This document shows, one piece after another, positions 1-64,000 of a stretch of 64,000 nt of DNA. The translations under genes and the position numbers were made by a program. Source of the DNA: Pseudoalteromonas tunicata (GTDB taxonomy: Bacteria > Pseudomonadota > Gammaproteobacteria > Enterobacterales > Alteromonadaceae); contig NZ_CP011032.1 of assembly GCF_002310815.1 (NCBI RefSeq), forward strand, positions 2,210,001 through 2,274,000, read 5' to 3'. How positions within the stretch are numbered: position 1 is the stretch's first letter; each line of letters opens with the position of its first letter. The notes beneath the pieces are model-generated. The model worked only from the letters and a program-made list of their open reading frames with translations. It ran no database searches and was not told the DNA's origin.

Positions 1-129
1 CGAATTATAAGCAGCCTCAACCAAAGTCCAAGTATTACTTGCCAAAAAACCAACTTGCTCTGGTTGCAGTTCAAGATCGCAGACATCTTCATAATTGTGT
101 GAATCAATCTCTCGAAGAGATAAAGTCAT
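1..129 (-). CDS. GNAT N-acetyltransferase, N-terminal fragment (cut by window edge)
   Basis: First 43 codons of a minus-strand gene that continues beyond the left edge. The peptide opens MTLSLREI and carries LELQPEQVGFLASN, which resembles the start of spermine/spermidine-type GNAT acetyltransferases, enzymes that move an acetyl group from acetyl-CoA to an amine. The start is supported by AAAGGAA about 8 bases upstream of the ATG. The catalytic acetyl-CoA-binding core lies outside the window, so substrate and activity cannot be judged. The family call rests on the N-terminal motif only. Confidence 0.6.
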   Translation of the reverse strand, partial: MTLSLREIDSHNYEDVCDLELQPEQVGFLASNTWTLVEAAYNS

Positions 130-503
130 AGTCTATTCCTTTAAAAAATAAGCAGTTATAAAATACAACTGCCTATGGGTATTCACCAAGTTACCTATTA
201 CTTGCAGACTAACATCTGTAATTAATACCCAAAAATGACATCATACCTGAGCAAGTCCCCTTTAAGCGTGGTTTTTAGATGAATCACCATATAAACCTGT
301 ACAAGCGCGTTCTCACGCATAAAAAAATAGCCCACTGTGAATGGTCTATTTTGATGGGCTTCAATAGAGGGCATCCCTGCCTATGCACGTGTTTTTGGGA
401 TTAACATGAAACAAAGGATAACAAATACAACTGTCCGGTTGTTAAGTGTTTAACGCATGTTGAGCTGCTCACCTCCTTCTAACATCATTGTGCAGCAACA
501 AAA

Positions 504-815
504 TTAAGGGCGTAACTGTGAAAATTGGTACTTTTGCACTAAAACATGCTGCAGACTTTTAAGGGCGCGTTGAATAGCATGCAGTATATTTTTGCCTCTA
601 GCTTTTACCACTGCCGTAGGTAAGCCTGGCAATAACATATTGATTTTGCACTCCTTAAAAGTACCATGCAAAGTCGATGGAACATCATCAACATGAATAT
701 CTACTTTACGAACATGCAAAGCGTATTTGGCTATTTTATTTTTGACCAATTTTGACAAAGAGGCCTTAATACCCGATTGAACCAATTTATTTTTGATTGT
801 CAGTTTTAGCTTCAT
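504..815 (-). CDS. HPF/RaiA-family ribosome-associated protein
   Basis: Protein of 103 residues, the length of short hibernation-promoting factors. It is basic at the N terminus (MKLKLTIKNK), followed by VRKVDIHVDDVPSTLHG and a KARGKNILHAIQRALKSL helix, matching the beta-alpha-beta-beta-beta-alpha HPF/RaiA fold that binds the 30S decoding region and silences ribosomes in stationary phase or stress. A good ribosome binding site (AAAGGTGG) precedes the ATG. It stands alone, divergent from the LysR gene to its right. It is not the usual rpoN-linked hpf, so it may be a secondary, stress-specific paralogue. The family is recognised from weak overall similarity. Confidence 0.7.
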   Translation of the reverse strand: MKLKLTIKNKLVQSGIKASLSKLVKNKIAKYALHVRKVDIHVDDVPSTLHGTFKECKINMLLPGLPTAVVKARGKNILHAIQRALKSLQHVLVQKYQFSQLRP

Positions 816-925
816 ACCATTACCACCTTTTAGTTGCGCCTACCTTGCAGGCTTGGGCTTAATCTACTAACGTAACCAACAAGATAAAAGCTGATTATTT
901 CTGACTAAAGAACAGGTATTTTCGA

Positions 926-1822
926 ATGATAACCAACATTAACTACAATCATTTATATTATTTTTGGCAAGTGAGCCGCTGCGGTAGTATTGCAGCAGCG
1001 AGCAAAATCCTGCATTTAACGCCGCAAACAGTCAGTGCACAAATCACCAGTTTAGAGCAGCGTTTAGGCAAGCCTCTGTTTATTCGTGAGGGGCGCGGTT
1101 TAAGGCTAACCGACTTTGGCCAAGTTACAGTGCAATATACCAACGATATGTTTGCTATTGCCGAAGAATGGCTCGAAACAACCCAAGGCGACATAGCTCA
1201 AATATCACAAACCTTAAAAGTGGGCATTTCAGATGTATTGCCTAAATCGCTCGTCTCCAAGTGGCTCTCCCCTTTAATCGATAATGAACGCATCACCAAC
1301 CTACACTGCATCGACGGCCAGCAAGATGAGCTATTAGCCCTTATGGCGACCCATAAACTCGATTTAGTTTTAGCAGACAAACCACTAGACAATTCGCTGC
1401 TTTTTAAAGCGTTTTGTCATGAATTAGGCAAAAGCCAGCTAGCGTTTTTTGGCAATAAACACTGGCACCAACAATTGGTCGCCAACTTTCCACAATCGCT
1501 TCACAATCAACCCGTAGTACTGCCCGCTAAAGGCAGCCCAGTAAGCCGAGCAATCTATTTTTGGTTGCAAGAGTTGGGCATAGAAGTCACTGTTGCAGGC
1601 CACGTCGATGACAGCGCCTTAATGAAAGCACTTGGTGAGCAAGGCTTTGGCGTTTTTCCTGCTCCCATGCTAGTGAAAGCCGAAATTGAGCGCCACTACG
1701 ATGTGCATTTTATTGGCACCATTGAAAACGCCTACCAACATTATTACGCCTTCACCCCAGAGCGTTTAATTAAAGACACTATTTATACTGAATTTGTAAA
1801 ATATGCGCAGATGAACCAATAA
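926..1822 (+). CDS. nhaR: NhaR-like LysR-family transcriptional regulator
   Basis: 298-residue LysR regulator. The N-terminal winged helix (residues about 7-65) reads NYNHLYYFWQVSRCGSIAAA and HLTPQTVSAQITSLEQRLG, the hallmark of NhaR, the sodium-responsive activator of the NhaA antiporter. Residues 90-295 form the LysR effector domain. No nhaA lies next to it here, so its targets are elsewhere or its role has diverged (NhaR also controls osmC and polysaccharide genes in enterics). The start ATG has no strong ribosome binding site, but the frame begins exactly at the conserved N terminus. It is divergent from the HPF-like gene. Confidence 0.78.
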   Translation: MITNINYNHLYYFWQVSRCGSIAAASKILHLTPQTVSAQITSLEQRLGKPLFIREGRGLRLTDFGQVTVQYTNDMFAIAEEWLETTQGDIAQISQTLKVGISDVLPKSLVSKWLSPLIDNERITNLHCIDGQQDELLALMATHKLDLVLADKPLDNSLLFKAFCHELGKSQLAFFGNKHWHQQLVANFPQSLHNQPVVLPAKGSPVSRAIYFWLQELGIEVTVAGHVDDSALMKALGEQGFGVFPAPMLVKAEIERHYDVHFIGTIENAYQHYYAFTPERLIKDTIYTEFVKYAQMNQ

Positions 1823-1996
1823 GTTAATAACCTTAATACTTGAAAATAAATTTATCTTGCCAAGCTTTGTAGCACAACTTAGATAATTATTTTTAATTTA
1901 ATATCTTGATGAGTCTCTTATCTTGAACTGAGGTTAAAAAATATTGATAAACAAAGAACCTAAATGTGAAATGGTGAAGTATTCAGAAGGGCCTAG

Positions 1997-2725
1997 CTAA
2001 TTGATTGCTTTAAAGTCACTTGTTTTTGCAATCATTTCAAATGCATTTCTAAACTCTAAAATGCGGGCTTCTGTGATACTCGCTTTACTGAATGCATAAA
2101 AAACTGGATTACTATTGATAACCAAAGGATGGATTTCAAGCCGATTTTTGAGTTTATTTGGCAAGCCTTTTAAAAACATTTCATCAACAAGAAAGGCATC
2201 TATTTTACCCGACTCTAACAGCTCAAGCCGCGTTTTATTGTGCGCTAACTCAACGAGTTTTTCTCTAAGCGGCGCATTTTTATTTAAGACCTGTTCAAAT
2301 TTTTCACCAAAATAAGACCCTCTTTGACGCATAATTACCGCATCGAGTGCTTCTAATTGCTGCCAAGTTTTAATCAAAGGCAAACCGCCTTTTTTACTCA
2401 CCAGTTTAATGTATTCAATTCGTTGTGGACCAACAAAATAAAAGTATTTTTCCCGTTCAACCGATTTGGTGACATTAACCATTAAATCAATTTCGCCATG
2501 TTCAAGTAACTTTAAACCACGAAGCCAAGGCGCTTCAACTATCTTCAACTTACAACCAACAGCATTTATTAAAATATTCGCATAATCAATATCGATACCA
2601 GACCATTGTTGGTTATTTTTGATTGCTAAAGGTGGGAATACATGGGCTCTCATCGAGATCTCACAACGACCAAACACACTGGCGCTAAATAAAATAATAC
2701 TAAAAATAAGGGAGCGTTTTATCAT
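1997..2725 (-). CDS. Periplasmic solute-binding protein, family 3 (amino-acid type)
   Basis: 242 residues with a signal peptide (MIKRSLIFSIILFSASVFG) and a bilobed SBP_bac_3 domain: AHVFPPLAIKNNQQWSGIDIDYANIL at the N lobe, GEIDLMVNVTKSVEREKYFYFVGP, then LLESGKIDAFLVDEMFLKG. There is no permease or ATPase nearby. As with many orphan marine members, it may serve as a sensor partner or a scavenging protein rather than a classical ABC component. Two more proteins of this kind lie at 32.6 and 39.3 kb. The ligand cannot be deduced from the sequence. Confidence 0.8.
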   Translation of the reverse strand: MIKRSLIFSIILFSASVFGRCEISMRAHVFPPLAIKNNQQWSGIDIDYANILINAVGCKLKIVEAPWLRGLKLLEHGEIDLMVNVTKSVEREKYFYFVGPQRIEYIKLVSKKGGLPLIKTWQQLEALDAVIMRQRGSYFGEKFEQVLNKNAPLREKLVELAHNKTRLELLESGKIDAFLVDEMFLKGLPNKLKNRLEIHPLVINSNPVFYAFSKASITEARILEFRNAFEMIAKTSDFKAIN

Positions 2726-3125
2726 TAGAATCGACTTTAAATAGCAGGTTAATTAAGCATTGATGGCAAGCTATGGTTTGTCAAACCATTCATTATGGGT
2801 CATCCAAGAAGTGTCATTTCACCACGAACAAAGTCATTAAAGCGCACACTGAAGCGTAAAGGCGCCGAACTTTCCTATTGTAAAATAATGCTCAACCCTA
2901 AGTATTTTCTTTTTGAAACAACAGTCAAAAAATCTGACCCTATGGCTTTCTCTTATACCGCGGTCTTATTAACTAAAAACTCACTGGCTATCAATAAATT
3001 ATGAGGTATTCAGCCTTTTTTACATATAGTAAAAAACCAATTTTGATGCTGAAAAGGTAGAAATAGACCGTAAAATCAAAGACATTCTACTGCTAATGTT
3101 TCGTATTTAAGCAATAAAGTAATTT
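2726..3125. other. Gene-free stretch
   Basis: About 400 bases between the solute-binding protein and the SDR terminator. It contains a 69-codon plus-strand open frame without a ribosome binding site or recognisable domain, which I do not call a gene. No repeat or RNA signature was seen. Confidence 0.5.
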
Positions 3126-3155
3126 AACAATGCCGCGATAACTCGCGGCATTGTT
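3126..3155 (-). terminator. Stem-loop terminator of the SDR gene
   Basis: Perfect 12-bp inverted repeat (AACAATGCCGCG / CGCGGCATTGTT) with a 6-base loop, 17 bases beyond the stop codon of the SDR gene. The U-tract on the minus strand is weak (AAATT), so termination may be partial. Confidence 0.7.
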
Positions 3156-3171
3156 GTGCTATCGATAGGGT

Positions 3172-4146
3172 TTATGTCAAACAATTCAATGCTATTAAAG
3201 TGTCTTCTATGGCTTTGTCGATAGGTGTTGAAGGCTCTTCGCCTAACAGCTGAAGAAGTTTATTATTTTTCATCCTAACTGGCTGCTTCCAAAGATATTT
3301 CATTTCTATCAATTCTTTAATAGTGGTATTAAAGGGGGCGATTAAATGCATGAGCCACCAAGGAAAAGTAGAAATGTTAGGTGTTTCACCCATGTGTCTT
3401 TCTACGACTCTACAAATGGCTTTTGCCATTTGTTTACCATCCTCATCCCAGAAACCATTCATATGAAAAGTTGCAAAAGCGTCTAAGGTATCGCGAATTT
3501 CAATCAATTTGACCATGGTTTTTGCCACATCAGGCAAGTAAGCCCATTGATGTCCAACATGAATTGTAGACGGATTACTGATGTTTTTGATTGGCTTATT
3601 AGGTTTTATTAATCCCTGAGAAAACCAGCTGTTAGCTGCACTTGGACCAAAAAAATCCCCTGCTCTTACAATAATGACTCGCCCACCTTGCATCGCAAAA
3701 TTTTGCAAGCGTCGTTCCATTTCAACTCGAATAAGACCCTTTTTTGTTTCTGGATTTTGTGGTGAGGCTTCGTTTACTGAAGGGAAAGCATTTTGACCAT
3801 AGTTATAAACTGTACCAGGAAGCACGATGCATGCGCCGATTTTCTTCGCGACTGTAATCGTATTATCCAACATAGGTAAAACGAGCTCTCCCCAATTTTT
3901 ATAACCAGGAGGATTAACACCATGTAGGATAATTTGACAGCCTACTGCCGCAGTTTCTACATCGGCTTGATTGAGTGCATCACCTTGGAACCAAGTGATG
4001 TTATTGTTTTCAGGTGTTTGATGAGTGCCGCGTTTAAGAGCATGAATGTGCCACCCAGCATTATTTAATTGGCGAACTACTTCGCTGCCAATACCGCCTG
4101 TAGCACCTAATACTAAGGCTTTCTTTTGTTCTAATGGTGTAGTCAT
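3172..4146 (-). CDS. NAD(P)-dependent epimerase/dehydratase (extended SDR)
   Basis: 324 residues. The N-terminal Rossmann motif is VLGATGGIGSEVV (residues about 11-23), followed by the acidic turn ALNQAD and a TVYNYGQ segment in the place of the YxxxK region. This is an atypical extended short-chain dehydrogenase/NAD-dependent epimerase protein. The LysR regulator reads divergently from an 80-base gap, the usual layout in which a LysR protein controls its neighbour. The substrate is unknown. The absence of a clear YxxxK suggests an NmrA-like sensor or non-standard catalysis. Confidence 0.78.
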   Translation of the reverse strand: MTTPLEQKKALVLGATGGIGSEVVRQLNNAGWHIHALKRGTHQTPENNNITWFQGDALNQADVETAAVGCQIILHGVNPPGYKNWGELVLPMLDNTITVAKKIGACIVLPGTVYNYGQNAFPSVNEASPQNPETKKGLIRVEMERRLQNFAMQGGRVIIVRAGDFFGPSAANSWFSQGLIKPNKPIKNISNPSTIHVGHQWAYLPDVAKTMVKLIEIRDTLDAFATFHMNGFWDEDGKQMAKAICRVVERHMGETPNISTFPWWLMHLIAPFNTTIKELIEMKYLWKQPVRMKNNKLLQLLGEEPSTPIDKAIEDTLIALNCLT

Positions 4147-4244
4147 CTTGATTCTCCAAATTTACTAGATTGTTGAAGCAAGCTTAGATATTCTTTGAGC
4201 TAAATGAAATTGCCTAAAATAATAGAGTGGTTATACATTTTTGT

Positions 4245-5135
4245 ATGGGTGAAAATATTGGATGGGAATTGTATCGATCATTTCTTCGCGTTATGCAAGA
4301 AGGGTCTTTATCCGCTGCGGCTCGTGCTCTTGGTTCAACTCAGCCGACAGTTGGACGCCATATTGCGCAGTTAGAACGAGCATTGAACATTACGCTATTT
4401 ATCCGCGCTCAGGGTGGGCTGACACCAACAGAGGCTGCCAACGCTTTATTGTTGCCAGCCACTGAGATGGCCAGCCTTGCTGAGGCTATGGAGCGTGTTG
4501 CCTGTAGTCAAGGTGATGGCATTCAAGGGACGGTACGTATCACAACAAGTGATGTAATTGGAACCGAAATATTGCCAACTATTTTTGCTGAGATGGTCAA
4601 ATTGTTTCCTAAGATCACTTTAGAGTTGGTCTTGTCGGACAAGGCGCAAGACCTATTAAATCGAGAAGCAGATATTGCAATACGATTGTTTCGCCCGACA
4701 CAAACCCAACTAATTGCACGGCGTATTGGCAACATAGACGTGGGATTTTTTGCCCATAAAGAGTATTTAAAAACGCAAGGCACGCCCACGACTTTGGCCG
4801 ACCTAAATGAACATCGCTTAATAGGATTTGATAAAGTAACGAATTACATTCGAACGGCGGAAAAAACGCTGCCTTTTTCTGTAGATAAAAACAATTTTTG
4901 TTTTCGTACTGATAGCAATGTGGCGCAACTTGCACTAATTCGTGCAGGCGCTGGTATCGGTATTTGTCAGGTAGGCTTAGCCTCGCAAGATAAAAATTTA
5001 GTTCGCTTATTATCAGACGATTTCAATTTTGAAATGGATACTTGGGTGACGATGCATGAAGACCTTAGGAAAAGCCCTGCTTGTAAAGCTGTCTTTGATC
5101 AACTGGTTAATGGTTTGCTGAACTATGTGAATTAG
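4245..5135 (+). CDS. LysR-family transcriptional regulator
   Basis: About 296 residues. The helix-turn-helix lies at the N terminus (SFLRVMQEGSLSAAARALGS, then TVGRHIAQLERALN), with a LysR substrate domain behind it (ITTSDVIGTEILPTIFAEM, later GAGIGICQVGLA). I chose the ATG giving MGENIGWELY. A GTG six codons upstream is possible, but neither has a strong ribosome binding site. Being divergent from the SDR gene, it probably regulates that gene and itself from the shared intergenic region. Confidence 0.85.
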   Translation: MGENIGWELYRSFLRVMQEGSLSAAARALGSTQPTVGRHIAQLERALNITLFIRAQGGLTPTEAANALLLPATEMASLAEAMERVACSQGDGIQGTVRITTSDVIGTEILPTIFAEMVKLFPKITLELVLSDKAQDLLNREADIAIRLFRPTQTQLIARRIGNIDVGFFAHKEYLKTQGTPTTLADLNEHRLIGFDKVTNYIRTAEKTLPFSVDKNNFCFRTDSNVAQLALIRAGAGIGICQVGLASQDKNLVRLLSDDFNFEMDTWVTMHEDLRKSPACKAVFDQLVNGLLNYVN

Positions 5136-5223
5136 TCTGAGAGAATGTCGAGTTTTGTGAAATAGTCCGATTTAGCGAGTGACTATAGAGCCCAACATAA
5201 TTTGCCGTTGGACTGTATTTATT

Positions 5224-5607
5224 CTAGCCCTTTAGTTTAGATAATACTTCACTGAACCAAATTTTACGTTTAAAGCATGGGTTTTTAGACGACATATCTA
5301 TTTTATAAGGATTTGGCTCATAAGTGTGTGGTAAATCGTCAATATTGTATAGTGCTTGAGCCAGCCAGTTTTCAACTTTTAATACGACCATTTTCTGACG
5401 TAAGTGACCTTGCTCATCACGATTAAAAATCGTTGCTAATGTATTCAGTATTAAAATTTCACTAATAGCTGAATGTGACAAACGCTCACAGTCTTCATTG
5501 CTGGCATAAAAATGTGGTACTGCAAACACCATACGTTTAGGGTTAATTTGCTGTAAAAATTGGCAAGATTTCACTCCTGTAGACCCGTGCTTACTCTGTC
5601 GTCGCAC
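5224..5607 (-). CDS. Hypothetical protein, possibly a remnant
   Basis: 127-codon open frame, not recognised. It has no signal peptide or membrane segment. The C terminus is lysine-rich (FKRKIWFSEVLSKLKG). There is no convincing ribosome binding site at the first ATG, and the frame starts abruptly with a basic stretch (MRRQSKHG). It could therefore be the 3' part of a decayed gene whose 5' part has been lost. It lies between a LysR gene and an MCP gene and shares an operon with neither. Confidence 0.35.
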   Translation of the reverse strand: MRRQSKHGSTGVKSCQFLQQINPKRMVFAVPHFYASNEDCERLSHSAISEILILNTLATIFNRDEQGHLRQKMVVLKVENWLAQALYNIDDLPHTYEPNPYKIDMSSKNPCFKRKIWFSEVLSKLKG

Positions 5608-5822
5608 AACACACTACTCGCGCCATCAAGACCATCGAAACTGTGTTCAATAATGCAGCTTATGTTTTCTAATGCTTTGATTTTAATTTATTCTTTAAAT
5701 CTTGTATGCGAAAATAAAACAAGGTTGAGATTATCTCTCAATTCATGTTCTAAATTAAGCTAACCCCAAGCTGTATTTATATCCGTATTTCAATTTAATT
5801 AAAGTCAGTATTAGCACTCAAT

Positions 5823-7694
5823 ATGAATTCATATTCACTAAAGAAAAAAATATTATTGTCGGTTGTTCTCGCCCTCGTAATCGTCGTTGTCTTATTATCA
5901 TGGTATAGCTACTCCACGCAAAAAGCGTTGTTACTGCAAAACAGTGTTGATAGTGTCAGGCAAGCAGGTAAGCAACAAGCAGCACGTATTGAAGCTTGGT
6001 TAGCCGATCGTCAGCGAGTGATCGCCTCTGTCGCCACTAAAGTCGAAGGTGATACGCTTAATGCATTGCAGCAAGCACAGGTATCTGGCGATTTTCAGCT
6101 AACCTATTTTGGTAACCGCGACGGGCTGATGGTAGATTCTGACCTCAGCATTGACCGTTCAGGTTACGATCCTCGCACTCGTCATTGGTATCAGCAGTCA
6201 CAACAAGCTCGTAGCAGCATACTTACCAAGCCTTATTTGGATGTGGCCTTTAATCTACTGGTCGTTACCATAGCTCAACCAACGCGTAATGGTGTGGTTG
6301 GCGGTGATGTGTCAATTTCAAGTATTGTCGATAGTGTTAGTAATATGTCATTACCAGCAAACGGTTACGCCATCATGATGCATGAAGACGGTACTGTTAT
6401 CGCCTACAAAGACTCAAGTAAATTGATGGGTAAAATAACCAATATTGAGGCTAAATTAAGCAGCCGACTAATCGAATCAAGTAGCCAAACAGGCCAACTT
6501 ACGCCTGTTTATTTTGAAACTGAAAATCGGGATAAGCTACTTTGGAGTGAAAAAGTCCCCAACACAGATTGGCAGCTGATTTTTGTACTCGACAAACAAA
6601 CGTTAGAAGCACCATTGCTAAGCTTGATGCTCACCCAGTTAGGACTCGCAACGCTAGCTCTGATTATGAGTGTCATATCTATTTCGTGGTTGTTAAGCTT
6701 ATTGCTTGCGCCACTAAGTCGCGTTTCGCAGGCGTTATCACATATTGCTGCAGGTAATGGTGATTTAACTCAGCGTATTACAGTCGACAGCCAAGACGAA
6801 GTCGGCATGTTAGCTGATAGCTTTAATAGTTTTGTGAGTAGTCAACACCAGCTGATCAGCCACATTCGTCAGCTAGCGACCGATTTGGATTCAGATGCCG
6901 AGAAAAGTTTACTAACTAATCAATCGAGCGTTAATGAATTACAGCGCCAACAACAAGAAGTTACCATGGTTGCGACCGCAGTTACAGAGATGTCCAGTGC
7001 CACTCATGAAATTGCCGCTAACGCTGAAAATACCGCAGCAGCTGCTCAGCAATCAGCTCAAAGTAGTGCTCAGGGTAAAGGTTTGGTTGATAAAACCAGA
7101 ACCACAATTAACTCATTAGCATCTGAAATTGATCAAACCACAGCGGTTATCAGTGAGCTGAGCCTTCATGCTCAAGCAATCTCAAGTATTTTAACGACGA
7201 TTCAGGAGATTGCAGAGCAAACGAATTTACTGGCATTAAATGCTGCTATCGAAGCTGCACGCGCAGGTGAGCAAGGGCGTGGTTTTGCCGTTGTCGCAGA
7301 TGAAGTGCGGGTATTATCACATCGTACTCAAAACTCTACCGCAGAGATTTATACCACTATTGAAACGTTGCAAAATACCACTAAAAAAGCGGTTAGCTTG
7401 ATGGATAGCAGTAAAGGGTTTGCTAATAACAGTGTTAATGATGTCAACGCAGCAGCGCAAGCTTTAGAAGAGATTACTCAAGCAGTTAATGAAATTTCCG
7501 ACATGGCGGGGCAAATTGCAGTCGCAGCAGAAGAGCAAACACAGGTAACAAATGAGATAACCAGAAACACGGTTGCGATAAAAGATGTCACTGATGAAAT
7601 CACCTCATCGGCTATGACCCATTTAAGCCAAGCAAAAATGCTTAAAGATCGCGCAACTGACTTGAACAAAAAAGTAGCTACCTTCATTTTGTAA
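5823..7694 (+). CDS. Methyl-accepting chemotaxis protein with periplasmic dCache-type sensor
   Basis: 623 residues. A first membrane segment (about 9-27, ILLSVVLALVIVVVLLSWY) precedes a periplasmic sensor of about 240 residues with dCache features (DPRTRHWYQQ, GDVSISSIVDSV, NGYAIMMHEDGTVIAYKD). A second membrane segment (about 270-300), a HAMP domain (LSRVSQALSHIAAGNGDLTQ) and the cytoplasmic signalling hairpin follow, with the core tip [20 protein letters not shown]. dCache sensors of this kind usually bind amino acids or other small organic ligands. It signals through CheA/CheW at the cell pole. It is monocistronic, with a hairpin terminator downstream. Confidence 0.93.
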   Translation: MNSYSLKKKILLSVVLALVIVVVLLSWYSYSTQKALLLQNSVDSVRQAGKQQAARIEAWLADRQRVIASVATKVEGDTLNALQQAQVSGDFQLTYFGNRDGLMVDSDLSIDRSGYDPRTRHWYQQSQQARSSILTKPYLDVAFNLLVVTIAQPTRNGVVGGDVSISSIVDSVSNMSLPANGYAIMMHEDGTVIAYKDSSKLMGKITNIEAKLSSRLIESSSQTGQLTPVYFETENRDKLLWSEKVPNTDWQLIFVLDKQTLEAPLLSLMLTQLGLATLALIMSVISISWLLSLLLAPLSRVSQALSHIAAGNGDLTQRITVDSQDEVGMLADSFNSFVSSQHQLISHIRQLATDLDSDAEKSLLTNQSSVNELQRQQQEVTMVATAVTEMSSATHEIAANAENTAAAAQQSAQSSAQGKGLVDKTRTTINSLASEIDQTTAVISELSLHAQAISSILTTIQEIAEQTNLLALNAAIEAARAGEQGRGFAVVADEVRVLSHRTQNSTAEIYTTIETLQNTTKKAVSLMDSSKGFANNSVNDVNAAAQALEEITQAVNEISDMAGQIAVAAEEQTQVTNEITRNTVAIKDVTDEITSSAMTHLSQAKMLKDRATDLNKKVATFIL

Positions 7695-7751
7695 TGACAA
7701 CTCTTTTGTGGCCGACTTAGTGCCACACGAATCAAAAATTAGTAAATTTAT

Positions 7752-7780
7752 AGGGGGGAGATTTTCCCCTCATTTATTTT
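7752..7780 (+). terminator. Terminator of the MCP gene
   Basis: AGGGG/CCCCT stem with a short loop followed by CATTTATTTT, about 60 bases after the MCP stop. The stem is short, so efficiency is uncertain. Confidence 0.55.
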
Positions 7781-8174
7781 CAATTAAAGATATTTATACA
7801 AACAGGTTTATAAATTAAGTATTTACAAAGAAGTTAACTGACGCTGCACTTTTGAGAGCGACATAATCGTTTTAATAAACGAAAAATATAGTGATAAGTT
7901 CAATAAAAGAAACTTGAAAACAATTGACCGTAAAAAGACGGTAGGAGCTGAAAGATCAGGACTCATTTGGCCTTTTACAGTATGAAAGTAAACCAAAATA
8001 GTATTGTTAGAATTGCTATTAATGAATATTTTTTATTTATCATAATAAAATAATTATAATCCGTTATCTTAAGCAACTGCTCTTGCTTTTTATTTACAAA
8101 ACATTCTTGGCATAAGGCCTAATTTTTTGCTGTTTAATGTAAAAAAAACAAAGCGCTGACACTGTTGGTTTTTC
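7781..8174. other. AT-rich gene-free stretch
   Basis: About 390 AT-rich bases without an open frame that can be supported. It marks the left border of the detached cassette island. No attC-like palindrome was found immediately 3' of the tautomerase gene. Confidence 0.4.
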
Positions 8175-8560
8175 TTATACGTGGACTTTATATGTCAAGT
8201 CTGCGACTTCGTCACCTGTAATGCCCCTGACCCCCAACAATGCGCTGGTTGCTCTTTAATTGTGATTTCAATATCAACTGGTGAAATGCCTAATCGCGTT
8301 TCAATATTACTAAAGAGTGTCTTGATTAAAGCCTTTTTAGTTTCTACTTTGCGACCTTCCATCATGTTAACTTCAATCACTGTGTAAGAATCAGAGCGGC
8401 CGCAAGGGTAGTAAAAATCGCTTTTATCAAGTGGGATGAACCTATGAGCTCGCTTATTTTCAGGTAAACCTAAAGTTTGTGTCATCGACTGTTGGATCAC
8501 ATCTGATAAATCAGCTTTTATGGGATCCAAGTACTCTTTAATACCATATATGACAACCAC
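8175..8560 (-). pseudogene. Tautomerase family protein, frameshifted at the C terminus
   Basis: The intact part (MVVIYGIKEYLDPIKADL to EQPAHCWG) matches 4-oxalocrotonate tautomerase-like proteins of about 130 residues. Here the frame runs off into SGALQVTKSQT and stops at 8195. Adding one G to the G5 run (C5 on the plus strand, 8231-8235) restores WGVRGITGDEVADLTYKVHV, the expected conserved tail, with a stop at 8175-8177. This is therefore a one-base deletion in a homopolymer: a genuine recent mutation, a slippage-type phase switch or a sequence error. The tail contributes to oligomer packing in this family. The gene sits directly downstream of an IS-end remnant in the detached cassette island. 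Confidence 0.75.
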
Positions 8561-8584
8561 TATTTCTCCTTAAAACGTATTACT

Positions 8585-8810
8585 AGATTACATAATTACT
8601 CGTTTTAACTTTATTTTTTCTTAAACAGCAAACGATAACTGAGTTCCTATTTTGATTCAATTGTTTAGCGGGTTTGTTATGATGTTTAAAGCTATTTCCA
8701 TCGCCAAGTATACTGAGGCGTTGCGCTACACTGAGAACTAAAATCTTGTGAATTTTTAGGGTAATAATCACCATATGCAAGATACAAAACCTGACGCTAC
8801 TCTTTTCTTT
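8585..8810 (-). mobile_element. Remnant of the attC-targeting IS (left end)
   Basis: Shares the left-end block of the complete IS at 47.8 kb (ATTACTCG, then ACGATAACTGAGTTCC and TTTGATTCAA). The terminal bases are eroded. Beyond the end it shares roughly 130 further bases with the remnant at 41.2 kb (GATGTTTAAAGCTATTTCC, GTGAATTT, TAGGGTAAT). It carries no transposase sequence. Confidence 0.7.
8632..8660 (-). promoter_or_regulatory. Conserved outward promoter-like block in the IS end
   Basis: On the minus strand TTGAAT and TATCGT lie 17 bases apart, pointing at the tautomerase gene. The same block with the same spacing is kept at all five IS ends in the window. Confidence 0.35.
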
Positions 8811-8901
8811 TTCAATTCGATGCTCAGAGATGCTGTTATGGGGGAAGCGACAAAAGCTTAAAATTAGCAAGTGACGCCAGAGTCTCTGTTATATTGATTA
8901 T

Positions 8902-9246
8902 CTATCGCTCTTTTTCGGCTATTATTTTATTTAGTATATCTTTAAGGTTTTCAATATCATCGGTAATTAATTTACGGCCTGTATTAATTAACGAAATACC
9001 AATTTCCAGCCAAATTCGTAGCAACATTATACCAAGAAACAGCGCAGCAATATTTAGGATACTACTAGGTAGCATTATTTCAGTGGATCCGAATGTTATT
9101 GGTTCAATTACTTTTTCAGTACCTACAATATAATCGTGTATTGGATTATTGGTGAAGTCATTAATGTATTCCGTTAAATTGAATACCAACATCAGCAAGA
9201 TGATAACACCAAGGGCGACTAGGAATGCTCCGACATTTTTTCTCAT
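8902..9246 (-). CDS. Small membrane protein of a gene cassette, function unknown
   Basis: About 115 residues. Two hydrophobic helices are predicted by eye: residues 5-25 (VGAFLVALGVIILLMLVFNL) and about 60-80 (SILNIAALFLGIMLLRIWLEI). A charged C-terminal tail (NLKDILNKIIAEKER) follows. I prefer the ATG before RKNVGAFL (GGA 7 bases upstream) to a GTG eight codons earlier. Its 5' end abuts a MITE, and it reads in the same direction as the neighbouring cassette genes. This fits a mobile cassette gene. Not recognised otherwise. Confidence 0.6.
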   Translation of the reverse strand: MRKNVGAFLVALGVIILLMLVFNLTEYINDFTNNPIHDYIVGTEKVIEPITFGSTEIMLPSSILNIAALFLGIMLLRIWLEIGISLINTGRKLITDDIENLKDILNKIIAEKER

Positions 9247-9286
9247 ATTATCCAAATTTAATACCACCACACTATATCAACATAAC

Positions 9287-9431
9287 AAGACTGAAGGATT
9301 ACACCAACAGCCAAATTTAACTAAAAATCAAAATTCCTTAAATCAAGCCAAAGAGTTTTTAAAGCATTAGATAATGCATTTGGAACCCATAAAACAAGTT
9401 TTTTAATTAAAAAGAGTAATTCTACATCCTC
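9287..9431. mobile_element. MITE, attC-targeting family, copy 1 (145 bp)
   Basis: Right end GAGTAATTCTACATCCTC matches the IS inverted repeat; the left end is eroded (AAGACTGAAGGATTA). It is flanked by AAC on both sides (9284-9286 and 9432-9434; GTT on the cassette strand). The interior (CCAACAGCCAAATTTAACTA and TAATGCATTTGGAACCCA) is shared with the copy at 46.3 kb. It has no coding capacity. Confidence 0.85.
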
Positions 9432-9506
9432 AACAGCGCCATAAACGTCGCGAATTTGCGAGTGTCTGACGACTGAAGGGAGCGAATTTAATGGCATTGT
9501 TAGTGT
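9432..9506 (-). other. attC recombination site (VOC cassette)
   Basis: On the minus strand, directly after the VOC stop, the site reads ACTAACAATGCC ... GGCGCTGTT, the paired R''/R' boxes of an attC of about 75 bp with imperfect inner arms. The R' box is interrupted after GTT by the MITE. This shows the VOC gene arrived as an integron cassette. Confidence 0.75.
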
Positions 9507-9508
9507 TC

Positions 9509-9880
9509 TTATACATGCTGATCTATAAGAATAGGATTGCCATCTGGGTCAATAATCGAGAAACTCGATGGACCTTGCTCTGCGGCAACAGAATCTTCAG
9601 CTATTTGTATACCTTTAGACTTGAACTGCTCAAGCAACTGGCGCACATCATCAAACGACTCTAAATTTTCAGCATTTTGATTCCATCCTGGATTGAAGGT
9701 CAGTATATTTTTTTCAAACATACCTTGGAATAAGCCAATGTTTGTGTCCCCGTGCTTCATTATCAAAAAACCATGAGACTCTTCACCGGCAAACACTTCG
9801 AATCCAATTTTTTCGTAGAAGGCTTTCGATTTTTCCAAATCTTTCACAGCCAAACTTATTGAAAAGCAACCTAATTTCAT
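9509..9880 (-). CDS. VOC-superfamily (glyoxalase/bleomycin-resistance-like) protein
   Basis: 123 residues from the ATG preceded by AAGGAGAAG. The open frame upstream of it is only read-through of an IS end. The single glyoxalase fold shows FSISLAVKDLEKSKAFYEKI at the N terminus and SFSIIDPDGNPILIDQH at the C terminus. The acidic and histidine ligand positions of metal-dependent members are only partly visible. Such small VOC proteins act as lyases, dioxygenases or drug-binding proteins, and they are common in integron cassettes. Substrate unknown. An attC follows the stop within 3 bases. Confidence 0.85.
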   Translation of the reverse strand: MKLGCFSISLAVKDLEKSKAFYEKIGFEVFAGEESHGFLIMKHGDTNIGLFQGMFEKNILTFNPGWNQNAENLESFDDVRQLLEQFKSKGIQIAEDSVAAEQGPSSFSIIDPDGNPILIDQHV

Positions 9881-9914
9881 AATCTTCTCCTTATTGTCAT
9901 TCTTGAACACTAAC

Positions 9915-10065
9915 GAGAATGTTGAATTACTCGTTTTTAAAGTTATTTTTATTAGTCCATAAACGATAACTGAGTTGCTATTTTGATTCAATTGTTTAGT
10001 CGGGTTTGAGTGGGTAGTTTAAATAGGCGTTCTATACCGATTTTGTTACGGTTTCCCTGCAATAA
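9915..10065 (-). mobile_element. Remnant of the attC-targeting IS (left end only)
   Basis: Begins GAGAATGTTGAATTACTCG right after AAC (9912-9914) and continues through the conserved left-end block into sequence similar to the 43.2 kb copy. The rest of the element is lost. It lies about 30 bases upstream of the VOC start and marks the former R' box of the preceding cassette. The outward promoter-like pair is at 9963-9991. Confidence 0.75.
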
Positions 10066-10326
10066 TTTTTAGCCTATCAATATTTTTTATGTTTCGTCTT
10101 TTATTTTACATCAGTCGACTTGGCTAAATGATGCGCTGTACATTTTTAAGCGCTTGCGCGTACTAAAGTCGGTCATTTTTACTATCGTGACTGTTAACTT
10201 ATGTTATTGTCGTTTGAAAATAGGTGAATGTTCAACGTACCGCATTGCAAAATATACATTTAAATCGAGACTATGCCGTGTTATAAAAGTTATTGTTTAA
10301 TAAGGAAGTTATGAGGTTTACACGCT

Positions 10327-11427
10327 TTGAAATATTTTAATATCCTAGCCACCGCCGCAATGTGTTTATTATTAGTGGCATGCTCAAGCGAATCTGACAA
10401 AACCGCTTTTAAGCAATATGAATTAGCTAAAAAAAATCGCGATTTACATCAATTGCACACAGCCTTAATCACGTTGAATACTTTAGACCCCGAATCATTT
10501 GAATCAGAGCTCAATACTATCAAGCAATCGGTGGCTTTATTAAAACAACTCAATTCAGATCGTTCTTTTTCAAGTAACTATTTAATCAGCCATCAGGCGA
10601 ACCTATTGTTTAATAGTAAACAAGCAAAACAGGCGATTGTGCAGCATGGCAGCCAGCTCAATGAACTCATAAAAATAAACCAATTGATCACCAGCGCATT
10701 GACAGAACCGGCTCAGCTTACAGTGGCGTTTACCCAGCAACTTCAAGCATTGCCCTTAAATAAATGGCCTTTGGTTGATTTAAACAGTCAACTAAAACAT
10801 ACCATTAACGCTAAAAATGCTCTCGAACAAGCGCTACAACTTGCCAAGCTACATAAGTTAACTCAATACGCCCCTGAAACTGAGGCGCTGTTCGTTACGT
10901 TGAGGTTACAACTTACATTAAAACTTAACCTAATTGATAAGGTTTATATTGTCGCATTTACCAAAAGTGCAGATGAAATACGCGACCACAATCGGTTTTT
11001 AACTGACAAATCAAGCCCTTTGTTAAGCTCTTTTAATCCAGATAATGCATTGAATGCAATGCAACCGTTATTTATAAAAGCACAAGAGCAATATGCACCT
11101 TTTTTATTAGTTACCAATAACTTAATGACGCATCCTGTTTTTACTGACTATCCCAAAATACACCAAGCCTTACTTGATTGGTCGCAACTAGAACGTGATA
11201 TTTTAATGCCTTACGATAATTTTGTGAGCTATAGCCAAAATAGCGAACAACGAGTTGATAAAATTAACACTATCTTGGCGTTATTGAGTCAACAGCATCA
11301 ACAAAGTAGCTTAGAACATGCTCAATTGGCTCTCAATGACATACAAAAACAGCACCCTCAAGCATTCGACTTGATGGAAAAGTTAAAACATGACAGTGTT
11401 TTTGTTTATAGCGCAACATACAATTAG
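10327..11427 (+). CDS. Lipoprotein of unknown function
   Basis: 366 residues. The signal peptide ends in lipobox LVAC with Cys19 as the lipidation site (ATAAMCLLLVACSSES), so the mature protein is membrane-anchored in the envelope. The body is almost wholly helical, rich in Gln/Leu (many KQ, LNQL repeats), with no recognised domain. The start is a TTG with GAGG 11 bases upstream. An ATG at 10311 with an excellent AAGGAAG lies 16 bases earlier but in another frame, so a one-base slip near the start is possible. It is followed after 11 bases by a second secreted protein, and the pair probably forms an operon. Confidence 0.7.
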   Translation: MKYFNILATAAMCLLLVACSSESDKTAFKQYELAKKNRDLHQLHTALITLNTLDPESFESELNTIKQSVALLKQLNSDRSFSSNYLISHQANLLFNSKQAKQAIVQHGSQLNELIKINQLITSALTEPAQLTVAFTQQLQALPLNKWPLVDLNSQLKHTINAKNALEQALQLAKLHKLTQYAPETEALFVTLRLQLTLKLNLIDKVYIVAFTKSADEIRDHNRFLTDKSSPLLSSFNPDNALNAMQPLFIKAQEQYAPFLLVTNNLMTHPVFTDYPKIHQALLDWSQLERDILMPYDNFVSYSQNSEQRVDKINTILALLSQQHQQSSLEHAQLALNDIQKQHPQAFDLMEKLKHDSVFVYSATYN

Positions 11428-11438
11428 GAAATACATTA

Positions 11439-12791
11439 ATGATAAAAACAGGGATTTTGCTAATAACATTGCTACCCCAAATAAGCTTTGCACTTGACTT
11501 TTATCAACGTGAAGAATGGTGTGAATCAATCGATAAAACCAGCCCTTACGCCATCAAAAGTACAAAAGTATTCGATATAATTGCATCTAACCCTCAAAAA
11601 GAAAAAAACGATGCCATTTCTGATTTAAAAAAAGATTTATGGGAGAAAATTGATAAATTAGCTAAAGAAGAAAATATCGACAGTTTTTATTTCAAGAGTA
11701 TCAATCTAGAAAACCCACCAGACAGAAGCGCTCCTAGCCGTTTTGCTGATCGTTTAAAAGCCTCTGTAACACTTTATCCTGCAACACAATGTAATGTGCA
11801 AAGGCGTGTTAGCTGGGATCAAATAAAAGTATCGTCACAAGAGTCATTGCTTGCTTCTGGTACTGTGACAAGAGAGCACGTATTTAACATCAACATCTCA
11901 GCAGAAACAAACAAATCAAACCATGCATCACCTTCATTGGTTGATCCAGTGATCACTGAGTCAACATTCTATGGACTTTCATTAGGGATGACCAAAGAAG
12001 CGGTGCTCGATCATGTGCAAGGATTTGATTTAGAGATCCAAATAAGCCCAATTTCTGTGATTCACATTATTGGCCGTAATCACGCTTTCTATTTTAAAAA
12101 CAACTTATTAGTTGGTTATCAGTATGCATACAATTTATTGCCCATTGTCTTTGCCAATCAACTTGCAATGACACAAACTTGGCCGCAGTTTCAATTTGAT
12201 AATCAAAATATTTTAATCAATGATGATCTTAGTGCCAGTGCAAAAAGTGCCATTAAAAAGTTAACCAACAATAACGCACAAATTGAAACAGTCAAAAATG
12301 CAATAACAGAAGAAATTAAAACTAAATTGATCTCTTTTAGTTTAGGTGAAACCAACACATTTATACCTATGGTCAACAATACACGTTGCGTAGACTTTAA
12401 CGCCCCCCTTGAAGCCCAATTAACATCCTTAAAGCACCATTATCGACTGAAGTTTAATGAGCAAGATAAAAATGTTAGCTATTTAAACGATTGCCAACAG
12501 CTGCTTACTTTTCAAGGACAATATTTAAAAAAGGTTAAGTTGATGCAGCTGACAGAATTAACAAATTATCAACTCAGTCCTTTAAATAAACTGCTCAATC
12601 AACAAGAGGCATGGAAATTTGGTGCAATAAAACAAGGCATGCCTGAAAGCCAGGTCATTGATAAGCTAAAAGTGAGCAACCCATTCATCTTTGAGCAACA
12701 ACTCGAAATAAGTAACGATAAGTGGTACGGCACATTACAATTTGGCGAAAAAGGCGTTGTATCAGGTAAATTAGACTATTTTGGATCTTAG
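11439..12791 (+). CDS. Secreted protein of unknown function
   Basis: 450 residues with a signal peptide (MIKTGILLITLLPQISFA) and a mature N terminus LDFYQREEWCES. Two segments resemble each other: GLSLGMTKEAVLDHVQGF (about residue 179) and GAIKQGMPESQVIDKLKV (about 396). Each has the G(M)(T/P)xxxVxxxL pattern seen in small BamE/SmpA-like modules of envelope proteins. Cysteines are sparse. It follows the lipoprotein gene by 11 bases, so the two products may act together in the periplasm. No enzyme motif was seen. Confidence 0.7.
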   Translation: MIKTGILLITLLPQISFALDFYQREEWCESIDKTSPYAIKSTKVFDIIASNPQKEKNDAISDLKKDLWEKIDKLAKEENIDSFYFKSINLENPPDRSAPSRFADRLKASVTLYPATQCNVQRRVSWDQIKVSSQESLLASGTVTREHVFNINISAETNKSNHASPSLVDPVITESTFYGLSLGMTKEAVLDHVQGFDLEIQISPISVIHIIGRNHAFYFKNNLLVGYQYAYNLLPIVFANQLAMTQTWPQFQFDNQNILINDDLSASAKSAIKKLTNNNAQIETVKNAITEEIKTKLISFSLGETNTFIPMVNNTRCVDFNAPLEAQLTSLKHHYRLKFNEQDKNVSYLNDCQQLLTFQGQYLKKVKLMQLTELTNYQLSPLNKLLNQQEAWKFGAIKQGMPESQVIDKLKVSNPFIFEQQLEISNDKWYGTLQFGEKGVVSGKLDYFGS

Positions 12792-12823
12792 AACAGCGCC
12801 TTTAGCCTTTTAAGCTAATACTG

Positions 12824-12908
12824 AATAAACGCTCGACATCAACCCTAAATATTTTATTTATTTTCAATAACTTGTATAATAAACATTGAAAACGATGTCG
12901 AGTTTATT
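12824..12908 (+). terminator. Long-loop inverted repeat after the secreted-protein pair
   Basis: AATAAACGCTCGACATC pairs with GATGTCGAGTTTATT across about 53 bases (two-base bulge). The loop holds a smaller nested pair (TCAAT/ATTGA). It lies between the plus-strand operon and the minus-strand mipA pseudogene, so it could end transcription from either side. No clear U-tract. Confidence 0.4.
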
Positions 12909-13011
12909 GCTCAGCTACATTACTTAACTTTAAGAACAAATTCGTTACACTCTTTGCACATCAAAAATGGTGGCGCAGCCTCGCATTTTTATCCATAACA
13001 ATCTGAAATTA

Positions 13012-13854
13012 TTACACATATATAAAACCTATCCCCACTTCGGTTTCATAGTTATTGCAAACAATTGGGCTTTTGCGCAACTCACTACTGAAATATTCAA
13101 ATAGTGCTTCACCGTAAATCTGCCAATCTTCATTGATGTTGTGACGGTATGAATAATCGATTCCGAAAGATCGTAAGCCTCCATTTAGATTCGTTGCGGC
13201 TAAGCCTGAAGCAGCAGCTTGCATTACGTTTATACCAAACCCCTTGTTGGCGTACTCGCTGTCATGAAAAACAGCAACCAAATTAACTTCTGAACCACTG
13301 CTATCATTTTGGCTTCCAAAGCAGTAACCCACGCCAAATAATCCTAAATTGCCATCACCTCCCGTCACGACCCGCCCTATTATCCAAGAGCGCCAATCAG
13401 AGCTAAATGCTCGGCGTGCTTGAAGCACAACTTCAAAACCTTCTTCTTGGTTGCCTAGGCCATTTAAATGGCCGTCGTCTGAGTCGCTTTCTTCGCGACC
13501 CTCTTCAAAGCCAAGCAAGGTGTCAATTAACCAAGTTTCATCTAATAGACCACGCAAGCCCAATGCTTCGCCTGCGAAATAAAAAATATTATCATTACTT
13601 CGTCATTGCACAGCCCCTGCAGGCTGGATTTCCAAGCCAAATTCATCTGAGCCTTCGTACGCTGTTTCATATTCAACGCCGAGGCCAAGCCCAAACGCTC
13701 AGCCTTTATTGCCTTTTGTGAAGCCATCAACTGAGGGTCATGGAACTAAAACTGTTTTTGTATCTTGCGCTAAGGCGGTGTTAAAGGGATAGATAAAGGT
13801 GGTAATAGCTCCGGCAATGGCTAGAGGAAAGGCATAAGTTTTGTCATTTTTTAT
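13012..13854 (-). pseudogene. mipA: MipA/OmpV-family outer-membrane protein, degraded
   Basis: The C-terminal two thirds read cleanly as MipA (GLRGLLDETWL, EEGREESDSDDGHLNGLG, VLQARRAFSSDWR, SEVNLVAVFHDSEYANKGFG, YRHNINEDWQIYGEALFE, EVGIGFIYV). Upstream the gene is broken: the expected start codon reads ATA, a TGA follows the signal-peptide region (AFPLAIAGAITTFIYPFNTA, then VLVP-stop), a G is missing in GLGLGVEYETAYEGS, and the Trp after AVQ has become TGA. MipA links MltA and PBP1B-type murein machinery or acts as a small outer-membrane protein. Multiple lesions indicate a true pseudogene rather than a sequencing error. Confidence 0.85.
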
Positions 13855-14009
13855 GTCTTGTATGTGTAACAAAGCGCAATCAAACGCTCATTTTTGTTCA
13901 ATTAGTGTACGCATGCTTTTGAAAAAGTTCATTTTTTGGCAAATTAAAGCTTGGAACTGAAATTTTACACTACAAAAAAACTGCCAATATGTTTGCTGTG
14001 ATATGTCCT

Positions 14010-14080
14010 GTCGGGCTAAAGCTCGACCTACAAAATGCGGCAGAGCTGCGCTCGACTTGGCTAGCAGGCTTGCACCTGCG
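14010..14080. repeat. REP-like palindromic repeat
   Basis: GTCGGGCTAAAGCTCGACC followed by AGAGCTGCGCTCGACTTGG and GCAGGCTTGCACCTGCG: three nested stem-forming units. Related copies lie at 43.80, 58.16 and 58.60 kb. It is placed between two minus-strand genes, where it could also act as the transcription end of the chitin operon. Confidence 0.75.
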
Positions 14081-14174
14081 CCCCTCAATGCAAACTCTGA
14101 AATCAAGTTTCTAAATAAAGAGCACGCGCCACTGCCGCGCTTTAATCTGGGCAAAACAAATGTGGGTTATTTGT

Positions 14175-16523
14175 TTATAAACACATCTGTTGGGCACGTT
14201 TTAAATTGTTAATAGACGCAATAACTTGCGTGATGGTGCCGTTATGGTTTTTAACCGAGTTTTCAACCCCATTCTTAGCTACTCCCTTTTTAACCGCGCC
14301 CTCAACAGTCCAATCGTTATACTGTTTTAACGCTTGCAGTATCGCAATATAACTGGCTTGCCATTCATCTATCGTCATAAACAGCGGGTGATTTTTTTCA
14401 AGTTCGCTTTGCCATGCTTGCAGCTGTGCTTGTAAGGCCGAAAGTTTTGCTGCTGCGCACTGCAATTGGTAATCGGCCACCTCATCATCAAAGCGCCGTA
14501 ACGCTAAACTTTCAACAGGTAATGCATCGACTATTTTATCAAGCGGGGCGAGTTGATGATATTCATCACGTAAGTAAGCTAGGTGGTGCAAGGTATAATA
14601 ATGAGCGGGTTCAATCAGTTGGCTAAATGTTATCAGGGCATCAATGTTTTCTACTGTCGCACCCGCTACGTGTTTTAGGCGTTGTACAAATTGTTGTTGC
14701 TGCAATAAGCCAACGTGCTCATTGGCATAACGGTGCATAACTGCCAACCGTTGGTACATATCGCGCTCGTTGGTGAGGCTGGGCGATGACCAAAACCGCT
14801 CGGCAATGGCATACAAACGCGGCCATAACCGGGTATCGAGATTCTCGGTTGTAATTAACTCAGACCAAATAGTGGCTTCACCGCCCAGCACATTGCCAGT
14901 TTGCTCACGCTGCTGCTCGGCAATCAGTAGGGTATTTAAATGCTCGAGGCTGGTTGTATTGGCTTGCGCGGCAAAGGTGTAGGGCGTATTACCAATGAGC
15001 GCATCGAGCTGGCTGTTTTGGCCTAAAGCAAAACGCAACGTAGTTGGGCCCATCCAGGTATCGAGCGTAATCTGATAAACACCGGCGGTTTGCTTTACGT
15101 TGTGACTGATAAATTGGCCTTTGCCCTTTATCTCAACGCGAGCAAAGATTGCATTATGGTGATTGGTAAACACATCAACCTGCCCCGTCACGGGGCTACC
15201 TTTTAATCGGGTGAGCGTAAAATTCACACTGCCTTTGAGCTTGTGTGCCACCACTTTTTTTGTTGGTGCGGGCACGGGGTGATTGCGATAATGGTAGCTA
15301 GTCCACTGGGGCTGGTCGATATAAAAGCCGCTGGAGAGTAAACCATCAAATCCCGCTTCGCGGATGGCGGTGAGTGAATGGTGGCCGCGCCACGATTGTA
15401 CTAAGGTGTTTTTTGGTAAACTCGGATGCAGCACTTCATCCCAACCAATCATTTTTTTGTGGTATTTGGCTAAAATGGTGGCAACGCGTTGGTTAAAATA
15501 AGCATGCAAGGCATAACTATCGCTAAGGTTGTTAGTCTGCATGTAGGCTTGTATTTGGCTGTTTGTTTGCCAGTCACTGTCGTCGACTTCATCGCCACCA
15601 ATATGTAAATAAGGGTCTGGAAATAACCCTGCAAGCTCATCGACTACTTCATCAACAAATAGATAAACCTTAGGATTACTGGGGTCAAGTAATGGTTTAA
15701 ATACGCCCCAATGGCGCTCCATTTCACTCAAAACTGTACCGCTGCCCAACTCAGGATACGCCAAAATAATTGCACTGGCATGGCCGGGTACATCAAACTC
15801 AGGCACTACGCGAATGCCCAACTGCGCGGCATAAGCCACCACTTCTTTAATTTGTGCTTGGGTATAATACAGCCCATCTGAGGCAGTTTGATGCAATTTA
15901 GGGTAGCTGTTTAATTCAATACGCCAGCCTTGGTCGTCGGTTAAATGCCAATGAAATACGTTAAATTTGGCTGATGCAAGCCCGCGCAAGGTGCGCTTTA
16001 CATCATCAATCGGTAAAAAATGGCGCACACCATCAAATAACAACCCGCGCCACGGGTATGTAGGACTATCGGTAATGGTGACATTGACCAGTTGCCGTGG
16101 TTTTTCGGCCAAAAACACTAACTGCGACAAGGTGGCAAGGCCACGTAACAGCCCGTATTGGTTGGCACTGCTTAAAGTAATGACCTGATTTTCAATACTT
16201 AAGGCATAGCTTTCATCCATAGCTAAATACGGCAAAGGGCCATCGAGTTTATTGACCTTCAGCTGTAGCTGTGCACGCTCGAACGCGGTCCATTGAATAG
16301 CAGAAAACTGCGTTGACAGCTGAGAGTTGGCCAATAATGGCGCAAGCGCAGCTTGCTGCTCTTTGGCAACATACACCGTAAGGGTGCTGTTAAGCTGGGA
16401 GTTTCCTTCAAGTAAGGTGACATTGGTAGGCATGGGCATCAGGGCGGGTAAGGCATTGGCTGAACTAAAGGGTAAAAAACCAATTAATACGGCACAAAAG
16501 AAAAGATAAATTAACTTATTCAT
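14175..16523 (-). CDS. Secreted GH20 beta-N-acetylhexosaminidase
   Basis: 782 residues with a signal peptide ending SSANA. A GH20b domain (about 25-150) is followed by the TIM-barrel: WRGLLFDGVRHF, FHWHLTDDQGWRIE, PEFDVPGHASA, and the catalytic pair Asp311-Glu312 in HIGGDEV. The Asp positions the substrate acetamido group and the Glu is the acid. It removes terminal GlcNAc from chito-oligosaccharides in the periplasm or outside. It is the last gene of a seven-gene operon, overlapping the kinase by 4 bases. In the marine oxidative chitin pathway this step frees GlcNAc and the oxidised end unit GlcNAc1A. The long C-terminal extension (residues 550-782) has no assigned role. Confidence 0.93.
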   Translation of the reverse strand: MNKLIYLFFCAVLIGFLPFSSANALPALMPMPTNVTLLEGNSQLNSTLTVYVAKEQQAALAPLLANSQLSTQFSAIQWTAFERAQLQLKVNKLDGPLPYLAMDESYALSIENQVITLSSANQYGLLRGLATLSQLVFLAEKPRQLVNVTITDSPTYPWRGLLFDGVRHFLPIDDVKRTLRGLASAKFNVFHWHLTDDQGWRIELNSYPKLHQTASDGLYYTQAQIKEVVAYAAQLGIRVVPEFDVPGHASAIILAYPELGSGTVLSEMERHWGVFKPLLDPSNPKVYLFVDEVVDELAGLFPDPYLHIGGDEVDDSDWQTNSQIQAYMQTNNLSDSYALHAYFNQRVATILAKYHKKMIGWDEVLHPSLPKNTLVQSWRGHHSLTAIREAGFDGLLSSGFYIDQPQWTSYHYRNHPVPAPTKKVVAHKLKGSVNFTLTRLKGSPVTGQVDVFTNHHNAIFARVEIKGKGQFISHNVKQTAGVYQITLDTWMGPTTLRFALGQNSQLDALIGNTPYTFAAQANTTSLEHLNTLLIAEQQREQTGNVLGGEATIWSELITTENLDTRLWPRLYAIAERFWSSPSLTNERDMYQRLAVMHRYANEHVGLLQQQQFVQRLKHVAGATVENIDALITFSQLIEPAHYYTLHHLAYLRDEYHQLAPLDKIVDALPVESLALRRFDDEVADYQLQCAAAKLSALQAQLQAWQSELEKNHPLFMTIDEWQASYIAILQALKQYNDWTVEGAVKKGVAKNGVENSVKNHNGTITQVIASINNLKRAQQMCL

Positions 16524-17479
16524 TCAAAAAGTCCTTTGGCATGCAGCACGGCGCTGGACATTGGCATAATGCTAGTTGCAACAATGGCACCTGAGCCACC
16601 AATTACTTGTGCCGCAAGGCGTTGCGCGGTGTTGATAGCAACCTTAATCGGTTGGCCAGATAAATACTCAGCTAAGAAGCCAGCTGAAAATGAATCACCT
16701 GCAGCCGTGGTATCAACAACCTGTGTAACAGGGCTCACAGGGTAACGGGACAAAGTGTGATTTTGCCCCACTGTTTGCAATACCAAGGTATCGTCAATAC
16801 CTTGTTTAATCACCACTAATGCATGGGAACATGCTTGATAAAATGCACTTAATTGGTATTCGCTACACTGGCCAAACACACCAAAGTGGTCGTCATTAGT
16901 GGCAAAAATAATGTCTGCAATCTTAAAGGCCTGCTGATAACACTTTTGTGCTTGTGCCTTGTTTTGCCAAAGTATTTCACGGTAGTTACTATCAAAAATG
17001 ACGCGCCCACCCGCTTGTTTATACGCCTCAACATGAGCGATAAATAGCTGTAATGCAGCCTCATCTAAAATTGCTAAACTAATGGCCGAAAAGTACACGT
17101 AATCAAATTGTTTTTGTTTTAGTGCAATTAAAAACATCTGTTGCTGATCAAGGTCAAAATACACTCTGGCGGCGCTGTTTTTACGATTGTAATGAAAAGC
17201 TCGTTCGCCTTGCTCATCAGTGGTAATGCCGTACACACCGAGTGTACGAGCTGGCGAGTGTTGTAAATACTGTAAATTTAATCCTTGATGGAGCCAAAGC
17301 GTATGCGCATGAATGCTTAGCTCATCACACCCTATCGCCGAAACAAAATACACATCGGCTTGGCGATCTAATAAACGCTTTAAATACACCGCACTGTTAT
17401 ACGTATCGCCACCGAAGCTCCCGGCATAATTAGGTGATAACTCATGCATTGCTTCACCAAAAAAAGCGATTTTAATCAT
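16520..17479 (-). CDS. kdgK: PfkB-family sugar kinase, probably 2-keto-3-deoxygluconate kinase
   Basis: 319 residues. The N-terminal substrate motif GGDTYNSAVYLKRL and the C-terminal ATP/anion-hole motif DTTAAGDSFSAGFL (catalytic Asp in AAGDS) are both present. This is the ribokinase fold of KDG kinases. In this operon it would phosphorylate 2-keto-3-deoxygluconate, made by deamination of glucosaminic acid, to KDPG, which enters the Entner-Doudoroff aldolase step. It overlaps the symporter gene by 8 bases and the hexosaminidase by 4, indicating translational coupling. The family is certain; the substrate is inferred from context. Confidence 0.88.
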   Translation of the reverse strand: MIKIAFFGEAMHELSPNYAGSFGGDTYNSAVYLKRLLDRQADVYFVSAIGCDELSIHAHTLWLHQGLNLQYLQHSPARTLGVYGITTDEQGERAFHYNRKNSAARVYFDLDQQQMFLIALKQKQFDYVYFSAISLAILDEAALQLFIAHVEAYKQAGGRVIFDSNYREILWQNKAQAQKCYQQAFKIADIIFATNDDHFGVFGQCSEYQLSAFYQACSHALVVIKQGIDDTLVLQTVGQNHTLSRYPVSPVTQVVDTTAAGDSFSAGFLAEYLSGQPIKVAINTAQRLAAQVIGGSGAIVATSIMPMSSAVLHAKGLFE

Positions 17480-18920
17480 GTTGCATCTCCTCGCGTTGGG
17501 CTTTTAATATTGCCAGCGCCTCCATTGAGGTGCGTGTTTGCACAGGCGTAAGTAAAGTGACCACGGCAGCCAAAATGGCCGATATTGTGGTAGCCGGAAT
17601 AATCGGATTACTCCAATAAGCAAGCCAATCTGGCGTTAAGATAATGGCGAACGAGACAAGTAACGAAACAAACAGCGCTGTCATTACTCCTTGCCAATTA
17701 AAACGCGACCAAAAATGCCCAAACAATACCGACACACATAAGCCCGACATTAAAGTGGCAATCATATTGGTGATATAACCAATGACATCATTCGTTAATA
17801 ACGCTAGTAATAATGCAATACCAATCGTTAGCACCAAACCAAAACGTGAAAGCATCACCACTTCATTAGCATGAGGCATACGGTTAAAGACTAAACAATA
17901 TAAGTCGCGAATTAGCACACTGACTGCGGCAATTGCATCGGAACTAGCGCTCGAAATAGTGGCCGACAACCCGGCAATAATGACTAAAGCCGCCAAGCCA
18001 AATGGTAAAAGCTCCATCGCCATGTACGGAAACGAAAACGCACTGTTTTCAAGGTCTGGGTTTAACTTAAACGCCGCCATGCCAATAATGGCGGGCACAA
18101 TGGCAAATAATAAATATAATCCACCAGAGGTATAAAATGATTGGCGAATGCTTTTAACGTGTTTACCCGAATAAATGCGCTGACGAAACGAAGGCGCCAC
18201 TAAAACCCCCACCAGCACCGCAAAAAATAACGATAATCCTGGTAATACGCCCACTTTATCAAGCGATAAAAAACTTTGATTAAGCACAGGCTGAGCACTG
18301 GCCATTTCGGCTACACCGCCAACTTCATAAAGGGCAACACCCGCCATTAAGAAAAAACCAACAAACAAGACTACAGCTTGGATAGAATCTGTCCAAACCA
18401 CTGCAACATAACCGCCAATCACCACATAAATGCTAAATCCCAGTGCAATAATCAATTTTGCTGAAAATGGCGATAACCCAGTTAACCACGCAAGGTACAT
18501 ACCGCCACCCAAAATATGCGCACCAAGCCAACCTATGCTGGCAATAAAAATAAAGACGGCAATGGTATTTTTAACAATAGGATGCGCACCGACATAATAA
18601 GAAACTTCTTCGCTCATAGTCATAAACTGATGCTCTCGCACCGGTGCAAATACCTTGGCCAGCAATAAAATGCCGCACGCCCCGCCAAGGCCATAAATCA
18701 TCCCTGCCCAGCCATTTAAATAAGCAAACCCCACAGCGCCCATGGAGGAACCTGTACCTACCATAGTCGCCACCGTTGTACCTAAGGTCAGAAAAAACGG
18801 TAAATTACGCCCACCTAATAAAAAGTCATCACCACCTTTGGTATTGCGGCTTACCCACCAGCCAAACCAAATCATAAATCCTAAATAGCCTAAAAAGGCC
18901 AACAACAATTCCCATTTCAT
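17472..18920 (-). CDS. Sodium:solute symporter (SSS family)
   Basis: 482 residues, about 13 hydrophobic helices. Typical SSS landmarks: GGRNLPFFLTLGTTVATMVG near the N terminus, VVIGGYVAVVWTDSIQAVV in the middle and LAALVIIAGLSATISSASSD with the sodium-site serines. It lies in the inner membrane between the RidA and kinase genes. By position it should import the hydrolysed product, most likely N-acetylglucosaminic acid or a related acylated amino-sugar acid. Transport of an N-acyl-D-amino acid cannot be excluded. Confidence 0.9.
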   Translation of the reverse strand: MKWELLLAFLGYLGFMIWFGWWVSRNTKGGDDFLLGGRNLPFFLTLGTTVATMVGTGSSMGAVGFAYLNGWAGMIYGLGGACGILLLAKVFAPVREHQFMTMSEEVSYYVGAHPIVKNTIAVFIFIASIGWLGAHILGGGMYLAWLTGLSPFSAKLIIALGFSIYVVIGGYVAVVWTDSIQAVVLFVGFFLMAGVALYEVGGVAEMASAQPVLNQSFLSLDKVGVLPGLSLFFAVLVGVLVAPSFRQRIYSGKHVKSIRQSFYTSGGLYLLFAIVPAIIGMAAFKLNPDLENSAFSFPYMAMELLPFGLAALVIIAGLSATISSASSDAIAAVSVLIRDLYCLVFNRMPHANEVVMLSRFGLVLTIGIALLLALLTNDVIGYITNMIATLMSGLCVSVLFGHFWSRFNWQGVMTALFVSLLVSFAIILTPDWLAYWSNPIIPATTISAILAAVVTLLTPVQTRTSMEALAILKAQREEMQHD

Positions 18921-19044
18921 AGCGCACTCTTTTATTATTTTTAATTGTATTGATGCATCATAAATTGATGATATTTATTATTTTTAGTGCAATATCCAGC
19001 ACTCGTTATCCTCTGAGTTCGGGAGGCTCAGAGGCACTCAATTG

Positions 19045-19428
19045 TTATGGCGCTTTATAACATGTGACATCCACTTCGACTTTACAGTCGACCACTAAAT
19101 CGGCCACGGCACAAATACGCGCAGGTGGGTTAGCACCAAAGTATTCTTTAAACACTTTATTAAACGATTGAAAATAGCGCGAGTCAGTTAAAATCACCGT
19201 CACGTGCACCACATCTTTAAGCCCATAACCCGCTTCGGTCATAATATCAACGCAGTTTTGAATCGCTAAACGCGATTGCTCAATAATGCCCCCTTCAACC
19301 ACTTCGCCGTCTTTCATCGGTGTTTGCCCCGACACCATTAACCAACCACCGGCTTCAACAGCGCGGGCAAACGGTAAATGTTGCCCACCGGTGCCCGTGC
19401 CACCTTCAATACCAATTCGTCTAATCAT
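19045..19428 (-). CDS. RidA-family enamine/imine deaminase
   Basis: 127 residues. The YjgF/RidA signature appears near the C terminus (NPPARICAVADLVVDCKVEVDV), with the conserved Arg of PARICA that binds the carboxylate of enamine/imine substrates. RidA proteins hydrolyse the reactive 2-aminoacrylate-type intermediates released by PLP deaminases. Its gene overlaps that of the D-aminoacylase-like deacetylase by 8 bases. A PLP deaminase in the same operon explains its presence: it would speed release of ammonia from the glucosaminate deaminase product. Confidence 0.92.
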   Translation of the reverse strand: MIRRIGIEGGTGTGGQHLPFARAVEAGGWLMVSGQTPMKDGEVVEGGIIEQSRLAIQNCVDIMTEAGYGLKDVVHVTVILTDSRYFQSFNKVFKEYFGANPPARICAVADLVVDCKVEVDVTCYKAP

Positions 19429-20887
19429 GTATTACTCCTTGAGAGGTTAAAAATTTGCCCGAAAATGCCGGTAAAATCTGTTTATCTTTAAATGTGGTTT
19501 GGCCATTAGTCCAAACGCGATGAATGCCCGATGCAGGTAAAGTCGGGTCAACAAAGGTGGCGTTATCAATAATTTTATCGGCGTCAAATAAAACTAAATC
19601 GGCAAAATGCCCTACTTTTATCGCTCCGCGATCATGCAGACGATAATTAGCGGCACTTAGCCCAGTCATTTTATGAATGGCAGTTGCCAGCGAAAAAAGC
19701 CCTTGTTCACGACTGTAATGACCCAGCACCCGCGCAAATGACCCCCATAAACGCGGATGTGGATGCGGATCGCACGGTAAACCGTCTGAACCAATCATGG
19801 TTTTATCAAAGGCCAAAATGGTTTTTACATCGCCCTCGTTTAAGCCGTGATACACAGCTCCAGCGGGTTGGAGTTTTTTGGCCGCATCCAGCAAGCTCAG
19901 GCCCCATTGCTTGGCGATATCAGCTAATAATTGCTCGGCCATTTTTGGATGCGATTCAGACCAAGTAATAAAAATATCAAAGTCATCAGTTACTTGGTTT
20001 AAATCAAGCGTGCTAGAGCTTGCTGCATACGGATAAGCATCACAGCTGCATTTTGAATCTTGACCTTGCTCTGCAAATTTAGCCAACAGCTCTGGTGCGC
20101 GGCCCCAGTTGTTTTTGCCAGCACACTTTAAATGCGAAATAATCACTTTAATACCAAAGTGTGTTTCCATCGCAAACGCTTCGTCCATCGCCTCTAAAAC
20201 TGCATCAAACTCGGTACGTAAATGGGTGGTATAAAGGGCATTGTGTTTTTTTAAAATTTCACCAAATGCATGTATTTCATGCTCTGGCGCACACTTGGCA
20301 TTGTGATAAGCAAGCCCAGTACTTAACCCCAAAGCACCTTCATTAATGGCTTGATTGAGCTGCAACTGCATTGCATTTATTTCATCAGAGGTGGCGGCGC
20401 GATCTAAATTATTCATCACATTATTGCGTAAAGTGGTGTGACCCACCAAAGCGGCGACATTTACATTGGCTTTTTTGACATTAAAAGCGGCAATGTAATC
20501 GCGCATATGCATAAAGTTAAATTCGGCTTTGTCACCCAGTAGATTCATAGGATCGGGTGCATCTGCAGTTAACGTTGCAGGGGCTGCGCTAATGCCACAA
20601 TTGCCGATAATAACGGTTGTTACCCCTTGGCTCACTTTGGCCGCCATGATCGGATTGCGCAATAGCTCTAAATCGTCATGGGTATGCACATCAATAAAGC
20701 CTGGGGCTAAACACAAGCCATCGGCCATTATTTTATGGTTGGCCTGTAAATGCGATAACTCGCCCATTGCCACAATGCGTTCGCCTTTTATTGCGACGTC
20801 CATGTGCACAGGATCATTGCCTAACCCATCAAATACCCAAGCGCGGTAAATAACAGTATCAACAACAGCTGAGTGTCCGTACTCCAT
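19421..20887 (-). CDS. D-aminoacylase-family amidohydrolase, probable N-acetylglucosaminate deacetylase
   Basis: 488 residues. Amidohydrolase fold with metal-binding VHTHDD (His68, His70), the D-aminoacylase-specific Cys97 in GNCGIS, THLRTE, ISHLKCAGKNNWG and IGSDGLPCDPHPHPR. Family members remove N-acyl groups from D-amino acids. In the operon setting (hexosaminidase, KDG kinase, fold-III PLP enzyme) the likely reaction is deacetylation of 2-acetamido-2-deoxygluconate. That substrate resembles a D-amino acid, as reported for the chitin oxidation route of Pseudoalteromonas. It lies 2 bases from the regulator gene. Confidence 0.87.
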   Translation of the reverse strand: MEYGHSAVVDTVIYRAWVFDGLGNDPVHMDVAIKGERIVAMGELSHLQANHKIMADGLCLAPGFIDVHTHDDLELLRNPIMAAKVSQGVTTVIIGNCGISAAPATLTADAPDPMNLLGDKAEFNFMHMRDYIAAFNVKKANVNVAALVGHTTLRNNVMNNLDRAATSDEINAMQLQLNQAINEGALGLSTGLAYHNAKCAPEHEIHAFGEILKKHNALYTTHLRTEFDAVLEAMDEAFAMETHFGIKVIISHLKCAGKNNWGRAPELLAKFAEQGQDSKCSCDAYPYAASSSTLDLNQVTDDFDIFITWSESHPKMAEQLLADIAKQWGLSLLDAAKKLQPAGAVYHGLNEGDVKTILAFDKTMIGSDGLPCDPHPHPRLWGSFARVLGHYSREQGLFSLATAIHKMTGLSAANYRLHDRGAIKVGHFADLVLFDADKIIDNATFVDPTLPASGIHRVWTNGQTTFKDKQILPAFSGKFLTSQGVIHD

Positions 20888-20889
20888 TA

Positions 20890-21741
20890 TTAATCTCCTA
20901 GAGGGGTCCTGTTCGGTCCTTGGCGGTATTCATCTAATTCATGTTTAATACGGCGAAGCTTTTCGCGTGATTTTTTCTGGGTCAAAATTGCCACTTCGCT
21001 GGCCAATACATCAACGGCCGCTAACATGGCATAGCGAGCGGTACTTGGGGTAAAAATGTAATCTGACTCATTGGTTTTTATGGGTAAATGAAAGGTTGCG
21101 ACGTCAGCAAGGGCGCTGTCTGGGCAAATCGCAATCACTTTGGCACCGTAGTCTTTGGCAATACTGGCGGCATCAATTAAGTCTTGCGGTAAACCGGTGA
21201 GCGATAATACAACCACCACATCACAGACATCAACACTGGCAGCAGTCATGCGCATCATCACCGGGTCGCTATAAGCATTACTTAATACATCAAGGCGAAA
21301 CAAACGGTTATGGCACTCTTGCGCCACCACAGAGCTGCCTCCTCCGACACCAAAAATAAGCGTGTGGCGACTGCTAGCAATGCAGCGCGCGGCTTCTTCG
21401 ACCTGCGTTTGTGCAATCAATCCCGCGTTTAAATCTAAAATAGCGTGAATTGCTTTGTAAATTGCTGGAATATCTTCACGTTGCGAATTATTTTCGCTAA
21501 TAAAGCGCTCACCAACCGCTAACGATTGCGCCAATTGCAGTTTCATATCACGTACATTATCGCAATCGAGCGCTTTGGCTAAACGAGTAATTGAGGCATG
21601 GCTAACATTAGCGCGCTGCGCTAACTCACCGATACTGGCAGAGGCGGCAAACTGTAAATTTTCTAATATTAATTGCGCGACTAACTGCTCAGATTGACGT
21701 AAATGCCCTAAGCGTTCTTTAATTCTCGAAACAATATCCAA
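20890..21741 (-). CDS. MurR/RpiR-family transcriptional regulator
   Basis: 283 residues. N-terminal RpiR helix-turn-helix (residues about 1-77; IGELAQRANVSHASITRLAKAL) and C-terminal SIS sugar-phosphate isomerase-like domain (LIFGVGGGSSVVAQE, VVVVLSLTGLPQDLIDAA). SIS domains sense phosphosugars, so a pathway phosphosugar such as KDPG is a plausible inducer. The gene is second in the operon it probably controls. A candidate operator pair lies upstream of the first gene (23112-23152). Confidence 0.9.
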   Translation of the reverse strand: MDIVSRIKERLGHLRQSEQLVAQLILENLQFAASASIGELAQRANVSHASITRLAKALDCDNVRDMKLQLAQSLAVGERFISENNSQREDIPAIYKAIHAILDLNAGLIAQTQVEEAARCIASSRHTLIFGVGGGSSVVAQECHNRLFRLDVLSNAYSDPVMMRMTAASVDVCDVVVVLSLTGLPQDLIDAASIAKDYGAKVIAICPDSALADVATFHLPIKTNESDYIFTPSTARYAMLAAVDVLASEVAILTQKKSREKLRRIKHELDEYRQGPNRTPLGD

Positions 21742-21753
21742 TGAATTACTCTC

Positions 21754-23001
21754 CTAAAAATAGGTATCAAAAATATCAACAACGGTATAGTTATCATCTA
21801 TTACGTTGATATAACGCCACTTATCAAATGTTAGGCAAGGGTGTGAAGTACCAAAAGCAATAATATCGCCCACCTTTAACGGATAAGTATCACTAAAACG
21901 TAACATGGCGTGTTGATCCATGATTTTTTCGATTTTCCAACCCGTACCTGCCGATGTAACGGTACCCTGCTGGTTTATATGTAAATTGGGAATTGGCAAG
22001 CCTGCATCAAAGGCCACATCACGCTTACCCATGCCAATAATGGCACGCCCAGGCTCTGGTATTGACTGTACATAGGCCCAAATCTCTAAACACGACTGTA
22101 GGTCGCTGCCGATATTACAAGCAAGAGGATTGCGCGCCAAAAGCTGTTGCTGCGCCTGCTCATAAATACCTTGGTCGTGCGCAACATAACAGCCGGGCCT
22201 TATTACCGGCACCATGTTAGCAAGCAGATTATTTGGTGCAAACGCATCACACACTAAGTCATACCAAGCTGAACCGCCGGCAGTTATCATCACGTGTTCA
22301 GTCTCAAATGCATGCTCATGAATTAAAGTTTTACACAGATTAACAGCATAATTTAAAAACGCAGTCACCTCTGTGTGCGTACTAAGCACACCTTCATAAA
22401 GCTCAAGCCCTGCTAACTGAATCGATGAAAACTGATGGATCTGTGAGACTAACTGTTGGATTTGCGCACCATCAACAATACCACAGCGCCCGCCTGGTAC
22501 CCCAAGCTCAATCAACAGCTTGATTGAAAGCGCCTGCTTAGCAAAAAAAGTGCCTATTGCCGCAATGTTATCAACATCATCTACTAAGCAATAAAAGTCG
22601 ATGTCATGCTGATTAAGTAGCTGAGCAAGCTGAATAAAATTGGCTTTACCCACCAATTGATTGGCCATAATAATGCGCTTGGCACCAGCATGGGCCGCAA
22701 TCACCGCTTGATGAACAGTCGCAACTGTAATGGCATATGCACCTGCCGCTAACTGCATCTTAAAAATAGCCGGTGCCATGGTTGTTTTACCATGAGGCGA
22801 AAATTTCACCTGACTTTGCGCCGCAAATTGCGCCATCCAAGCAATATTATTGTCTAACCGCGTTTTATAAATACACGCACACGGTAAGCTCACCTCCTGC
22901 TGTGCCACATTCCACCCACCCTGTTTCAACTGCGCTTGCTCTCCTAAGCCTTTATTTAAGGTATAAGTTTGTATGGTGTCTTTCATCGTTAAACTTAGCA
23001 T
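21754..23001 (-). CDS. Fold-type III PLP enzyme (DSD1/D-threonine aldolase-like), probable D-glucosaminate deaminase
   Basis: 415 residues. Alanine-racemase-type N-terminal barrel with the PLP lysine in SPHGKTTMAP, and a C-terminal D-serine dehydratase-like domain with the metal motif SHPCLTFDKW (His-x-Cys). Related enzymes deaminate D-serine, D-threonine or D-glucosaminate. As first gene of an operon with deacetylase, RidA and KDG kinase, the expected reaction is glucosaminate to 2-keto-3-deoxygluconate plus ammonia. D-amino-acid deamination is the alternative. The start is the first ATG of the frame; a second lies five codons in. Confidence 0.86.
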   Translation of the reverse strand: MLSLTMKDTIQTYTLNKGLGEQAQLKQGGWNVAQQEVSLPCACIYKTRLDNNIAWMAQFAAQSQVKFSPHGKTTMAPAIFKMQLAAGAYAITVATVHQAVIAAHAGAKRIIMANQLVGKANFIQLAQLLNQHDIDFYCLVDDVDNIAAIGTFFAKQALSIKLLIELGVPGGRCGIVDGAQIQQLVSQIHQFSSIQLAGLELYEGVLSTHTEVTAFLNYAVNLCKTLIHEHAFETEHVMITAGGSAWYDLVCDAFAPNNLLANMVPVIRPGCYVAHDQGIYEQAQQQLLARNPLACNIGSDLQSCLEIWAYVQSIPEPGRAIIGMGKRDVAFDAGLPIPNLHINQQGTVTSAGTGWKIEKIMDQHAMLRFSDTYPLKVGDIIAFGTSHPCLTFDKWRYINVIDDNYTVVDIFDTYF

Positions 23002-23111
23002 AACAAAGAACTCTTATTTTAAATCATCAGGTTAGATAGCAAAGCCACATCTTGCTTTAAAAAATTATTACGTATAAATGGAATGGCAGTTGCATTTTCA
23101 ATAAAAGTGAT

Positions 23112-23152
23112 GTTAATTAATAACACAATAATAATCAACAAATGTTATTAAC
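23112..23152. promoter_or_regulatory. Candidate operator upstream of the chitin/amino-sugar operon
   Basis: GTTAATTAATAAC and GTTATTAAC form an inverted pair (TTAATAAC ... GTTATTAA) 110-150 bases upstream of the operon start, in an otherwise gene-free 315-base gap. Spacing and AT-rich half sites are compatible with an RpiR dimer. There is no experimental or comparative support from this window. Confidence 0.3.
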
Positions 23153-23317
23153 TAACCTAAAATATTAGACATGAAATAGCGCATTAAACGCAAATAGGCA
23201 TGCAAAGCGTTAGCTAAACCTAATTTGGCACACTTCTGCCCAGAAGATGAAAGGCTTAACTCAACAAATTGAATTAAGTTTTTTATGGATGGCGTATAAC
23301 GCTATTTTGCCAAATCA

Positions 23318-23356
23318 AAAACCAGTACAACCCACCCCTTGAGTTGTACTGGTTTT
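23318..23356 (-). terminator. Rho-independent terminator of the TonB receptor gene
   Basis: AAAACCAGTACAAC / GTTGTACTGGTTTT, a perfect 14-bp stem with an 11-base loop and T-runs on both strands, 37 bases after the receptor stop. It separates the receptor transcript from the downstream operon. Confidence 0.88.
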
Positions 23357-23392
23357 CTTTTGTGCCAAAAATAAGCAAGCTTTTTACTTAAG

Positions 23393-25369
23393 TTAAAACT
23401 GATATTGCATGCCCAAAGTAATCGCGCGTCCTCTATTGGCAATGCCTTCTTCATAGACAATAGATTGAGTGCGATACTGCTGATTAAACATATTATCGAG
23501 CGCAAAATTGACGGTTAAATGTGGTGATAGTGATAAGCTGGCATTCGCCGCAGCCACAAAATAGCTACTTTGATTTGCAACAGCCTCATTGTTTCCCCGG
23601 TAAAAGCCATGAAGATTAAAGCGCCATGCTGCTTGTTGATAATCGAACATCACAGCCCCAGTATTTTGGGCAATATTGATATCTGAATCATCAGTAAACC
23701 AATTCCACAAAACCTTGATTGAGAATTGTTGAGTTAATTTGAATTGCAACTCTGTTTCTACCCCTCGAGATTTTTGGCCATCGTTATTAGTAAACGAAGG
23801 TGAAAAAAATGGGTTTTCAGGATGTTCAACAGGCGCTGCTAGAGTGATCAATTGTTTAAAATCATTATTAAAGGCCGTTATTTCAACATGCCAATTTTCA
23901 AATGTCTGTAACCAAGAAACTTCAATGGTTTCGACCTCTTCGGCGTTGAGATTAACATTACCAAAATCAACATAATTATTACGATCATAAAGCTCTAAAA
24001 AGTTGGGCGCTCTAAACGCTGTACCATACATTAGTTTAAGACTACTTTTTTCCTCAGGCTTCCAAACGGCCGCTATGCGGGGACTAATAGCATGGCCAAA
24101 ATCATTGTAATAGTCATAGCGAATACCCGCTGTCACTTCCCATTCGGTCGTTAACTGTATTTGGTCTTGTAGGTATAAACTGACTATCTTTCGCGATTTT
24201 CTATCGCTAAAACTCTGATCTCCAACTAGTTTAATTGATTGTTGGTAAGGCTCTAAGGTAAATAAATCATGAGTTGTAGCGGTATAAACGTCACTAATAT
24301 GCGCTTTTTCGTAAGCACTGCCAAACGAGACTAAGTGGTTATCACTCGCTTGATAAGATACATTAATTGCTGCTTTACTGTTTTTTGAGGTTAAAAAAGG
24401 GCCACCTACAAAATTGGTTGCGAGTGAAAAGTCGGGAAAAATCTCAACCTCTTTTGGAATAAGTAAAGCTTGGGTTTGCCATTTATCTTGACTGTGAGCA
24501 AACGAAACATCGTAATCAAGCTGATTAAACCAAGTACCATTGTACTGCGCACTAAATGACCATTGCTGCGATTGCTCTTTATTAATGTCATTCCCTAAAG
24601 AGCCTAATGCAATAAAGTCGTTTAATTGCCGTTTCATATAACGTGCGGTAAATAACCAATCGTGCCAGCTTTGTTTTAGATAAGCATCAAGGCCATTAAT
24701 GGGATCGTGAGTCTCACCCTCGATGCCATTAATATCGGTTAAATGATAGTTATCACCTGCATCATCAAATACGCCAAGATAAAAATCTAACTTCTTATGC
24801 TCAGAAAACGCGTGTGAAAGCGAAAAGCGTGACGACACTCGATTAGGATGCGAAACAGAAACACTCATTTCGTTACGGTTCGAGGCGGTTATAATATTGA
24901 TCACACCTAAAAATGCATTGCTGCCATACAAAGCAGAACCCGGCCCTCTAATTATTTCAATCCGCTCAATATTTCCTAAATCAATTAGCCGATTTAATAT
25001 GGATATTCCACCTGTATATAAATCATTGATCTTATTGCCATCAATTTGAACCAGCACTGATTCCGACAGCGCAGTGCTGCGTCCACGCGCAGAAATTCGA
25101 TTAGCTGTGCCTTGCTCTATGTCTCTAGTACTTTGATAACCAGGAACAAAATTAAGCAGCGTTTGTAAGTTGGAAATCCCCATTTCGTTTATTTGGTCAC
25201 GGGTGATGACATAAACAATAGAAGGCGATGAATAAATAGTTTGTTTATTTTTAGTTGCTATTTCAATGGTGGTTAACTCTTCCAAGCTGAGTGAAAATAA
25301 GTCAGGCCCTTGTTCACCGTATGTACAAAAAGAAAGGCAACACATTGTTGTTAAAGCCAAACCTTTCAA
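23393..25369 (-). CDS. TonB-dependent outer-membrane receptor
   Basis: 658 residues. Signal peptide (MKGLALTTMCCLSFCTYG), plug domain with TSPSIVYV-type TonB-box region (YSSPSIVYVITRDQI), NLQTLLNFVPGYQS, IERIEIIRGPGSALYGSNAFLGVINI, then a beta-barrel with DNMFNQQY near the end and a terminal Phe. It imports a scarce ligand across the outer membrane using the proton motive force. The plug resembles colicin-I/siderophore and vitamin receptors. Being upstream of the chitin-type operon could mean oligosaccharide uptake, but a strong terminator and separate promoter argue for independent regulation. Ligand unknown. Confidence 0.9.
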   Translation of the reverse strand: MKGLALTTMCCLSFCTYGEQGPDLFSLSLEELTTIEIATKNKQTIYSSPSIVYVITRDQINEMGISNLQTLLNFVPGYQSTRDIEQGTANRISARGRSTALSESVLVQIDGNKINDLYTGGISILNRLIDLGNIERIEIIRGPGSALYGSNAFLGVINIITASNRNEMSVSVSHPNRVSSRFSLSHAFSEHKKLDFYLGVFDDAGDNYHLTDINGIEGETHDPINGLDAYLKQSWHDWLFTARYMKRQLNDFIALGSLGNDINKEQSQQWSFSAQYNGTWFNQLDYDVSFAHSQDKWQTQALLIPKEVEIFPDFSLATNFVGGPFLTSKNSKAAINVSYQASDNHLVSFGSAYEKAHISDVYTATTHDLFTLEPYQQSIKLVGDQSFSDRKSRKIVSLYLQDQIQLTTEWEVTAGIRYDYYNDFGHAISPRIAAVWKPEEKSSLKLMYGTAFRAPNFLELYDRNNYVDFGNVNLNAEEVETIEVSWLQTFENWHVEITAFNNDFKQLITLAAPVEHPENPFFSPSFTNNDGQKSRGVETELQFKLTQQFSIKVLWNWFTDDSDINIAQNTGAVMFDYQQAAWRFNLHGFYRGNNEAVANQSSYFVAAANASLSLSPHLTVNFALDNMFNQQYRTQSIVYEEGIANRGRAITLGMQYQF

Positions 25370-25648
25370 AGTAGCTCACCCCAAAATGTTAAATCTTAAT
25401 CGTAGGACTGCTTTAACTTATAGGTTACTAATGCAGTATCCACAACAATTACATCATAGGTTTAAGCGACTTACCTCGTGCATGTCTTAACGCATTCAAC
25501 CGTTAGAACCCTTGGCATAACCAAAACACAGGTTGCTTTTTCTCAATCACAGTAATGACTTTTGTCATACTCGATTGCTGACAATGCACACTCAAATATT
25601 GCCTGTTTTACGCAGATACTAACCCCATACACACCAGGAGATAGTATC

Positions 25649-26218
25649 ATGACATGCAAATCACTCGACCAACAACTTATTGAATACCGCCAACAACGGG
25701 CACTCGCCATGCCTTTAGCTGGCATGATTATTTGGAGTTTACTGTTTACACTGAGCTTTCTTTTACCCCTTTCACAAATAGTGTTTGCAGTCTTTATTGG
25801 CACTGGTTCTATCGTTTATTTGGCAATGGCGCTGTCTAAGCTAACAGGCGAAAATATAACCTTTAAGAATAAATCTGAGCGTAACTGGTTTGAGAGCCTA
25901 TTTTTGGCCGCAATCGGCATGAGCTTTCTCACCTTTGGGATCAGTATTCCATTTTTTATGGAGAATTATTTAGCGCTCCCTTTTGCATTAGCAGTGCAAA
26001 CAGGGCTGATGTGGCTCATTTATGGGGTACTCGCTGCACATAAAGTGGCGATAGGACATGCAATTGTTCGAACATTAGCCTGCGTAATTGCTTTTATGAT
26101 TTGGCCAGAACTAAGCTTTCACATCCAACCGTTTATTGTAGTGTGTTGTTATGCTATTTCAATTCCACTGATGGAACGACGCTGGCAAGCACAACAAAAC
26201 AGATGTCTGACCCAGTAA
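25649..26218 (+). CDS. DUF7010-like integral membrane protein
   Basis: About 189 residues from the ATG preceded by AGGAG; the 29 codons of open frame upstream are unlikely to be translated. Five or six hydrophobic helices: AMPLAGMIIWSLLFTLSFLL, IVFAVFIGTGSIVYLAMALS, LFLAAIGMSFLTFGISIPFF, LPFALAVQTGLMWLIYGVLA, TLACVIAFMIW and a last one near ISIPLMERRWQ. The YRQQRALAMPLAGMIIW and GLMW...RTL pattern fits the DUF7010 family. Function unknown. It lies in the gap between the receptor and a peptidase gene. Confidence 0.7.
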   Translation: MTCKSLDQQLIEYRQQRALAMPLAGMIIWSLLFTLSFLLPLSQIVFAVFIGTGSIVYLAMALSKLTGENITFKNKSERNWFESLFLAAIGMSFLTFGISIPFFMENYLALPFALAVQTGLMWLIYGVLAAHKVAIGHAIVRTLACVIAFMIWPELSFHIQPFIVVCCYAISIPLMERRWQAQQNRCLTQ

Positions 26219-26237
26219 CAACGACACTTTTGTTAAA

Positions 26238-27248
26238 TTAGGGCTTTTCTGTTGTCAACTCTGTGAGTTTTTGATTAATTTCAACCAGCTGGTAGGGATT
26301 CGTTTTAAGCTTTGCAAGTAATGTAAGTGCTTGAATATAAGCGTGTGTTAATGCGCTTTCAGAAGCAACGTTTATATCTGGAATGACTCCTACACCTTCC
26401 CAATTCGTTTTTGAAATAGGATTAACAGCCATTGAAACTGGAATTGCAGCGCGAAAACCGTCGCCTAATTCAAACCATTGCCAAGGGTTGGCGCCGCCTT
26501 TACTACTTTGCCCAATAATGGTTGCGCGTTTTAGCTGTTTAAAGTTATAGCTAAACTCTTCAGCTGCAGAAAACGTCTTGTTGCTGATAAGAATATACAG
26601 CGGAAAATCACTCCCAAACATTTGTTCAATGCTATCAAAAGTCCAAAATTCAGTTAAAGCGCCTGTCGCTCTTGAGTAAAAGCTGTTTAAATGTGTTTTT
26701 TTAGGCAAAAAATAACTGCTGATCAGCTGTACCATTTGTGGATCGCCGCCACCATTTCTTCGCAAATCAATAATTAATGCATCGCTATGGGCGACAAACT
26801 GCATTAATCCTTTTACTGTCGCACGGGATTCATCGGTAACTGCATCAAATCCCCAAAAATCGATATAACCAACATTACCCGATAAAATCTCGACTTTGTT
26901 AAAGCCAAAATTACTCCTTTGTAACGTAGCAAACCAACCTTCCTTTACTGAATCTTCGGTTTTTTCTGAGTTTTTTCCCTGATATTGCACCGCAAAATGT
27001 GTATCAAATACTTTGAGTTGGGCTGTCAAAAAAGTAGCTAATTCAGCTGGATGATGAAAGCCTGTTAAATCTTCATCACTGGCCAATTGCAAAAGTTGAG
27101 CATTTATACTGGCAACTTTTTCGGTCTGTACATAATTGGCTTCAATGGTCTTAATCAATGAATTAACTGTTGTGGTAGTGCCTAAACTCTCGATCGCTTC
27201 GCTGTTAAAACCAATTGCTCCTATGAGTAATAACGCCAAGTATTTCAA
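26238..27248 (-). CDS. S41-family (tail-specific/IRBP-type) serine peptidase
   Basis: 336 residues with a hydrophobic N-terminal signal (MKYLALLLIGAIGFNSEA). The S41 core shows VGYIDFWGFD, DALIIDLRRNGGGDP and the nucleophile Ser227 in NKTFSAAEEFSYNFK, then IGQSSKGGANPW and GVGVIPDI. No PDZ domain is visible, which places it with the IRBP-like/tricorn-core branch rather than Prc proteases. It is probably periplasmic and degrades peptides or acts on partner proteins. It is convergent with the DUF7010-like gene and probably monocistronic. Confidence 0.88.
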   Translation of the reverse strand: MKYLALLLIGAIGFNSEAIESLGTTTTVNSLIKTIEANYVQTEKVASINAQLLQLASDEDLTGFHHPAELATFLTAQLKVFDTHFAVQYQGKNSEKTEDSVKEGWFATLQRSNFGFNKVEILSGNVGYIDFWGFDAVTDESRATVKGLMQFVAHSDALIIDLRRNGGGDPQMVQLISSYFLPKKTHLNSFYSRATGALTEFWTFDSIEQMFGSDFPLYILISNKTFSAAEEFSYNFKQLKRATIIGQSSKGGANPWQWFELGDGFRAAIPVSMAVNPISKTNWEGVGVIPDINVASESALTHAYIQALTLLAKLKTNPYQLVEINQKLTELTTEKP

Positions 27249-27839
27249 AAAGCACCTTTATTAAGATTAATCATGTTGGAGTCTCGATGAGAATAGCTGA
27301 TACAGTAATTCTAATTACATCTATTATTTCAATTTAATCAATTGATTATATGTATCAAGATATTACTAGCACAGTAAAAAACTGAATTTTGAACTAAAGA
27401 GCAATCACTTTGAAACTGTATTTAATGCAAGGTAGCTGTAACTTATTTATCCACAGCCAAAACGGATTACAAAATCGCTCATTGCTTAGTAAAAAAAGTA
27501 ATTGGCATAAAAATAACAAAACCTCCTAAACCCTAGGTTACAACCCCATGACAATGCATTTTAAATTCATATTAATCTTACTTTACACCCTCATACAAAA
27601 TTAAACATTTTTACACAATTGCTAACGTACCTAATTTTTAAAGAGCTGTTAATATAGGTCCAAGAAAGCAAACGTACATACAAAACCATATTTAAATAGG
27701 TAAAGAATTTTCAGTATGAGTAAGTATAGCTCAGGTAATATTCTGGTCATATTGCGCGCTTATTTTAAAAAACTAAGGCCATATCTGAAACCTTTACACA
27801 ACCCAAATTATATTAGTTAAAAATTTAATGGAGTAAACG
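27249..27839. other. Gene-free stretch
   Basis: About 590 AT-rich bases, divergent promoters expected at both ends (S41 peptidase and lipoprotein). I see no open frame, hairpin array or repeat that can be supported. Confidence 0.5.
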
Positions 27840-28508
27840 ATGAGTAACTTATTCAATCATAATGGAATTAAAATAACATTGTTAGCTGGCTTGACTGCAA
27901 CATTGATGGGTTGTGGGAGCTCTGATGAGGTGGATGAAGCCTTAGAGAAAAATGCAAAATTCTCTTTTGTGAATTCACTTGATTCAACATCTGATTTTTA
28001 TGTCGATAAAAGAAGCATCAGCTTAGGCTACAGCGGGCTTTTTGACAGCAAAAATAGAGTTTCAGATGATGTTAGCCAAAACTCTGTAGGGGCAACGTAT
28101 TCATACAACTATAAAGCTATCAATAACATGGTTAACGTTGGTGTGAAAGAAAGCAATGGTAATGAAGAAAAAAATTACGATACGTTAAAAGATGGCGATA
28201 ACCTATGGGTCATTGCTTGGCAATCTGGCAATGACAAAAAAATATCTTTTGTTAATAAAAAGAAACAAGACCAAGCTGATATATTTAATGTCCGCGTTTT
28301 TGCAAGTGGTAATTACTCTGTTGCAATTGATGGCAACCAAGCAACAGCTACGAAATCAGGCGAAATATCGAGCTATATGGCAGTTAACAATTGTGCCAAT
28401 GGACTTGCAGTTAATGGCGTAGCTATCGATTTGTGTACTGGAGATTTTGGTAAATCTTACTTAGTTGTTGTTGATGCTAATGGCAAACGAGTGATGGCGC
28501 AAGAATAG
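27840..28508 (+). CDS. Lipoprotein of unknown function
   Basis: 222 residues. A short signal ends in lipobox LMGC with Cys25 (TATLMGCGSSDEVD). The mature part is polar and beta-rich (FSFVNSLDSTSDFYVDKR, VNVGVKESNG, NVRVFASGNYSVAIDGN) with a late Cys pair (NNCANGL, DLCTGDF) that may form a disulfide. The layout resembles DUF4397-like extracellular sandwich proteins but no family is certain. A strong terminator follows, so it is a single-gene unit. Confidence 0.72.
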   Translation: MSNLFNHNGIKITLLAGLTATLMGCGSSDEVDEALEKNAKFSFVNSLDSTSDFYVDKRSISLGYSGLFDSKNRVSDDVSQNSVGATYSYNYKAINNMVNVGVKESNGNEEKNYDTLKDGDNLWVIAWQSGNDKKISFVNKKKQDQADIFNVRVFASGNYSVAIDGNQATATKSGEISSYMAVNNCANGLAVNGVAIDLCTGDFGKSYLVVVDANGKRVMAQE

Positions 28509-28550
28509 TACTCAAGCGTCAAGAAGTGAAATACCGACATAGTTTATCTG

Positions 28551-28578
28551 TAAACAGCAGCCATCAAGCTGCTGTTTA
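28551..28578 (+). terminator. Terminator of the lipoprotein gene
   Basis: TAAACAGCAGC / GCTGCTGTTTA, a perfect 11-bp stem with a 6-base loop. The downstream tract is TATATAG, not a clean T-run. Confidence 0.75.
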
Positions 28579-28772
28579 TATATAGTTAAAACGTACTCGA
28601 CTGATAGGTTTAGAACCTAGTTTTATCAACTAAGCGCCCCGCTAAAATCCACAGCAAAAATTAACACTTTATAAACATTTTAATTGCAAAATAAACATTA
28701 GTGTGTAATTGTTTAATTTCAGCAATAACGCTGAAAGTTAAAAACCTTTCCATAATCATTAAGGAGACGTAA

Positions 28773-28856
28773 ATGAATACTTTTATCGTGTTTACTCCTA
28801 GTGATCTGCAAGAATGTTCAGCCGACTACCACTTAAGCGAGTGGTTTGACGAATAA
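28773..28856 (+). CDS. 27-residue small protein with strong ribosome binding site
   Basis: ATG preceded by AAGGAGACGTAA (near-perfect Shine-Dalgarno with good spacing), 27 sense codons then TAA. The peptide starts MNTFIVFTPSDLQE and ends LSEWFDE. It is acidic and carries one Cys. It lies 80 bases before the secreted S51-type peptidase gene on the same strand, so both may be on one transcript. It could be a regulatory leader peptide, a small protein partner or a peptide substrate. Nothing in the sequence decides among these. Confidence 0.5.
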   Translation: MNTFIVFTPSDLQECSADYHLSEWFDE

Positions 28857-28936
28857 ACTTTTCTGAAATTAATTCCATAAATACTTACTAAAAAATTTGG
28901 TAGGTCTAGCCACAATTAAATTTCAGGTAATACAAA

Positions 28937-30331
28937 ATGAACAATAATAAAAACATTCTATCAGCATCACTTGCTGCGCTTTTTCTAGTTTCAGCTCAAA
29001 GCCACGCATGTTTAACAAATGAAATTGAATCCAATAATATCGAAAGTTCGGCCAATAAAGGTATATGCAGCGGTACTTTAATTGAAGGCTCGATGAGTCG
29101 AGCAGATATCGATTGGTTTGAATTTAATGTTTCCAGTGCAGGAGAAATTAATATAAACCTTGATCACAATAGCAGAGATGACTTTGACTGGTCACTTTAT
29201 CAAACGAGTGGAAGCGCCGTTGTGCAAGCTCAAACAAGTCAAGTGCCAGAAACTGGTAGCTACCAAGCATTAGGTTCTGGCACTTATCTTCTAAAAGTCA
29301 CTCGATATAGTGGCTCTGGTTGGTATGATTTAACAATTAACTATCCAGAAGGCAATACCGAACCACCAAGTAATAACACCTGTGAATATGGTAGTAGACC
29401 GAGCAAATCGAGTACATTAAAGACGTACTTATTGGGTGATCAGGCCGATAGCTGTTCTGAACTCAATACAGAAAATGGTGCTGTTTTACTAATGGGGGGA
29501 GGATCTGATGTCGACAATGCATTTATTAATAGAGTTGGCCCTCATGTTGGGCAAGGTGCGGATGTAGTCGTCCTGAGAACTTCAGGGACCGACGCATATA
29601 ATGACTATTTGCTTGGGCTACTGGATGCAAATTCAGTTGAAACTTTGATTGTTGATAGCAGAAACAAAGCCAATGAGCCTTATGTCGATTGGGCCATTCG
29701 TAGTGCTGAATTTGTTTGGGTTTCGGGTGGGGATCAATCTGAATATTTAAATCAATGGCAAGGAACCAGCCTCCAAAGTGCTTTGCAATATGTCTTTGAT
29801 AAAGGCGGAGTGATTGGTGGGACATCTGCCGGTATGGCACTGATGGCAAATAGCATCTATGACCCTGATGGTATCCAAGGAGCCGTGTCTAATGAAGTTG
29901 TAACCGATTTTTGTCATAACACTCTGCAATTTAATAATCGTTTTGTTTCTGTTCCAATGCTTGATAACTCATTAACCGATACCCACTTTAAAGAAAGAGA
30001 TAGAATGGGCCGTTCGCTTGTTTCTTTAGCGCACCATGCCACAACGAGTTTTGCAATTGCAGCCAGTGAAGCAACATCAATTTTTATTACCACTGATGGT
30101 AAAGGTATTGTTGATGGTAGCGCCGAAGTCTATATATTGAAAGAGTCCGAACAAACAATTAGAAAGGCTCTGAACTGCGGTCAGGCTGTTGAATATTCGG
30201 GTATATCTCGAATTAAACTGCTAGCCGGTGATACCTATAACTTTAGTAATCACAGCCATATCGGTTCTAATATAACGATAGGTATTGATGGCCGCATCAG
30301 TAATTTCTACACACCAATAAATCCATATTAA
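28937..30331 (+). CDS. Secreted peptidase S51/cyanophycinase-like protein with PPC domain
   Basis: 464 residues. Signal peptide to QSHA. A bacterial pre-peptidase C-terminal-type domain (residues about 45-135; DIDWFEFNVSSAGEININLD, SGTYLLKVTRYSG), then a class-I glutamine-amidotransferase-like S51 domain with the nucleophile Ser297 in GGTSAGMALM, GGGSDVDN and WVSGGDQSEYL. S51 enzymes cleave aspartyl dipeptides or cyanophycin; exported versions with PPC domains are poorly characterised. It probably hydrolyses acidic peptides or polymers outside the inner membrane. It is preceded by a 27-codon ORF and ends at a clear terminator. Confidence 0.87.
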   Translation: MNNNKNILSASLAALFLVSAQSHACLTNEIESNNIESSANKGICSGTLIEGSMSRADIDWFEFNVSSAGEININLDHNSRDDFDWSLYQTSGSAVVQAQTSQVPETGSYQALGSGTYLLKVTRYSGSGWYDLTINYPEGNTEPPSNNTCEYGSRPSKSSTLKTYLLGDQADSCSELNTENGAVLLMGGGSDVDNAFINRVGPHVGQGADVVVLRTSGTDAYNDYLLGLLDANSVETLIVDSRNKANEPYVDWAIRSAEFVWVSGGDQSEYLNQWQGTSLQSALQYVFDKGGVIGGTSAGMALMANSIYDPDGIQGAVSNEVVTDFCHNTLQFNNRFVSVPMLDNSLTDTHFKERDRMGRSLVSLAHHATTSFAIAASEATSIFITTDGKGIVDGSAEVYILKESEQTIRKALNCGQAVEYSGISRIKLLAGDTYNFSNHSHIGSNITIGIDGRISNFYTPINPY

Positions 30332-30343
30332 CTCCCAGTCAAC

Positions 30344-30368
30344 AAGGAGCCAACTAGGCTCCTTTTTA
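30344..30368 (+). terminator. Terminator of the S51 peptidase gene
   Basis: AAGGAGCC / GGCTCCTT stem, 5-base loop, followed by TTT, 13 bases beyond the stop codon. Confidence 0.88.
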
Positions 30369-30595
30369 GTGATAAAAAAGTTTATCCCTCCACTCTCTGT
30401 TCGATTTTAAATACCATACTAAAAAAATCACTAATATGAGCTACGGCATAAGGTCTATTTATTAATCTTGTGCATCATCACATACCCAAAAGTGATATGA
30501 AAAGTAAAAGTAATCTACATATATCGAAAATTGCATCCATACTCTAGGTGCTTATTATTCATACTATTAAACTCTTGTTTAAAGGCCTTATTTTC

Positions 30596-32550
30596 ATGAA
30601 CATAAACAAATTATCAAAATTCATGTCAAAACACTTAACTAAAGTGTTATTGATGCCAGTGATTTTACTCGCCCTCGTCATAGCCAATAACTTGATTAAA
30701 TCGAGCGCCAATATGAGTTCAGCTGCTCAAACAGCAAATGATGTAATCGTCATTAACTCTCTATTGGAGGTAGTACATAAACTACAATTGAACAGTACCG
30801 CCAGATTTTAACGACACATGATTTAAAGCCTGAGAGTTTCGACCTTGCCACTAAATTTCAAGCTGACCTTTCTCAAATTAGTAACCTTCGCAGCGCAATC
30901 GATGGCAAAACTATTGAATTATCTGATGCCATATCGCACTACACTAAATTGAACCAGCAGGGCTTACATTTTGTTATAAAATTGTCAAAAAGTGCTAATA
31001 ATGCTGATGTGAGCGCAGAATTATTTTCGCTTTATAACCTAAGCAGTTACAAAGAAACGTTAGGGATAGAACGAGCAATGCTAAGTGCTGTATTTTCTGC
31101 CAATAAGTTATCGCCAGCCTTGGCAGAAAAACACTTAGTTATCAGAACTCGTCAACTCTTATTTAAAGATGAAGCCTTAGGTGTTGCACCAACCACACTC
31201 TTAAAAATTTTAACGTCAGCATTTAATTCAAACGAAGCAAGCATTATTGAGGGTTATAATACCAAGGTAAAAGCGGCGACTGAGAATTACAACATCTCGC
31301 CTAATGATTGGTTTAAAGATGCGACTAAATTTATCAATGTTCAACGCAATGCAGAAATGGACGTTTTAGCGGTTATTGCAATAACCGCTAAAAAAACGAT
31401 TGATAACGCGTGGTTTCAACTTACAAGCCAATTAATTATTTTAAGTTTAGGGATACTTGCGACCATATCGATTTTTTTAGCCTTGGGAATTCGAAAAAAG
31501 CAATCTGTTGCTATCCACCAAGGTATCAGCCATGTTTTAAAAACTAGAGATTTAACAACTGCCCTCAAAGTGGTCAGTAACGATGAATTGGGTAATATCG
31601 CAGTCAATATAAACAAAATTTTAAATAAAATTGGCGATGACTTTTCTAGTTTTAGTAATATTTCAAAAAACATCACTGTATCAGTGCATGAAACAGCGAT
31701 TGCCATTAGTCAAAGCCAAACTAACTTATTGATGCAACAGGAGAATGTGCAAACCATTGCATCAGCAGCAGAAGAAATGAGTGAAAACGTAAAGGTTATT
31801 TCTCAGTCAATGAAAGACAATGTCGCCAATGTAAACTTAGTTTTAAAAGAATCACAAACAGGCAAACAGTCTGTTGCTGAGGCCGTTGCGGTAATAAATC
31901 GCTCAGCTGAACAGATGTCAAATTCAGCAGACTCTATCGACCAGCTAAATCAAAAGGTGGGGAATATTTCTGGAATGGTCGATATGATCCGCTCCATTGC
32001 AGAACAAACAAACTTATTAGCACTTAATGCAGCCATTGAAGCCGCTCGAGCCGGTGAACAAGGTCGGGGATTTGCAGTGGTCGCTGATGAAGTGCGCAAC
32101 TTAGCTAAACGTACTCAAGATTCAACCGAAGATATTTCAAGCTTAGTCTTAGAGCTACAAGAAAGTGCAACTAATGCTTTTAATGTGATTAATGCCGGCA
32201 AAGAGTTTGCTATTTCGGGAGCAGAAAAAGCAGCAAAAATCGAACATGTACTTAATGTGATTGTAGATAAAATCGCATCTATTCAAGAGGTGACTGATTC
32301 GGTATCGATTAATACGAGTGATCAGAGCGACGCCATATTAGAAGTGAGTAAAAATATATTAACTATTTATGAGCAATCAAATCAGAATGTGGCCGGGGCT
32401 GAAAGCGTCGCGATAGAAGCGCGCGAAATTGCAGACTCAGCCATGCAAATGGATGACAGCATAGATTCTTATAAGTTAAATAATGTCATTAGTATTGAAG
32501 AGCAAATGAAAGTATTAAGAAAACGTGCCATGGAGTCACGGACAAAATAA
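30596..32550 (+). pseudogene. Methyl-accepting chemotaxis protein, frameshifted in the sensor region
   Basis: The reading frame from the ATG (after AAAGG) gives a membrane segment (VLLMPVILLALVIANNLI) and stops at NSTARF. Inserting one T in the T4 tract at 30806-30809 continues it as [19 protein letters not shown] into the long downstream frame. The complete protein would be about 650 residues: a NIT/nitrate-sensor-like helical periplasmic domain, second membrane segment ([20 protein letters not shown]), HAMP and the signalling hairpin ([20 protein letters not shown]). As written, the sensor and first membrane helix are split off. A single lesion in a homopolymer could be a real mutation or a base-call error. 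Confidence 0.82.
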
Positions 32551-32619
32551 CGAATTAGTTTTATAAATTATCAAAGCTTATTAATCTGTTAATTTAGTTA
32601 AAAAACCATACTGTGCGAA

Positions 32620-33432
32620 TTAAAACATTACGTTATATTTCTTCAGAATTATTTGCTCTTGTTGACCTTTTAATGCGCGGCGGCCTTCGTTCCAAATTGA
32701 GATTAGCCGTTGTCTTTTTTCGCTTGGAATTTTATTTGAAAAAATGGGCATTTCCACAAGCTTATTTTCTAAACCCGGCTGCACTATTTTTAGCGCGCTA
32801 TTTAAATTATTTCGATTTAAAACGTGTTGCAAAACCAGTGCATTATCTGCGTATAAGTCGACCCTTTCTCCTTTGATCATCATCAATACTCGCTCAACCA
32901 CGTCGTCATCACCAGCAATTACCTCAACAAAATGAGCGTTATCAGGATTGTCTAAGTAATGTTGATATTCAAGACTCATAGAACTGTAATCCCAACCCTG
33001 GCCAGTTGCTATGCGTTTACCTTCAATTGATTTAATACCATTGTAATGCCATGGATCATCTTTTCTCACCACAAATGCAGATGGATATTCAAACGTTGGC
33101 TCTGAGGCATAAACAAAAGCGTTATCCGCTTGTTTAGAATCAAGAAACTCTGGCAACATATCACAAAGCCCATTTGTTACCATGTCTAACCCGCGAGCCA
33201 ATGGCACTTCATAGTACTCAATTGTATAGCCGTGAGCGCTATAAACCTGCGCTAACATATCAATTACGACCCCGCGCAGAGGTGCATCGTGTGTTGGAAA
33301 AATAGTCATAGGCGGCCATTGGTCATAACACACTTTTAATATTTTAGTTTCACTTGCATTGGCTATGCTGATAGATGAAATGATTACACAAACAAAACAA
33401 GACCAACATCTACCAATATTATTTTTCAACAC
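32620..33432 (-). CDS. Periplasmic solute-binding protein, family 3, coupled to a diguanylate cyclase
   Basis: About 270 residues. Signal sequence (CWSCFVCVIISSISIANA), SBP_bac_3 body: VCYDQWPPMTIFP, GVVIDMLAQVYSAHGYTIEYYEV, GLCDMLPEFLDSKQADNAF, GERVDLYADNALVLQHVL. I place the start at the GTG next to the end of the cyclase gene (GGGGCGGG upstream) instead of the ATG nine codons earlier. The genes overlap by about 14 bases. Coupled expression with a membrane GGDEF protein suggests ligand sensing that feeds c-di-GMP signalling rather than nutrient uptake. No transporter lies nearby. Confidence 0.82.
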   Translation of the reverse strand: MLKNNIGRCWSCFVCVIISSISIANASETKILKVCYDQWPPMTIFPTHDAPLRGVVIDMLAQVYSAHGYTIEYYEVPLARGLDMVTNGLCDMLPEFLDSKQADNAFVYASEPTFEYPSAFVVRKDDPWHYNGIKSIEGKRIATGQGWDYSSMSLEYQHYLDNPDNAHFVEVIAGDDDVVERVLMMIKGERVDLYADNALVLQHVLNRNNLNSALKIVQPGLENKLVEMPIFSNKIPSEKRQRLISIWNEGRRALKGQQEQIILKKYNVMF

Positions 33433-34699
33433 GGTCCCGCCCCTTGTCTTTTGCGCCATATAGTTTTAAATCCACTCGTTTAAATAGTTCATCGATTAGT
33501 TCATCGTCTGGTTCAGAACACACAACGCCGATGCTTAGGGTGTAAGCTATCGTTTTATTATCAATTTCTAACGTCGAATCGGCGATGGTTTGCCTAATGG
33601 TATTAGCGATACGATAAGCGTCATCTAAGCCAGTATCGGGTAAAAAAACTGCGAACTCTTCACCGCCCACCCTGGCTACTAAGTCCGACTTTCTTAATAA
33701 CGATTGGATTGTTTGAGTGCAATGAATAAGCACCTTATCGCCGGCAAAGTGACCGAAGGTATCGTTAACTTCTTTAAATAAATCTAAATCCATTAGAATA
33801 AAAGACACTGTTGATTTCTGACGTTGTGCAAGGCTTAGTAGCTGTTGTGCCATTTCGAAAAAACTTCCTCGATTCAAAACCTGAGTTAATGAGTCTTTAG
33901 AGGCGAGTTCTTTAAGTTTTTCATTGGATATTTGTAGTGCTTCGGTGCGTTTTGCTACTGCTTGTTCTAACCAACTACGCTTAGCTTGCTCATCTTCTAA
34001 TAATCGCTCTCTGTCGCGAGCCATTGAGCACAGCATATTGTTGATATGTTGTTGCAGTTGCATAAGCTCGTTATCTTCCGTGTGTGAAAGGTGAATGCGT
34101 TTAGTTGAATCTTGACTTAATTGCACGTCTTGAACTTGTAACATTAACTCGCTTAATGGCGTTGCCAAATAACGGTTAAAAGCCCAAACAAATAGCCAAA
34201 ATAACAGAGATAATTTGAAGATTGCTGTAACGGCTATTAAAGCAAAACCGAATAAAACACGGTCTAATACAACCTGTGACGATGAATATAAGGTAATCGA
34301 ACCAAGGTATATTTGGCTATTATTGAGTGACCAGTGGATATCAGATTGAGTACTAAATGTTGACAAAGGAACAGAAGAAGTCAGATACGAACGAGCATCT
34401 ATCATAGCTTTATTGTCTTTGTCTAACAGCTCAACCCCTTCGATTATTGGCATTTTGATTAATCCAGCTACCAGCGCTTCCAATTGAGTTTGATTGTATT
34501 GCCAAATACTCCTTGCAATAGAGCCATGCACTGTTTGTTCTAACTGCTGCAACTCATCTAAAATCGCGTTTTGGGTTTTTAGGTATTCAGTTAAAAACTG
34601 CATACTGGTAACGAAGAATGTGACTGCTAAATAGATAGAGAGGATCACGCGCATCATTTTCTTTGAGAGATTGTTTGGACTACGAAAACCAGCAAACAT
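33419..34699 (-). CDS. Membrane diguanylate cyclase (HAMP-GGDEF)
   Basis: 426 residues. Membrane helices near residues 16-36 and 150-175 enclose a periplasmic domain of about 115 residues. A HAMP-like linker and coiled coil (ERLLEDEQAKRSWLEQAVAK) lead into the GGDEF domain with the active-site loop GGEEF at 345-349 and an intact inhibitory site RKSD (336-339). It converts two GTP to c-di-GMP and is product-inhibited. First gene of a two-gene operon with a solute-binding protein that may occupy its periplasmic side. Expected effect: adhesion/motility control. Confidence 0.9.
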   Translation of the reverse strand: MFAGFRSPNNLSKKMMRVILSIYLAVTFFVTSMQFLTEYLKTQNAILDELQQLEQTVHGSIARSIWQYNQTQLEALVAGLIKMPIIEGVELLDKDNKAMIDARSYLTSSVPLSTFSTQSDIHWSLNNSQIYLGSITLYSSSQVVLDRVLFGFALIAVTAIFKLSLLFWLFVWAFNRYLATPLSELMLQVQDVQLSQDSTKRIHLSHTEDNELMQLQQHINNMLCSMARDRERLLEDEQAKRSWLEQAVAKRTEALQISNEKLKELASKDSLTQVLNRGSFFEMAQQLLSLAQRQKSTVSFILMDLDLFKEVNDTFGHFAGDKVLIHCTQTIQSLLRKSDLVARVGGEEFAVFLPDTGLDDAYRIANTIRQTIADSTLEIDNKTIAYTLSIGVVCSEPDDELIDELFKRVDLKLYGAKDKGRDRVEK

Positions 34700-35247
34700 T
34701 AAAATAAAACCTTACCCAATACGCATTTAAATTAAATTTATATTAGTTTACTCACGCCGTGAATGAAACAGAAAAAACAGCGAATACTTTATTGCAGAAA
34801 ATTAATCATTGATTATGCTGCCGAACCTTGCTTCGAGTGCGGCTATTACTTTAGTTCATCACTAATCTGTATTGCCCTACTCTATTGTTTTTTCGCCATC
34901 ACGTTGAGTATTTAGTAAGGAAAAGACTGTATTGTATCGTTATTCTGGGTGTATCAGCCGATAACGCGCTATGCATTCCCAATTAACGCTCCCCGCTGGG
35001 TTTCCCCCTAGTCAGCGCCTCCCCAATGATACTTACTTTCCGATGTTTTTAATGACGTAGCTGCTGACCCTACTCTTAACGATCTTTTACCATTACGTTG
35101 CCGTATAGATAAAACCAAACATCTGTGTTTAGAAACAGACTATTGATGTGCCATTTATCCTTCATGAACTTCACTCAATTAGTTATCTAAAAAAGCGATG
35201 GTTCTGATTAAAAATACTTAATTGTTTTTACTTCATTTACCACTAGA
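34700..35247. other. Gene-free stretch with a GC-richer core
   Basis: About 550 bases before an MCP gene. Positions 34950-35030 are richer in C than the surroundings (GCTCCCCGCTGGGTTTCCCC, CAGCGCCTCCCC) and look like the remains of a mobile or structured element. I found no matching copy in the window. Confidence 0.35.
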
Positions 35248-35283
35248 GTGTGTTCAACTGTATTAATTAAAGAGGGCCTTATT

Positions 35284-36927
35284 ATGATGAATTTTTTATC
35301 AAGAATGACGGTTAAAAGCCGTTTAATTGCAGGGTTTGGTTTCATATTAGCTCTACTCATATTGCTAACCATTCAGGGGATCCAAAAGGTTAACTTTATT
35401 GATCGAACGTTAAGCGAAATTACCGATGTTAATTCTGTAAAACAGCGTTATGCAATTAATTATCGTGGTAGCGTCCACGACCGTGCCATTGCGATCCGAG
35501 ATATTGCTATCGCATCGAATGAGATACAAATAAATCAATTTGTTGAAGAAATAAAAGAATTAGAAGCCTTTTATCGCACCTCAGAAAATAAAATGAATCA
35601 AATGCTCAGCGATGGAATTGGTTTCTCTAGCCAAGAACGCACTATTCTTTCAAGAATTGATGATATACAAAGCACAACCCTACCACTGGTAAATCAAATA
35701 ATTGCAGCAAAGCGCGCTGGCAAAGACGTTTCGCAGCAAGTATTAAATGAAGCAAGGCCCGCCTTTATTAATTGGTTAAATACCATTAATGAGTTTATCG
35801 ATTTTCAAGAAGATCAGAATCAAATCGCAACCCCTGAGGCACGAGCAGTTGCGGGTGGATTCCAAAGCCTAATGTTAGTTCTGTGTGCCATTGCACTTAC
35901 GGCTTCCATATTTGTTGGTTTATTGATTGAAAAAAGCTTACGAATAACTCTTGGTGGAGAACCATTTGATGCACAAAGCGCAATTAATACAACCGCAAGC
36001 GGTGATTTAACACGCACGGTTAGCACCCGTTATCCGAGCAGTATCATAGGCTCAATTGCTGAGATGAATAAAAAAATCACAGAAATAGTCAGTAATATTA
36101 TCGCAGCCTCTAATAGCGTTGCGACACAAGTTGAAGATGTATCTCAAGGCTCTAAATTAGTCCTTAATGCGGCAAAAGATCAGGCTGACTTAACCTCAAA
36201 AACCGCAACTAAACTCAGTGAAATGAGAGAAAGTATCGATCAAGTTGCTCAAATAGCGCATCGGACTGAAGACAATTCAGGGCTCACTGTCCAATATGCA
36301 AAACAAGGCCGCGAAGTAGTTGATGCAACCGCAACAGAAATGGAAAAAATATCTCAAACAGTGAATACAACCGTTGAGCAAATCAGCAAACTAGAAGAAA
36401 ACACCAAACAAATTGGTGGCATTATTAATGTGATCAGCAGTATTTCGGAGCAAACCAATCTACTTGCCTTAAATGCAGCTATTGAAGCCGCCCGTGCAGG
36501 AGAATCTGGTCGAGGTTTTGCCGTAGTGGCTGATGAAGTTCGCCAATTAGCGCAACGAACTGGGCAAGCAACATCCCAAATTGAATCGATGATTAATGAT
36601 GTCCAAGCGCAGACTATCGCATCCGTTAATGCGATGAAAACAGTGCAACCACAAGTGCAAAGCGGTAAAGAAAAAACAAGCAAAGCAACCGAGTTACTGT
36701 TAAATATCGAAAAACAAGCAAGCGATTCTTTAGCCCGTGTTAAAGAAGTTGCACAAGCATCAGCAGATCAAGTCTCTGTGATCAGCGATATCAGTACAAC
36801 GATGGAAAAAATTGCTGCGATGTCTGAAGATTTTATCGAATCCATGCATCAAAATAACGCTTCGACCAACACCTTAACCAAGCTTTCCACTAAACTAAAA
36901 CAAGATATTTCCTTTTTCAAAATTTAA
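35284..36927 (+). CDS. Methyl-accepting chemotaxis protein with four-helix-bundle sensor
   Basis: About 547 residues from the ATG preceded by AGAGGG. First membrane helix ([20 protein letters not shown]), then a helical periplasmic domain of the 4HB_MCP type with the conserved [15 protein letters not shown] (residues about 45-60), second membrane helix ([20 protein letters not shown]), HAMP and the methylation helices. The tip reads [20 protein letters not shown]. There is no C-terminal CheR-binding pentapeptide. A terminator follows. Ligand unknown. Confidence 0.93.
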
Positions 36928-36982
36928 CAGCTTGCAGCTTAGGTAATGCTTGTTTGATTAAAAATTTTATAACCGTAATATT

Positions 36983-37024
36983 AGTGGCATTGGCTAAACC
37001 TTATATCAGCCAATGCCGCTTTTA
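36983..37024 (+). terminator. Terminator of the MCP gene
   Basis: AGTGGCATTGGCT pairs with AGCCAATGCCGCT (one G-T wobble) over a 12-base loop and is followed by TTTA. Confidence 0.8.
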
Positions 37025-37157
37025 GGCCCAACGTATTAATCAGCAACGTTTAACAAACAAGCTAGCATATATTTTTTACCCGATATCTGTTCGCTAATAA
37101 GTCATCGTTGCACAAAAATAAGTGTTTAAAACCTGGTTGAAAATCATCGATTATTAT

Positions 37158-37601
37158 TTATAATACTTTGTTTTTAAGCCATTTTTGCGAAGGCTTTGCT
37201 TTAGTTTTACGTCGAATAGTTCCCAAGGCTGCCAAGCCAAGTAAACGGCGAAACTTTGGGCATTGCATATGACTAGGCGCAGAACAAACGGCTGCATGTC
37301 TAAGCCCATCGCGCATCGCGATAAGATTATTAATCGTATTGTCTAATTCAGTTGCTTTTTGCAACAGCAGCTCTTTGTCGATATTTGGCTTACCTTTAGA
37401 CCCTAACATGCTAGCTATTTCATCAAGTGAAAATCCAGCAGCACGGCCAAGAGCAATCAATGCCAATTGTTCCAAAACATCAGCAGTAAAGACTCTGCGA
37501 ATTCCTTGCCTACCAACCGATCTGATTAAGCCTTTCTCCTCATAGAAACGCAATGTGGACGCTGGTACTCCTGAATGTTTAGCAACTTGGGCAATATCCA
37601 T
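37158..37601 (-). CDS. MerR-family transcriptional regulator
   Basis: 147 residues from MDIAQVAKHSGVPASTLRFYEEKGLI, the exact MerR winged-helix opening (the frame is open 15 codons further up but through the promoter). Dimerisation helix at about 85-110, then Cys residues (CSAPSHMQCPKF) in the place of an effector loop, which could bind a metal or react with oxidants or drugs. The C-terminal tail is lysine-rich. It is divergent from a DUF2938 membrane gene across a 75-base gap carrying a MerR-type promoter. Confidence 0.88.
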   Translation of the reverse strand: MDIAQVAKHSGVPASTLRFYEEKGLIRSVGRQGIRRVFTADVLEQLALIALGRAAGFSLDEIASMLGSKGKPNIDKELLLQKATELDNTINNLIAMRDGLRHAAVCSAPSHMQCPKFRRLLGLAALGTIRRKTKAKPSQKWLKNKVL

Positions 37602-37610
37602 AACTCTCCC

Positions 37611-37641
37611 TTGACTTAAAGTCGACTTGAAGTTGTACGAT
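37611..37641 (+). promoter_or_regulatory. MerR-type promoter/operator of the DUF2938 gene
   Basis: TTGACT and TACGAT are separated by 19 bases, the over-long spacer typical of MerR-activated promoters. The spacer holds a dyad (ACTTAAAGTC / GACTTGAAGT), the expected MerR-dimer site. It points to the DUF2938 gene and lies just upstream of the regulator. Confidence 0.82.
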
Positions 37642-37676
37642 AGCACCAGTCTAATTTCAAAATAAAGGAGAAAATT

Positions 37677-38159
37677 ATGAATACTCTGTTTAGCATCATT
37701 GTGATTGGTATTGGAGCAACGGTTCTGATGGATCTGTGGGCAATAGTGCGCAAATCACTATGGGGTATTCCAACTTTAAATTATGCCATGGTAGGACGTT
37801 GGCTTGCTCACATCTTAAATGGCCAATTTCATCATCATTCTATTATTGACTCACCGCAAATACCCGGTGAAAAAATCATCGGCTGGGCGGCACATTACCT
37901 GACAGGCATTGCCTTCGCAGTCATATTAGTCGCTCTATTTGGACTGCCGTGGCTCCAACAACCGACGATTGGCCCTGCACTTTTTGTTGGTATAAGCACA
38001 GTTGTCATTCCTTTTTTCATAATGCAACCAGCCATGGGTGCGGGTATTGCAGCCTGCAAAACAGCAAAACCCCATTCAGCCCGGCTGCAAAGCTTAATAA
38101 CCCATGCTGTTTTTGGTTTTGGCTTATATTTCTCAGGCTGGACATTACAACTTTTTTAG
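37677..38159 (+). CDS. DUF2938 integral membrane protein
   Basis: 160 residues with four hydrophobic helices: SIIVIGIGATVLMDLWAIV, LTGIAFAVILVALFGLPWL, ALFVGISTVVIPFFIMQPAM and LITHAVFGFGLYFSGWTL. A His-rich loop (NGQFHHHSI) lies between helices 1 and 2. It matches the DUF2938 family, of unknown function. Control by a Cys-containing MerR protein through the shared promoter suggests a stress- or metal-inducible membrane function. AAAGGAG precedes the ATG and a terminator follows. Confidence 0.85.
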   Translation: MNTLFSIIVIGIGATVLMDLWAIVRKSLWGIPTLNYAMVGRWLAHILNGQFHHHSIIDSPQIPGEKIIGWAAHYLTGIAFAVILVALFGLPWLQQPTIGPALFVGISTVVIPFFIMQPAMGAGIAACKTAKPHSARLQSLITHAVFGFGLYFSGWTLQLF

Positions 38160-38181
38160 ACGACTAAACAACCAAACTCTC

Positions 38182-38206
38182 GAGGCACTATTTGGTGCCT
38201 CATTTT
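38182..38206 (+). terminator. Terminator of the DUF2938 gene
   Basis: GAGGCAC / GTGCCTC stem with a 6-base loop followed by ATTTT, 22 bases after the stop codon. Confidence 0.85.
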
Positions 38207-38325
38207 GAAATCGCTGAGGCAAAAAGAGTTCAAACCAACGCTAGCTGACATTAATTAAAATAGCAGTATCATTCTATTTTAATATGTTTATTGGTATCGC
38301 TCACATTACTATTAAAAACATCTGT

Positions 38326-38544
38326 TCAATCGCTATCGGGCTGATATTGAAATATTTCTTCTAGCGGTAAGTTAAATACCAAAGCAATTTTGAATGCCAC
38401 CTCTAAAGTTGGCGAATATTTATTTGCTTCAATCGCCATCACTGTTTGTCGCGTTACCCCAATCGCTTGAGCAAGTTGCTTTTGCGTCATTTCATTATGC
38501 AAAAAACGAAGCGTTCGAATCGAGTTGCTCAGATTGCTACTCAT
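38326..38544 (-). CDS. Small Xre-family DNA-binding regulator
   Basis: 72 residues beginning MSSNLSNSIRTLRFLHNE; helix-turn-helix MTQKQLAQAIGVTRQTVMAI and the EANKYSPTLEVAFKIALVFN segment of the YozG-like Xre subgroup. The start ATG follows AGGAAATATTT and overlaps the end of the upstream membrane-protein gene by 8 bases. The pair regulator + small membrane protein is a common layout in which the regulator represses the operon. Function otherwise unknown. Confidence 0.87.
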   Translation of the reverse strand: MSSNLSNSIRTLRFLHNEMTQKQLAQAIGVTRQTVMAIEANKYSPTLEVAFKIALVFNLPLEEIFQYQPDSD

Positions 38545-39043
38545 AAATATTTCCTGTTCGGCCTTTATAAAGCTGGGTCGCATAATTAACAATTTCAGCA
38601 ATAATAAACGCTCCCACCATAATATGCAGAGGCAAATATGGCACCTGAAACTCTGCTGGCATTAACTCTTGCGCCTCAATTTGGTATTGGAAAATCGCCA
38701 CACAAATCCCTACTTGTAAAATATAGGCTGTGTATTTATAGCCTACTAAGCTGATTTGCTTTTCTCGCACATCAAGGGGTTGATTAAGCTCATTGTCGCT
38801 GGCAAAGGCCAACAAAACATAACTCGCTACCATTAAAATCACTGAGTAGATAATCACATCAAGTAATAACCCTGAAAGCCAACTCGCAGAAGCTAATTGC
38901 TCTGCTGTTGCACCAAGCACATTACTGACATAAAAATAACCAATATAAACACAAGCCAGTAAATCAACACTCAGGGTAATTTCTCGAAAACTAATACTTT
39001 GTAACCATTCTTTAATCATGTCTGACCTAGTCATATATTTCAT
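38537..39043 (-). CDS. Integral membrane protein, operon partner of the Xre regulator
   Basis: 168 residues. About four hydrophobic helices: LSVDLLACVYIGYFYVS, LLLDVIIYSVILMVASYVLL, AYILQVGICVAIFQY and MVGAFIIAEIVNYATQLY. No family recognised with certainty; the architecture and linked Xre regulator resemble the DUF2178-type pairs seen in many bacteria. First gene of the two-gene unit. Confidence 0.75.
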   Translation of the reverse strand: MKYMTRSDMIKEWLQSISFREITLSVDLLACVYIGYFYVSNVLGATAEQLASASWLSGLLLDVIIYSVILMVASYVLLAFASDNELNQPLDVREKQISLVGYKYTAYILQVGICVAIFQYQIEAQELMPAEFQVPYLPLHIMVGAFIIAEIVNYATQLYKGRTGNIYE

Positions 39044-39282
39044 ACCTAAAGTTAAAAATTTTTAACATGACTAACCATAGCTGAAGCAGCCACAAGATGT
39101 CAAATATCTTTAACCTCGAGTCGATTAAATTTAACTATGAAAAAACAAGTTACAGATAAATAGCCCAATGCAGAGGCTAAATAAATTAGCTCACACTGAC
39201 ATTAAAAGTAGAAAAATAACGCTACAAGTATTAAGGATTGAACAACCTCTTACTTGCTAACTGCTGATATTTAAAGATTTTA

Positions 39283-40098
39283 TTACTGGTGAACGGTTTG
39301 AGCATTTTTCCTTGCTAGGACTATGAGTAACGCTTCATCCATTTGTTTTATAAAATCATGCTTGTACGGAAATTTATTGATAGAGTCTTTGACATAACCA
39401 ATATGAGCTGTTCGCCTGAGTACTTCTCGGTCTTCAACAATATTACTTAAATCGAGTTCAGGGTGTAAAAACTTAACATTTTCAAGTCCATGTAAGGTTG
39501 ATAACCTATCATTGACATAGCAATCTATTCGATTTTTCGATAACTTTAATACATTAGAATAGGTATCTTTATTCTCCCATAGCCTAATTTTCCCCTGCAT
39601 AATAGCCTTTTCAAGCGTCTCATCTAAAATTACATACCCTGCATTAATTCCGACATTAAGTGGTTGAGCATTCGTATCGCTTTCCTCTATATCGTGTAAA
39701 GACGCCCCTCGATTACAAAAAGCAACAACGACTTCCTCTTGTAATGGCACTGAATATGGCCAAATATAAGGCCTACGCTTGATATGTTTATATGGCGGCA
39801 GCAATGCAAAACCATCACCATTTTCCAGTGCCGCAAGCCCTCTTTTCCAGGGCACAGCTTGTAATTCTACACTATATTTGTCATCTATTAGTTTTGCAGC
39901 TTGGTAAACTAGATCCACATAAATGCCAGTGAGCTTTCCATTTTCCAAATAGCTATAAGGCGGATAACTGCCATCTACAAGTATTGTGACTCGATATTGA
40001 AGTTTTGCTTGGACGGAAAGAGTAATAAGAGCTAATAAAATCGAAAAGGCCACCATGAGTGACCAAGAGCATACTTTTTTTTCAATTGGAATAATCAC
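39283..40098 (-). CDS. Periplasmic solute-binding protein, family 3
   Basis: 271 residues. N-terminal hydrophobic signal (SLMVAFSILLALITLSVQAK), then the two-lobed SBP_bac_3 pattern: VDGSYPPYSYLENGKLTGIYVDL, VPWKRGLAALENGDGFALLPPY, GINAGYVILDETLE and NRIDCYVNDRLST. Third orphan binding protein of this type in the window. There is no permease or ATPase neighbour, so a ligand-sensing or virulence-type function is as likely as transport. Confidence 0.82.
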   Translation of the reverse strand: MIIPIEKKVCSWSLMVAFSILLALITLSVQAKLQYRVTILVDGSYPPYSYLENGKLTGIYVDLVYQAAKLIDDKYSVELQAVPWKRGLAALENGDGFALLPPYKHIKRRPYIWPYSVPLQEEVVVAFCNRGASLHDIEESDTNAQPLNVGINAGYVILDETLEKAIMQGKIRLWENKDTYSNVLKLSKNRIDCYVNDRLSTLHGLENVKFLHPELDLSNIVEDREVLRRTAHIGYVKDSINKFPYKHDFIKQMDEALLIVLARKNAQTVHQ

Positions 40099-40352
40099 TC
40101 ATTATACCTCATAAAGCAGCTCATCAAGATAGCCAGCGCTTTGGCTTAACACTTTGAATAAAATCTTATTAAATTATTCTGGCTACAAATAACCATAAAA
40201 GGTATTTTTAGAAAGTAAACTTTTACAACAATACTTCTTGTCCAGGTGATAGCAAGTTATAACTGCCATGCTGTTTTGCTAAACAACCCTCTTCAATACT
40301 AATAATATTGCTTTAGGTAATCACAGCGCGACAATAGCACCTTGTTCACATA

Positions 40353-40679
40353 TCAAGCACAAAAATTCTTTAACGTTTTTTTTGACAACCAATGCATGAC
40401 ATTCAGTAAAAACGGTTCATTTTGCTCAGTACCTTTGGTCGCTAAGCCATACTTTTTTTAACTAATACTGCTATGAATTGCTCAGAACACCCTCGAGTTA
40501 GATGGCCAAAATCGTTATACCACGACTAAAGCTCAACGTTGTAAAAGACGGGGGATTGTAACAACCTTCCCATCTGGGCTGGTTTCAGTAGAGGTACCTG
40601 CTGTTATTTTTGAAACTGAATTATTAATATTAAAGCCAAATGCAAAGGCACACATAATAAAACGACAATAATACTTCAT
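40353..40679 (-). pseudogene. Broken secreted-protein gene at the distal end of the cassette array
   Basis: A 48-codon frame (40533-40679) starts MKYYCRFIMCAFAFGF like a signal peptide and continues TAGTSTETSPDGKVV, then hits TGA. About 80 bases further on, another frame reads YGLATKGTEQNEPFLLNVMH and stops at 40353. The two look like parts of one exported protein; TEQNEPFLLNVMHWL recalls the end of extracellular GATase-like modules. It begins right after an attC R' box and so appears to be the last, decayed cassette of the array. Confidence 0.5.
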
Positions 40680-40702
40680 CGAAACTTCATTATTTCTCTG
40701 TA

Positions 40703-40755
40703 ACGCTAACGGCCCAAACCGCCGGAATAAAGGTCGGTTTGGGCCGTTAGTTCGG
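40703..40755 (-). other. attC-like site (DUF1428 cassette)
   Basis: CTAACGGCCCAAACCG and its perfect complement CGGTTTGGGCCGTTAG, 13-base loop, next to the DUF1428 stop. The outer CTAAC/GTTAG boxes fit a short attC, but perfect pairing without extrahelical bases is unusual, so it could instead serve only as a terminator. Confidence 0.55.
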
Positions 40756-40763
40756 TCTAGCAG

Positions 40764-41117
40764 CTAAGACTTAAGGAGTGTAGTAAAACCTCCATAAATT
40801 AGACGCTTACCATCAAAAGGCATTGGATTATTTTCTGGTGACATTCTGGGATCTTCCATCATTGCGCCCCAACCAGAATCTCGAACTTCTTTTGAGGGCC
40901 ATATCACCCAAGAAAATACAATGGTTTCATTCTGCTCTGCTTTGACCGCTTTAGGCAGCGATGTTATTTTTCCTTGAGGAATGTCATCACCCCAATTTTC
41001 TACTATTTCTAACGCACCATATTCTTTGAATACTTCTGCGGATACTTTCGCATGCTCAATATACTTATCTTTGTTTTCGCAAGGTACTGGGGCAACAAAA
41101 CAATCGACATATGACAT
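40764..41117 (-). CDS. DUF1428 (YbaA-like) protein in a gene cassette
   Basis: 117 residues: MSYVDCFVAPVPCENKDKY, then VFKEYGALEIVENWGDD, VKAEQNETIVFSWVIWPSKE, MEDPRMSPENNPMPFDGKRL and IYGGFTTLL. All are conserved blocks of the DUF1428 alpha/beta-barrel family, of unknown biochemical role. The ATG follows AAAGGAAA. It lies between an attC-like site and the end of a deleted IS copy; the IS end may provide its promoter. Confidence 0.9.
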   Translation of the reverse strand: MSYVDCFVAPVPCENKDKYIEHAKVSAEVFKEYGALEIVENWGDDIPQGKITSLPKAVKAEQNETIVFSWVIWPSKEVRDSGWGAMMEDPRMSPENNPMPFDGKRLIYGGFTTLLKS

Positions 41118-41174
41118 GAGTATTTCCTTTTTTGTTGATTAAAACGTAAAGCAAAACTTATTTTCTGACCTAAC

Positions 41175-41995
41175 GAGGCTGTAGAGTTACTCGTTTTAAA
41201 ATTATTTTGATTAGTTTGTAAACCATAACTTAGTTCCTATTTTTATTCAAATATTTAGTCAGGTTTGCTTTGATGTTTAAAGCTATTTCCACCACCGATA
41301 ACACAAAGGCGCTGCGCTTTACCGAGGGCTAAAAGCTTGTGAATTTATAGGGTAATTATCACCATAGCAAAGATAGACCTAACCCTACTCTTTTTTACAT
41401 TGGATTTTAATTTACAGCCATCAATGGCAAATAGGTTGCGGCCAATTAGCCCTTCTTCATCACAAATCATCTGCACTTGGGTAAATAGCGGTTCAATTTG
41501 CTGGTGCATTTTAGCCACGAAAGCAGCTATCGAGGTGTAATGTGGCTGAACATCACCCGCTATTTCTTGCAAAAGAGTCTCATGAACAAAATATTGTTTT
41601 CACACGCCTTAGCAATGCGGCGGCTACTGATCAAACCATGTGCATAACCGAGTAAAATTGTCTTGAGCATGACGGCTGGTGAATACGCCGCTGCACCTGT
41701 TTTATCGTTGTTGTACCATGCATCAAAACCCGTTAAATCGAGTTTATTTTCGACAATATAACAAAGGGCATACTCAAAAGTGCCAGGCAAAATTTGCTCA
41801 GCGAAATTGATAGGAATGAATTTATTTTGACAGGATAAGTCAGGCTTGGCTCCTAACCCAACGAAAGAGCCATAACACGTTACCGTGGGTGAATAATATC
41901 TATTAGATCACAGTCACTCGGTAGGTTCAAGGTTAAAAATCGAGCAAATAAAGAAGTGTAGAATCAGTTCCTAAAACAAGTAATTCTACAGCCTC
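41175..41995 (-). mobile_element. Internally deleted copy of the attC-targeting IS1182-like element
   Basis: 821 bp with both terminal repeats (GAGGCTGTAGAGTTACTCG ... AAGTAATTCTACAGCCTC) and AAC duplicated at each side (41172-41174 and 41996-41998). Only the N-terminal part of the transposase is left (41345-41880), broken by a frameshift near 41570. Most of the 3' two thirds of the gene is gone. An outward promoter-like pair lies at 41222-41250. Confidence 0.88.
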
Positions 41996-42090
41996 AACGC
42001 CTCGTTAAGAGGCAAAAAATAGTTGGTTAAAATAAGCGAGGCACGAGCAAAACCAACTGTTTTTTGTCCTGCTTTAATGCCTTGTATGGA
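41996..42090 (-). other. attC site (hydrolase cassette), R'' box degenerate
   Basis: AACGCCTCGTTAAGAGGC ... GCTTTAATGCCTTGTATGG; it shares nearly the whole arm AGTTGGTTAAAATAAGCGA and CCAACTGTTTTTTGTCCTGC with the attC at 46.4 kb. Here the outer R'' box reads ATACAAGG instead of TAACAAG, so recombination competence may be lost. Confidence 0.8.
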
Positions 42091-42096
42091 AGTTTT

Positions 42097-43119
42097 TTAT
42101 AAATACTTTTGGAACCAGCTAACTAGTTCTTTTTGCGCTTTAATTTTGTTGTTTGTTAAATCGTGATCATCTTTTGAATAAAGCACAAACTTATGCGGAA
42201 TATTATTTTTAGATAACGCATCAGCAAGCTCAATTGAGTTATTCACGGACACCCGTTCATCATTTTCACCATGTAAAAGCAAAATAGGTACATTTGGCGA
42301 TAATTCATTGACCCAATTTAATACTGAGCGCTTCTCTAATTCAGTTACTTTATTAGTTTCATAATCAGGAATTCTATGTGTATAGACCTCTTCCATAGCG
42401 GGGCGAAAATTTAGCTCTTTTAACAAGTCAGTAGCACCTGCAATAGTTGCTATCGCTTTTACGTTTTTTACTTGCTTTAAAGCTAAATGTGTTTGCATTC
42501 CTCCTCGACTAAAGCCATACATACCTATTCGTTGTGGATCAGCACCTTCAATTTTAGGGATGTAACTTAATAACGCAGTAACATCCTTAACATCTTTTCC
42601 ACCAAATTCATCGTTCATTACATTTTTTGTAAGTGTACCGGGATGTTGGCTACCTCTATACTGGCTTCCAATAATAACAAAACCTTCGTTAGCAATTGGA
42701 AATAGATTATTCATCATTGAGCCAAATTCGACTGAACCAGTGCTACCATTACCGCCGCGGTTGTATACTAATACAGGTAATTTTTTTGAGTTTGTTTTAG
42801 GTTTAATAATGTAACCAGATACATCACTGCCATCGACTTGATACGTGAAGGTATTACACGATAAGTTCTTCTTATATTGATTAAAGTTATCTTCTCCAAA
42901 CATAGAGTCGAACCATGACAGTTTTTTTGATAGATCTTCTTTAGATTTACTTCTCTTTTTATATTTTTTTTCGATAAAGCCACGCCATGAATCATAGCTT
43001 TCGAATATTGAAGTAAAGCAATTTTTTTGATCTTTAATTCGTTCATCATTGATTAAATCGTTTGCTTGAGAGCTAAACGATGAAACAGCTAAAATGGTTA
43101 TTAATATATATTTGTTCAC
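42097..43119 (-). CDS. Secreted alpha/beta hydrolase (prolyl-oligopeptidase-like) in a gene cassette
   Basis: 340 residues. Signal peptide (MNKYILITILAVSSFSSQA), then an S9/DLH-type hydrolase domain: LVYNRGGNGSTGSVEFGS, nucleophile Ser in GMYGFSRGGMQTHLAL, acid in LLLHGENDERVSV and His in YSKDDHDLT. It probably cleaves peptides or esters in the periplasm. Codon use is AT-rich with many Lys/Asn, as in other cassette genes. It is bounded by an attC downstream and the left end of an IS remnant about 33 bases upstream of the start. Confidence 0.87.
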   Translation of the reverse strand: MNKYILITILAVSSFSSQANDLINDERIKDQKNCFTSIFESYDSWRGFIEKKYKKRSKSKEDLSKKLSWFDSMFGEDNFNQYKKNLSCNTFTYQVDGSDVSGYIIKPKTNSKKLPVLVYNRGGNGSTGSVEFGSMMNNLFPIANEGFVIIGSQYRGSQHPGTLTKNVMNDEFGGKDVKDVTALLSYIPKIEGADPQRIGMYGFSRGGMQTHLALKQVKNVKAIATIAGATDLLKELNFRPAMEEVYTHRIPDYETNKVTELEKRSVLNWVNELSPNVPILLLHGENDERVSVNNSIELADALSKNNIPHKFVLYSKDDHDLTNNKIKAQKELVSWFQKYL

Positions 43120-43152
43120 ATGAACTCCATGTCGGTGGTTGAAACTTCTAAC

Positions 43153-43790
43153 GAGCCTGTAGAATTACTCGTTTTTAAAGTTATTTTTATTAGTCAGTAA
43201 ACGATAACTTAGTTCCTATTTTGATTCAATCGTTTAGTCTATTTTGAGATGAGATTTTAAATCGGAGTTTTAGATGGGTTTTCTTGCGGTTTATGTGGGG
43301 TTATGAGGCATTTTTAAGGATAAAAAGGGTTTCCCCTGCTTAATTCAACCTGCTTTGCAGCTTTTCTATATTATGCACCAAGCAATACAGTTGCCCATTC
43401 ACTTTCTTTTGACCGCGCAAGGTCAATTTATTCATGCCTTTATTGACGGTGATATTCCGCCTTTTATTTAAAGGAAAGCAGGTTCGATACAGCCTAGTCG
43501 TTTGCCATTCCTTGAATAAAAAGGTGTCGTCGTCCCATTGGGCTGTCTATTTTTACTTCATTTTGTCGATGTAACTGACTTTTTTGCGTGATCCATCATT
43601 TTTAAATTGCATTTTCCTGCCTGTTTTTATTGGTGGTTTTCGCATACATTGCTGTTGCAATGGGCAGATTTTACAGTCTTTTAAGTAACCGCAGAATCGT
43701 GTGTATTTTTGATTGTGGCTTTTTACATTGATACCGCTTCGCCACATCTCATTGCCTGCGGGGCAGCGGCAAAAAATAATTATGGGTGCC
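43153..43790 (-). mobile_element. Truncated copy of the attC-targeting IS
   Basis: Left end GAGCCTGTAGAATTACTCG after AAC (43150-43152), conserved end block (promoter-like pair 43201-43229) and a decayed C-terminal transposase segment (CRCPAGNEMWRSGINVKSH; CKICPLQQQCMRKPPIK). The copy breaks off near 43785 in the middle of the transposase, next to a REP-like unit, and its other end is missing. Confidence 0.82.
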
Positions 43791-43798
43791 AAATATTT

Positions 43799-43832
43799 CC
43801 GTAGGTGCAAGCCTGCTTGCGAAGCTCACCCG
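43799..43832. repeat. REP-like unit at the IS breakpoint
   Basis: CGTAGGTGCAAGCCTGCTTG followed by CGAAGCTC is the same unit as at 58.16 and 58.60 kb, in reverse orientation. It stands exactly where the truncated IS ends. Confidence 0.65.
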
Positions 43833-44079
43833 CTGTTTTGTCGTGACTTATCACTACACGTCTTGGCTTTTGGCGTCATTGTGAGATACAAACGTTTTCA
43901 CCACTGAGAACCCCGAGGCGCTGCGCTACAACGAGGTTAAACGATTGTTTTACGAGCACTAAATTTTAAAAGTCTTTTTATTTCAAGAAGATATTTATGG
44001 GTGATGAGATGGACACTCCCAAAACGGCGTCTATGCGCCAAACTGGAAGTGAAACTCAGTTATTCTAGGAGCATCCATC

Positions 44080-45099
44080 ATGAAGTGTAGAACTATTGGC
44101 ATTGATTTAGCAAAATCTGTTTTCCAAGCGTGTGGAGTGAATCAACATCTAAAACCTGTTTTTAATCAACGATTAGCTAGGCGTGATTTTTATGCTTTTA
44201 TGGCAGAGCAACCGCCCACGCAAGTGGTGATGGAAGCCTGTTATTCATCCCATTATTGGGGTCGAGAATTAACCCAATTAGGGCATACTGTCTGCCTAAT
44301 CCCCGCTCAACATGTTACGCCCTTTGTTCGAGGGAATAAAAATGACCGCAATGATGCTCTAGCCATTGTTGAAGCAAGTCAACGACCTAACATTCGATTT
44401 GTGCCGATAAAAAGTGAAGCGCAACAAGAAGTCATGGCACTACATCGTATTCGTGAACGGTTAATCAAAAACAAAACCGCATTAACAAACCAAGCACATG
44501 GTTTATTGAGTGACTTTGGGATTATTTTCAGTCAAGGAGAACGTTGTTTTTCTGTCATGGCCCATATCGTCGCGGCAAGCTCACACGTGAGCGAAAATAT
44601 AAAATCTCTGGTTGCCATGTTGCATGAAGAGTTTTTAGGGCTTAAAGCCAAGTTAAAAGTAATCGAAGCCAAATTAAAACAAAACTTAACCCAGTTTCCA
44701 CAAGCAGAAATACTGCTTAGTGTGCCAGGAGTTGGTTACATCATCGCTTCCGCGTTAATTGCCTGCATTGATAAAGGGCAAGCATTTAAAAGCGCAAAAG
44801 ATTTTGCTGTTTGGTTGGGAATAACACCGCGCCAATATGCATCAGGGTCACATAGTTATATGGGCAAAATATCAAAGCGAGGCCATCGTTATTTACGCAA
44901 GCAACTCATTCATGGCGCCAGAGCCGTCCTTAATCGCTATAAAAATGAAAACGATGCGCTCAAGGTGTGGGGTGAAGCGGTCGCACATCGACGTGGTTTT
45001 AATAAAGCGGTGGTTGCCATTGCCCATAAACTTGCACGGATTGTCTGGCACTTGTTGCAAAAAGATGTGATGTACCAACCTCAACATATAAAGGCCTAA
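44080..45099 (+). CDS. IS1111-group (IS110 family) transposase/recombinase
   Basis: 339 residues. N-terminal RuvC-like DEDD domain (TIGIDLAKSVFQACG, VVMEACYSSHYWGRE, NKNDRNDALAIVEA) and C-terminal Transposase_20 domain (LLSVPGVGYIIASALIA, then KISKRGHRYLRKQLIHGARA carrying the catalytic Ser region). Such recombinases insert DNA without ordinary terminal repeats, guided by an RNA from the element end. Intact frame, AGGAG upstream of the ATG. Some IS1111 elements are known to choose attC sites. Confidence 0.93.
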   Translation: MKCRTIGIDLAKSVFQACGVNQHLKPVFNQRLARRDFYAFMAEQPPTQVVMEACYSSHYWGRELTQLGHTVCLIPAQHVTPFVRGNKNDRNDALAIVEASQRPNIRFVPIKSEAQQEVMALHRIRERLIKNKTALTNQAHGLLSDFGIIFSQGERCFSVMAHIVAASSHVSENIKSLVAMLHEEFLGLKAKLKVIEAKLKQNLTQFPQAEILLSVPGVGYIIASALIACIDKGQAFKSAKDFAVWLGITPRQYASGSHSYMGKISKRGHRYLRKQLIHGARAVLNRYKNENDALKVWGEAVAHRRGFNKAVVAIAHKLARIVWHLLQKDVMYQPQHIKA

Positions 45100-45102
45100 C
45101 AT

Positions 45103-45275
45103 GAAGATTTCACACCATAACGTTATTTATAAATGGTTGCTTATTCAACCATTACCTAAATAGTAACGGGTTGTTCACACCATTGTTAGCTAACACATGT
45201 TGATGAGTAAACGGTTTTCCCACTTGAAAATAACCTGGTTTTGACAAGGGTTTAAAATCCGTGTGGGTGTTAAGG
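45103..45275 (+). ncRNA. Candidate bridge RNA in the right end of the IS1111-type element
   Basis: The longer non-coding right end, about 170 bases, has stem-forming parts (AATGGTTGC/GCTTATTCAACCATT region; TGTTAGCTAACA). In IS110-family elements the longer end is transcribed into a bridge RNA with loops matching target and donor; in the IS1111 group this is the right end. Structure and loops were not computed. Confidence 0.4.
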
Positions 45276-45519
45276 TATTTCAAGTACGGAATTCATCAGA
45301 GGCCGGCGGGAGTCAACTCCCGCCACTCTTTTCCTCAGAATCAGAGGAAAGAACAGAGCCTGTATATATGTCAGTGCTGATATTTTTAATATCTATTTAT
45401 CAGAAAACCACATGAACATATGTTAACGAACAAAAAGAATAAACGATTTATTTTGTATTTTTTACAAGATAAAAACTGCTCATGCTTGCAAAGTCGGTCG
45501 TGTCCATATATGTCTAGTA

Positions 45520-45562
45520 TTTTTCAACGTTTTTTAGTCCTGATTAATTTGCTTGTTAGTAG
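45520..45562 (-). other. Truncated attC (one arm)
   Basis: On the minus strand CTAACAAGCAAATTAATCAG followed by GACTAAAAAAC, identical to the first arm of the attC at 45.8 kb. The second arm and R' box are absent, lost towards the IS1111-type insertion. Confidence 0.65.
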
Positions 45563-45575
45563 TATTTTACGCCGC

Positions 45576-45764
45576 TCAAGTTTCTTTTTGGGATTTACGT
45601 CTTTTAATAAGACCTAAAGATAAAAACACGATAGAAGAAATTAAGAACACGGTTGAGCCGATAAAATCCTGCTCGATTACGTTATAAGCCAAGCCTATAA
45701 CCATAATAAAAGATGCACCGATATAAGATTTAAATTGAGATGACGAGTTTTTATTCATTAACAC
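45576..45764 (-). CDS. Small two-helix membrane protein of a gene cassette
   Basis: 62 residues: polar start (MLMNKNSSSQFKSY), helix 1 IGASFIMVIGLAYNVI, helix 2 STVFLISSIVFLSLGLI, basic tail KRRKSQKET. Two residues after the start a second Met offers an alternative. It is placed between two attC sites sharing the same arm, typical of a small cassette. Function unknown. Confidence 0.6.
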   Translation of the reverse strand: MLMNKNSSSQFKSYIGASFIMVIGLAYNVIEQDFIGSTVFLISSIVFLSLGLIKRRKSQKET

Positions 45765-45797
45765 TACCCTTTGATTGAAGCTGTAACTTTAATACTA

Positions 45798-45892
45798 CTA
45801 ACACCCAAATAATGGGCTAAAAATAGTGGGCTAAAATGGAGCGAAGCGAACAGCCCGCTGTTTTTAGTCCTGATTAATTTGCTTGTTATGTT
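45798..45892 (-). other. attC site
   Basis: CTAACACCC ... GCTTGTTATG, about 95 bp with imperfect arms (GGGCTAAAAATAGTGGGC; CAGCCCGCTGTTTTTAGTCC). It follows the gene at 45.9-46.3 kb. Confidence 0.82.
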
Positions 45893-45907
45893 TTTGATAA
45901 CTCTACT

Positions 45908-46255
45908 TTAACCAGAAAAAGTTAATGATGAATTAAAACAAAATACTGGCTCTAAATCTATGTATGGTTCAGGAGCCCAACAAGTAGTCCTAAATTTTTC
46001 ATAAACGTCTCTAAAAGGAGATACTACTAATTCTCTTTCATCCATCATGATTTTAGAAAAATCAGCAGATTTAATAACTATATATATGCATTCAAAGTCA
46101 TCGCCTTTTTCATAAAACACAGAATCCCAAAAGTAACCTTTTTGCTCCATTTCGCTTTTAGGAAACTCAATATTTTCACGCATATAAGATATCAAAGTAT
46201 CTAAATGGTTTCGAGAATTAGGATTCAATTTGATTTTTAGTAGCTTAGATTGCAC
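45908..46255 (-). CDS. Soluble cassette protein of unknown function
   Basis: 115 residues, no signal or membrane helix. Segments KLNPNSRNHLDTLISYMREN, GYFWDSVFYEKGDDFECIYI and YEKFRTTCWAPEPYIDLEPV. The pattern (short N-terminal RNP-like strand, helix, FYE/YIVIKSADF strands) suggests an antibiotic-biosynthesis-monooxygenase-like ferredoxin fold, as in DUF6176-type proteins, but this is not certain. It is bounded by an attC downstream and a MITE upstream. Confidence 0.62.
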   Translation of the reverse strand: MQSKLLKIKLNPNSRNHLDTLISYMRENIEFPKSEMEQKGYFWDSVFYEKGDDFECIYIVIKSADFSKIMMDERELVVSPFRDVYEKFRTTCWAPEPYIDLEPVFCFNSSLTFSG

Positions 46256-46278
46256 TCAAACCTCTAGAAAAACATAAC

Positions 46279-46424
46279 GAGACTGTAGAATAACTCCAAC
46301 AGCCAAATTTAACTAAAAAACGAGCTCCTGTAATCAACCCTAAGCGCATTTAAGGCATTAGCTAATGCATTTGGAACCCAGAAAACAGCCTATTTTTCTT
46401 AAAAAAGAGTAATTCTACAGCCTC
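46279..46424. mobile_element. MITE, attC-targeting family, copy 2 (146 bp)
   Basis: Ends GAGACTGTAGAATAACTCC and GAGTAATTCTACAGCCTC, flanked by AAC (46276-46278 and 46425-46427). Excising it with one AAC restores a clean attC R' box (GGCGTTATG on the cassette strand). The interior is shared with the 9.3 kb copy. Confidence 0.9.
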
Positions 46425-46509
46425 AACGCCTCATTAAGAGGCAATAAAATAGTTGGTTAAAATAAGCGACGAAGGAACAAAAACCAACTGTTTTTTGTCC
46501 TGCTTTAAC
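46425..46509 (-). other. attC site (alpha/beta hydrolase cassette)
   Basis: AACGCCTCATTAAGAGGC ... GACTTGTTAGC, arms AGTTGGTTAAAATAAGCGA and CCAACTGTTTTTTGTCCTGC. It is almost the same attC as at 42.0 kb. The R' side is occupied by the MITE. Confidence 0.88.
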
Positions 46510-46515
46510 GACTTG

Positions 46516-47454
46516 TTAGCTAGACTTTAACCACTTAACAAGTATGTTTAATACTTCTGTATCTATAGGCTCCTTTGCCAATAATGGGTAATTTGAAAAA
46601 CAAGGCTCTTCATTTTCACAGCGTAATATATGTGTAAGGTTAGGCACCATATGACTTTCCACTGCTACCGGAGCTATGAGTTTTATCTGTTCAACATCTT
46701 GAGGTTTACACTGAATATCTTTACTGCCTGAAATTGCAAGCACAGGAGATGATATTTTATTAAATATATGCGAAGGTACTATAGTCAACATTTCTCTAAA
46801 CCATTTAGCTTCAACCTTTTCAGAGCGTTCTACAAAATAATCTGATGATGTACGCTTTATCTTTTTAATAAACTTACTTGTATCAGAAACTGGCTCATCA
46901 AATAACTTAAACATAGTTTTTTTATAAAGGCGTTTAAGTCCTTTATTGGTTTCAATTTCGACAATTAACTCATTGTGTAACGTTTCAGCTTGAGACATTA
47001 AAATATCTTCCAATCGCTCAATGAATGGACAAAGTAAGATCATGCCTGCAATATTGTCACGTTTAATATTAATTTGTGGGGCAATAATACAACCTTCACT
47101 GTGACCTAATAAATATATTTCTTGTAGGTTAAAAAATTCAATGTTTTGAAGTTCATCAAACCAAGATAATGCATCATCTACTAGATCGAAATGACCTGTT
47201 TTATAAAAATCTCCAGTGCTTTGTCCACAACCTCTTTTATCATATCGAATGCTGGCAATACCATTATCAGCTAGATAATGAGCAATATTATTAAATATAT
47301 TAAGGTCTAAGCCTTGTTGATTTTCATCTCTATCGAGTTCACCACTGCCATGAATCATTAATACGACTGGAAATTTTCCTTGTTCTTGCGGAAGGCAAAT
47401 TGTCCCTCTTAATGTCACTTGTTCTTTCTTTATTGAATACTCAACTTCTACCAT
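46516..47454 (-). CDS. Alpha/beta hydrolase in a gene cassette
   Basis: 312 residues, no signal peptide. Oxyanion motif VLMIHGSGELDRDENQ, nucleophile elbow LLGHSEGCIIAPQ, acid region LAISGSKDIQC and His in NLTHILRCEN: a complete Ser-Asp-His triad of the serine aminopeptidase/acyl-hydrolase type (similar to the YqiA/FrsA-like dienelactone group). Cytoplasmic esterase or peptidase; substrate unknown. A good ribosome binding site (ACAGGAAG) precedes the ATG. An attC follows the stop by 6 bases. Confidence 0.87.
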   Translation of the reverse strand: MVEVEYSIKKEQVTLRGTICLPQEQGKFPVVLMIHGSGELDRDENQQGLDLNIFNNIAHYLADNGIASIRYDKRGCGQSTGDFYKTGHFDLVDDALSWFDELQNIEFFNLQEIYLLGHSEGCIIAPQINIKRDNIAGMILLCPFIERLEDILMSQAETLHNELIVEIETNKGLKRLYKKTMFKLFDEPVSDTSKFIKKIKRTSSDYFVERSEKVEAKWFREMLTIVPSHIFNKISSPVLAISGSKDIQCKPQDVEQIKLIAPVAVESHMVPNLTHILRCENEEPCFSNYPLLAKEPIDTEVLNILVKWLKSS

Positions 47455-47468
47455 AAACTTCCTGTCTA

Positions 47469-47558
47469 GCTAACGCCCAAATTTAGCGCGGAAAGCCGCG
47501 CAGCGGGTTGACGTCGCAGCCAGCGCTTTTTGCTGGCGATAAAATTTGTTTGTTATGT
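47469..47558 (-). other. attC site
   Basis: TAACGCCCAAATTT ... AAATTTGTTTGTTATG, with inner GCGCGGAAAGCCGCGC and CCAGCGCTTTTTGCTGG stems; about 90 bp. It follows the small membrane-protein gene to its right. Confidence 0.88.
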
Positions 47559-47810
47559 GTTTTTACTTTTGTCTCTGCGACCTAGCCAACTCCACGTTAA
47601 TTTGGCCGTAATCACTGACAAAATAAAACTGAATGGCACAATTACTAATAAACCCACCAATCCGAGCCCATAATCTTCAGAAAGCGCCTCTTTATTTGGC
47701 GCACCTACTTTTTCCATATGCAGCTCTATGTACCATTCACTAATCAAATGCTCAAAGCAAATGAAGCTAAATACCAGTACAGCCAAACTTATAAATATTC
47801 TTAGAATCAT
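47553..47810 (-). CDS. Small two-helix membrane protein of a gene cassette
   Basis: 85 residues from MILRIFISLAVLVFSFICFE; the longer open frame upstream runs into the IS end and is not used. Helix 1 residues 3-22, helix 2 LGLVGLLVIVPFSFILSVI at about 52-70, tail LGRRDKSKNT. The stop overlaps the attC R'' box, and the start lies 13 bases from the IS border. Function unknown. Confidence 0.6.
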   Translation of the reverse strand: MILRIFISLAVLVFSFICFEHLISEWYIELHMEKVGAPNKEALSEDYGLGLVGLLVIVPFSFILSVITAKLTWSWLGRRDKSKNT

Positions 47811-47870
47811 AGAAACACATAACGAGCCTGTAGATTTACTCGTTTTAAATTTGTTTTTATTAATCAACGA

Positions 47871-47899
47871 ACCATAACTGAGTTCCTATTTTGATTCAA
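47871..47899 (-). promoter_or_regulatory. Outward promoter-like block in the IS left end
   Basis: Minus strand TTGAAT, 17 bases, TATGGT, directed out of the element towards the next cassette gene. The same elements at the same spacing occur at 8632, 9963, 41222 and 43201, although the copies differ elsewhere. Confidence 0.38.
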
Positions 47900-48010
47900 T
47901 CGTTTCGTCAGTTTCGAGTGGATATTTTAAATCTATGTTTTAGGTGGTTTTTTTTGCGGTATCTGTGAGGTTTTAGAGGTGTTTTTAAGGGTAAAAAGGG
48001 GTTCCCCTGC

Positions 48011-49576
48011 TTAATGCACTCTGTTTTGCAGCTTTTCTATATTATGAACCAAGCAATACAGTTGCCACTGGGTATTCACTTTCGTTTGACCCCGTAAGGT
48101 CAGTTTATTCATGCCTTTATTGACGGTGATATTACCGAATACAGGCTCAATAGAACCAAGCCTTTTACTGTACTGCCGTCGCCCCATTGGGCTGTCTATT
48201 TTCACTTTCATTTTGTCGATGTAACTGAGCTTTTTGCATGACTCGTCATTTTTAAACTGTACTTGCCGCCCTGTTTTTATCGGTGGCTTTCGCATACATT
48301 GCTGTTGCAGCGGGCAGATTTTACAGTCTTTTAAGTAACCACAGAATCGTGTGTATTGTTGGTTATAGCTTTTTACATTGATACCACTTCGCCACATCTC
48401 ATTGCCTGCGGGGCTGCGGCAAGTTTGTGTTACTTCATCATAGTGGAAGTCATCCGAGGTAAATAACCGTGGCTTGCCTTTACTGCGTTTTAATCGGCGC
48501 TTTTCTTGCTCTGTTTCGTAGGTTTCGCTCTCTTTAAACAGCGGATTGCGTTTTCTAAATTGGTTATCGGCTATGTAACTATCAAAGCCACTTTGCGCCA
48601 TAAATTCGAGGTTCGCTTCGCTATTAAAGCCACTGTCTGCGGTGAATTTGATGGCCTGTTCCTTTGACGTTCGGTTTGCGTTGAGTTTAGCCAGTTGTTG
48701 TTTTAATTGATTAACGGCTGGCTGCAAAGTTTGTTGCTCGCCCACCGAACCCCACGCTTGTGCTTGCAGGATAATCTGATGTTTATCATCATTAATCGCA
48801 ATGCCGTTGTAACCTTGGATGGTGCCTTTGGATGTCGTCATCTTTGCGCTGTCTGGGTCTGTGATATTACTTTTAACCGGCTTACCTTGACTGCCTGTTT
48901 TTTCTTGATGAGTGGCGAGAAATTCAGTGATTTTAGCGGCACTTTTATCGAGCTTTTCTTTTTGCTTTAAGTCTTGTGTGACTAGTTCTTCACTTAATCC
49001 ATCTTGGGCTTGATGGCGCTCAATAATGCGTTTGCTTGCCCGTTCTAGTTTTGCTTTTTTACGGCCGAGTTCATCGAACGTACCGCTCCATTCTTTGCTC
49101 GCATTTGACTTTAACTTACACCCATCAATGGCAAACATATTACGGCCTATTAAGCCTTCTTCGTCGCATATCATCAGCACTTGCGTAAATAATGGTTCAA
49201 TCTGCTCGTGCATTTTAGCCACAAAACCCGCTATTGATGTGTAATGCGGCTGAACATCACCCGACACACTCATAAATAAAATATTGTTTTCACACGCCTT
49301 AGCAATACGCCGACTGCTAATTAAACCATGTGCATAACCCAGCAGAATAATTTTGAGCATCACCGCAGGTGAATACGCCGCTGCACCTGTTTTATCGTTG
49401 TTATACCATGCATCAAACCCCGTTAAATCGAGTTTATTTTCAACAATATAACAAAGGGCATACTCAAAAGTGCCAGGCAGAATTTGCTCAGCGAAATTGA
49501 TTGGAATGAATTTATTTTGGCAGGATAAGTCAGGCTTGACTCGTAACCCAACGAAAGAGCCATAACACGTTACCAT
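48011..49576 (-). CDS. IS1182-family DDE transposase
   Basis: 521 residues. N-terminal DUF772-type domain (YSPAVMLKIILLGYAHGLIS, SRRIAKACENNILFM), the first catalytic Asp in MFAIDGCKLKSNASKEW, a central lysine-rich helical insert (ERASKRIIERHQ), the second Asp in KFTADSGFNSEANLEF, a Cys cluster (CGYLKDCKICPLQQQC) and the C-terminal Glu region (RRQYSKRLGSIEPVFGNI). It catalyses cut-and-paste or copy-type transposition of its own element and probably of the MITEs with matching ends. The frame is intact and the only full-length copy in the window. Confidence 0.92.
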   Translation of the reverse strand: MVTCYGSFVGLRVKPDLSCQNKFIPINFAEQILPGTFEYALCYIVENKLDLTGFDAWYNNDKTGAAAYSPAVMLKIILLGYAHGLISSRRIAKACENNILFMSVSGDVQPHYTSIAGFVAKMHEQIEPLFTQVLMICDEEGLIGRNMFAIDGCKLKSNASKEWSGTFDELGRKKAKLERASKRIIERHQAQDGLSEELVTQDLKQKEKLDKSAAKITEFLATHQEKTGSQGKPVKSNITDPDSAKMTTSKGTIQGYNGIAINDDKHQIILQAQAWGSVGEQQTLQPAVNQLKQQLAKLNANRTSKEQAIKFTADSGFNSEANLEFMAQSGFDSYIADNQFRKRNPLFKESETYETEQEKRRLKRSKGKPRLFTSDDFHYDEVTQTCRSPAGNEMWRSGINVKSYNQQYTRFCGYLKDCKICPLQQQCMRKPPIKTGRQVQFKNDESCKKLSYIDKMKVKIDSPMGRRQYSKRLGSIEPVFGNITVNKGMNKLTLRGQTKVNTQWQLYCLVHNIEKLQNRVH

Positions 49577-49685
49577 GGGTGAATAATATCTATTAGATCA
49601 CAGTCACTCGATGGGTTCAAGGTTAAAAATCGAGCAAATAAAGAAGTATAGAATCCGTTCCTTAAATGAGTAATTCTACAGCCTC

Positions 49686-49742
49686 AACGCCCCAAGCAGC
49701 GGCGCGTTTACGCGTCCGCCTGATTTTGATTGTTAGCTTTTG
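49686..49742 (-). other. attC site (DUF4386 cassette)
   Basis: AACGCCCCAAGCAGCGG ... GATTGTTAGC, about 57 bp. It overlaps the last codons of the DUF4386 gene. The R' side carries the complete IS. Confidence 0.82.
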
Positions 49743-50379
49743 CTTGACCGATGAAACTGGCCCCCACAAAAACAAACCAAATTATTTGTGAGACACCGAA
49801 TAGCTCTGTAAAAATGTCGGCAGGATAGATAGTTGCGATGCCAGCAGCACCAACAAATAAGCCAATATAATTGAGCCACTTAGAAAATATTTTACTATAT
49901 AAATTGCATAGACTGATTAAAAGTACCCAGATACCACCAACTAGTTCATTACCGCCCCCAAGGCTTTCAGTGAGTAAAGTTACAATATGCCAAGTCTCTG
50001 ATGCCTTCTCGACGTTTGTTCTCGCCAAGTTAACTACAGCGTCTAAGCCAATAACCGATATAAACCCACTAGCTATAACCAAACCAACCCACACTACGCC
50101 AAATAAAGTAGCGAGCTTACTTAAATATTGTGTCTTGAGGGTGGAATGCTTTTCATACAGCCCCAGAACCAAAACCGACAATACAACACCAAACAAGGCA
50201 TAGATGGAAAAATAAACGATTCCTATTGATATATGATTGTCTTCTAGGTACACAATTTGATCAGCAACTTCTGCTGAATATGGATAAGCCCAGAAAGCAC
50301 CGAAGTAAATAAATGCGCCAATATAGATTAACGCTAAGAAGATGGCGCATAGGCCAGTAAAATAATTGATTTTTTTCAA
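49708..50379 (-). CDS. DUF4386-like integral membrane protein in a gene cassette
   Basis: 223 residues with six hydrophobic helices (YFTGLCAIFLALIYIGAFIY; ISIGIVYFSIYALFGVVLSV; LATLFGVVWVGLVIASGFIS; ELVGGIWVLLISLCNLYS; WLNYIGLFVGAAGIATIYP; IIWFVFVGASFIG). The LATLFGVVWVGLVIASG and GLFVGAAGIATIYP pattern fits the DUF4386 family. Function unknown. The C-terminal residues lie inside the attC, which is frequent in cassettes. Confidence 0.8.
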   Translation of the reverse strand: MKKINYFTGLCAIFLALIYIGAFIYFGAFWAYPYSAEVADQIVYLEDNHISIGIVYFSIYALFGVVLSVLVLGLYEKHSTLKTQYLSKLATLFGVVWVGLVIASGFISVIGLDAVVNLARTNVEKASETWHIVTLLTESLGGGNELVGGIWVLLISLCNLYSKIFSKWLNYIGLFVGAAGIATIYPADIFTELFGVSQIIWFVFVGASFIGQAKANNQNQADA

Positions 50380-50403
50380 CTGTAAATCCTTTATGTGAGA
50401 AAG

Positions 50404-50505
50404 CTAACGCCCGGCTATGGCGCCGGAGTGCAGTTGGCCTTTTTTGTGGTACCTACCACAAAAAAGGCCAACGGAATGGAGGTCGCACATGAGCCGTTTG
50501 TTAGG
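50404..50505 (-). other. attC site
   Basis: CTAACGCCCGGC ... GCCGTTTGTTAGG, about 100 bp, with a perfect inner stem TTGGCCTTTTTTGTGG / CCACAAAAAAGGCCAA. Confidence 0.9.
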
Positions 50506-51004
50506 TTCTGAACCAATACTTCTTTCTGTTTTTTCGATACTCATATATTGACGCAAAAACTAAAAATAGACCGACCCAAGGAAACAATATAGCTCCTCGT
50601 TTTTCGCTTGCAACGGATTCGTCGTATGATCGAACAACGTTGCCATTTGCCACTATTTCGTAAACTGGATTGTAGCTATATTCGTGAGCTATTGGCTTCT
50701 GAGTTTCCTTGAGATTTGCTAGCACGGTTACATTTACTCCGCTTGCACTAATCGCTTCATATATTTCTTTCGCGAGAGTCGATCCCAAACCGTTGTGTAC
50801 AAAAGTACCTTTACCCACAATTTTAAAGCGAACGTCCCTGCTTTTTTTGCTTGCACGATTTACCCACTCAACTTCTCCAGCAATCTCCACCAGCTCGGAT
50901 TTTGGAGGTATCGAATCTAGAAACTTATCACCCCAAAAATGAGCTGCCAAGAAGAAGATACCCATTGCTAGCCCTATAACCGGAATAATTTTTCCTTTGA
51001 ACAT
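50501..51004 (-). CDS. Membrane-anchored cassette protein of unknown function
   Basis: 167 residues. N-terminal helix IIPVIGLAMGIFFLAAHFWG, a polar domain of about 110 residues (VEIAGEVEWVNRASKKSRDV, KFKIVGKGTFVHNG-like strands), and a C-terminal helix AILFPWVGLFLVFASIYEY followed by RKNRKKYWFRT. This is the arrangement of DUF3592-type proteins (two helices around a beta-rich periplasmic domain). Its start is 20 bases from a MITE end. Confidence 0.65.
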   Translation of the reverse strand: MFKGKIIPVIGLAMGIFFLAAHFWGDKFLDSIPPKSELVEIAGEVEWVNRASKKSRDVRFKIVGKGTFVHNGLGSTLAKEIYEAISASGVNVTVLANLKETQKPIAHEYSYNPVYEIVANGNVVRSYDESVASEKRGAILFPWVGLFLVFASIYEYRKNRKKYWFRT

Positions 51005-51027
51005 ACTCAGCCCAATGAATACCTAAC

Positions 51028-51174
51028 GAGGCTGTAGAATTTCTATTTTTATAAATTTGGCCATTTTTTTGACCTCCTGTATCGCTTTCTAAGCGACAAT
51101 CTCGTACTAAGCAATGCATTTGAGACCCCTTAAAGCACCTAAAAACTTGACCAAATGAGTAATTCTACAGCCTC
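51028..51174. mobile_element. MITE, attC-targeting family, copy 3 (147 bp)
   Basis: Ends GAGGCTGTAGAATTTCTAT and GAGTAATTCTACAGCCTC with AAC on both sides (51025-51027, 51175-51177). The interior diverges from the other two copies but keeps AATGCATTTGAGACCCC. Excision restores GGCGTTAGG on the cassette strand. Confidence 0.9.
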
Positions 51175-51242
51175 AACGCCTTGCTCTGCGGAAATTTAGG
51201 AGCGCTAGCGAGTAAATTTTCCGTAGCAGCGACTTGTTAGGC
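51175..51242 (-). other. attC site (DUF262-HEPN cassette)
   Basis: AACGCCTTGCTCTGCGG ... CGACTTGTTAGGC, about 68 bp, with arms GGAAATTTAGGAGCGC / GCGAGTAAATTTTCCG. It closes the two-gene cassette. Confidence 0.9.
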
Positions 51243-51243
51243 A

Positions 51244-51861
51244 TTATTTAGTCAACCTATCAGCTAATAAAAGAAAATAGTTTGATAATATGGTGAATAT
51301 GAGGTCATGCGTATTTCTTCGCTTTTGAATTAATAAAGATGCCATTGATGGAGACATCGCTGCTATGTATGCCATTTGGTCTTTCACATACTTTTCGAAC
51401 TTTGCCATAGCAGAAGGAGATCGGTGAGCAATAGCATTTCTTATAACTCGCAATTCAAACATTTTCTCAGGTGCTTCGCAGGATTTTTGAACCCTTGAGT
51501 TTTTCCTAAAATAATCATCAATGCGTTGCTGAAAAAGTTTTGCGTCTAGCCAATCGGTAAAATCTTTATCTCGATCTTTCCTATTTTTATTAATTTTTTT
51601 GAATGCTTCGTTAATATTTTTTGATGCTGGACCATGGGGCTTTATTTCATAATTCCCCCTAGTTTTTGCCTTGCACATGCAGCGAAGGAAGTACTCTTCA
51701 ATAAAACACTCCCAACTGACAACAAGACGGATAAAACACCCTTCTATATGAGTATCTCTCTCCAAGCTTTCTTGCTCATTGGACAGCCTAAGAACAATAC
51801 GATTCAGATTTTGGATTTCCTTATCGAAATTTTCATACGTTGCCTTTAATGAATACGCCAT
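51244..51861 (-). CDS. HEPN-domain protein (MAE_28990-like), probable RNase of a two-gene defence/toxin module
   Basis: 205 residues, mostly helical. The HEPN ribonuclease motif R-x4-H is present as RNAIAH (Arg141-His146), with the preceding polar helix (FELRVIRNAIAHRS) as in MAE_28990/RiboL-PSP HEPN proteins. N-terminal helix carries SWECFIEEYFLR. HEPN RNases cut tRNA or mRNA and act as toxins in toxin-antitoxin and abortive-infection systems. It follows the DUF262 gene by one base, in one cassette, so the two are expected to be made together. The target is unknown. Confidence 0.8.
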   Translation of the reverse strand: MAYSLKATYENFDKEIQNLNRIVLRLSNEQESLERDTHIEGCFIRLVVSWECFIEEYFLRCMCKAKTRGNYEIKPHGPASKNINEAFKKINKNRKDRDKDFTDWLDAKLFQQRIDDYFRKNSRVQKSCEAPEKMFELRVIRNAIAHRSPSAMAKFEKYVKDQMAYIAAMSPSMASLLIQKRRNTHDLIFTILSNYFLLLADRLTK

Positions 51862-51862
51862 A

Positions 51863-52894
51863 TTAAACTACCAACTTAGCTATTTCCTCATGCCTAAAAC
51901 GCCTTTGTGCAACATTACCGGTACTTTGTTTAAACTGGGATTTTAGTACTGGATCAAAATTTGTCTGTACATACTGCACGCAAAACTCTTCCATTTTTTC
52001 CAATGTTTTACCAATGTCAATTTTCCCAGTTTTTTCGTTTTCCCTACCTTCAAAGCCATAAAGTCGAGCATAAACAACCAAAAAAAGTGAATAGAACATG
52101 AATTTGGGTTTGAATACATTTCTTATATGATTTGATTCGAATAGAGTGCCAATTACAGTAAGCGTTTTATTAAAGTGCTCGTTGATTTGGTGTTTCAAAG
52201 GAAACTCATCGTCAAACTCTTTATACATCTTTTCAATCAGCTTCGAGCTAGCTGACTTTGTGCCATAAATAATCGTATATAAAATGTCAGAAACAAGGGA
52301 AGCATCTGCCATTCTAGCTATTACAGCTGGTGTAAGTATTTTAAACTCTACCCAAAACGTGTTGTATTCAGATGCCAGCTCATAAATTAGAGTTTTAATC
52401 TCTCCTGCGTAAACAGAATTTAGCTTCTCTTGGCTGTTTAGAGGCAAACTAAAGGAATTCAAACGTGAGAAGATTGAAATTATATCGCTATCTGAAGCCC
52501 CTCTAATTGATATAAATGACACCTCAAAGTCTTCAACCATTAATTGCTCTTCGGCAGGCAGCTCTCTAAAAGTGCAGCCGTAAAATTCTTCATCATAAAT
52601 ATTTTTAGATAGCAAAAACTCATCTCTGTAAAATTCTACTATTGTGGAGATCCTTTGCTGCCCATCAATAATTTCCTTTTTTCTCTTCCCACTATCGTCA
52701 ACGTAATCCCTTAAGTAGATTGGTGGGAGTGGAAAATTATTGAGAATCGTATCCATTAAGGCCGTTTTAGCATTAACAGGCCAGGCTGTTCTACGCCGTT
52801 GATATTTGGGTTGAATAGATAATTCTCCACTCTCCAAAAGCCTTGCGATATCAAGAATGCTGTACATCCTTTGAGATAGTTGTATTTTTGCCAT
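51863..52894 (-). CDS. DUF262 (ParB/Srx-like) protein, partner of the HEPN protein
   Basis: 343 residues. N-terminal DUF262 domain: SIQPKYQRRRTAWPVNAKTA (residues 26-45), PLPPIYLRDY and the signature DGQQR (77-81) followed by ISTIVEFYRDEF. In related proteins this nucleoside-binding/NTPase or nuclease fold (as in GmrSD, BrxU) acts on modified DNA. There is no DUF1524 HNH domain, so the nuclease half may be supplied by the HEPN partner. The helical C terminus ends FRHEEIAKLVV. Good ATG with AAGGAAAAA upstream. Confidence 0.86.
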   Translation of the reverse strand: MAKIQLSQRMYSILDIARLLESGELSIQPKYQRRRTAWPVNAKTALMDTILNNFPLPPIYLRDYVDDSGKRKKEIIDGQQRISTIVEFYRDEFLLSKNIYDEEFYGCTFRELPAEEQLMVEDFEVSFISIRGASDSDIISIFSRLNSFSLPLNSQEKLNSVYAGEIKTLIYELASEYNTFWVEFKILTPAVIARMADASLVSDILYTIIYGTKSASSKLIEKMYKEFDDEFPLKHQINEHFNKTLTVIGTLFESNHIRNVFKPKFMFYSLFLVVYARLYGFEGRENEKTGKIDIGKTLEKMEEFCVQYVQTNFDPVLKSQFKQSTGNVAQRRFRHEEIAKLVV

Positions 52895-52955
52895 TGTTTT
52901 TCCTTTTTAATATCTTATGTCGGCTATTACCGCCACTCTTAATATTTGCACCGCT

Positions 52956-53054
52956 GCCTAACGCTTTGCTAATTGGCTGCCGCAGCGTAGCGTAGGCAGT
53001 CCAGTGGAGGCCACGCTTTTTGTGGCCGGAACGAAATTAAGCAACTTGTTATGT
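52956..53054 (-). other. attC site
   Basis: CTAACGCTTTGC ... GCAACTTGTTATG, about 98 bp, with inner GGCCACGC/GTGGCC arms. It belongs to the small basic protein gene at its right. Confidence 0.88.
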
Positions 53055-53055
53055 T

Positions 53056-53358
53056 TTACTTGACCTTCTTCCAAGTCCTTGCTCCCGTAACCCCAACTAG
53101 CGATGTATATACAGAATGAGTGTCGTTCCACAATGTATTCTTTTTATTTATACCCTTGCGGCTTTTGCGTTTACCAAGAGCTTGCTGCTGTTGTACCCTA
53201 GCGTTGTAAAGAGCCTCTGCCTCTTCAAGTGAGACATTTTGTTTTAAAGCAATTTGGGAAATTTTATACTTTTTGATTTTTGCATTATCAGATAGTTTTT
53301 GCGCTTTACGCTCAACTTTCATGGACTCTTCTTTATTTTCATTATCCATTTGATGCAA
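53056..53358 (-). CDS. Small basic cassette protein of unknown function
   Basis: About 100 residues, very lysine-rich, with a helical KKYKISQIALKQNVSLEEAE segment and KRKSRKGINKK before a C-terminal TSLVGVTGARTWKKV. It could bind nucleic acid; no family recognised. The first ATG (MHQMDN) or the ATG three codons later may be used; the latter has no better ribosome binding site. The group II intron lies immediately upstream, in the R' box that precedes this cassette. Confidence 0.6.
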   Translation of the reverse strand: MHQMDNENKEESMKVERKAQKLSDNAKIKKYKISQIALKQNVSLEEAEALYNARVQQQQALGKRKSRKGINKKNTLWNDTHSVYTSLVGVTGARTWKKVK

Positions 53359-53382
53359 AACTCCCCAACTTAACTAAAAACA

Positions 53383-55316
53383 ATCGTGGTAGAGCGACCC
53401 ATTACTGGGCCGACCCCACACAGATCCGGACGTGCGGAATTACCGCATCCGGCTCTTCAGTTATATATTCACGCGTGTAAATCAACACGCTCCTAGTACC
53501 AATCTACGTGAATAAATCGCTTACTCACTCTTGGTCGCTCAATTGCATAATACATTAGCATCTTCTTGAAATTACTCCAATTGTAACTGCGTCTGCCACT
53601 GCGCCTATTCAGCCATTTGTATAAACTGTGCAACACATAACTGTACAATCTATCAAGGCTGCAGCTGTTGTCTGGCAGGCCAAAGTAATTTCGGTATCCC
53701 ATCAGTTTGCGTTTCAGTTGCGGCATCCAAGTGTTGAGCTTGTTTGACCGCTTGGCTTTGATGTATTGGTAAAACTCGCTCATGCTGGCGCGGTGCTTTT
53801 CCGCCCCTGTTCGCCGCCTGAGTCGAGGTTTTCCCTGTGCATCTTTTGCCCAGTAAAAGGCAAAACCAAGAAACACAAATTGCCGTTTTCGACTCGGGTG
53901 AAATCGACTAAATCGTAGCAGTGAGGTTTTCTCCTCAGCCACTTCTAAATTGCTTATGTTTAAATAAAAGTCTTAAGTCGTTTTGGCAGCACCTCGTAAA
54001 ATCGCTCAGCATCGTTGGCGTACTGAAACGCACACACAAAATCATCGGCGTACCGGATGAGCATCGCGCGGCCACGCATTCGGGGTTTTACTTTCTTTTC
54101 AAACCATAAGTCGAGTGCGTAATGCAGGTAGATGTTCGCCAGTACCGGGCTAATGATCCCCCCTTGCGGCGTACCGCTTTTCGGGTATTCAAATACCCCT
54201 TCAGGTGATTTTATGCGGGCTTTAAGCCATTGGCTGATTAAACTCAGCATGGCTTTGTCATCAATGCGTTGTTTGAGCATCTTCATCAGCCAGTTGTGAT
54301 CAAGGTTGTTGAAGAAGCCTTTAATGTCAGCCTCCACAATGTAACCGTATCCTTTAAACTGAAGATTCAACGCTAAACTGTGCACCGCTTGATGGGCGCT
54401 TTTATTCGGTCGGTAGCCATAGCTATTGGGCAGAAAATCCGCTTCCCAGATACTTTGCAATATCTGGCTCACGCCTTGTTGCACCAATTTATCATCCACC
54501 GTGGGCAAGCCCAGCGGTCTCTGTTTGCCATTTGCTTTGGGAATAAAGACACGTTTGATGTCATTGGCTCGAAAGCGCTTATGCTTCAGGGCATCGCTCA
54601 GTCGAGTAATGTTGCCAACAAGTTGCTGCTGATAAGCAGGCATGGTGATGCCATCAATACCAGCGGCTGCTTGTTTATTGAGCTGACCCCAACTTTGATA
54701 CAGGAAATCTTCCCTTAGTAATCCGTATAAGTTCTGAAACCTGTGTTTGGGGTGGCGCTGTGATTTAAATGTGATCGCGTTTAGTTCGGTTATCATAGTG
54801 AGTCCAGCCCTACATTGTCCGGCCTATGTGTCTGCTAAACACGTGATATAACTGCCAGCCCCTTCGCCATGTGATCGGCTTTCCCGTCTCAAACTACTAC
54901 GAACTGGTCTGACTGCCAAAGGGTCATCGTTGGCCTTGCTTTTGACTTAGCTTCCCTACCGCTTCCTTGCGGAACACCTTTGGCTCTCTCAAGTTCCTGA
55001 TGCATCTCTTTAAACATGCCACGGCTTAATAACTCCGCTGACTCGCCACAACCTCACTCATTACGGTTGCTTTGCTTGGACTTCAGTGGCGTTACAAACC
55101 TCGTCAGTCAGACTGTATTTATCGGAGCGATCTCAGCACTTCAGGGACACGGATCCCCTGTGGCCTACTTAATTCTCTGTGTACGCTTCACCTATCTTGT
55201 TCGCTGAAAAAAAAACAGCTCCGCCATAGGCGCAACACTCGATACGGGTGGTGAGTTAAACCTTACCCGACAGGGACTTGCACCCTGCAAGATGCATCAA
55301 GCTTCGCTTGACGCAC
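53383..55316 (-). mobile_element. Group IIC (attC-type) intron, about 1.93 kb
   Basis: The 5' end GTGCGTCAAGCG follows attC GGCGTTA. Domain I landmarks AGGGTGCAAGTCCCTG and CGGGTAAGG are present. The 3' part has domain V (minus strand of 53423-53456: GAGCCGGATGCGG, loop, CCGCACGTCCGG) and domain VI ending CTCTACCACGAT. Joining the exons gives GCGTTATGTTTTTAG, a normal R' box and cassette start. Group IIC introns insert after DNA stem-loops, and one subgroup specialises on attC. Confidence 0.9.
53493..54796 (-). pseudogene. ltrA: Group II intron reverse transcriptase/maturase, frameshifted
   Basis: N-terminal reading frame (278 residues) carries the RT blocks: AAAGIDGITMPAYQQQLV, IPKANGKQRPLGLPTVDDK, IVEADIKGFFNNLDHNWL, GTPQGGIISPVLANIYLHY and the catalytic YADDFV. 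It stops after RLKTFI. One missing A near 53972-53976 would continue DFYLNISNLEVAEE into the second frame, which has the thumb/maturase X domain (HPSRKRQFVFLGFAFYWAKD, MGYRNYFGLPDN, YKWLNRRSGRRSYNW). No endonuclease domain, as usual for class C. As written the protein is split and probably inactive. Confidence 0.9.
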
Positions 55317-55392
55317 TAACGCCCGCCACAAGCGCGAGCAACGTGTTGCGAGTCGAGCCGCGAAGCGGCGTTTTGATGGCGATTGTTATATG
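55317..55392 (-). other. attC site interrupted by the group II intron
   Basis: TAACGCCCGCC ... GGCGATTGTTATATG; inner arms GCGAGCAACG / CGTTGCGAGTCG-type and CGCGAAGCGGCG. The minus-strand R' box ends GGCGTTA, directly joined to the intron 5' end. Confidence 0.87.
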
Positions 55393-55397
55393 CCAAT

Positions 55398-55631
55398 TTA
55401 GACATAAAGACTTATCAAGACAATGGTTAGGATAATTACCGCAAATCCCGTACATATAATGCGACCTTCATGATCTTCAACCTGTCGGCCACGAGGATAA
55501 TTACCTAAAGTAACAATATTTAGAAATATACGACCAACCCAATAGATAAGAAACTCGCAAATAGCTTCCAATAGGATGAAGCGGATAAATCTAAGAATAG
55601 CTTTGAATGCTCCTTCGGCTAACTCTTCCAC
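55398..55631 (-). CDS. Small two-helix membrane protein of a gene cassette
   Basis: 77 residues from a GTG preceded by AAGGAGG at ideal spacing. The longer open frame upstream runs through the attC of the neighbour and is not used. Helix 1 AILRFIRFILLEAICEFLIY, loop GNYPRGRQVEDHEG, helix 2 ICTGFAVIILTIVLISLYV. The stop lies 6 bases before the attC. Function unknown. Confidence 0.65.
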   Translation of the reverse strand: MEELAEGAFKAILRFIRFILLEAICEFLIYWVGRIFLNIVTLGNYPRGRQVEDHEGRIICTGFAVIILTIVLISLYV

Positions 55632-55648
55632 CGAAACCTCCTTGGCAT

Positions 55649-55776
55649 ATAACGTTAAGCACAACGGCAGTTCGTAAGTTGTGCGTTGTGGAATATTTTT
55701 GCGAAGCAAAACCACATAAGCGCGACTTACGAACTGTCCAGCCGCGCAGCGGCGTGTTGCTGCGCCTTGTTAGAGC
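55649..55776 (-). other. attC site
   Basis: TAACGTTAAGCACAACGGC ... GCGCCTTGTTAGAGC, about 127 bp, with long arms (AGTTCGTAAGTTGTGCG / CGCGACTTACGAACTG). The largest attC of the array. Confidence 0.87.
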
Positions 55777-56210
55777 TTTTTTTGGCAATAGATTATAAAC
55801 AGTAAAGTTATAGCAGTTATTAATGGCGCTAAGCCAAAAAGTAATTTATTACGTAATATTTCAGCTGAACTAATATAATGAACAGGCTCTATATTGAAAG
55901 GGCTAGATGCAAGTACGGCAAAAATTGAGCCTATAAGTAAACCTAACCAGATATATTTTGGTATTGTACCTAGGGTTAGTTTTCTATAGGAAAATATTAC
56001 CCACCAAAGTGAATAAACCGCGAAGGAAAGAACAACTAAAAACGCAAATATGTATAAATAGACAGGAGTAACCCCACCCTTATTACCTTGGAAAAAACCA
56101 AGTATTGACACTACTATTCCAAGGGCAAGCATCAGTGTTGTTGGCATCATAAATATTAGCGATTCAATCACTACGATAGACAAAAATACCTTGCTATATA
56201 TTTTTTTCAT
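55770..56210 (-). CDS. Integral membrane protein of a gene cassette
   Basis: 146 residues with four hydrophobic helices (VFLSIVVIESLIFMMPTTLM; YLYIFAFLVVLSFAVYSLWW; YIWLGLLIGSIFAVLASSPF; LLFGLAPLITAITLLFIIY). No family recognised. The gene sits between two attC sites and overlaps the downstream one by a few bases. Confidence 0.68.
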   Translation of the reverse strand: MKKIYSKVFLSIVVIESLIFMMPTTLMLALGIVVSILGFFQGNKGGVTPVYLYIFAFLVVLSFAVYSLWWVIFSYRKLTLGTIPKYIWLGLLIGSIFAVLASSPFNIEPVHYISSAEILRNKLLFGLAPLITAITLLFIIYCQKKL

Positions 56211-56222
56211 TTCGCATTGCTC

Positions 56223-56330
56223 TAACGCCCCATTCAGGGGCTTTTAATAGTTGGCTAAAATAACGAACGCAGTGAGAAAAGACAACTGTTAAAAGTCCCG
56301 CACTGCAATGGCTTGTTATGTGTATTTAAA
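56223..56330 (-). other. attC site
   Basis: TAACGCCCCATTCAGGGGC ... GCAATGGCTTGTTATG, about 105 bp. Inner arm AGTTGGCTAAAATAACGAA / GACAACTGTTAAAAGTCC is the same design as at 42.0 and 46.4 kb. Confidence 0.9.
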
Positions 56331-56595
56331 CCAATCCTAATTTATTCAAAATGTATAACAATGCAAAGCCACTTAGGCACCCAATAAAGCCACCTATAAT
56401 CATTTTACGAACATATAACCGGTTTGGCTTGTACCACTTTTTTTGAAATAACTCAGGTAAATGAAATATGGCAACTGCATTAGAATATCCAGATTCTTTT
56501 AATGTTTGCTCATTAACTGAAAAGAGAGCCATAAGTGCACCAACAAATAAACTCAAGAAAGATATAAGTAAAAAGAAAAATAATAAAATTAACAT
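56326..56595 (-). CDS. First-cassette small membrane protein
   Basis: 89 residues: helix 1 ILLFFFLLISFLSLFVGALM, a polar middle (VNEQTLKESGYSNAVAIFHL; KKWYKPNRLYVRK) and helix 2 MIIGGFIGCLSGFALLYILN. AGGGAGG stands upstream of the ATG. It is the cassette next to attI, hence the most recently acquired and the one best expressed from the array promoter. Function unknown. Confidence 0.68.
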   Translation of the reverse strand: MLILLFFFLLISFLSLFVGALMALFSVNEQTLKESGYSNAVAIFHLPELFQKKWYKPNRLYVRKMIIGGFIGCLSGFALLYILNKLGLV

Positions 56596-56599
56596 CTAA

Positions 56600-56785
56600 C
56601 TAGTACCTCCCTATACACATAACGCTTATTCGACGGAACTTTCCGTATTTAAAAACGGACTTTTCCGTAGTTGTAAATTTATTTGGCAATACATTAACCA
56701 AAAAACTCACTACAGACAACACGTTATAAAATTAATTTTATAACGTTAAGTGAAAATACGGAAACATCCGTCTAACAAGAGCGGC
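56600..56785 (-). other. attI region with candidate cassette promoter
   Basis: The junction with the first cassette reads AAGCGTTATG on the cassette strand (near 56625-56635). Between it and intI lie several TCCGT/ACGGA repeats (56637-56670 and 56757-56772) and a candidate promoter on the minus strand (TTGTCT, 17 bases, TAATGT at 56691-56719) pointing into the array. The exact attI core was not defined. Confidence 0.6.
56721..56746. repeat. Perfect 26-bp palindrome between intI and the array
   Basis: ACGTTATAAAATT followed by its exact complement AATTTTATAACGT. It stands midway between the intI promoter and the candidate cassette promoter and could bind a dimeric regulator. Confidence 0.6.
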
Positions 56786-56819
56786 TTGACATTTTTTGAA
56801 TAACTGTATACTTAAACAG
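56786..56819 (+). promoter_or_regulatory. SOS (LexA)-controlled promoter of intI
   Basis: TTGACA (56786-56791) and TATACT (56807-56812), short 15-base spacer. The LexA box CTGT-N8-ACAG (56804-56819) covers the -10 region. This is the typical arrangement by which integron integrases are repressed until DNA damage or conjugation. Confidence 0.87.
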
Positions 56820-56841
56820 TGGTTATTAGTGGAGTATAAAA

Positions 56842-57813
56842 ATGCCAACGCAATCACCCTTTTTAGACTTCGTAACTGGAGAGATGTACAAACGCCGCTA
56901 TGCTAAGCGCACGGTGGAAACGTATTTACATTGGATCCGTTTTTATATTTTATTTCATAAAAAGCAGCACCCTAAAGACTTAGCGGAGCAACATGTAGAG
57001 CAGTTTTTAACCTACCTTGCAGTCAATCGGCATGTTGCAGTGCAAACACAAGCATTGGCACTAAATGCACTCAGTTTTTTGTATAAAGAGATTTTACAGC
57101 GGCCGTTATCACTTAACCTTAATTTTAATCAATCAAGTAAGCCGAGAAAACTGCCTGTTGTATTAACCAAAGACGAAATCAAACGTCTGTTAAGAGAAAT
57201 TGATCCTGGCTATTTGCTACTGGCGCAATTGTTATATGGTAGCGGTTTGCGGTTAATGGAGGCGGTGCGGTTACGGGTTGCGGCCATTGATTTTGATTAC
57301 CTATCCATCATGGTATGGCATGGTAAAGGTGGTAAGCACCGTCGGGTGACCTTAGCGCCTGAGCTGGTGCCGGCATTAAAACGCCAAACTTCCTTGGTCG
57401 AGGCTTATTATCAGCAAGATCTGGAAACTGCAGATTATGCTGGGGTTTGGTTACCTTTTGCTTTAGCCCGAAAATATCCCAGTGCGCCAAAAGAGCTTGG
57501 CTGGCAGTATTTATTTCCATCCGGCAAACTAAGCATTGATCCTGATTCTACATTGCTGCGTCGCCATCATATTGATGAGTCAGGTTTGCAAAAGGCGGTC
57601 AAGAGTGCCTCCCGCAAAGCGGCTATCGGCAAGCATGTTAGCTGCCACACTTTACGCCACTCTTTCGCCACCCACTTGTTACAAGCGGGTATGGATATCC
57701 GCACTGTGCAAGAGCAGCTAGGGCATTCCGATGTAAAAACCACGCAAATTTATACTCATGTGCTAAAGCAAGGAGGCAATGCCGTGCAAAGCCCACTATC
57801 GCAACTACTGTAA
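56842..57813 (+). CDS. intI: Integron integrase (tyrosine recombinase)
   Basis: 323 residues. SAM-like N-terminal domain (residues 1-90; YKRRYAKRTVETYLHWIRFY), catalytic domain with Arg137 (YGSGLRLMEAVRLRV), His269-x-x-Arg272 (SCHTLRHSF), His295 (LGHSDV) and nucleophile Tyr304 (TQIYTHV). The IntI-specific insert near residue 212 (YPSAPKELGWQYLFPS) separates it from XerC/D and marks it as an integron integrase. It recombines single-stranded attC hairpins with attI to add, cut or reorder cassettes. Intact, with an SOS-type promoter. The array extends to its left on the opposite strand. Confidence 0.96.
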   Translation: MPTQSPFLDFVTGEMYKRRYAKRTVETYLHWIRFYILFHKKQHPKDLAEQHVEQFLTYLAVNRHVAVQTQALALNALSFLYKEILQRPLSLNLNFNQSSKPRKLPVVLTKDEIKRLLREIDPGYLLLAQLLYGSGLRLMEAVRLRVAAIDFDYLSIMVWHGKGGKHRRVTLAPELVPALKRQTSLVEAYYQQDLETADYAGVWLPFALARKYPSAPKELGWQYLFPSGKLSIDPDSTLLRRHHIDESGLQKAVKSASRKAAIGKHVSCHTLRHSFATHLLQAGMDIRTVQEQLGHSDVKTTQIYTHVLKQGGNAVQSPLSQLL

Positions 57814-58156
57814 GCTAACCTAAAGCTTGTAACAGACTCGCTAAGTAAGGAGTTTTAGTCATTCATAGTAAGTGAGAAGCGCAAACAACATGATCTTTAC
57901 GTTGTACACATACTTAAGGACTGTCAATCTTAATGAATTTAAAACAACAACTTAAATAATACGGTTTTTACCAAAATTAGTCTGTTCTGATCTTTTTTTG
58001 CCTTTGATCATAAAAAGTAACACTTAACTTCAACCCCTATTTCACATTTTTAAATGCAATAATTAGCAAGGTTACTGATAAACTTCATAATAGACAATAA
58101 GATACAAGTCTAATTTTCTTACAACTTATTACAAGCACACTATTTTATACCGATGA
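57814..58156. other. Gene-free stretch after intI
   Basis: About 340 AT-rich bases. No open frame with support and no clear terminator hairpin for intI. Confidence 0.4.
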
Positions 58157-58205
58157 AAAAGCGGCCGAGCTTTGCTCGCCTTCGCAAGCAGGCTTGCACC
58201 TACGC
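58157..58205. repeat. REP-like palindromic repeat
   Basis: GCGGCCGAGCTTTGCTCGCC and GCAAGCAGGCTTGCACCTAC; same units as at 58.60, 14.01 and 43.80 kb. Confidence 0.75.
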
Positions 58206-58269
58206 AAATATCAAAACATACGCCGATGCCAACAAATTACCCCTTAAATCAAACCTGAAAAAATAGATT

Positions 58270-58545
58270 TGATGAATAATGCGCGACAGGAAGTCGAGCA
58301 AGCCATGCTAAGGCATGGGTGAAAAGCATTGCTTTGAACGAGAGGCCTTGGATGGCCGAACTGGGTAGCGTACAGGGATGTATTAGCGAGCCGTTTCATG
58401 GCGGTTATGGTTCACATCAAATGTATTTTTGAAGATCAGTTTGCCTATTTTTTGAAAATCTGGGGCGCCGAGGGGTTCCAAGGGGAGACCGGCGATAGCC
58501 TCCCCTTGGCTGCCGTCGCCAGTGCGGCAACAACAATGCTAATTT
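58270..58545. repeat. GC-richer block of small hairpins
   Basis: A run of short dyads: CCATGCTAAGGCATGG, GGCCTTGGATGGCC, GTACAGGGATGTA, GCCGTTTCATGGCGG, then GGGGAGACCGGCGATAGCCT and CCGTCGCCAGTGCGGC. No open frame crosses it. It may be an interspersed repeat family or a structured RNA. Confidence 0.5.
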
Positions 58546-58602
58546 AAAAAGCGGTTTTTAAAACTAAACACAGTTATTGATGTGAAAATGGCTTTTTAAA
58601 AG

Positions 58603-58675
58603 CTGTCGGGCTAAAGCCAAACCTACAAAAAGCGGCCGAGCTGCGCTCGACTTCGCAAGCAGGCTTGCACCTACG
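58603..58675. repeat. REP-like palindromic repeat
   Basis: GTCGGGCTAAAGCCAAACC, GCGGCCGAGCTGCGCTCGAC, GCAAGCAGGCTTGCACCTAC: the most complete copy of the family in the window. Confidence 0.8.
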
Positions 58676-58704
58676 TCAATACCAAAGCTCACATTAATAC
58701 CAAT

Positions 58705-58732
58705 AAAAAACCGGCTCGCGCCGGTTTTTTTA
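58705..58732 (-). terminator. Terminator of ybiT
   Basis: AAAAAACCGGC / GCCGGTTTTTT with a four-base loop TCGC, 35 bases beyond the stop codon. The U-tract is built into the stem, so it works in both directions. Confidence 0.92.
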
Positions 58733-58765
58733 ATCTTAATGTTAATCGCTTATAAGCAAACTAAT

Positions 58766-60379
58766 TTAGCGCACACCTAATAATGCCGCTTGCTCTGCTT
58801 GGCTGGCTAGGTATTCATCAAAAGTGCCGTGGAAATTCACAACTTTTTTATCTTTAATATCAATAATACGAGTTGCCAATGAGGATACAAACTCACGGTC
58901 ATGGCTGACAAAAATCAAGGTGCCTTGATAATCTTTCAGTGCATTGTTCAGCGCTTCAATGGCTTCCATGTCCATGTGGTTGGTTGGTTCATCCATGATT
59001 AAGACGTTAAAATCTTGCATCATTAATTTGCCAAATAACAGGCGGTTTTTTTCACCACCCGAGCAATTTTTGGCTTTTTTATTAGCGTCGTCGGCGGTAA
59101 ACAATAAACGGCCTAACATGGCGCGAACCATTAAGTCGTTGTGTTTTGCGGTGCGCCATTGTGACATCCAATCAAATAAGCTTAAGTCGTTATCAAAATC
59201 TTTAGTGCTGTCTTGCGGGCAATAACCCACTAAAGCATTTTCAGACCACTTCACTACCCCGTTATTTGCCGCAAGTTCATTCATTAAACAACGAATAAAC
59301 GTGGTTTTACCCACACCGTTTTCGCCGATAATCGCCAGTTTGGCACCTGCTTCTAAAATTAACTCGCCTTTTTCAAACAAGATTTCGTCATCAAAACCAT
59401 GACCAAAGTTTTCTAAAATCAGCGCTTGGCGATGCATTTTTTTGCCTTCAGCAAAACGAATGCTAGGGGCGATACGGCTACTTGATTTAACTTCATCAAG
59501 AGTAATTTTATCCATGCGTTTTGCGCGCGAACTGGCTTGTTTTGCTTTTGATGCATTAGCACCAAAGCGGTTTACGAAGTCTTGTAACTCTTCGATTTCA
59601 GATTGCTTTTTCGCATTGCCCGCTAACAATTGCTCACGGATAAGGGTTGATGCTTCGATAAATTTTTCGTAGTTACCTGGGTAAATGCGCAGCTCACCGT
59701 AGTCAATGTCGGCCATGTGAGTACACACGGCGTTTAAAAAGTGACGGTCATGAGAAATAATGATCATGGTGCATTTACGTTGGTTTAGCTCGTTTTCAAG
59801 CCAACCAATGGTATGAATGTCTAAGTTATTGGTCGGTTCATCGAGCAATAAAATATCAGGATTGGCAAACAAGGCTTGCGCTAAAAGCACGCGCAGTTTC
59901 CAACCTGGGGCTACTTGTGACATTAAACCAAAGTGGAATTCTTCTTCAATACCTGCTTTTAATAAAATATCGCCGGCGCGACTTTCGGCGCTGTAACCGT
60001 CCATTTCACCGTATTGGCTTTCAAGGTCGCCCACGCGCATGCCGTCTTCTTCGCTCATTTCTGGCAAAGCATAAATACGGTCACGTTCTTGTTTTACTTT
60101 CCAAAGTTCGGTGTCGCCCATAATTACGGCATCAATAACCGTATATTGCTCAAAGGCAAATTGGTCTTGGCTTAGCGTGCCTACTTTTAAACCAGGGGTG
60201 ATTGAGACATTGCCAGAAGTAGGCGTCAGCACACCGCTTAAGATTTTCATGAATGTTGATTTACCACAACCATTGGCGCCAATAAGGCCGTAACGGTTAC
60301 CGTTACCAAATTTAGCGGAAATATTCTCGAACAAAGGTTCGGCACCAAACTGCATGGTGATATTAGCGGTTGAGATCAA
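58766..60379 (-). CDS. ybiT: ABC-F ATPase YbiT
   Basis: 537 residues, two ABC domains without membrane segments: Walker [10 protein letters not shown] and GENGVGKTT, Walker [13 protein letters not shown] and [12 protein letters not shown], second signature [15 protein letters not shown]. The first signature is the divergent [15 protein letters not shown] characteristic of YbiT. The linker ([20 protein letters not shown]) is the P-site tRNA interaction motif. It binds the ribosomal E site and helps stalled or slow translation. Monocistronic, with a clean terminator. It forms the right chromosomal flank of the integron. Confidence 0.95.
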
Positions 60380-60624
60380 AATTAATTCCTAAGCAATGCC
60401 TGCAAATCGTTTTATGGTACAAAAAACCAGCTAAACGCTTGCGTAAATGTCGGTCTAAATGAGGGCGCAAATTATACAGAGCCTAACGGCATGATGTCGA
60501 GTAATGCTTTGGATTATTCTCCTTAGATACAGTATAAACATACCTCGTGGTGCATCAGTTTCCTAACGCACTACATAAAATACCGTTTTATCTTCTACCC
60601 TACTTCAGGTAATTCTTTTCAACG

Positions 60625-63054
60625 TTAACTGCGTAAGTTGTGCATTGGCCAACTAGTCAGTAAAGCGCGACTGGTGTGCCACGCACTGATCAAGAGCACC
60701 GCGGCAACTAATAATACGCTTACTATTATTCCTTTAATAATGAGTGCATTAATCGTTAACCATGAAGCGAAGCCGTTTGGTGCACTGAGCAAAAATAGCA
60801 AACCAATACACACTACAAGTAAAAAACAGGCTTTTAATAATAAGCTCAACATAGCGATTGCTTGCAGCACTATAAACCGAGAAGTTGTTGCGCCTAGCAA
60901 TAAGTGCATGCCCATTTGCGCACGACTTAAGGTGTGTTGGTAATTGAGTAAACTGTAAATACCGCTGGCTGCAATTAAAAGTGCAAAGCTGCCGAGTAAA
61001 AAACTACTCCACAATGCAAGGCGCTGATATTTAAATGCCGCAGATTTAAAATCTGCCACCGAGATAAAGGCCAATACTCGTGCTTGTGGGTTCAGTTGTT
61101 GGATCAGTTTATTGAGCGTATTGATGCTTGGCTTTATACCATTTTGTGTACGAATAAGGGTATGAGTATGATAAAAATTCACCGGTAAATAAACCCGATC
61201 AATTGGCCCTACATTAGGCTGGTGAATATCCTTAACAATACCAATTAAGGTATAAGGCTGGTCAGGTTGGCGTGAATAAAGTGTACGGCCAATATCTTGA
61301 TAGGTCAGGCCAAGCTTATTGGCCACAGTTTGATTAATTAGCATCACGCGGGCACCATTATTTACTTCATCATCGCTAAAAGTCCGGCCCGCAAAAATAG
61401 TTTGCTCTGTGGTATTAAAAAACGCCGCGCTGATGCCATGACCATAGGCATTGATTTGCGTTGCCTCATTAAACTCGGTATTGACTGCGCTAAACCACGC
61501 ATATTCTAAGGGGTGATCCATCGCCAATGCCGCACTGTTTACCTCAGGTAGCTGTTGTATGGCTGTAAGCAATGCTAGCGCTTGGTGTTTTTTAGCTGCG
61601 TAAACCTCACCGTTATAGTCAAAATCTGGCAGTTCTAACTGAAGTAAATACAGGTTTTGCTCATTAAATCCAAGCGGCGTATTAAGCGCCTGCCAACTCC
61701 ACAGCATAATGCTACTCATGGCTGCCACGAGCAATAAAGCAAGCGTCAACTGGGCCACCAGCAAACCTTGTTTAATTGCGGTTGATAACTGCTGCGCAGC
61801 GCCCTTGCCCGATTGGCGCAGCGACAATATTAACTGTTTAGCGTTCAGATTTAATAACGCGATTAAGGCGAATACTATTGCAAGCCCAACACATAAACCC
61901 AATACCGCCAACTGAACCGGCCATGAAAGCGCCAAACGACTCAATAAACTAAATTCATCACTGCCCCAAAATTGCACTTGTTGCAGCAAGATATAAGCAA
62001 TTGCATTGCCCAAGAGATAACTAATAAAAAATAGTAATCCAGTTTGCAATAATAACTGAGTAAACACCTGACGAGGTGTCGCACCGAGTGCCATTTCAAT
62101 CGCCAGTTTTTTTTGCTGCTCGGTCACGCGCATAATAAACAAGGCCAATACATTCACTAACGCAATCAGCAGTAATCCAATGGCTGCCAGTAACAGGGTA
62201 TGGCTTGTGGATTCACTCTTGCCGTGTAACTGCTCTTTCAAAGACACCAGTTCAAAGCGCACCTCATGATCTTTAAACGGAGTATTGAGGTGATCTTGCT
62301 TAAATGTTTGTTGTTGCTGCGGCGTAATCAACTGCGCGGCTTGATTGGCTGAAAACTGATTATTTAGCCGCCCAAGTACTTTTATTTGCGGGCGAATAGC
62401 CCCGCTATTTCCTGGCATTAAATCCACCCAGTTACTGGCTAAAAACGGTAAATACACCTCGCTAAAGCGCCCTGGTTGATAAAGTTCAGCTTCTTGGCTT
62501 TGCTGTGTTAATACACCCGTAATACGATAACTTTGCTCACGTAAACGAATGGTTGTACCAATCACATCGCTGGCGCCTGCTAATTGGTTTTGCCAAAACG
62601 TATAACTCACTACCACTTCATGATTAAACGCATTGCGACTGCTTGGCTCACTAAACGGCCCACCAAGCTCGAACTCCATGCCCATCAATTCAAATAAAGT
62701 GGCAAAACCAAAGGTGGCATTTAGCCTTGGGCTTGCCTGCTCAGTGATCATTAAAATATCGTGATAAACCAACGGGCTGGCTAAATCAAACACGGATTCT
62801 TGTGCGATATCAAAGGCAGCCACAGCCGATAGTGCATTACTGTAAAATGGCTTATCTTGATGATAAATGTGGCCTTTAACGCTATACAAATGCTCAGCGT
62901 GTGGATACGGTAAAGGTTTCACCATTACTTGCAAATATAAGGTGATGGCGGCCATTAACGCGCCTATACTGACCGCTAAAATAAACAGCACATTAAGGCT
63001 AAATACTCTGTGATGGCGTAACGAGCGCCACGCTTGCAGTATCAAATAGCCCAT
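60625..63054 (-). CDS. FtsX/MacB-type ABC permease with two MacB_PCD domains
   Basis: 809 residues. N-terminal helix (VFSLNVLFILAVSIGALMAA), periplasmic MacB_PCD domain (about 45-260), three helices (TLLLAAIGLLLIALVNVLAL ...), a second helix and periplasmic domain (about 430-660) and a final three-helix FtsX unit (AIAMLSLLLKACFLLVVCIG). This duplicated orphan-permease arrangement acts with a MacB-like ATPase as a mechanotransmission complex, exporting or extracting lipoproteins, peptides or toxins. Its ATG overlaps the stop of the upstream permease gene (TAATG), so translation is coupled. The ATPase gene is probably outside the window. Confidence 0.87.
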   Translation of the reverse strand: MGYLILQAWRSLRHHRVFSLNVLFILAVSIGALMAAITLYLQVMVKPLPYPHAEHLYSVKGHIYHQDKPFYSNALSAVAAFDIAQESVFDLASPLVYHDILMITEQASPRLNATFGFATLFELMGMEFELGGPFSEPSSRNAFNHEVVVSYTFWQNQLAGASDVIGTTIRLREQSYRITGVLTQQSQEAELYQPGRFSEVYLPFLASNWVDLMPGNSGAIRPQIKVLGRLNNQFSANQAAQLITPQQQQTFKQDHLNTPFKDHEVRFELVSLKEQLHGKSESTSHTLLLAAIGLLLIALVNVLALFIMRVTEQQKKLAIEMALGATPRQVFTQLLLQTGLLFFISYLLGNAIAYILLQQVQFWGSDEFSLLSRLALSWPVQLAVLGLCVGLAIVFALIALLNLNAKQLILSLRQSGKGAAQQLSTAIKQGLLVAQLTLALLLVAAMSSIMLWSWQALNTPLGFNEQNLYLLQLELPDFDYNGEVYAAKKHQALALLTAIQQLPEVNSAALAMDHPLEYAWFSAVNTEFNEATQINAYGHGISAAFFNTTEQTIFAGRTFSDDEVNNGARVMLINQTVANKLGLTYQDIGRTLYSRQPDQPYTLIGIVKDIHQPNVGPIDRVYLPVNFYHTHTLIRTQNGIKPSINTLNKLIQQLNPQARVLAFISVADFKSAAFKYQRLALWSSFLLGSFALLIAASGIYSLLNYQHTLSRAQMGMHLLLGATTSRFIVLQAIAMLSLLLKACFLLVVCIGLLFLLSAPNGFASWLTINALIIKGIIVSVLLVAAVLLISAWHTSRALLTSWPMHNLRS

Positions 63055-64000
63055 TATTTTAGCCCCCTTAAACTATACATTGCCGGGCGAGTAATAAATC
63101 GGCGCAGCGGGGCATAACAGGCCCAGACTTGCACCATCAAAATGAGTGTTAATGTTAATAACCAACTATAACCAAATGATATATTAACTATTAATAGCTC
63201 AGTATTAGAGATTATCAGCATCAAAAAAACGCTTGCAAAGGTAAAACCCAGTAGCAGAGCTTTGCTATTTTCACCCAATAATAACCGCAGTATATCGCGC
63301 CCTTTAGCACCAAGCGCCATGCGTGTGCCCCACTCTAACGCCCGCTCATGCACAGTGAAACTGACCATCGCATACAAGCCAGCGGCTCCAATAAACAAAG
63401 TAAAAATAATCAGTATCAAGGTCAGATAAAACGTCATATTAGATAAAAACAACAACTGAGTTTTGTCTTTTTCAAGGCTTTGATAAGAAAAGAGTTGGTA
63501 CTGTGAACCCAGCTGCCCGATAAGTGTCGCAAGCTCATTGCGGCTCATTGCCTGCTGTTTTTGTTTGAACTTGAGCATAATATTATTACGAGTACCATTG
63601 TCAGGTGCATACAAACGGGCAATTGAGCGAGTTTGATTTGGTAAGACCAAATCCTCAACCACTCCCATTATTCGATAGCTCTGCTCAAACAAGGTAATTG
63701 TTTGACCAAGCACCTCGCCATTTTTTGCCAGCATCTTTGCAAAGGTTTCATTAACGATAACCTTTTTGTCTCGTTGCACTAATTGGTTTTGAGTAAAGTT
63801 ATCGCCGCGTAATAATTTTTGGCCAAGTAAACGAAAATAATCTTCATCAATAAATTTTGTTTCTGGCAAATACGGGGTATTGGCTACATCTGTAATCGAG
63901 AATTGACCAAACCATGCCAAAGGTGACAAAGAAACACTCACATCACTTATTGTTGGCTGCTCAAGTAAAGCTAATTTGAGTTGCTGCATTTGCGCTATAT
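63054..64000 (-). CDS. FtsX/MacB-type ABC permease, C-terminal part (cut by window edge)
   Basis: At least 311 residues; the frame stays open to the right edge, so the N terminus lies beyond it. Visible: the end of a MacB_PCD domain (FIDEDYFRLLGQKLLRGDNF, QSYRIMGVVEDLVLP) and the FtsX helices (MTFYLTLILIIFTLFIGAAG; WGTRMALGAKGRDILRLLL; LLGFTFASVFLMLIISNTEL). Its stop overlaps the start of the next permease, so both form one heteromeric transporter operon. Confidence 0.85.
   Translation of the reverse strand, partial: IAQMQQLKLALLEQPTISDVSVSLSPLAWFGQFSITDVANTPYLPETKFIDEDYFRLLGQKLLRGDNFTQNQLVQRDKKVIVNETFAKMLAKNGEVLGQTITLFEQSYRIMGVVEDLVLPNQTRSIARLYAPDNGTRNNIMLKFKQKQQAMSRNELATLIGQLGSQYQLFSYQSLEKDKTQLLFLSNMTFYLTLILIIFTLFIGAAGLYAMVSFTVHERALEWGTRMALGAKGRDILRLLLGENSKALLLGFTFASVFLMLIISNTELLIVNISFGYSWLLTLTLILMVQVWACYAPLRRFITRPAMYSLRGLK

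Follow-up and report, generated by a model that had tools for sequence, protein, structure and literature searches.

Insertion sequences of a clade close to IS1182, together with their MITEs, stand at one exact point of integron attC sites, with GTT at both sides, in a single polarity and with a bias to a subset of attCs, and they do so across a clade that is present in many genera. Judged from sequence comparison, it is quite probable that the DDE transposase of these elements has itself become specialised for attC, making a 3-bp GTT duplication with fixed polarity. The element would be joined directly 3′ of the GTT in the attC R′ box, which we take to be the triplet cut by IntI (G^TT); the repeated GTT would be a 3-bp target duplication, and one and the same element end always faces the attC. 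Since the attC is retained as far as its GTT, it probably still recombines, so that the element would become the front of the next cassette and might travel with it.

An initial annotation had pointed to such insertions in the window, that is, the whole stretch of 64,000 nucleotides of Pseudoalteromonas tunicata DNA analysed here; the observation holds and extends far beyond it, to 39 two-ended elements in the same genome and to many relatives. Within the window (Table 1), AAC on both sides on the plus strand, that is, GTT on the cassette strand, was seen in all five two-ended insertions first named. The 18-base ends that these were said to share are present in four; the left end of the MITE at 9287..9431 (80.8% to the 146-bp MITE) has 5 mismatches by eye, and this copy is therefore outside the 39 elements paired by script. 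Likewise, removal of the element and one GTT restores GGCGTT + A(T/G)G in four of the five; the older MITE is bordered by GCTGTT, so that the proposed rule of always GGCGTT fails there. As to the one-ended remnants thought to follow the same rule, those beginning at 9915 and 43153 retain the AAC junction, and the piece at 8.6 kb is without one. Overall, allowing ≤3 mismatches, the window contains 11 occurrences of the 18-base end, with 0.05 expected.

Table 1. Elements, attC sites and genes in the window (positions within the 64,000 nucleotides)
Feature	Position	Strand	Remarks
Remnant of IS right part	8596..8666	-	Junction lost; matches IS positions 1781-1850 only
Older MITE, degenerate left end	9287..9431	-	AAC on both + strand sides (by eye); box GCTGTT
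One-ended IS remnant	9915..10024	-	Right end with AAC junction
IS with internal deletion, 821 bp	41175..41995	-	GTT at both borders
attC occupied by deleted IS	41993..42087	-	46.1 bits
One-ended IS remnant	43153..43772	-	Right end with AAC junction
Empty attC	45798..45889	-	65.0 bits
MITE, 146-bp type	46279..46424	-	GTT at both borders
attC occupied by MITE	46422..46519	-	64.7 bits
Empty attC	47470..47556	-	51.3 bits
Full-length IS, 1862 bp	47824..49685	-	GTT at both borders; adjoins attC
DDE transposase of full IS, 521 aa as called	48011..49576	-	NF033551, DDE_Tnp_1_6
attC occupied by full IS	49683..49736	-	16.5 bits, weak alone (E 1.6)
Empty attC	50404..50504	-	51.1 bits
MITE, 147-bp type	51028..51174	-	GTT at both borders
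attC occupied by MITE	51172..51240	-	18.4 bits, weak alone (E 0.6)
Empty attC	52958..53052	-	40.6 bits
Empty attC	56222..56319	-	65.5 bits
Integron integrase IntI	56842..57813	+	NCBIfam TIGR02249, 466 bits (cut-off 265)

The attC matches lie on the upstream side of the window elements, and no match of the attC model R1 ends at their 3′ junctions. In four further genomes of the genus, the attC type that the full-length IS occupies at 49.68 kb stands without an element. As to attC hairpins, the attC models match the sites, but plain folding of the four window sites with the element in place gave a mixed answer, two beating shuffled sequences (z -2.7 each) and two not going beyond them (z -0.9 and -0.1); the attC, an imperfect hairpin, may or may not compare with the palindromic targets of some IS1182 members. 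A hand-made hairpin score parted sites from control GTTs weakly (p <1e-8 for the own genome and nearer relatives, 0.02 for distant ones), with many true attCs scoring like controls, and was replaced by covariance models.

In the genome the 18-base end was encountered 102 times in all, and the same pattern read backwards once. Pairing by script, which covered 662,715 of 4,959,443 bases, gave the 39 two-ended elements (29 MITEs and 10 longer ones); 37 have GTT/GTT borders, two have one changed base, and the polarity, a point absent from the initial annotation, is identical in every one. With an attC model derived from unoccupied sites, a match ends at the insertion point in 36 of the 39 (in 33 at ≥20 bits), against 0.02 expected by chance; of the other three elements, two come second in a tandem pair and one has a partial match. 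One rule applies to all element forms, full-length and deleted IS as well as two types of MITE. Conversely, 33 of the 78 attC matches of ≥20 bits in the examined stretches carry a two-ended copy. One attC recurs at C1:1384478, C1:1385260 and C2:916888; after removal of copies, 35 distinct occupied sites are left in this genome and 68 in relatives. Neither the retrieved sequences nor, for one 1342-base query, 108 genomes of the genus yielded an exact allele that lacks the element and retains the cassettes on either side.

Eighty relatives (43-94% identity) were kept, and both element ends were found in 64, bordered by GTT/GTT in 57, AAC/AAC in two, TTT/TTT in one and other triplets in four. The TTT/TTT pair, in relative L171, is the only one changed on both sides; one-sided changes are commoner (GTT/GTG, GAT/GTT twice, GTC/GTT, GTT/GCT). 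An attC match at the insertion point was obtained for 53 of 70 testable sites (0.11 expected) with R1 or a model termed R2, which includes one attC (L172:1519-1614) itself adjoining a lone left end, and for 42 with R1 alone. The tally leaves out L163, whose left end is indistinct, L169 and L186, where the flank is too short, and loci devoid of a left end. At the other 17 sites neither model matched. Among the ends listed, GTT or AAC adjoins 136 of 150 within the genus, the own genome aside, and 102 of 117 in distant genomes. The fixed polarity persists where both 18-bp ends are identical (for example L116, L125, L177 and L188). In 11 of 33 hosts no integrase scored above the cut-off; these include Oceanospirillum linum with 18 ends and Marinospirillum insulare with 10, both drafts from which the integrase may have been lost. 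O. linum also has a 263-bp copy with CTT/GTT borders, and two full-length copies at sites that by eye are unlike cassette attCs. Had most copies lain outside attC, the initial annotation would have been in error; most abut an attC match, and the two O. linum copies indicate that the specificity is strong, not absolute.

The window transposase aligns with most of the NCBIfam IS1182 model NF033551 at 257.6 bits (E 2.3e-76), below the curated cut-off of 270, and contains a DDE domain (Pfam DDE_Tnp_1_6, 92.3 bits, cut-off 25.1; DUF772, 55.4 bits, cut-off 23.1); intact relatives are 510-512 aa long. D142, D305 and E468 (L111 numbering) are invariant across 15 aligned relatives and presumably form the DDE triad. 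These transposases make up one clade near IS1182, and a branch supported at 100/100 sets the attC type apart, in a tree where every relative is labelled attC by default and several rows have only one end seen; row L201, first labelled canonical, is of attC type as well. The ends GAGNCTGT / CAGGCTGT are homologous to those of canonical IS1182 rows, which lie beside short sequences found twice: the palindrome CTAG in L199, L202 and L204, GGCC in L198, and TTAAT, in a hairpin loop, in L192. In L138 and L143 the transposase gene is reversed. No relatives were found in viral contigs or among solved structures, and 4 of 1430 matching plasmid records reach 60% identity.

Not all attCs are used alike. 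T(T/G)A stands seven bases before the GTT in 65 of 71 attCs occupied by the close clade and in 46 of 105 empty ones, the own empty sites here including the 26 seeds of R1; the bias is weaker for relatives below 60% identity (13 of 32). Occupied and empty attCs do not differ in length (p 0.64) and differ weakly in the local stem (p 0.04). The T(T/G)A-N7-GTT bias of the close clade favours the transposase over IntI as the one that chooses, and counts against an account that we think unlikely, in which the transposase would only excise a GTT-joined circle, to be inserted at attC by IntI through its G^TT crossover. All of these attCs have served IntI in recombination, and still the close clade occupies a subset in L′-R′ spacing. 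Under IntI insertion the GTT at both sides and the fixed polarity would come automatically; insertion falls precisely where IntI crosses over, polarity is constant in 39/39 and even with identical ends, and a junction in which the circle supplies the G and the target the TT would suit the triplets changed on one side and the CTT/GTT copy. The TTT/TTT pair speaks against it, as do the two many-copy drafts in which no integrase exceeded the cut-off and the canonical IS1182 rows, which have homologous ends and short repeats in places without any integron.

The fixed polarity and the constant triplet 5′ of the left end would also suit single-strand insertion as in IS200/IS605, 3′ of a fixed GTT and with no target duplication, the element supplying the right-hand GTT itself, and attC works in single-stranded, folded form, as cited in PMC7923331; a transposase that matches DDE and not HUH families, long terminal inverted repeats and, again, TTT/TTT make this very improbable. 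That a few insertions were multiplied by array duplication and cassette shuffling is scarcely credible: some neighbours are duplicated, as is the attC at C1:1384478, yet the distinct sites, with differing attCs, cassettes and several hosts, already contradict it by their number, and elements as different as full IS and MITEs follow one rule.

Specialisation of the transposase for attC also draws support from the canonical IS1182 ends beside short palindromes, the hosts without integrase and the TTT/TTT pair. Polarity that is fixed despite identical ends counts against it, this being accounted for more simply by a recombinase whose core is directional; the commoner one-sided changes, the CTT/GTT copy and the two full-length copies at non-cassette sites in O. 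linum, the reversed genes, the 17 unmatched sites, the absence of an exact empty allele and the weaker bias below 60% identity count against it too. A wider and more tentative proposal is that a large DDE clade in several bacterial phyla might read attC in a polar manner, probably folded, and insert at the integrase crossover with the attC left usable.

Known attC specialists are IS1111-type elements and group IIC introns; with a DDE family added, unrelated enzymes would have come to target attC on three occasions or more. On the wider proposal, IS and MITEs would act as 5′ leaders of cassettes, spread by integron recombination and transposition, and would alter cassette expression; given the share of attC matches that are occupied, they may well affect cassette movement and expression in this genome. 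Promoters are not in excess at 45.7-51.4 kb (12 found, 16.2 expected). Two questions become testable, whether a DDE transposase can use a target in folded or cruciform form and what sets the polarity with near-identical ends, and knowledge of the GTT junction would help annotation tools to separate these elements from cassettes. In agreement with the initial annotation, no description of an attC-aimed IS1182-like element was found in the open-access literature (ISfinder and most subscription journals being outside this scope), nor was any of the papers found there on IS1182 and attC about such targeting by title or abstract.

Among known systems, the IS1111-attC group, for which Tetu and Holmes (2008) as well as Post and Hall (2009) are cited, differs in its DEDD transposase with guide RNA and its subterminal repeats, where the present elements have a DDE enzyme, terminal inverted repeats and MITEs; the DEDD match in the window is a separate gene (44080-45099), not the IS. 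Its members, such as ISKpn4 and ISPst6, are aimed at one attC point according to PMC11187229, a likeness at the level of attC. Group IIC-attC introns likewise use attC as insertion site, including attC clusters that have no integrase (PMC7923331), and are retroelements typically opposite to the cassettes, with no transposase or inverted repeats; the sole Rfam match in the window (55023-55280) lies outside the elements, and no group IIC intron RNA or reverse transcriptase was found in these. The ISAjo2 group of the IS1202 family comprises DDE elements beside pdif/dif in one orientation with a 5 bp duplication (PMC10132070); its transposase is of another family and it lies 5 bp from XerC/XerD sites, unlike insertion at the attC crossover, and in place of the TnsB-like transposase and 5′-TGT ends of IS1202 there are ends of the type GAGNCTGT and matches to IS1182/IS5-like families. 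IS1182 elements such as IS1272 share the related transposase and homologous ends. Palindromes or stem-loops serve as targets for some members (PMC5678879), and IS1272 replaces the target repeat without duplication at varied palindromes, whereas here one asymmetric attC point is used, with GTT at both sides and fixed polarity. Integron gene cassettes, finally, likewise have GTT at both borders and a fixed orientation; the elements differ from them in having no 3′ attC of their own and in carrying 18-bp terminal inverted repeats and a transposase.

The 18-base end common to the IS1182-like DDE element and its MITEs occurs eleven times in the window where 0.05 copies would be expected, and 102 times genome-wide as compared to once for the pattern read backwards. 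In 662,715 bases around these ends and their neighbourhoods, pairing at no more than four mismatches yielded 39 two-ended elements, 29 of 146–148 bp and ten of 638–2022 bp. Read on the cassette strand, 37 of the 39 have GTT on both sides (GTT/GTT), while one has GTT/GTG and one GAT/GTT; polarity is identical in all of them. Right-end remnants, truncated at varied points, are also numerous in this genome.

For 36 of the 39 elements, a match to an attC covariance model seeded with 26 element-free attCs (R1) stops no more than two bases from the insertion point (33 of these matches reach at least 20 bits); 0.02 such coincidences would be expected by chance. Two of the three others are each the second MITE in a tandem pair, and directly upstream of the last lies a partial attC match (C2:933479-933554). 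Seen from the side of the attCs, a two-ended copy is present at 33 of the 78 matches of at least 20 bits in the genome.

The window holds part of a chromosomal integron, whose minus-strand cassettes form an array to the left of the integrase. The genome comprises 4.96 Mb in two contigs and is placed in Pseudoalteromonas since another genome of its genus encodes the same transposase as Pseudoalteromonas sp. NBT06-2. It contains three more integrases, at least two of which share the attI-like upstream tract of the window integrase. The group II intron of the window starts directly after the GTTA of an attC (55316-55389, cassette strand), and its second copy follows a MITE (C2:924366) in the order attC-GTT-MITE-GTTA-GTGCG, so that one attC border is common to two kinds of mobile element. 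The MITEs (that at 51028-51174 and its copies) have AGGAGG and a short frame, mostly MAKFIKIEILQ(P/S)R and often stopping in the restored GTTAG, a pattern present in 22 of 29 copies; its conservation is, by eye, no better than that of the rest of the MITE, and it could couple to translation of the next cassette.

Features of the integron in the window and on the two contigs (C1, C2) of the assembly
Feature	Position	Remark
Integron integrase, intact	window 56842-57813	profile match
Integron integrase, split	C1:2394213-2395150	two pieces
Integron integrase, split	C1:2669660-2670605	two pieces
Integron integrase, split	C2:911911-912848	two pieces
Group II intron	window 53960-55320, minus strand	reverse transcriptase interrupted
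Group II intron, second copy	C2:924513 onward	
IS110-family transposase	window 44080-45099	NF033542, 322 bits; inside array, within broken IS remnant region
Tandem element pair	C2:194523	
Tandem element pair	C2:351113	

Scanning a single genome from each species turned up 383 relatives; of the best 80 of these (43–94% identity), both ends were located in 64. The triplets are GTT/GTT in 57, AAC/AAC in two (L138 and L143, where the transposase gene has the opposite sense relative to attC), and TTT/TTT (L171), GTT/GCT and TGA/GTT in one each; the remaining two have probably spurious right ends. With a second model seeded mostly with attCs of distant hosts (R2), R1 or R2 matches at 53 of 70 testable insertion points (0.11 expected), namely 32 of 36 where identity is at least 60% and 21 of 34 below that. 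Among the ends listed, 136 of 150 in other genomes of the genus and 102 of 117 in thirty genomes of distant relatives adjoin GTT or AAC; of the paired ends, 13 of 14 and 28 of 30, respectively, carry GTT/GTT, the exceptions being GAT/GTT, TTT/TTT and GTC/GTT. In the other Pseudoalteromonas, right ends without a partner are far commoner than left ones (112 AAC versus 24 GTT among the 150 listed). The hosts are predominantly marine Gammaproteobacteria, plus Thermodesulfobacteriota; contigs labelled Myxococcota and Bacteroidota stem from metagenome bins, which can be mixed.

A tree built from 79 transposases groups the 68 attC-labelled ones with L201, labelled canonical at first but found to be attC-type, with support of 100/100; without L201 support is only 60/75. 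The canonical IS1182 loci have homologous ends, which adjoin short palindromes. L199, L202 and L204 are flanked by CTAG at either end, L198 by GGCC, and L192 has a TTAAT hairpin loop.

Less probably, insertion could be the work of the integron integrase IntI at its own crossover, and a recombinase with a directional core would be the simpler account of the fixed polarity, which is constant even where both 18-bp ends are identical. In line with this, a changed triplet is alike on both sides in one pair only and changed on one side in several, and an Oceanospirillum linum copy is flanked by CTT/GTT. On the other hand, a T(T/G)A placed exactly seven bases ahead of GTT is present at 30 of the 35 distinct occupied sites of the genome as against 12 of 40 empty attCs (10 of 38 after dropping two with a lone left end); in relatives it is found in 35 of 36 occupied sites where identity is at least 60%, in 13 of 32 below, and in 36 of 67 empty sites at loci of any identity. 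Pooled, 65 of 71 occupied sites of the close clade compare with 46 of 105 empty ones, for which the nominal p of 2e-11 is indicative only because the sites are related by descent and the empty ones were located via R1, the occupied ones via the element. As IntI must have used all these attCs alike, the bias points to the transposase as the one choosing the site. No integrase scored above the cut-off in 11 of 33 hosts searched, though several have fragments; among the 11, O. linum and Marinospirillum insulare, which are drafts, gave Xer-like scores only. Four further Pseudoalteromonas genomes have the attC type that holds the full IS of the window, 83–90% alike and free of any element; the exact empty allele with both flanking cassettes was not found among the sequences compared or, for one 1342-base query, in 108 genomes of the genus.

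Insertion is strongly but not strictly confined to attC: two full-length copies in O. linum (L232, L234) lie at sites which, by eye, are unlike cassette attCs. One site is a good hairpin (arms AACGCT/AGCGTT) ending in GTT, a hint that the fold is read, beyond attC sequence alone; the other folds weakly. Two of four window sites fold better than shuffles, and the pairing probability of GTT exceeds that of controls in the genome (p 3e-5) and in distant relatives (p 0.004), but not clearly in nearer relatives (p 0.07).

Mechanistically, the element is joined directly 3′ of the GTT in the R′ box of attC, GTT being the triplet cleaved by IntI. The box is given as GTTRRRY (PMC7923331). Occupied attCs are intact up to GTT, followed by GAGG instead of A(T/G), and R1 still gives the occupied attC at 46422-46519 a score of 64.7 bits. 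Such an attC is thus probably still usable, and the inserted element would form the leading part of the next cassette. The tandem pairs, with one more in the relative L165, suggest that an occupied site is open to a second insertion.

In searches of an open-access library no description was found of an IS1182-like DDE element combined with attC, nor of its spread. Each component is known separately: attC is the target of IS1111-type elements (PMC11187229) and group IIC introns (PMC7923331), DDE elements of the ISAjo2 group lie beside a tyrosine-recombinase site, pdif (PMC10132070), and targeting of stem-loops is known within the IS1182 family from IS1272 (PMC5678879).
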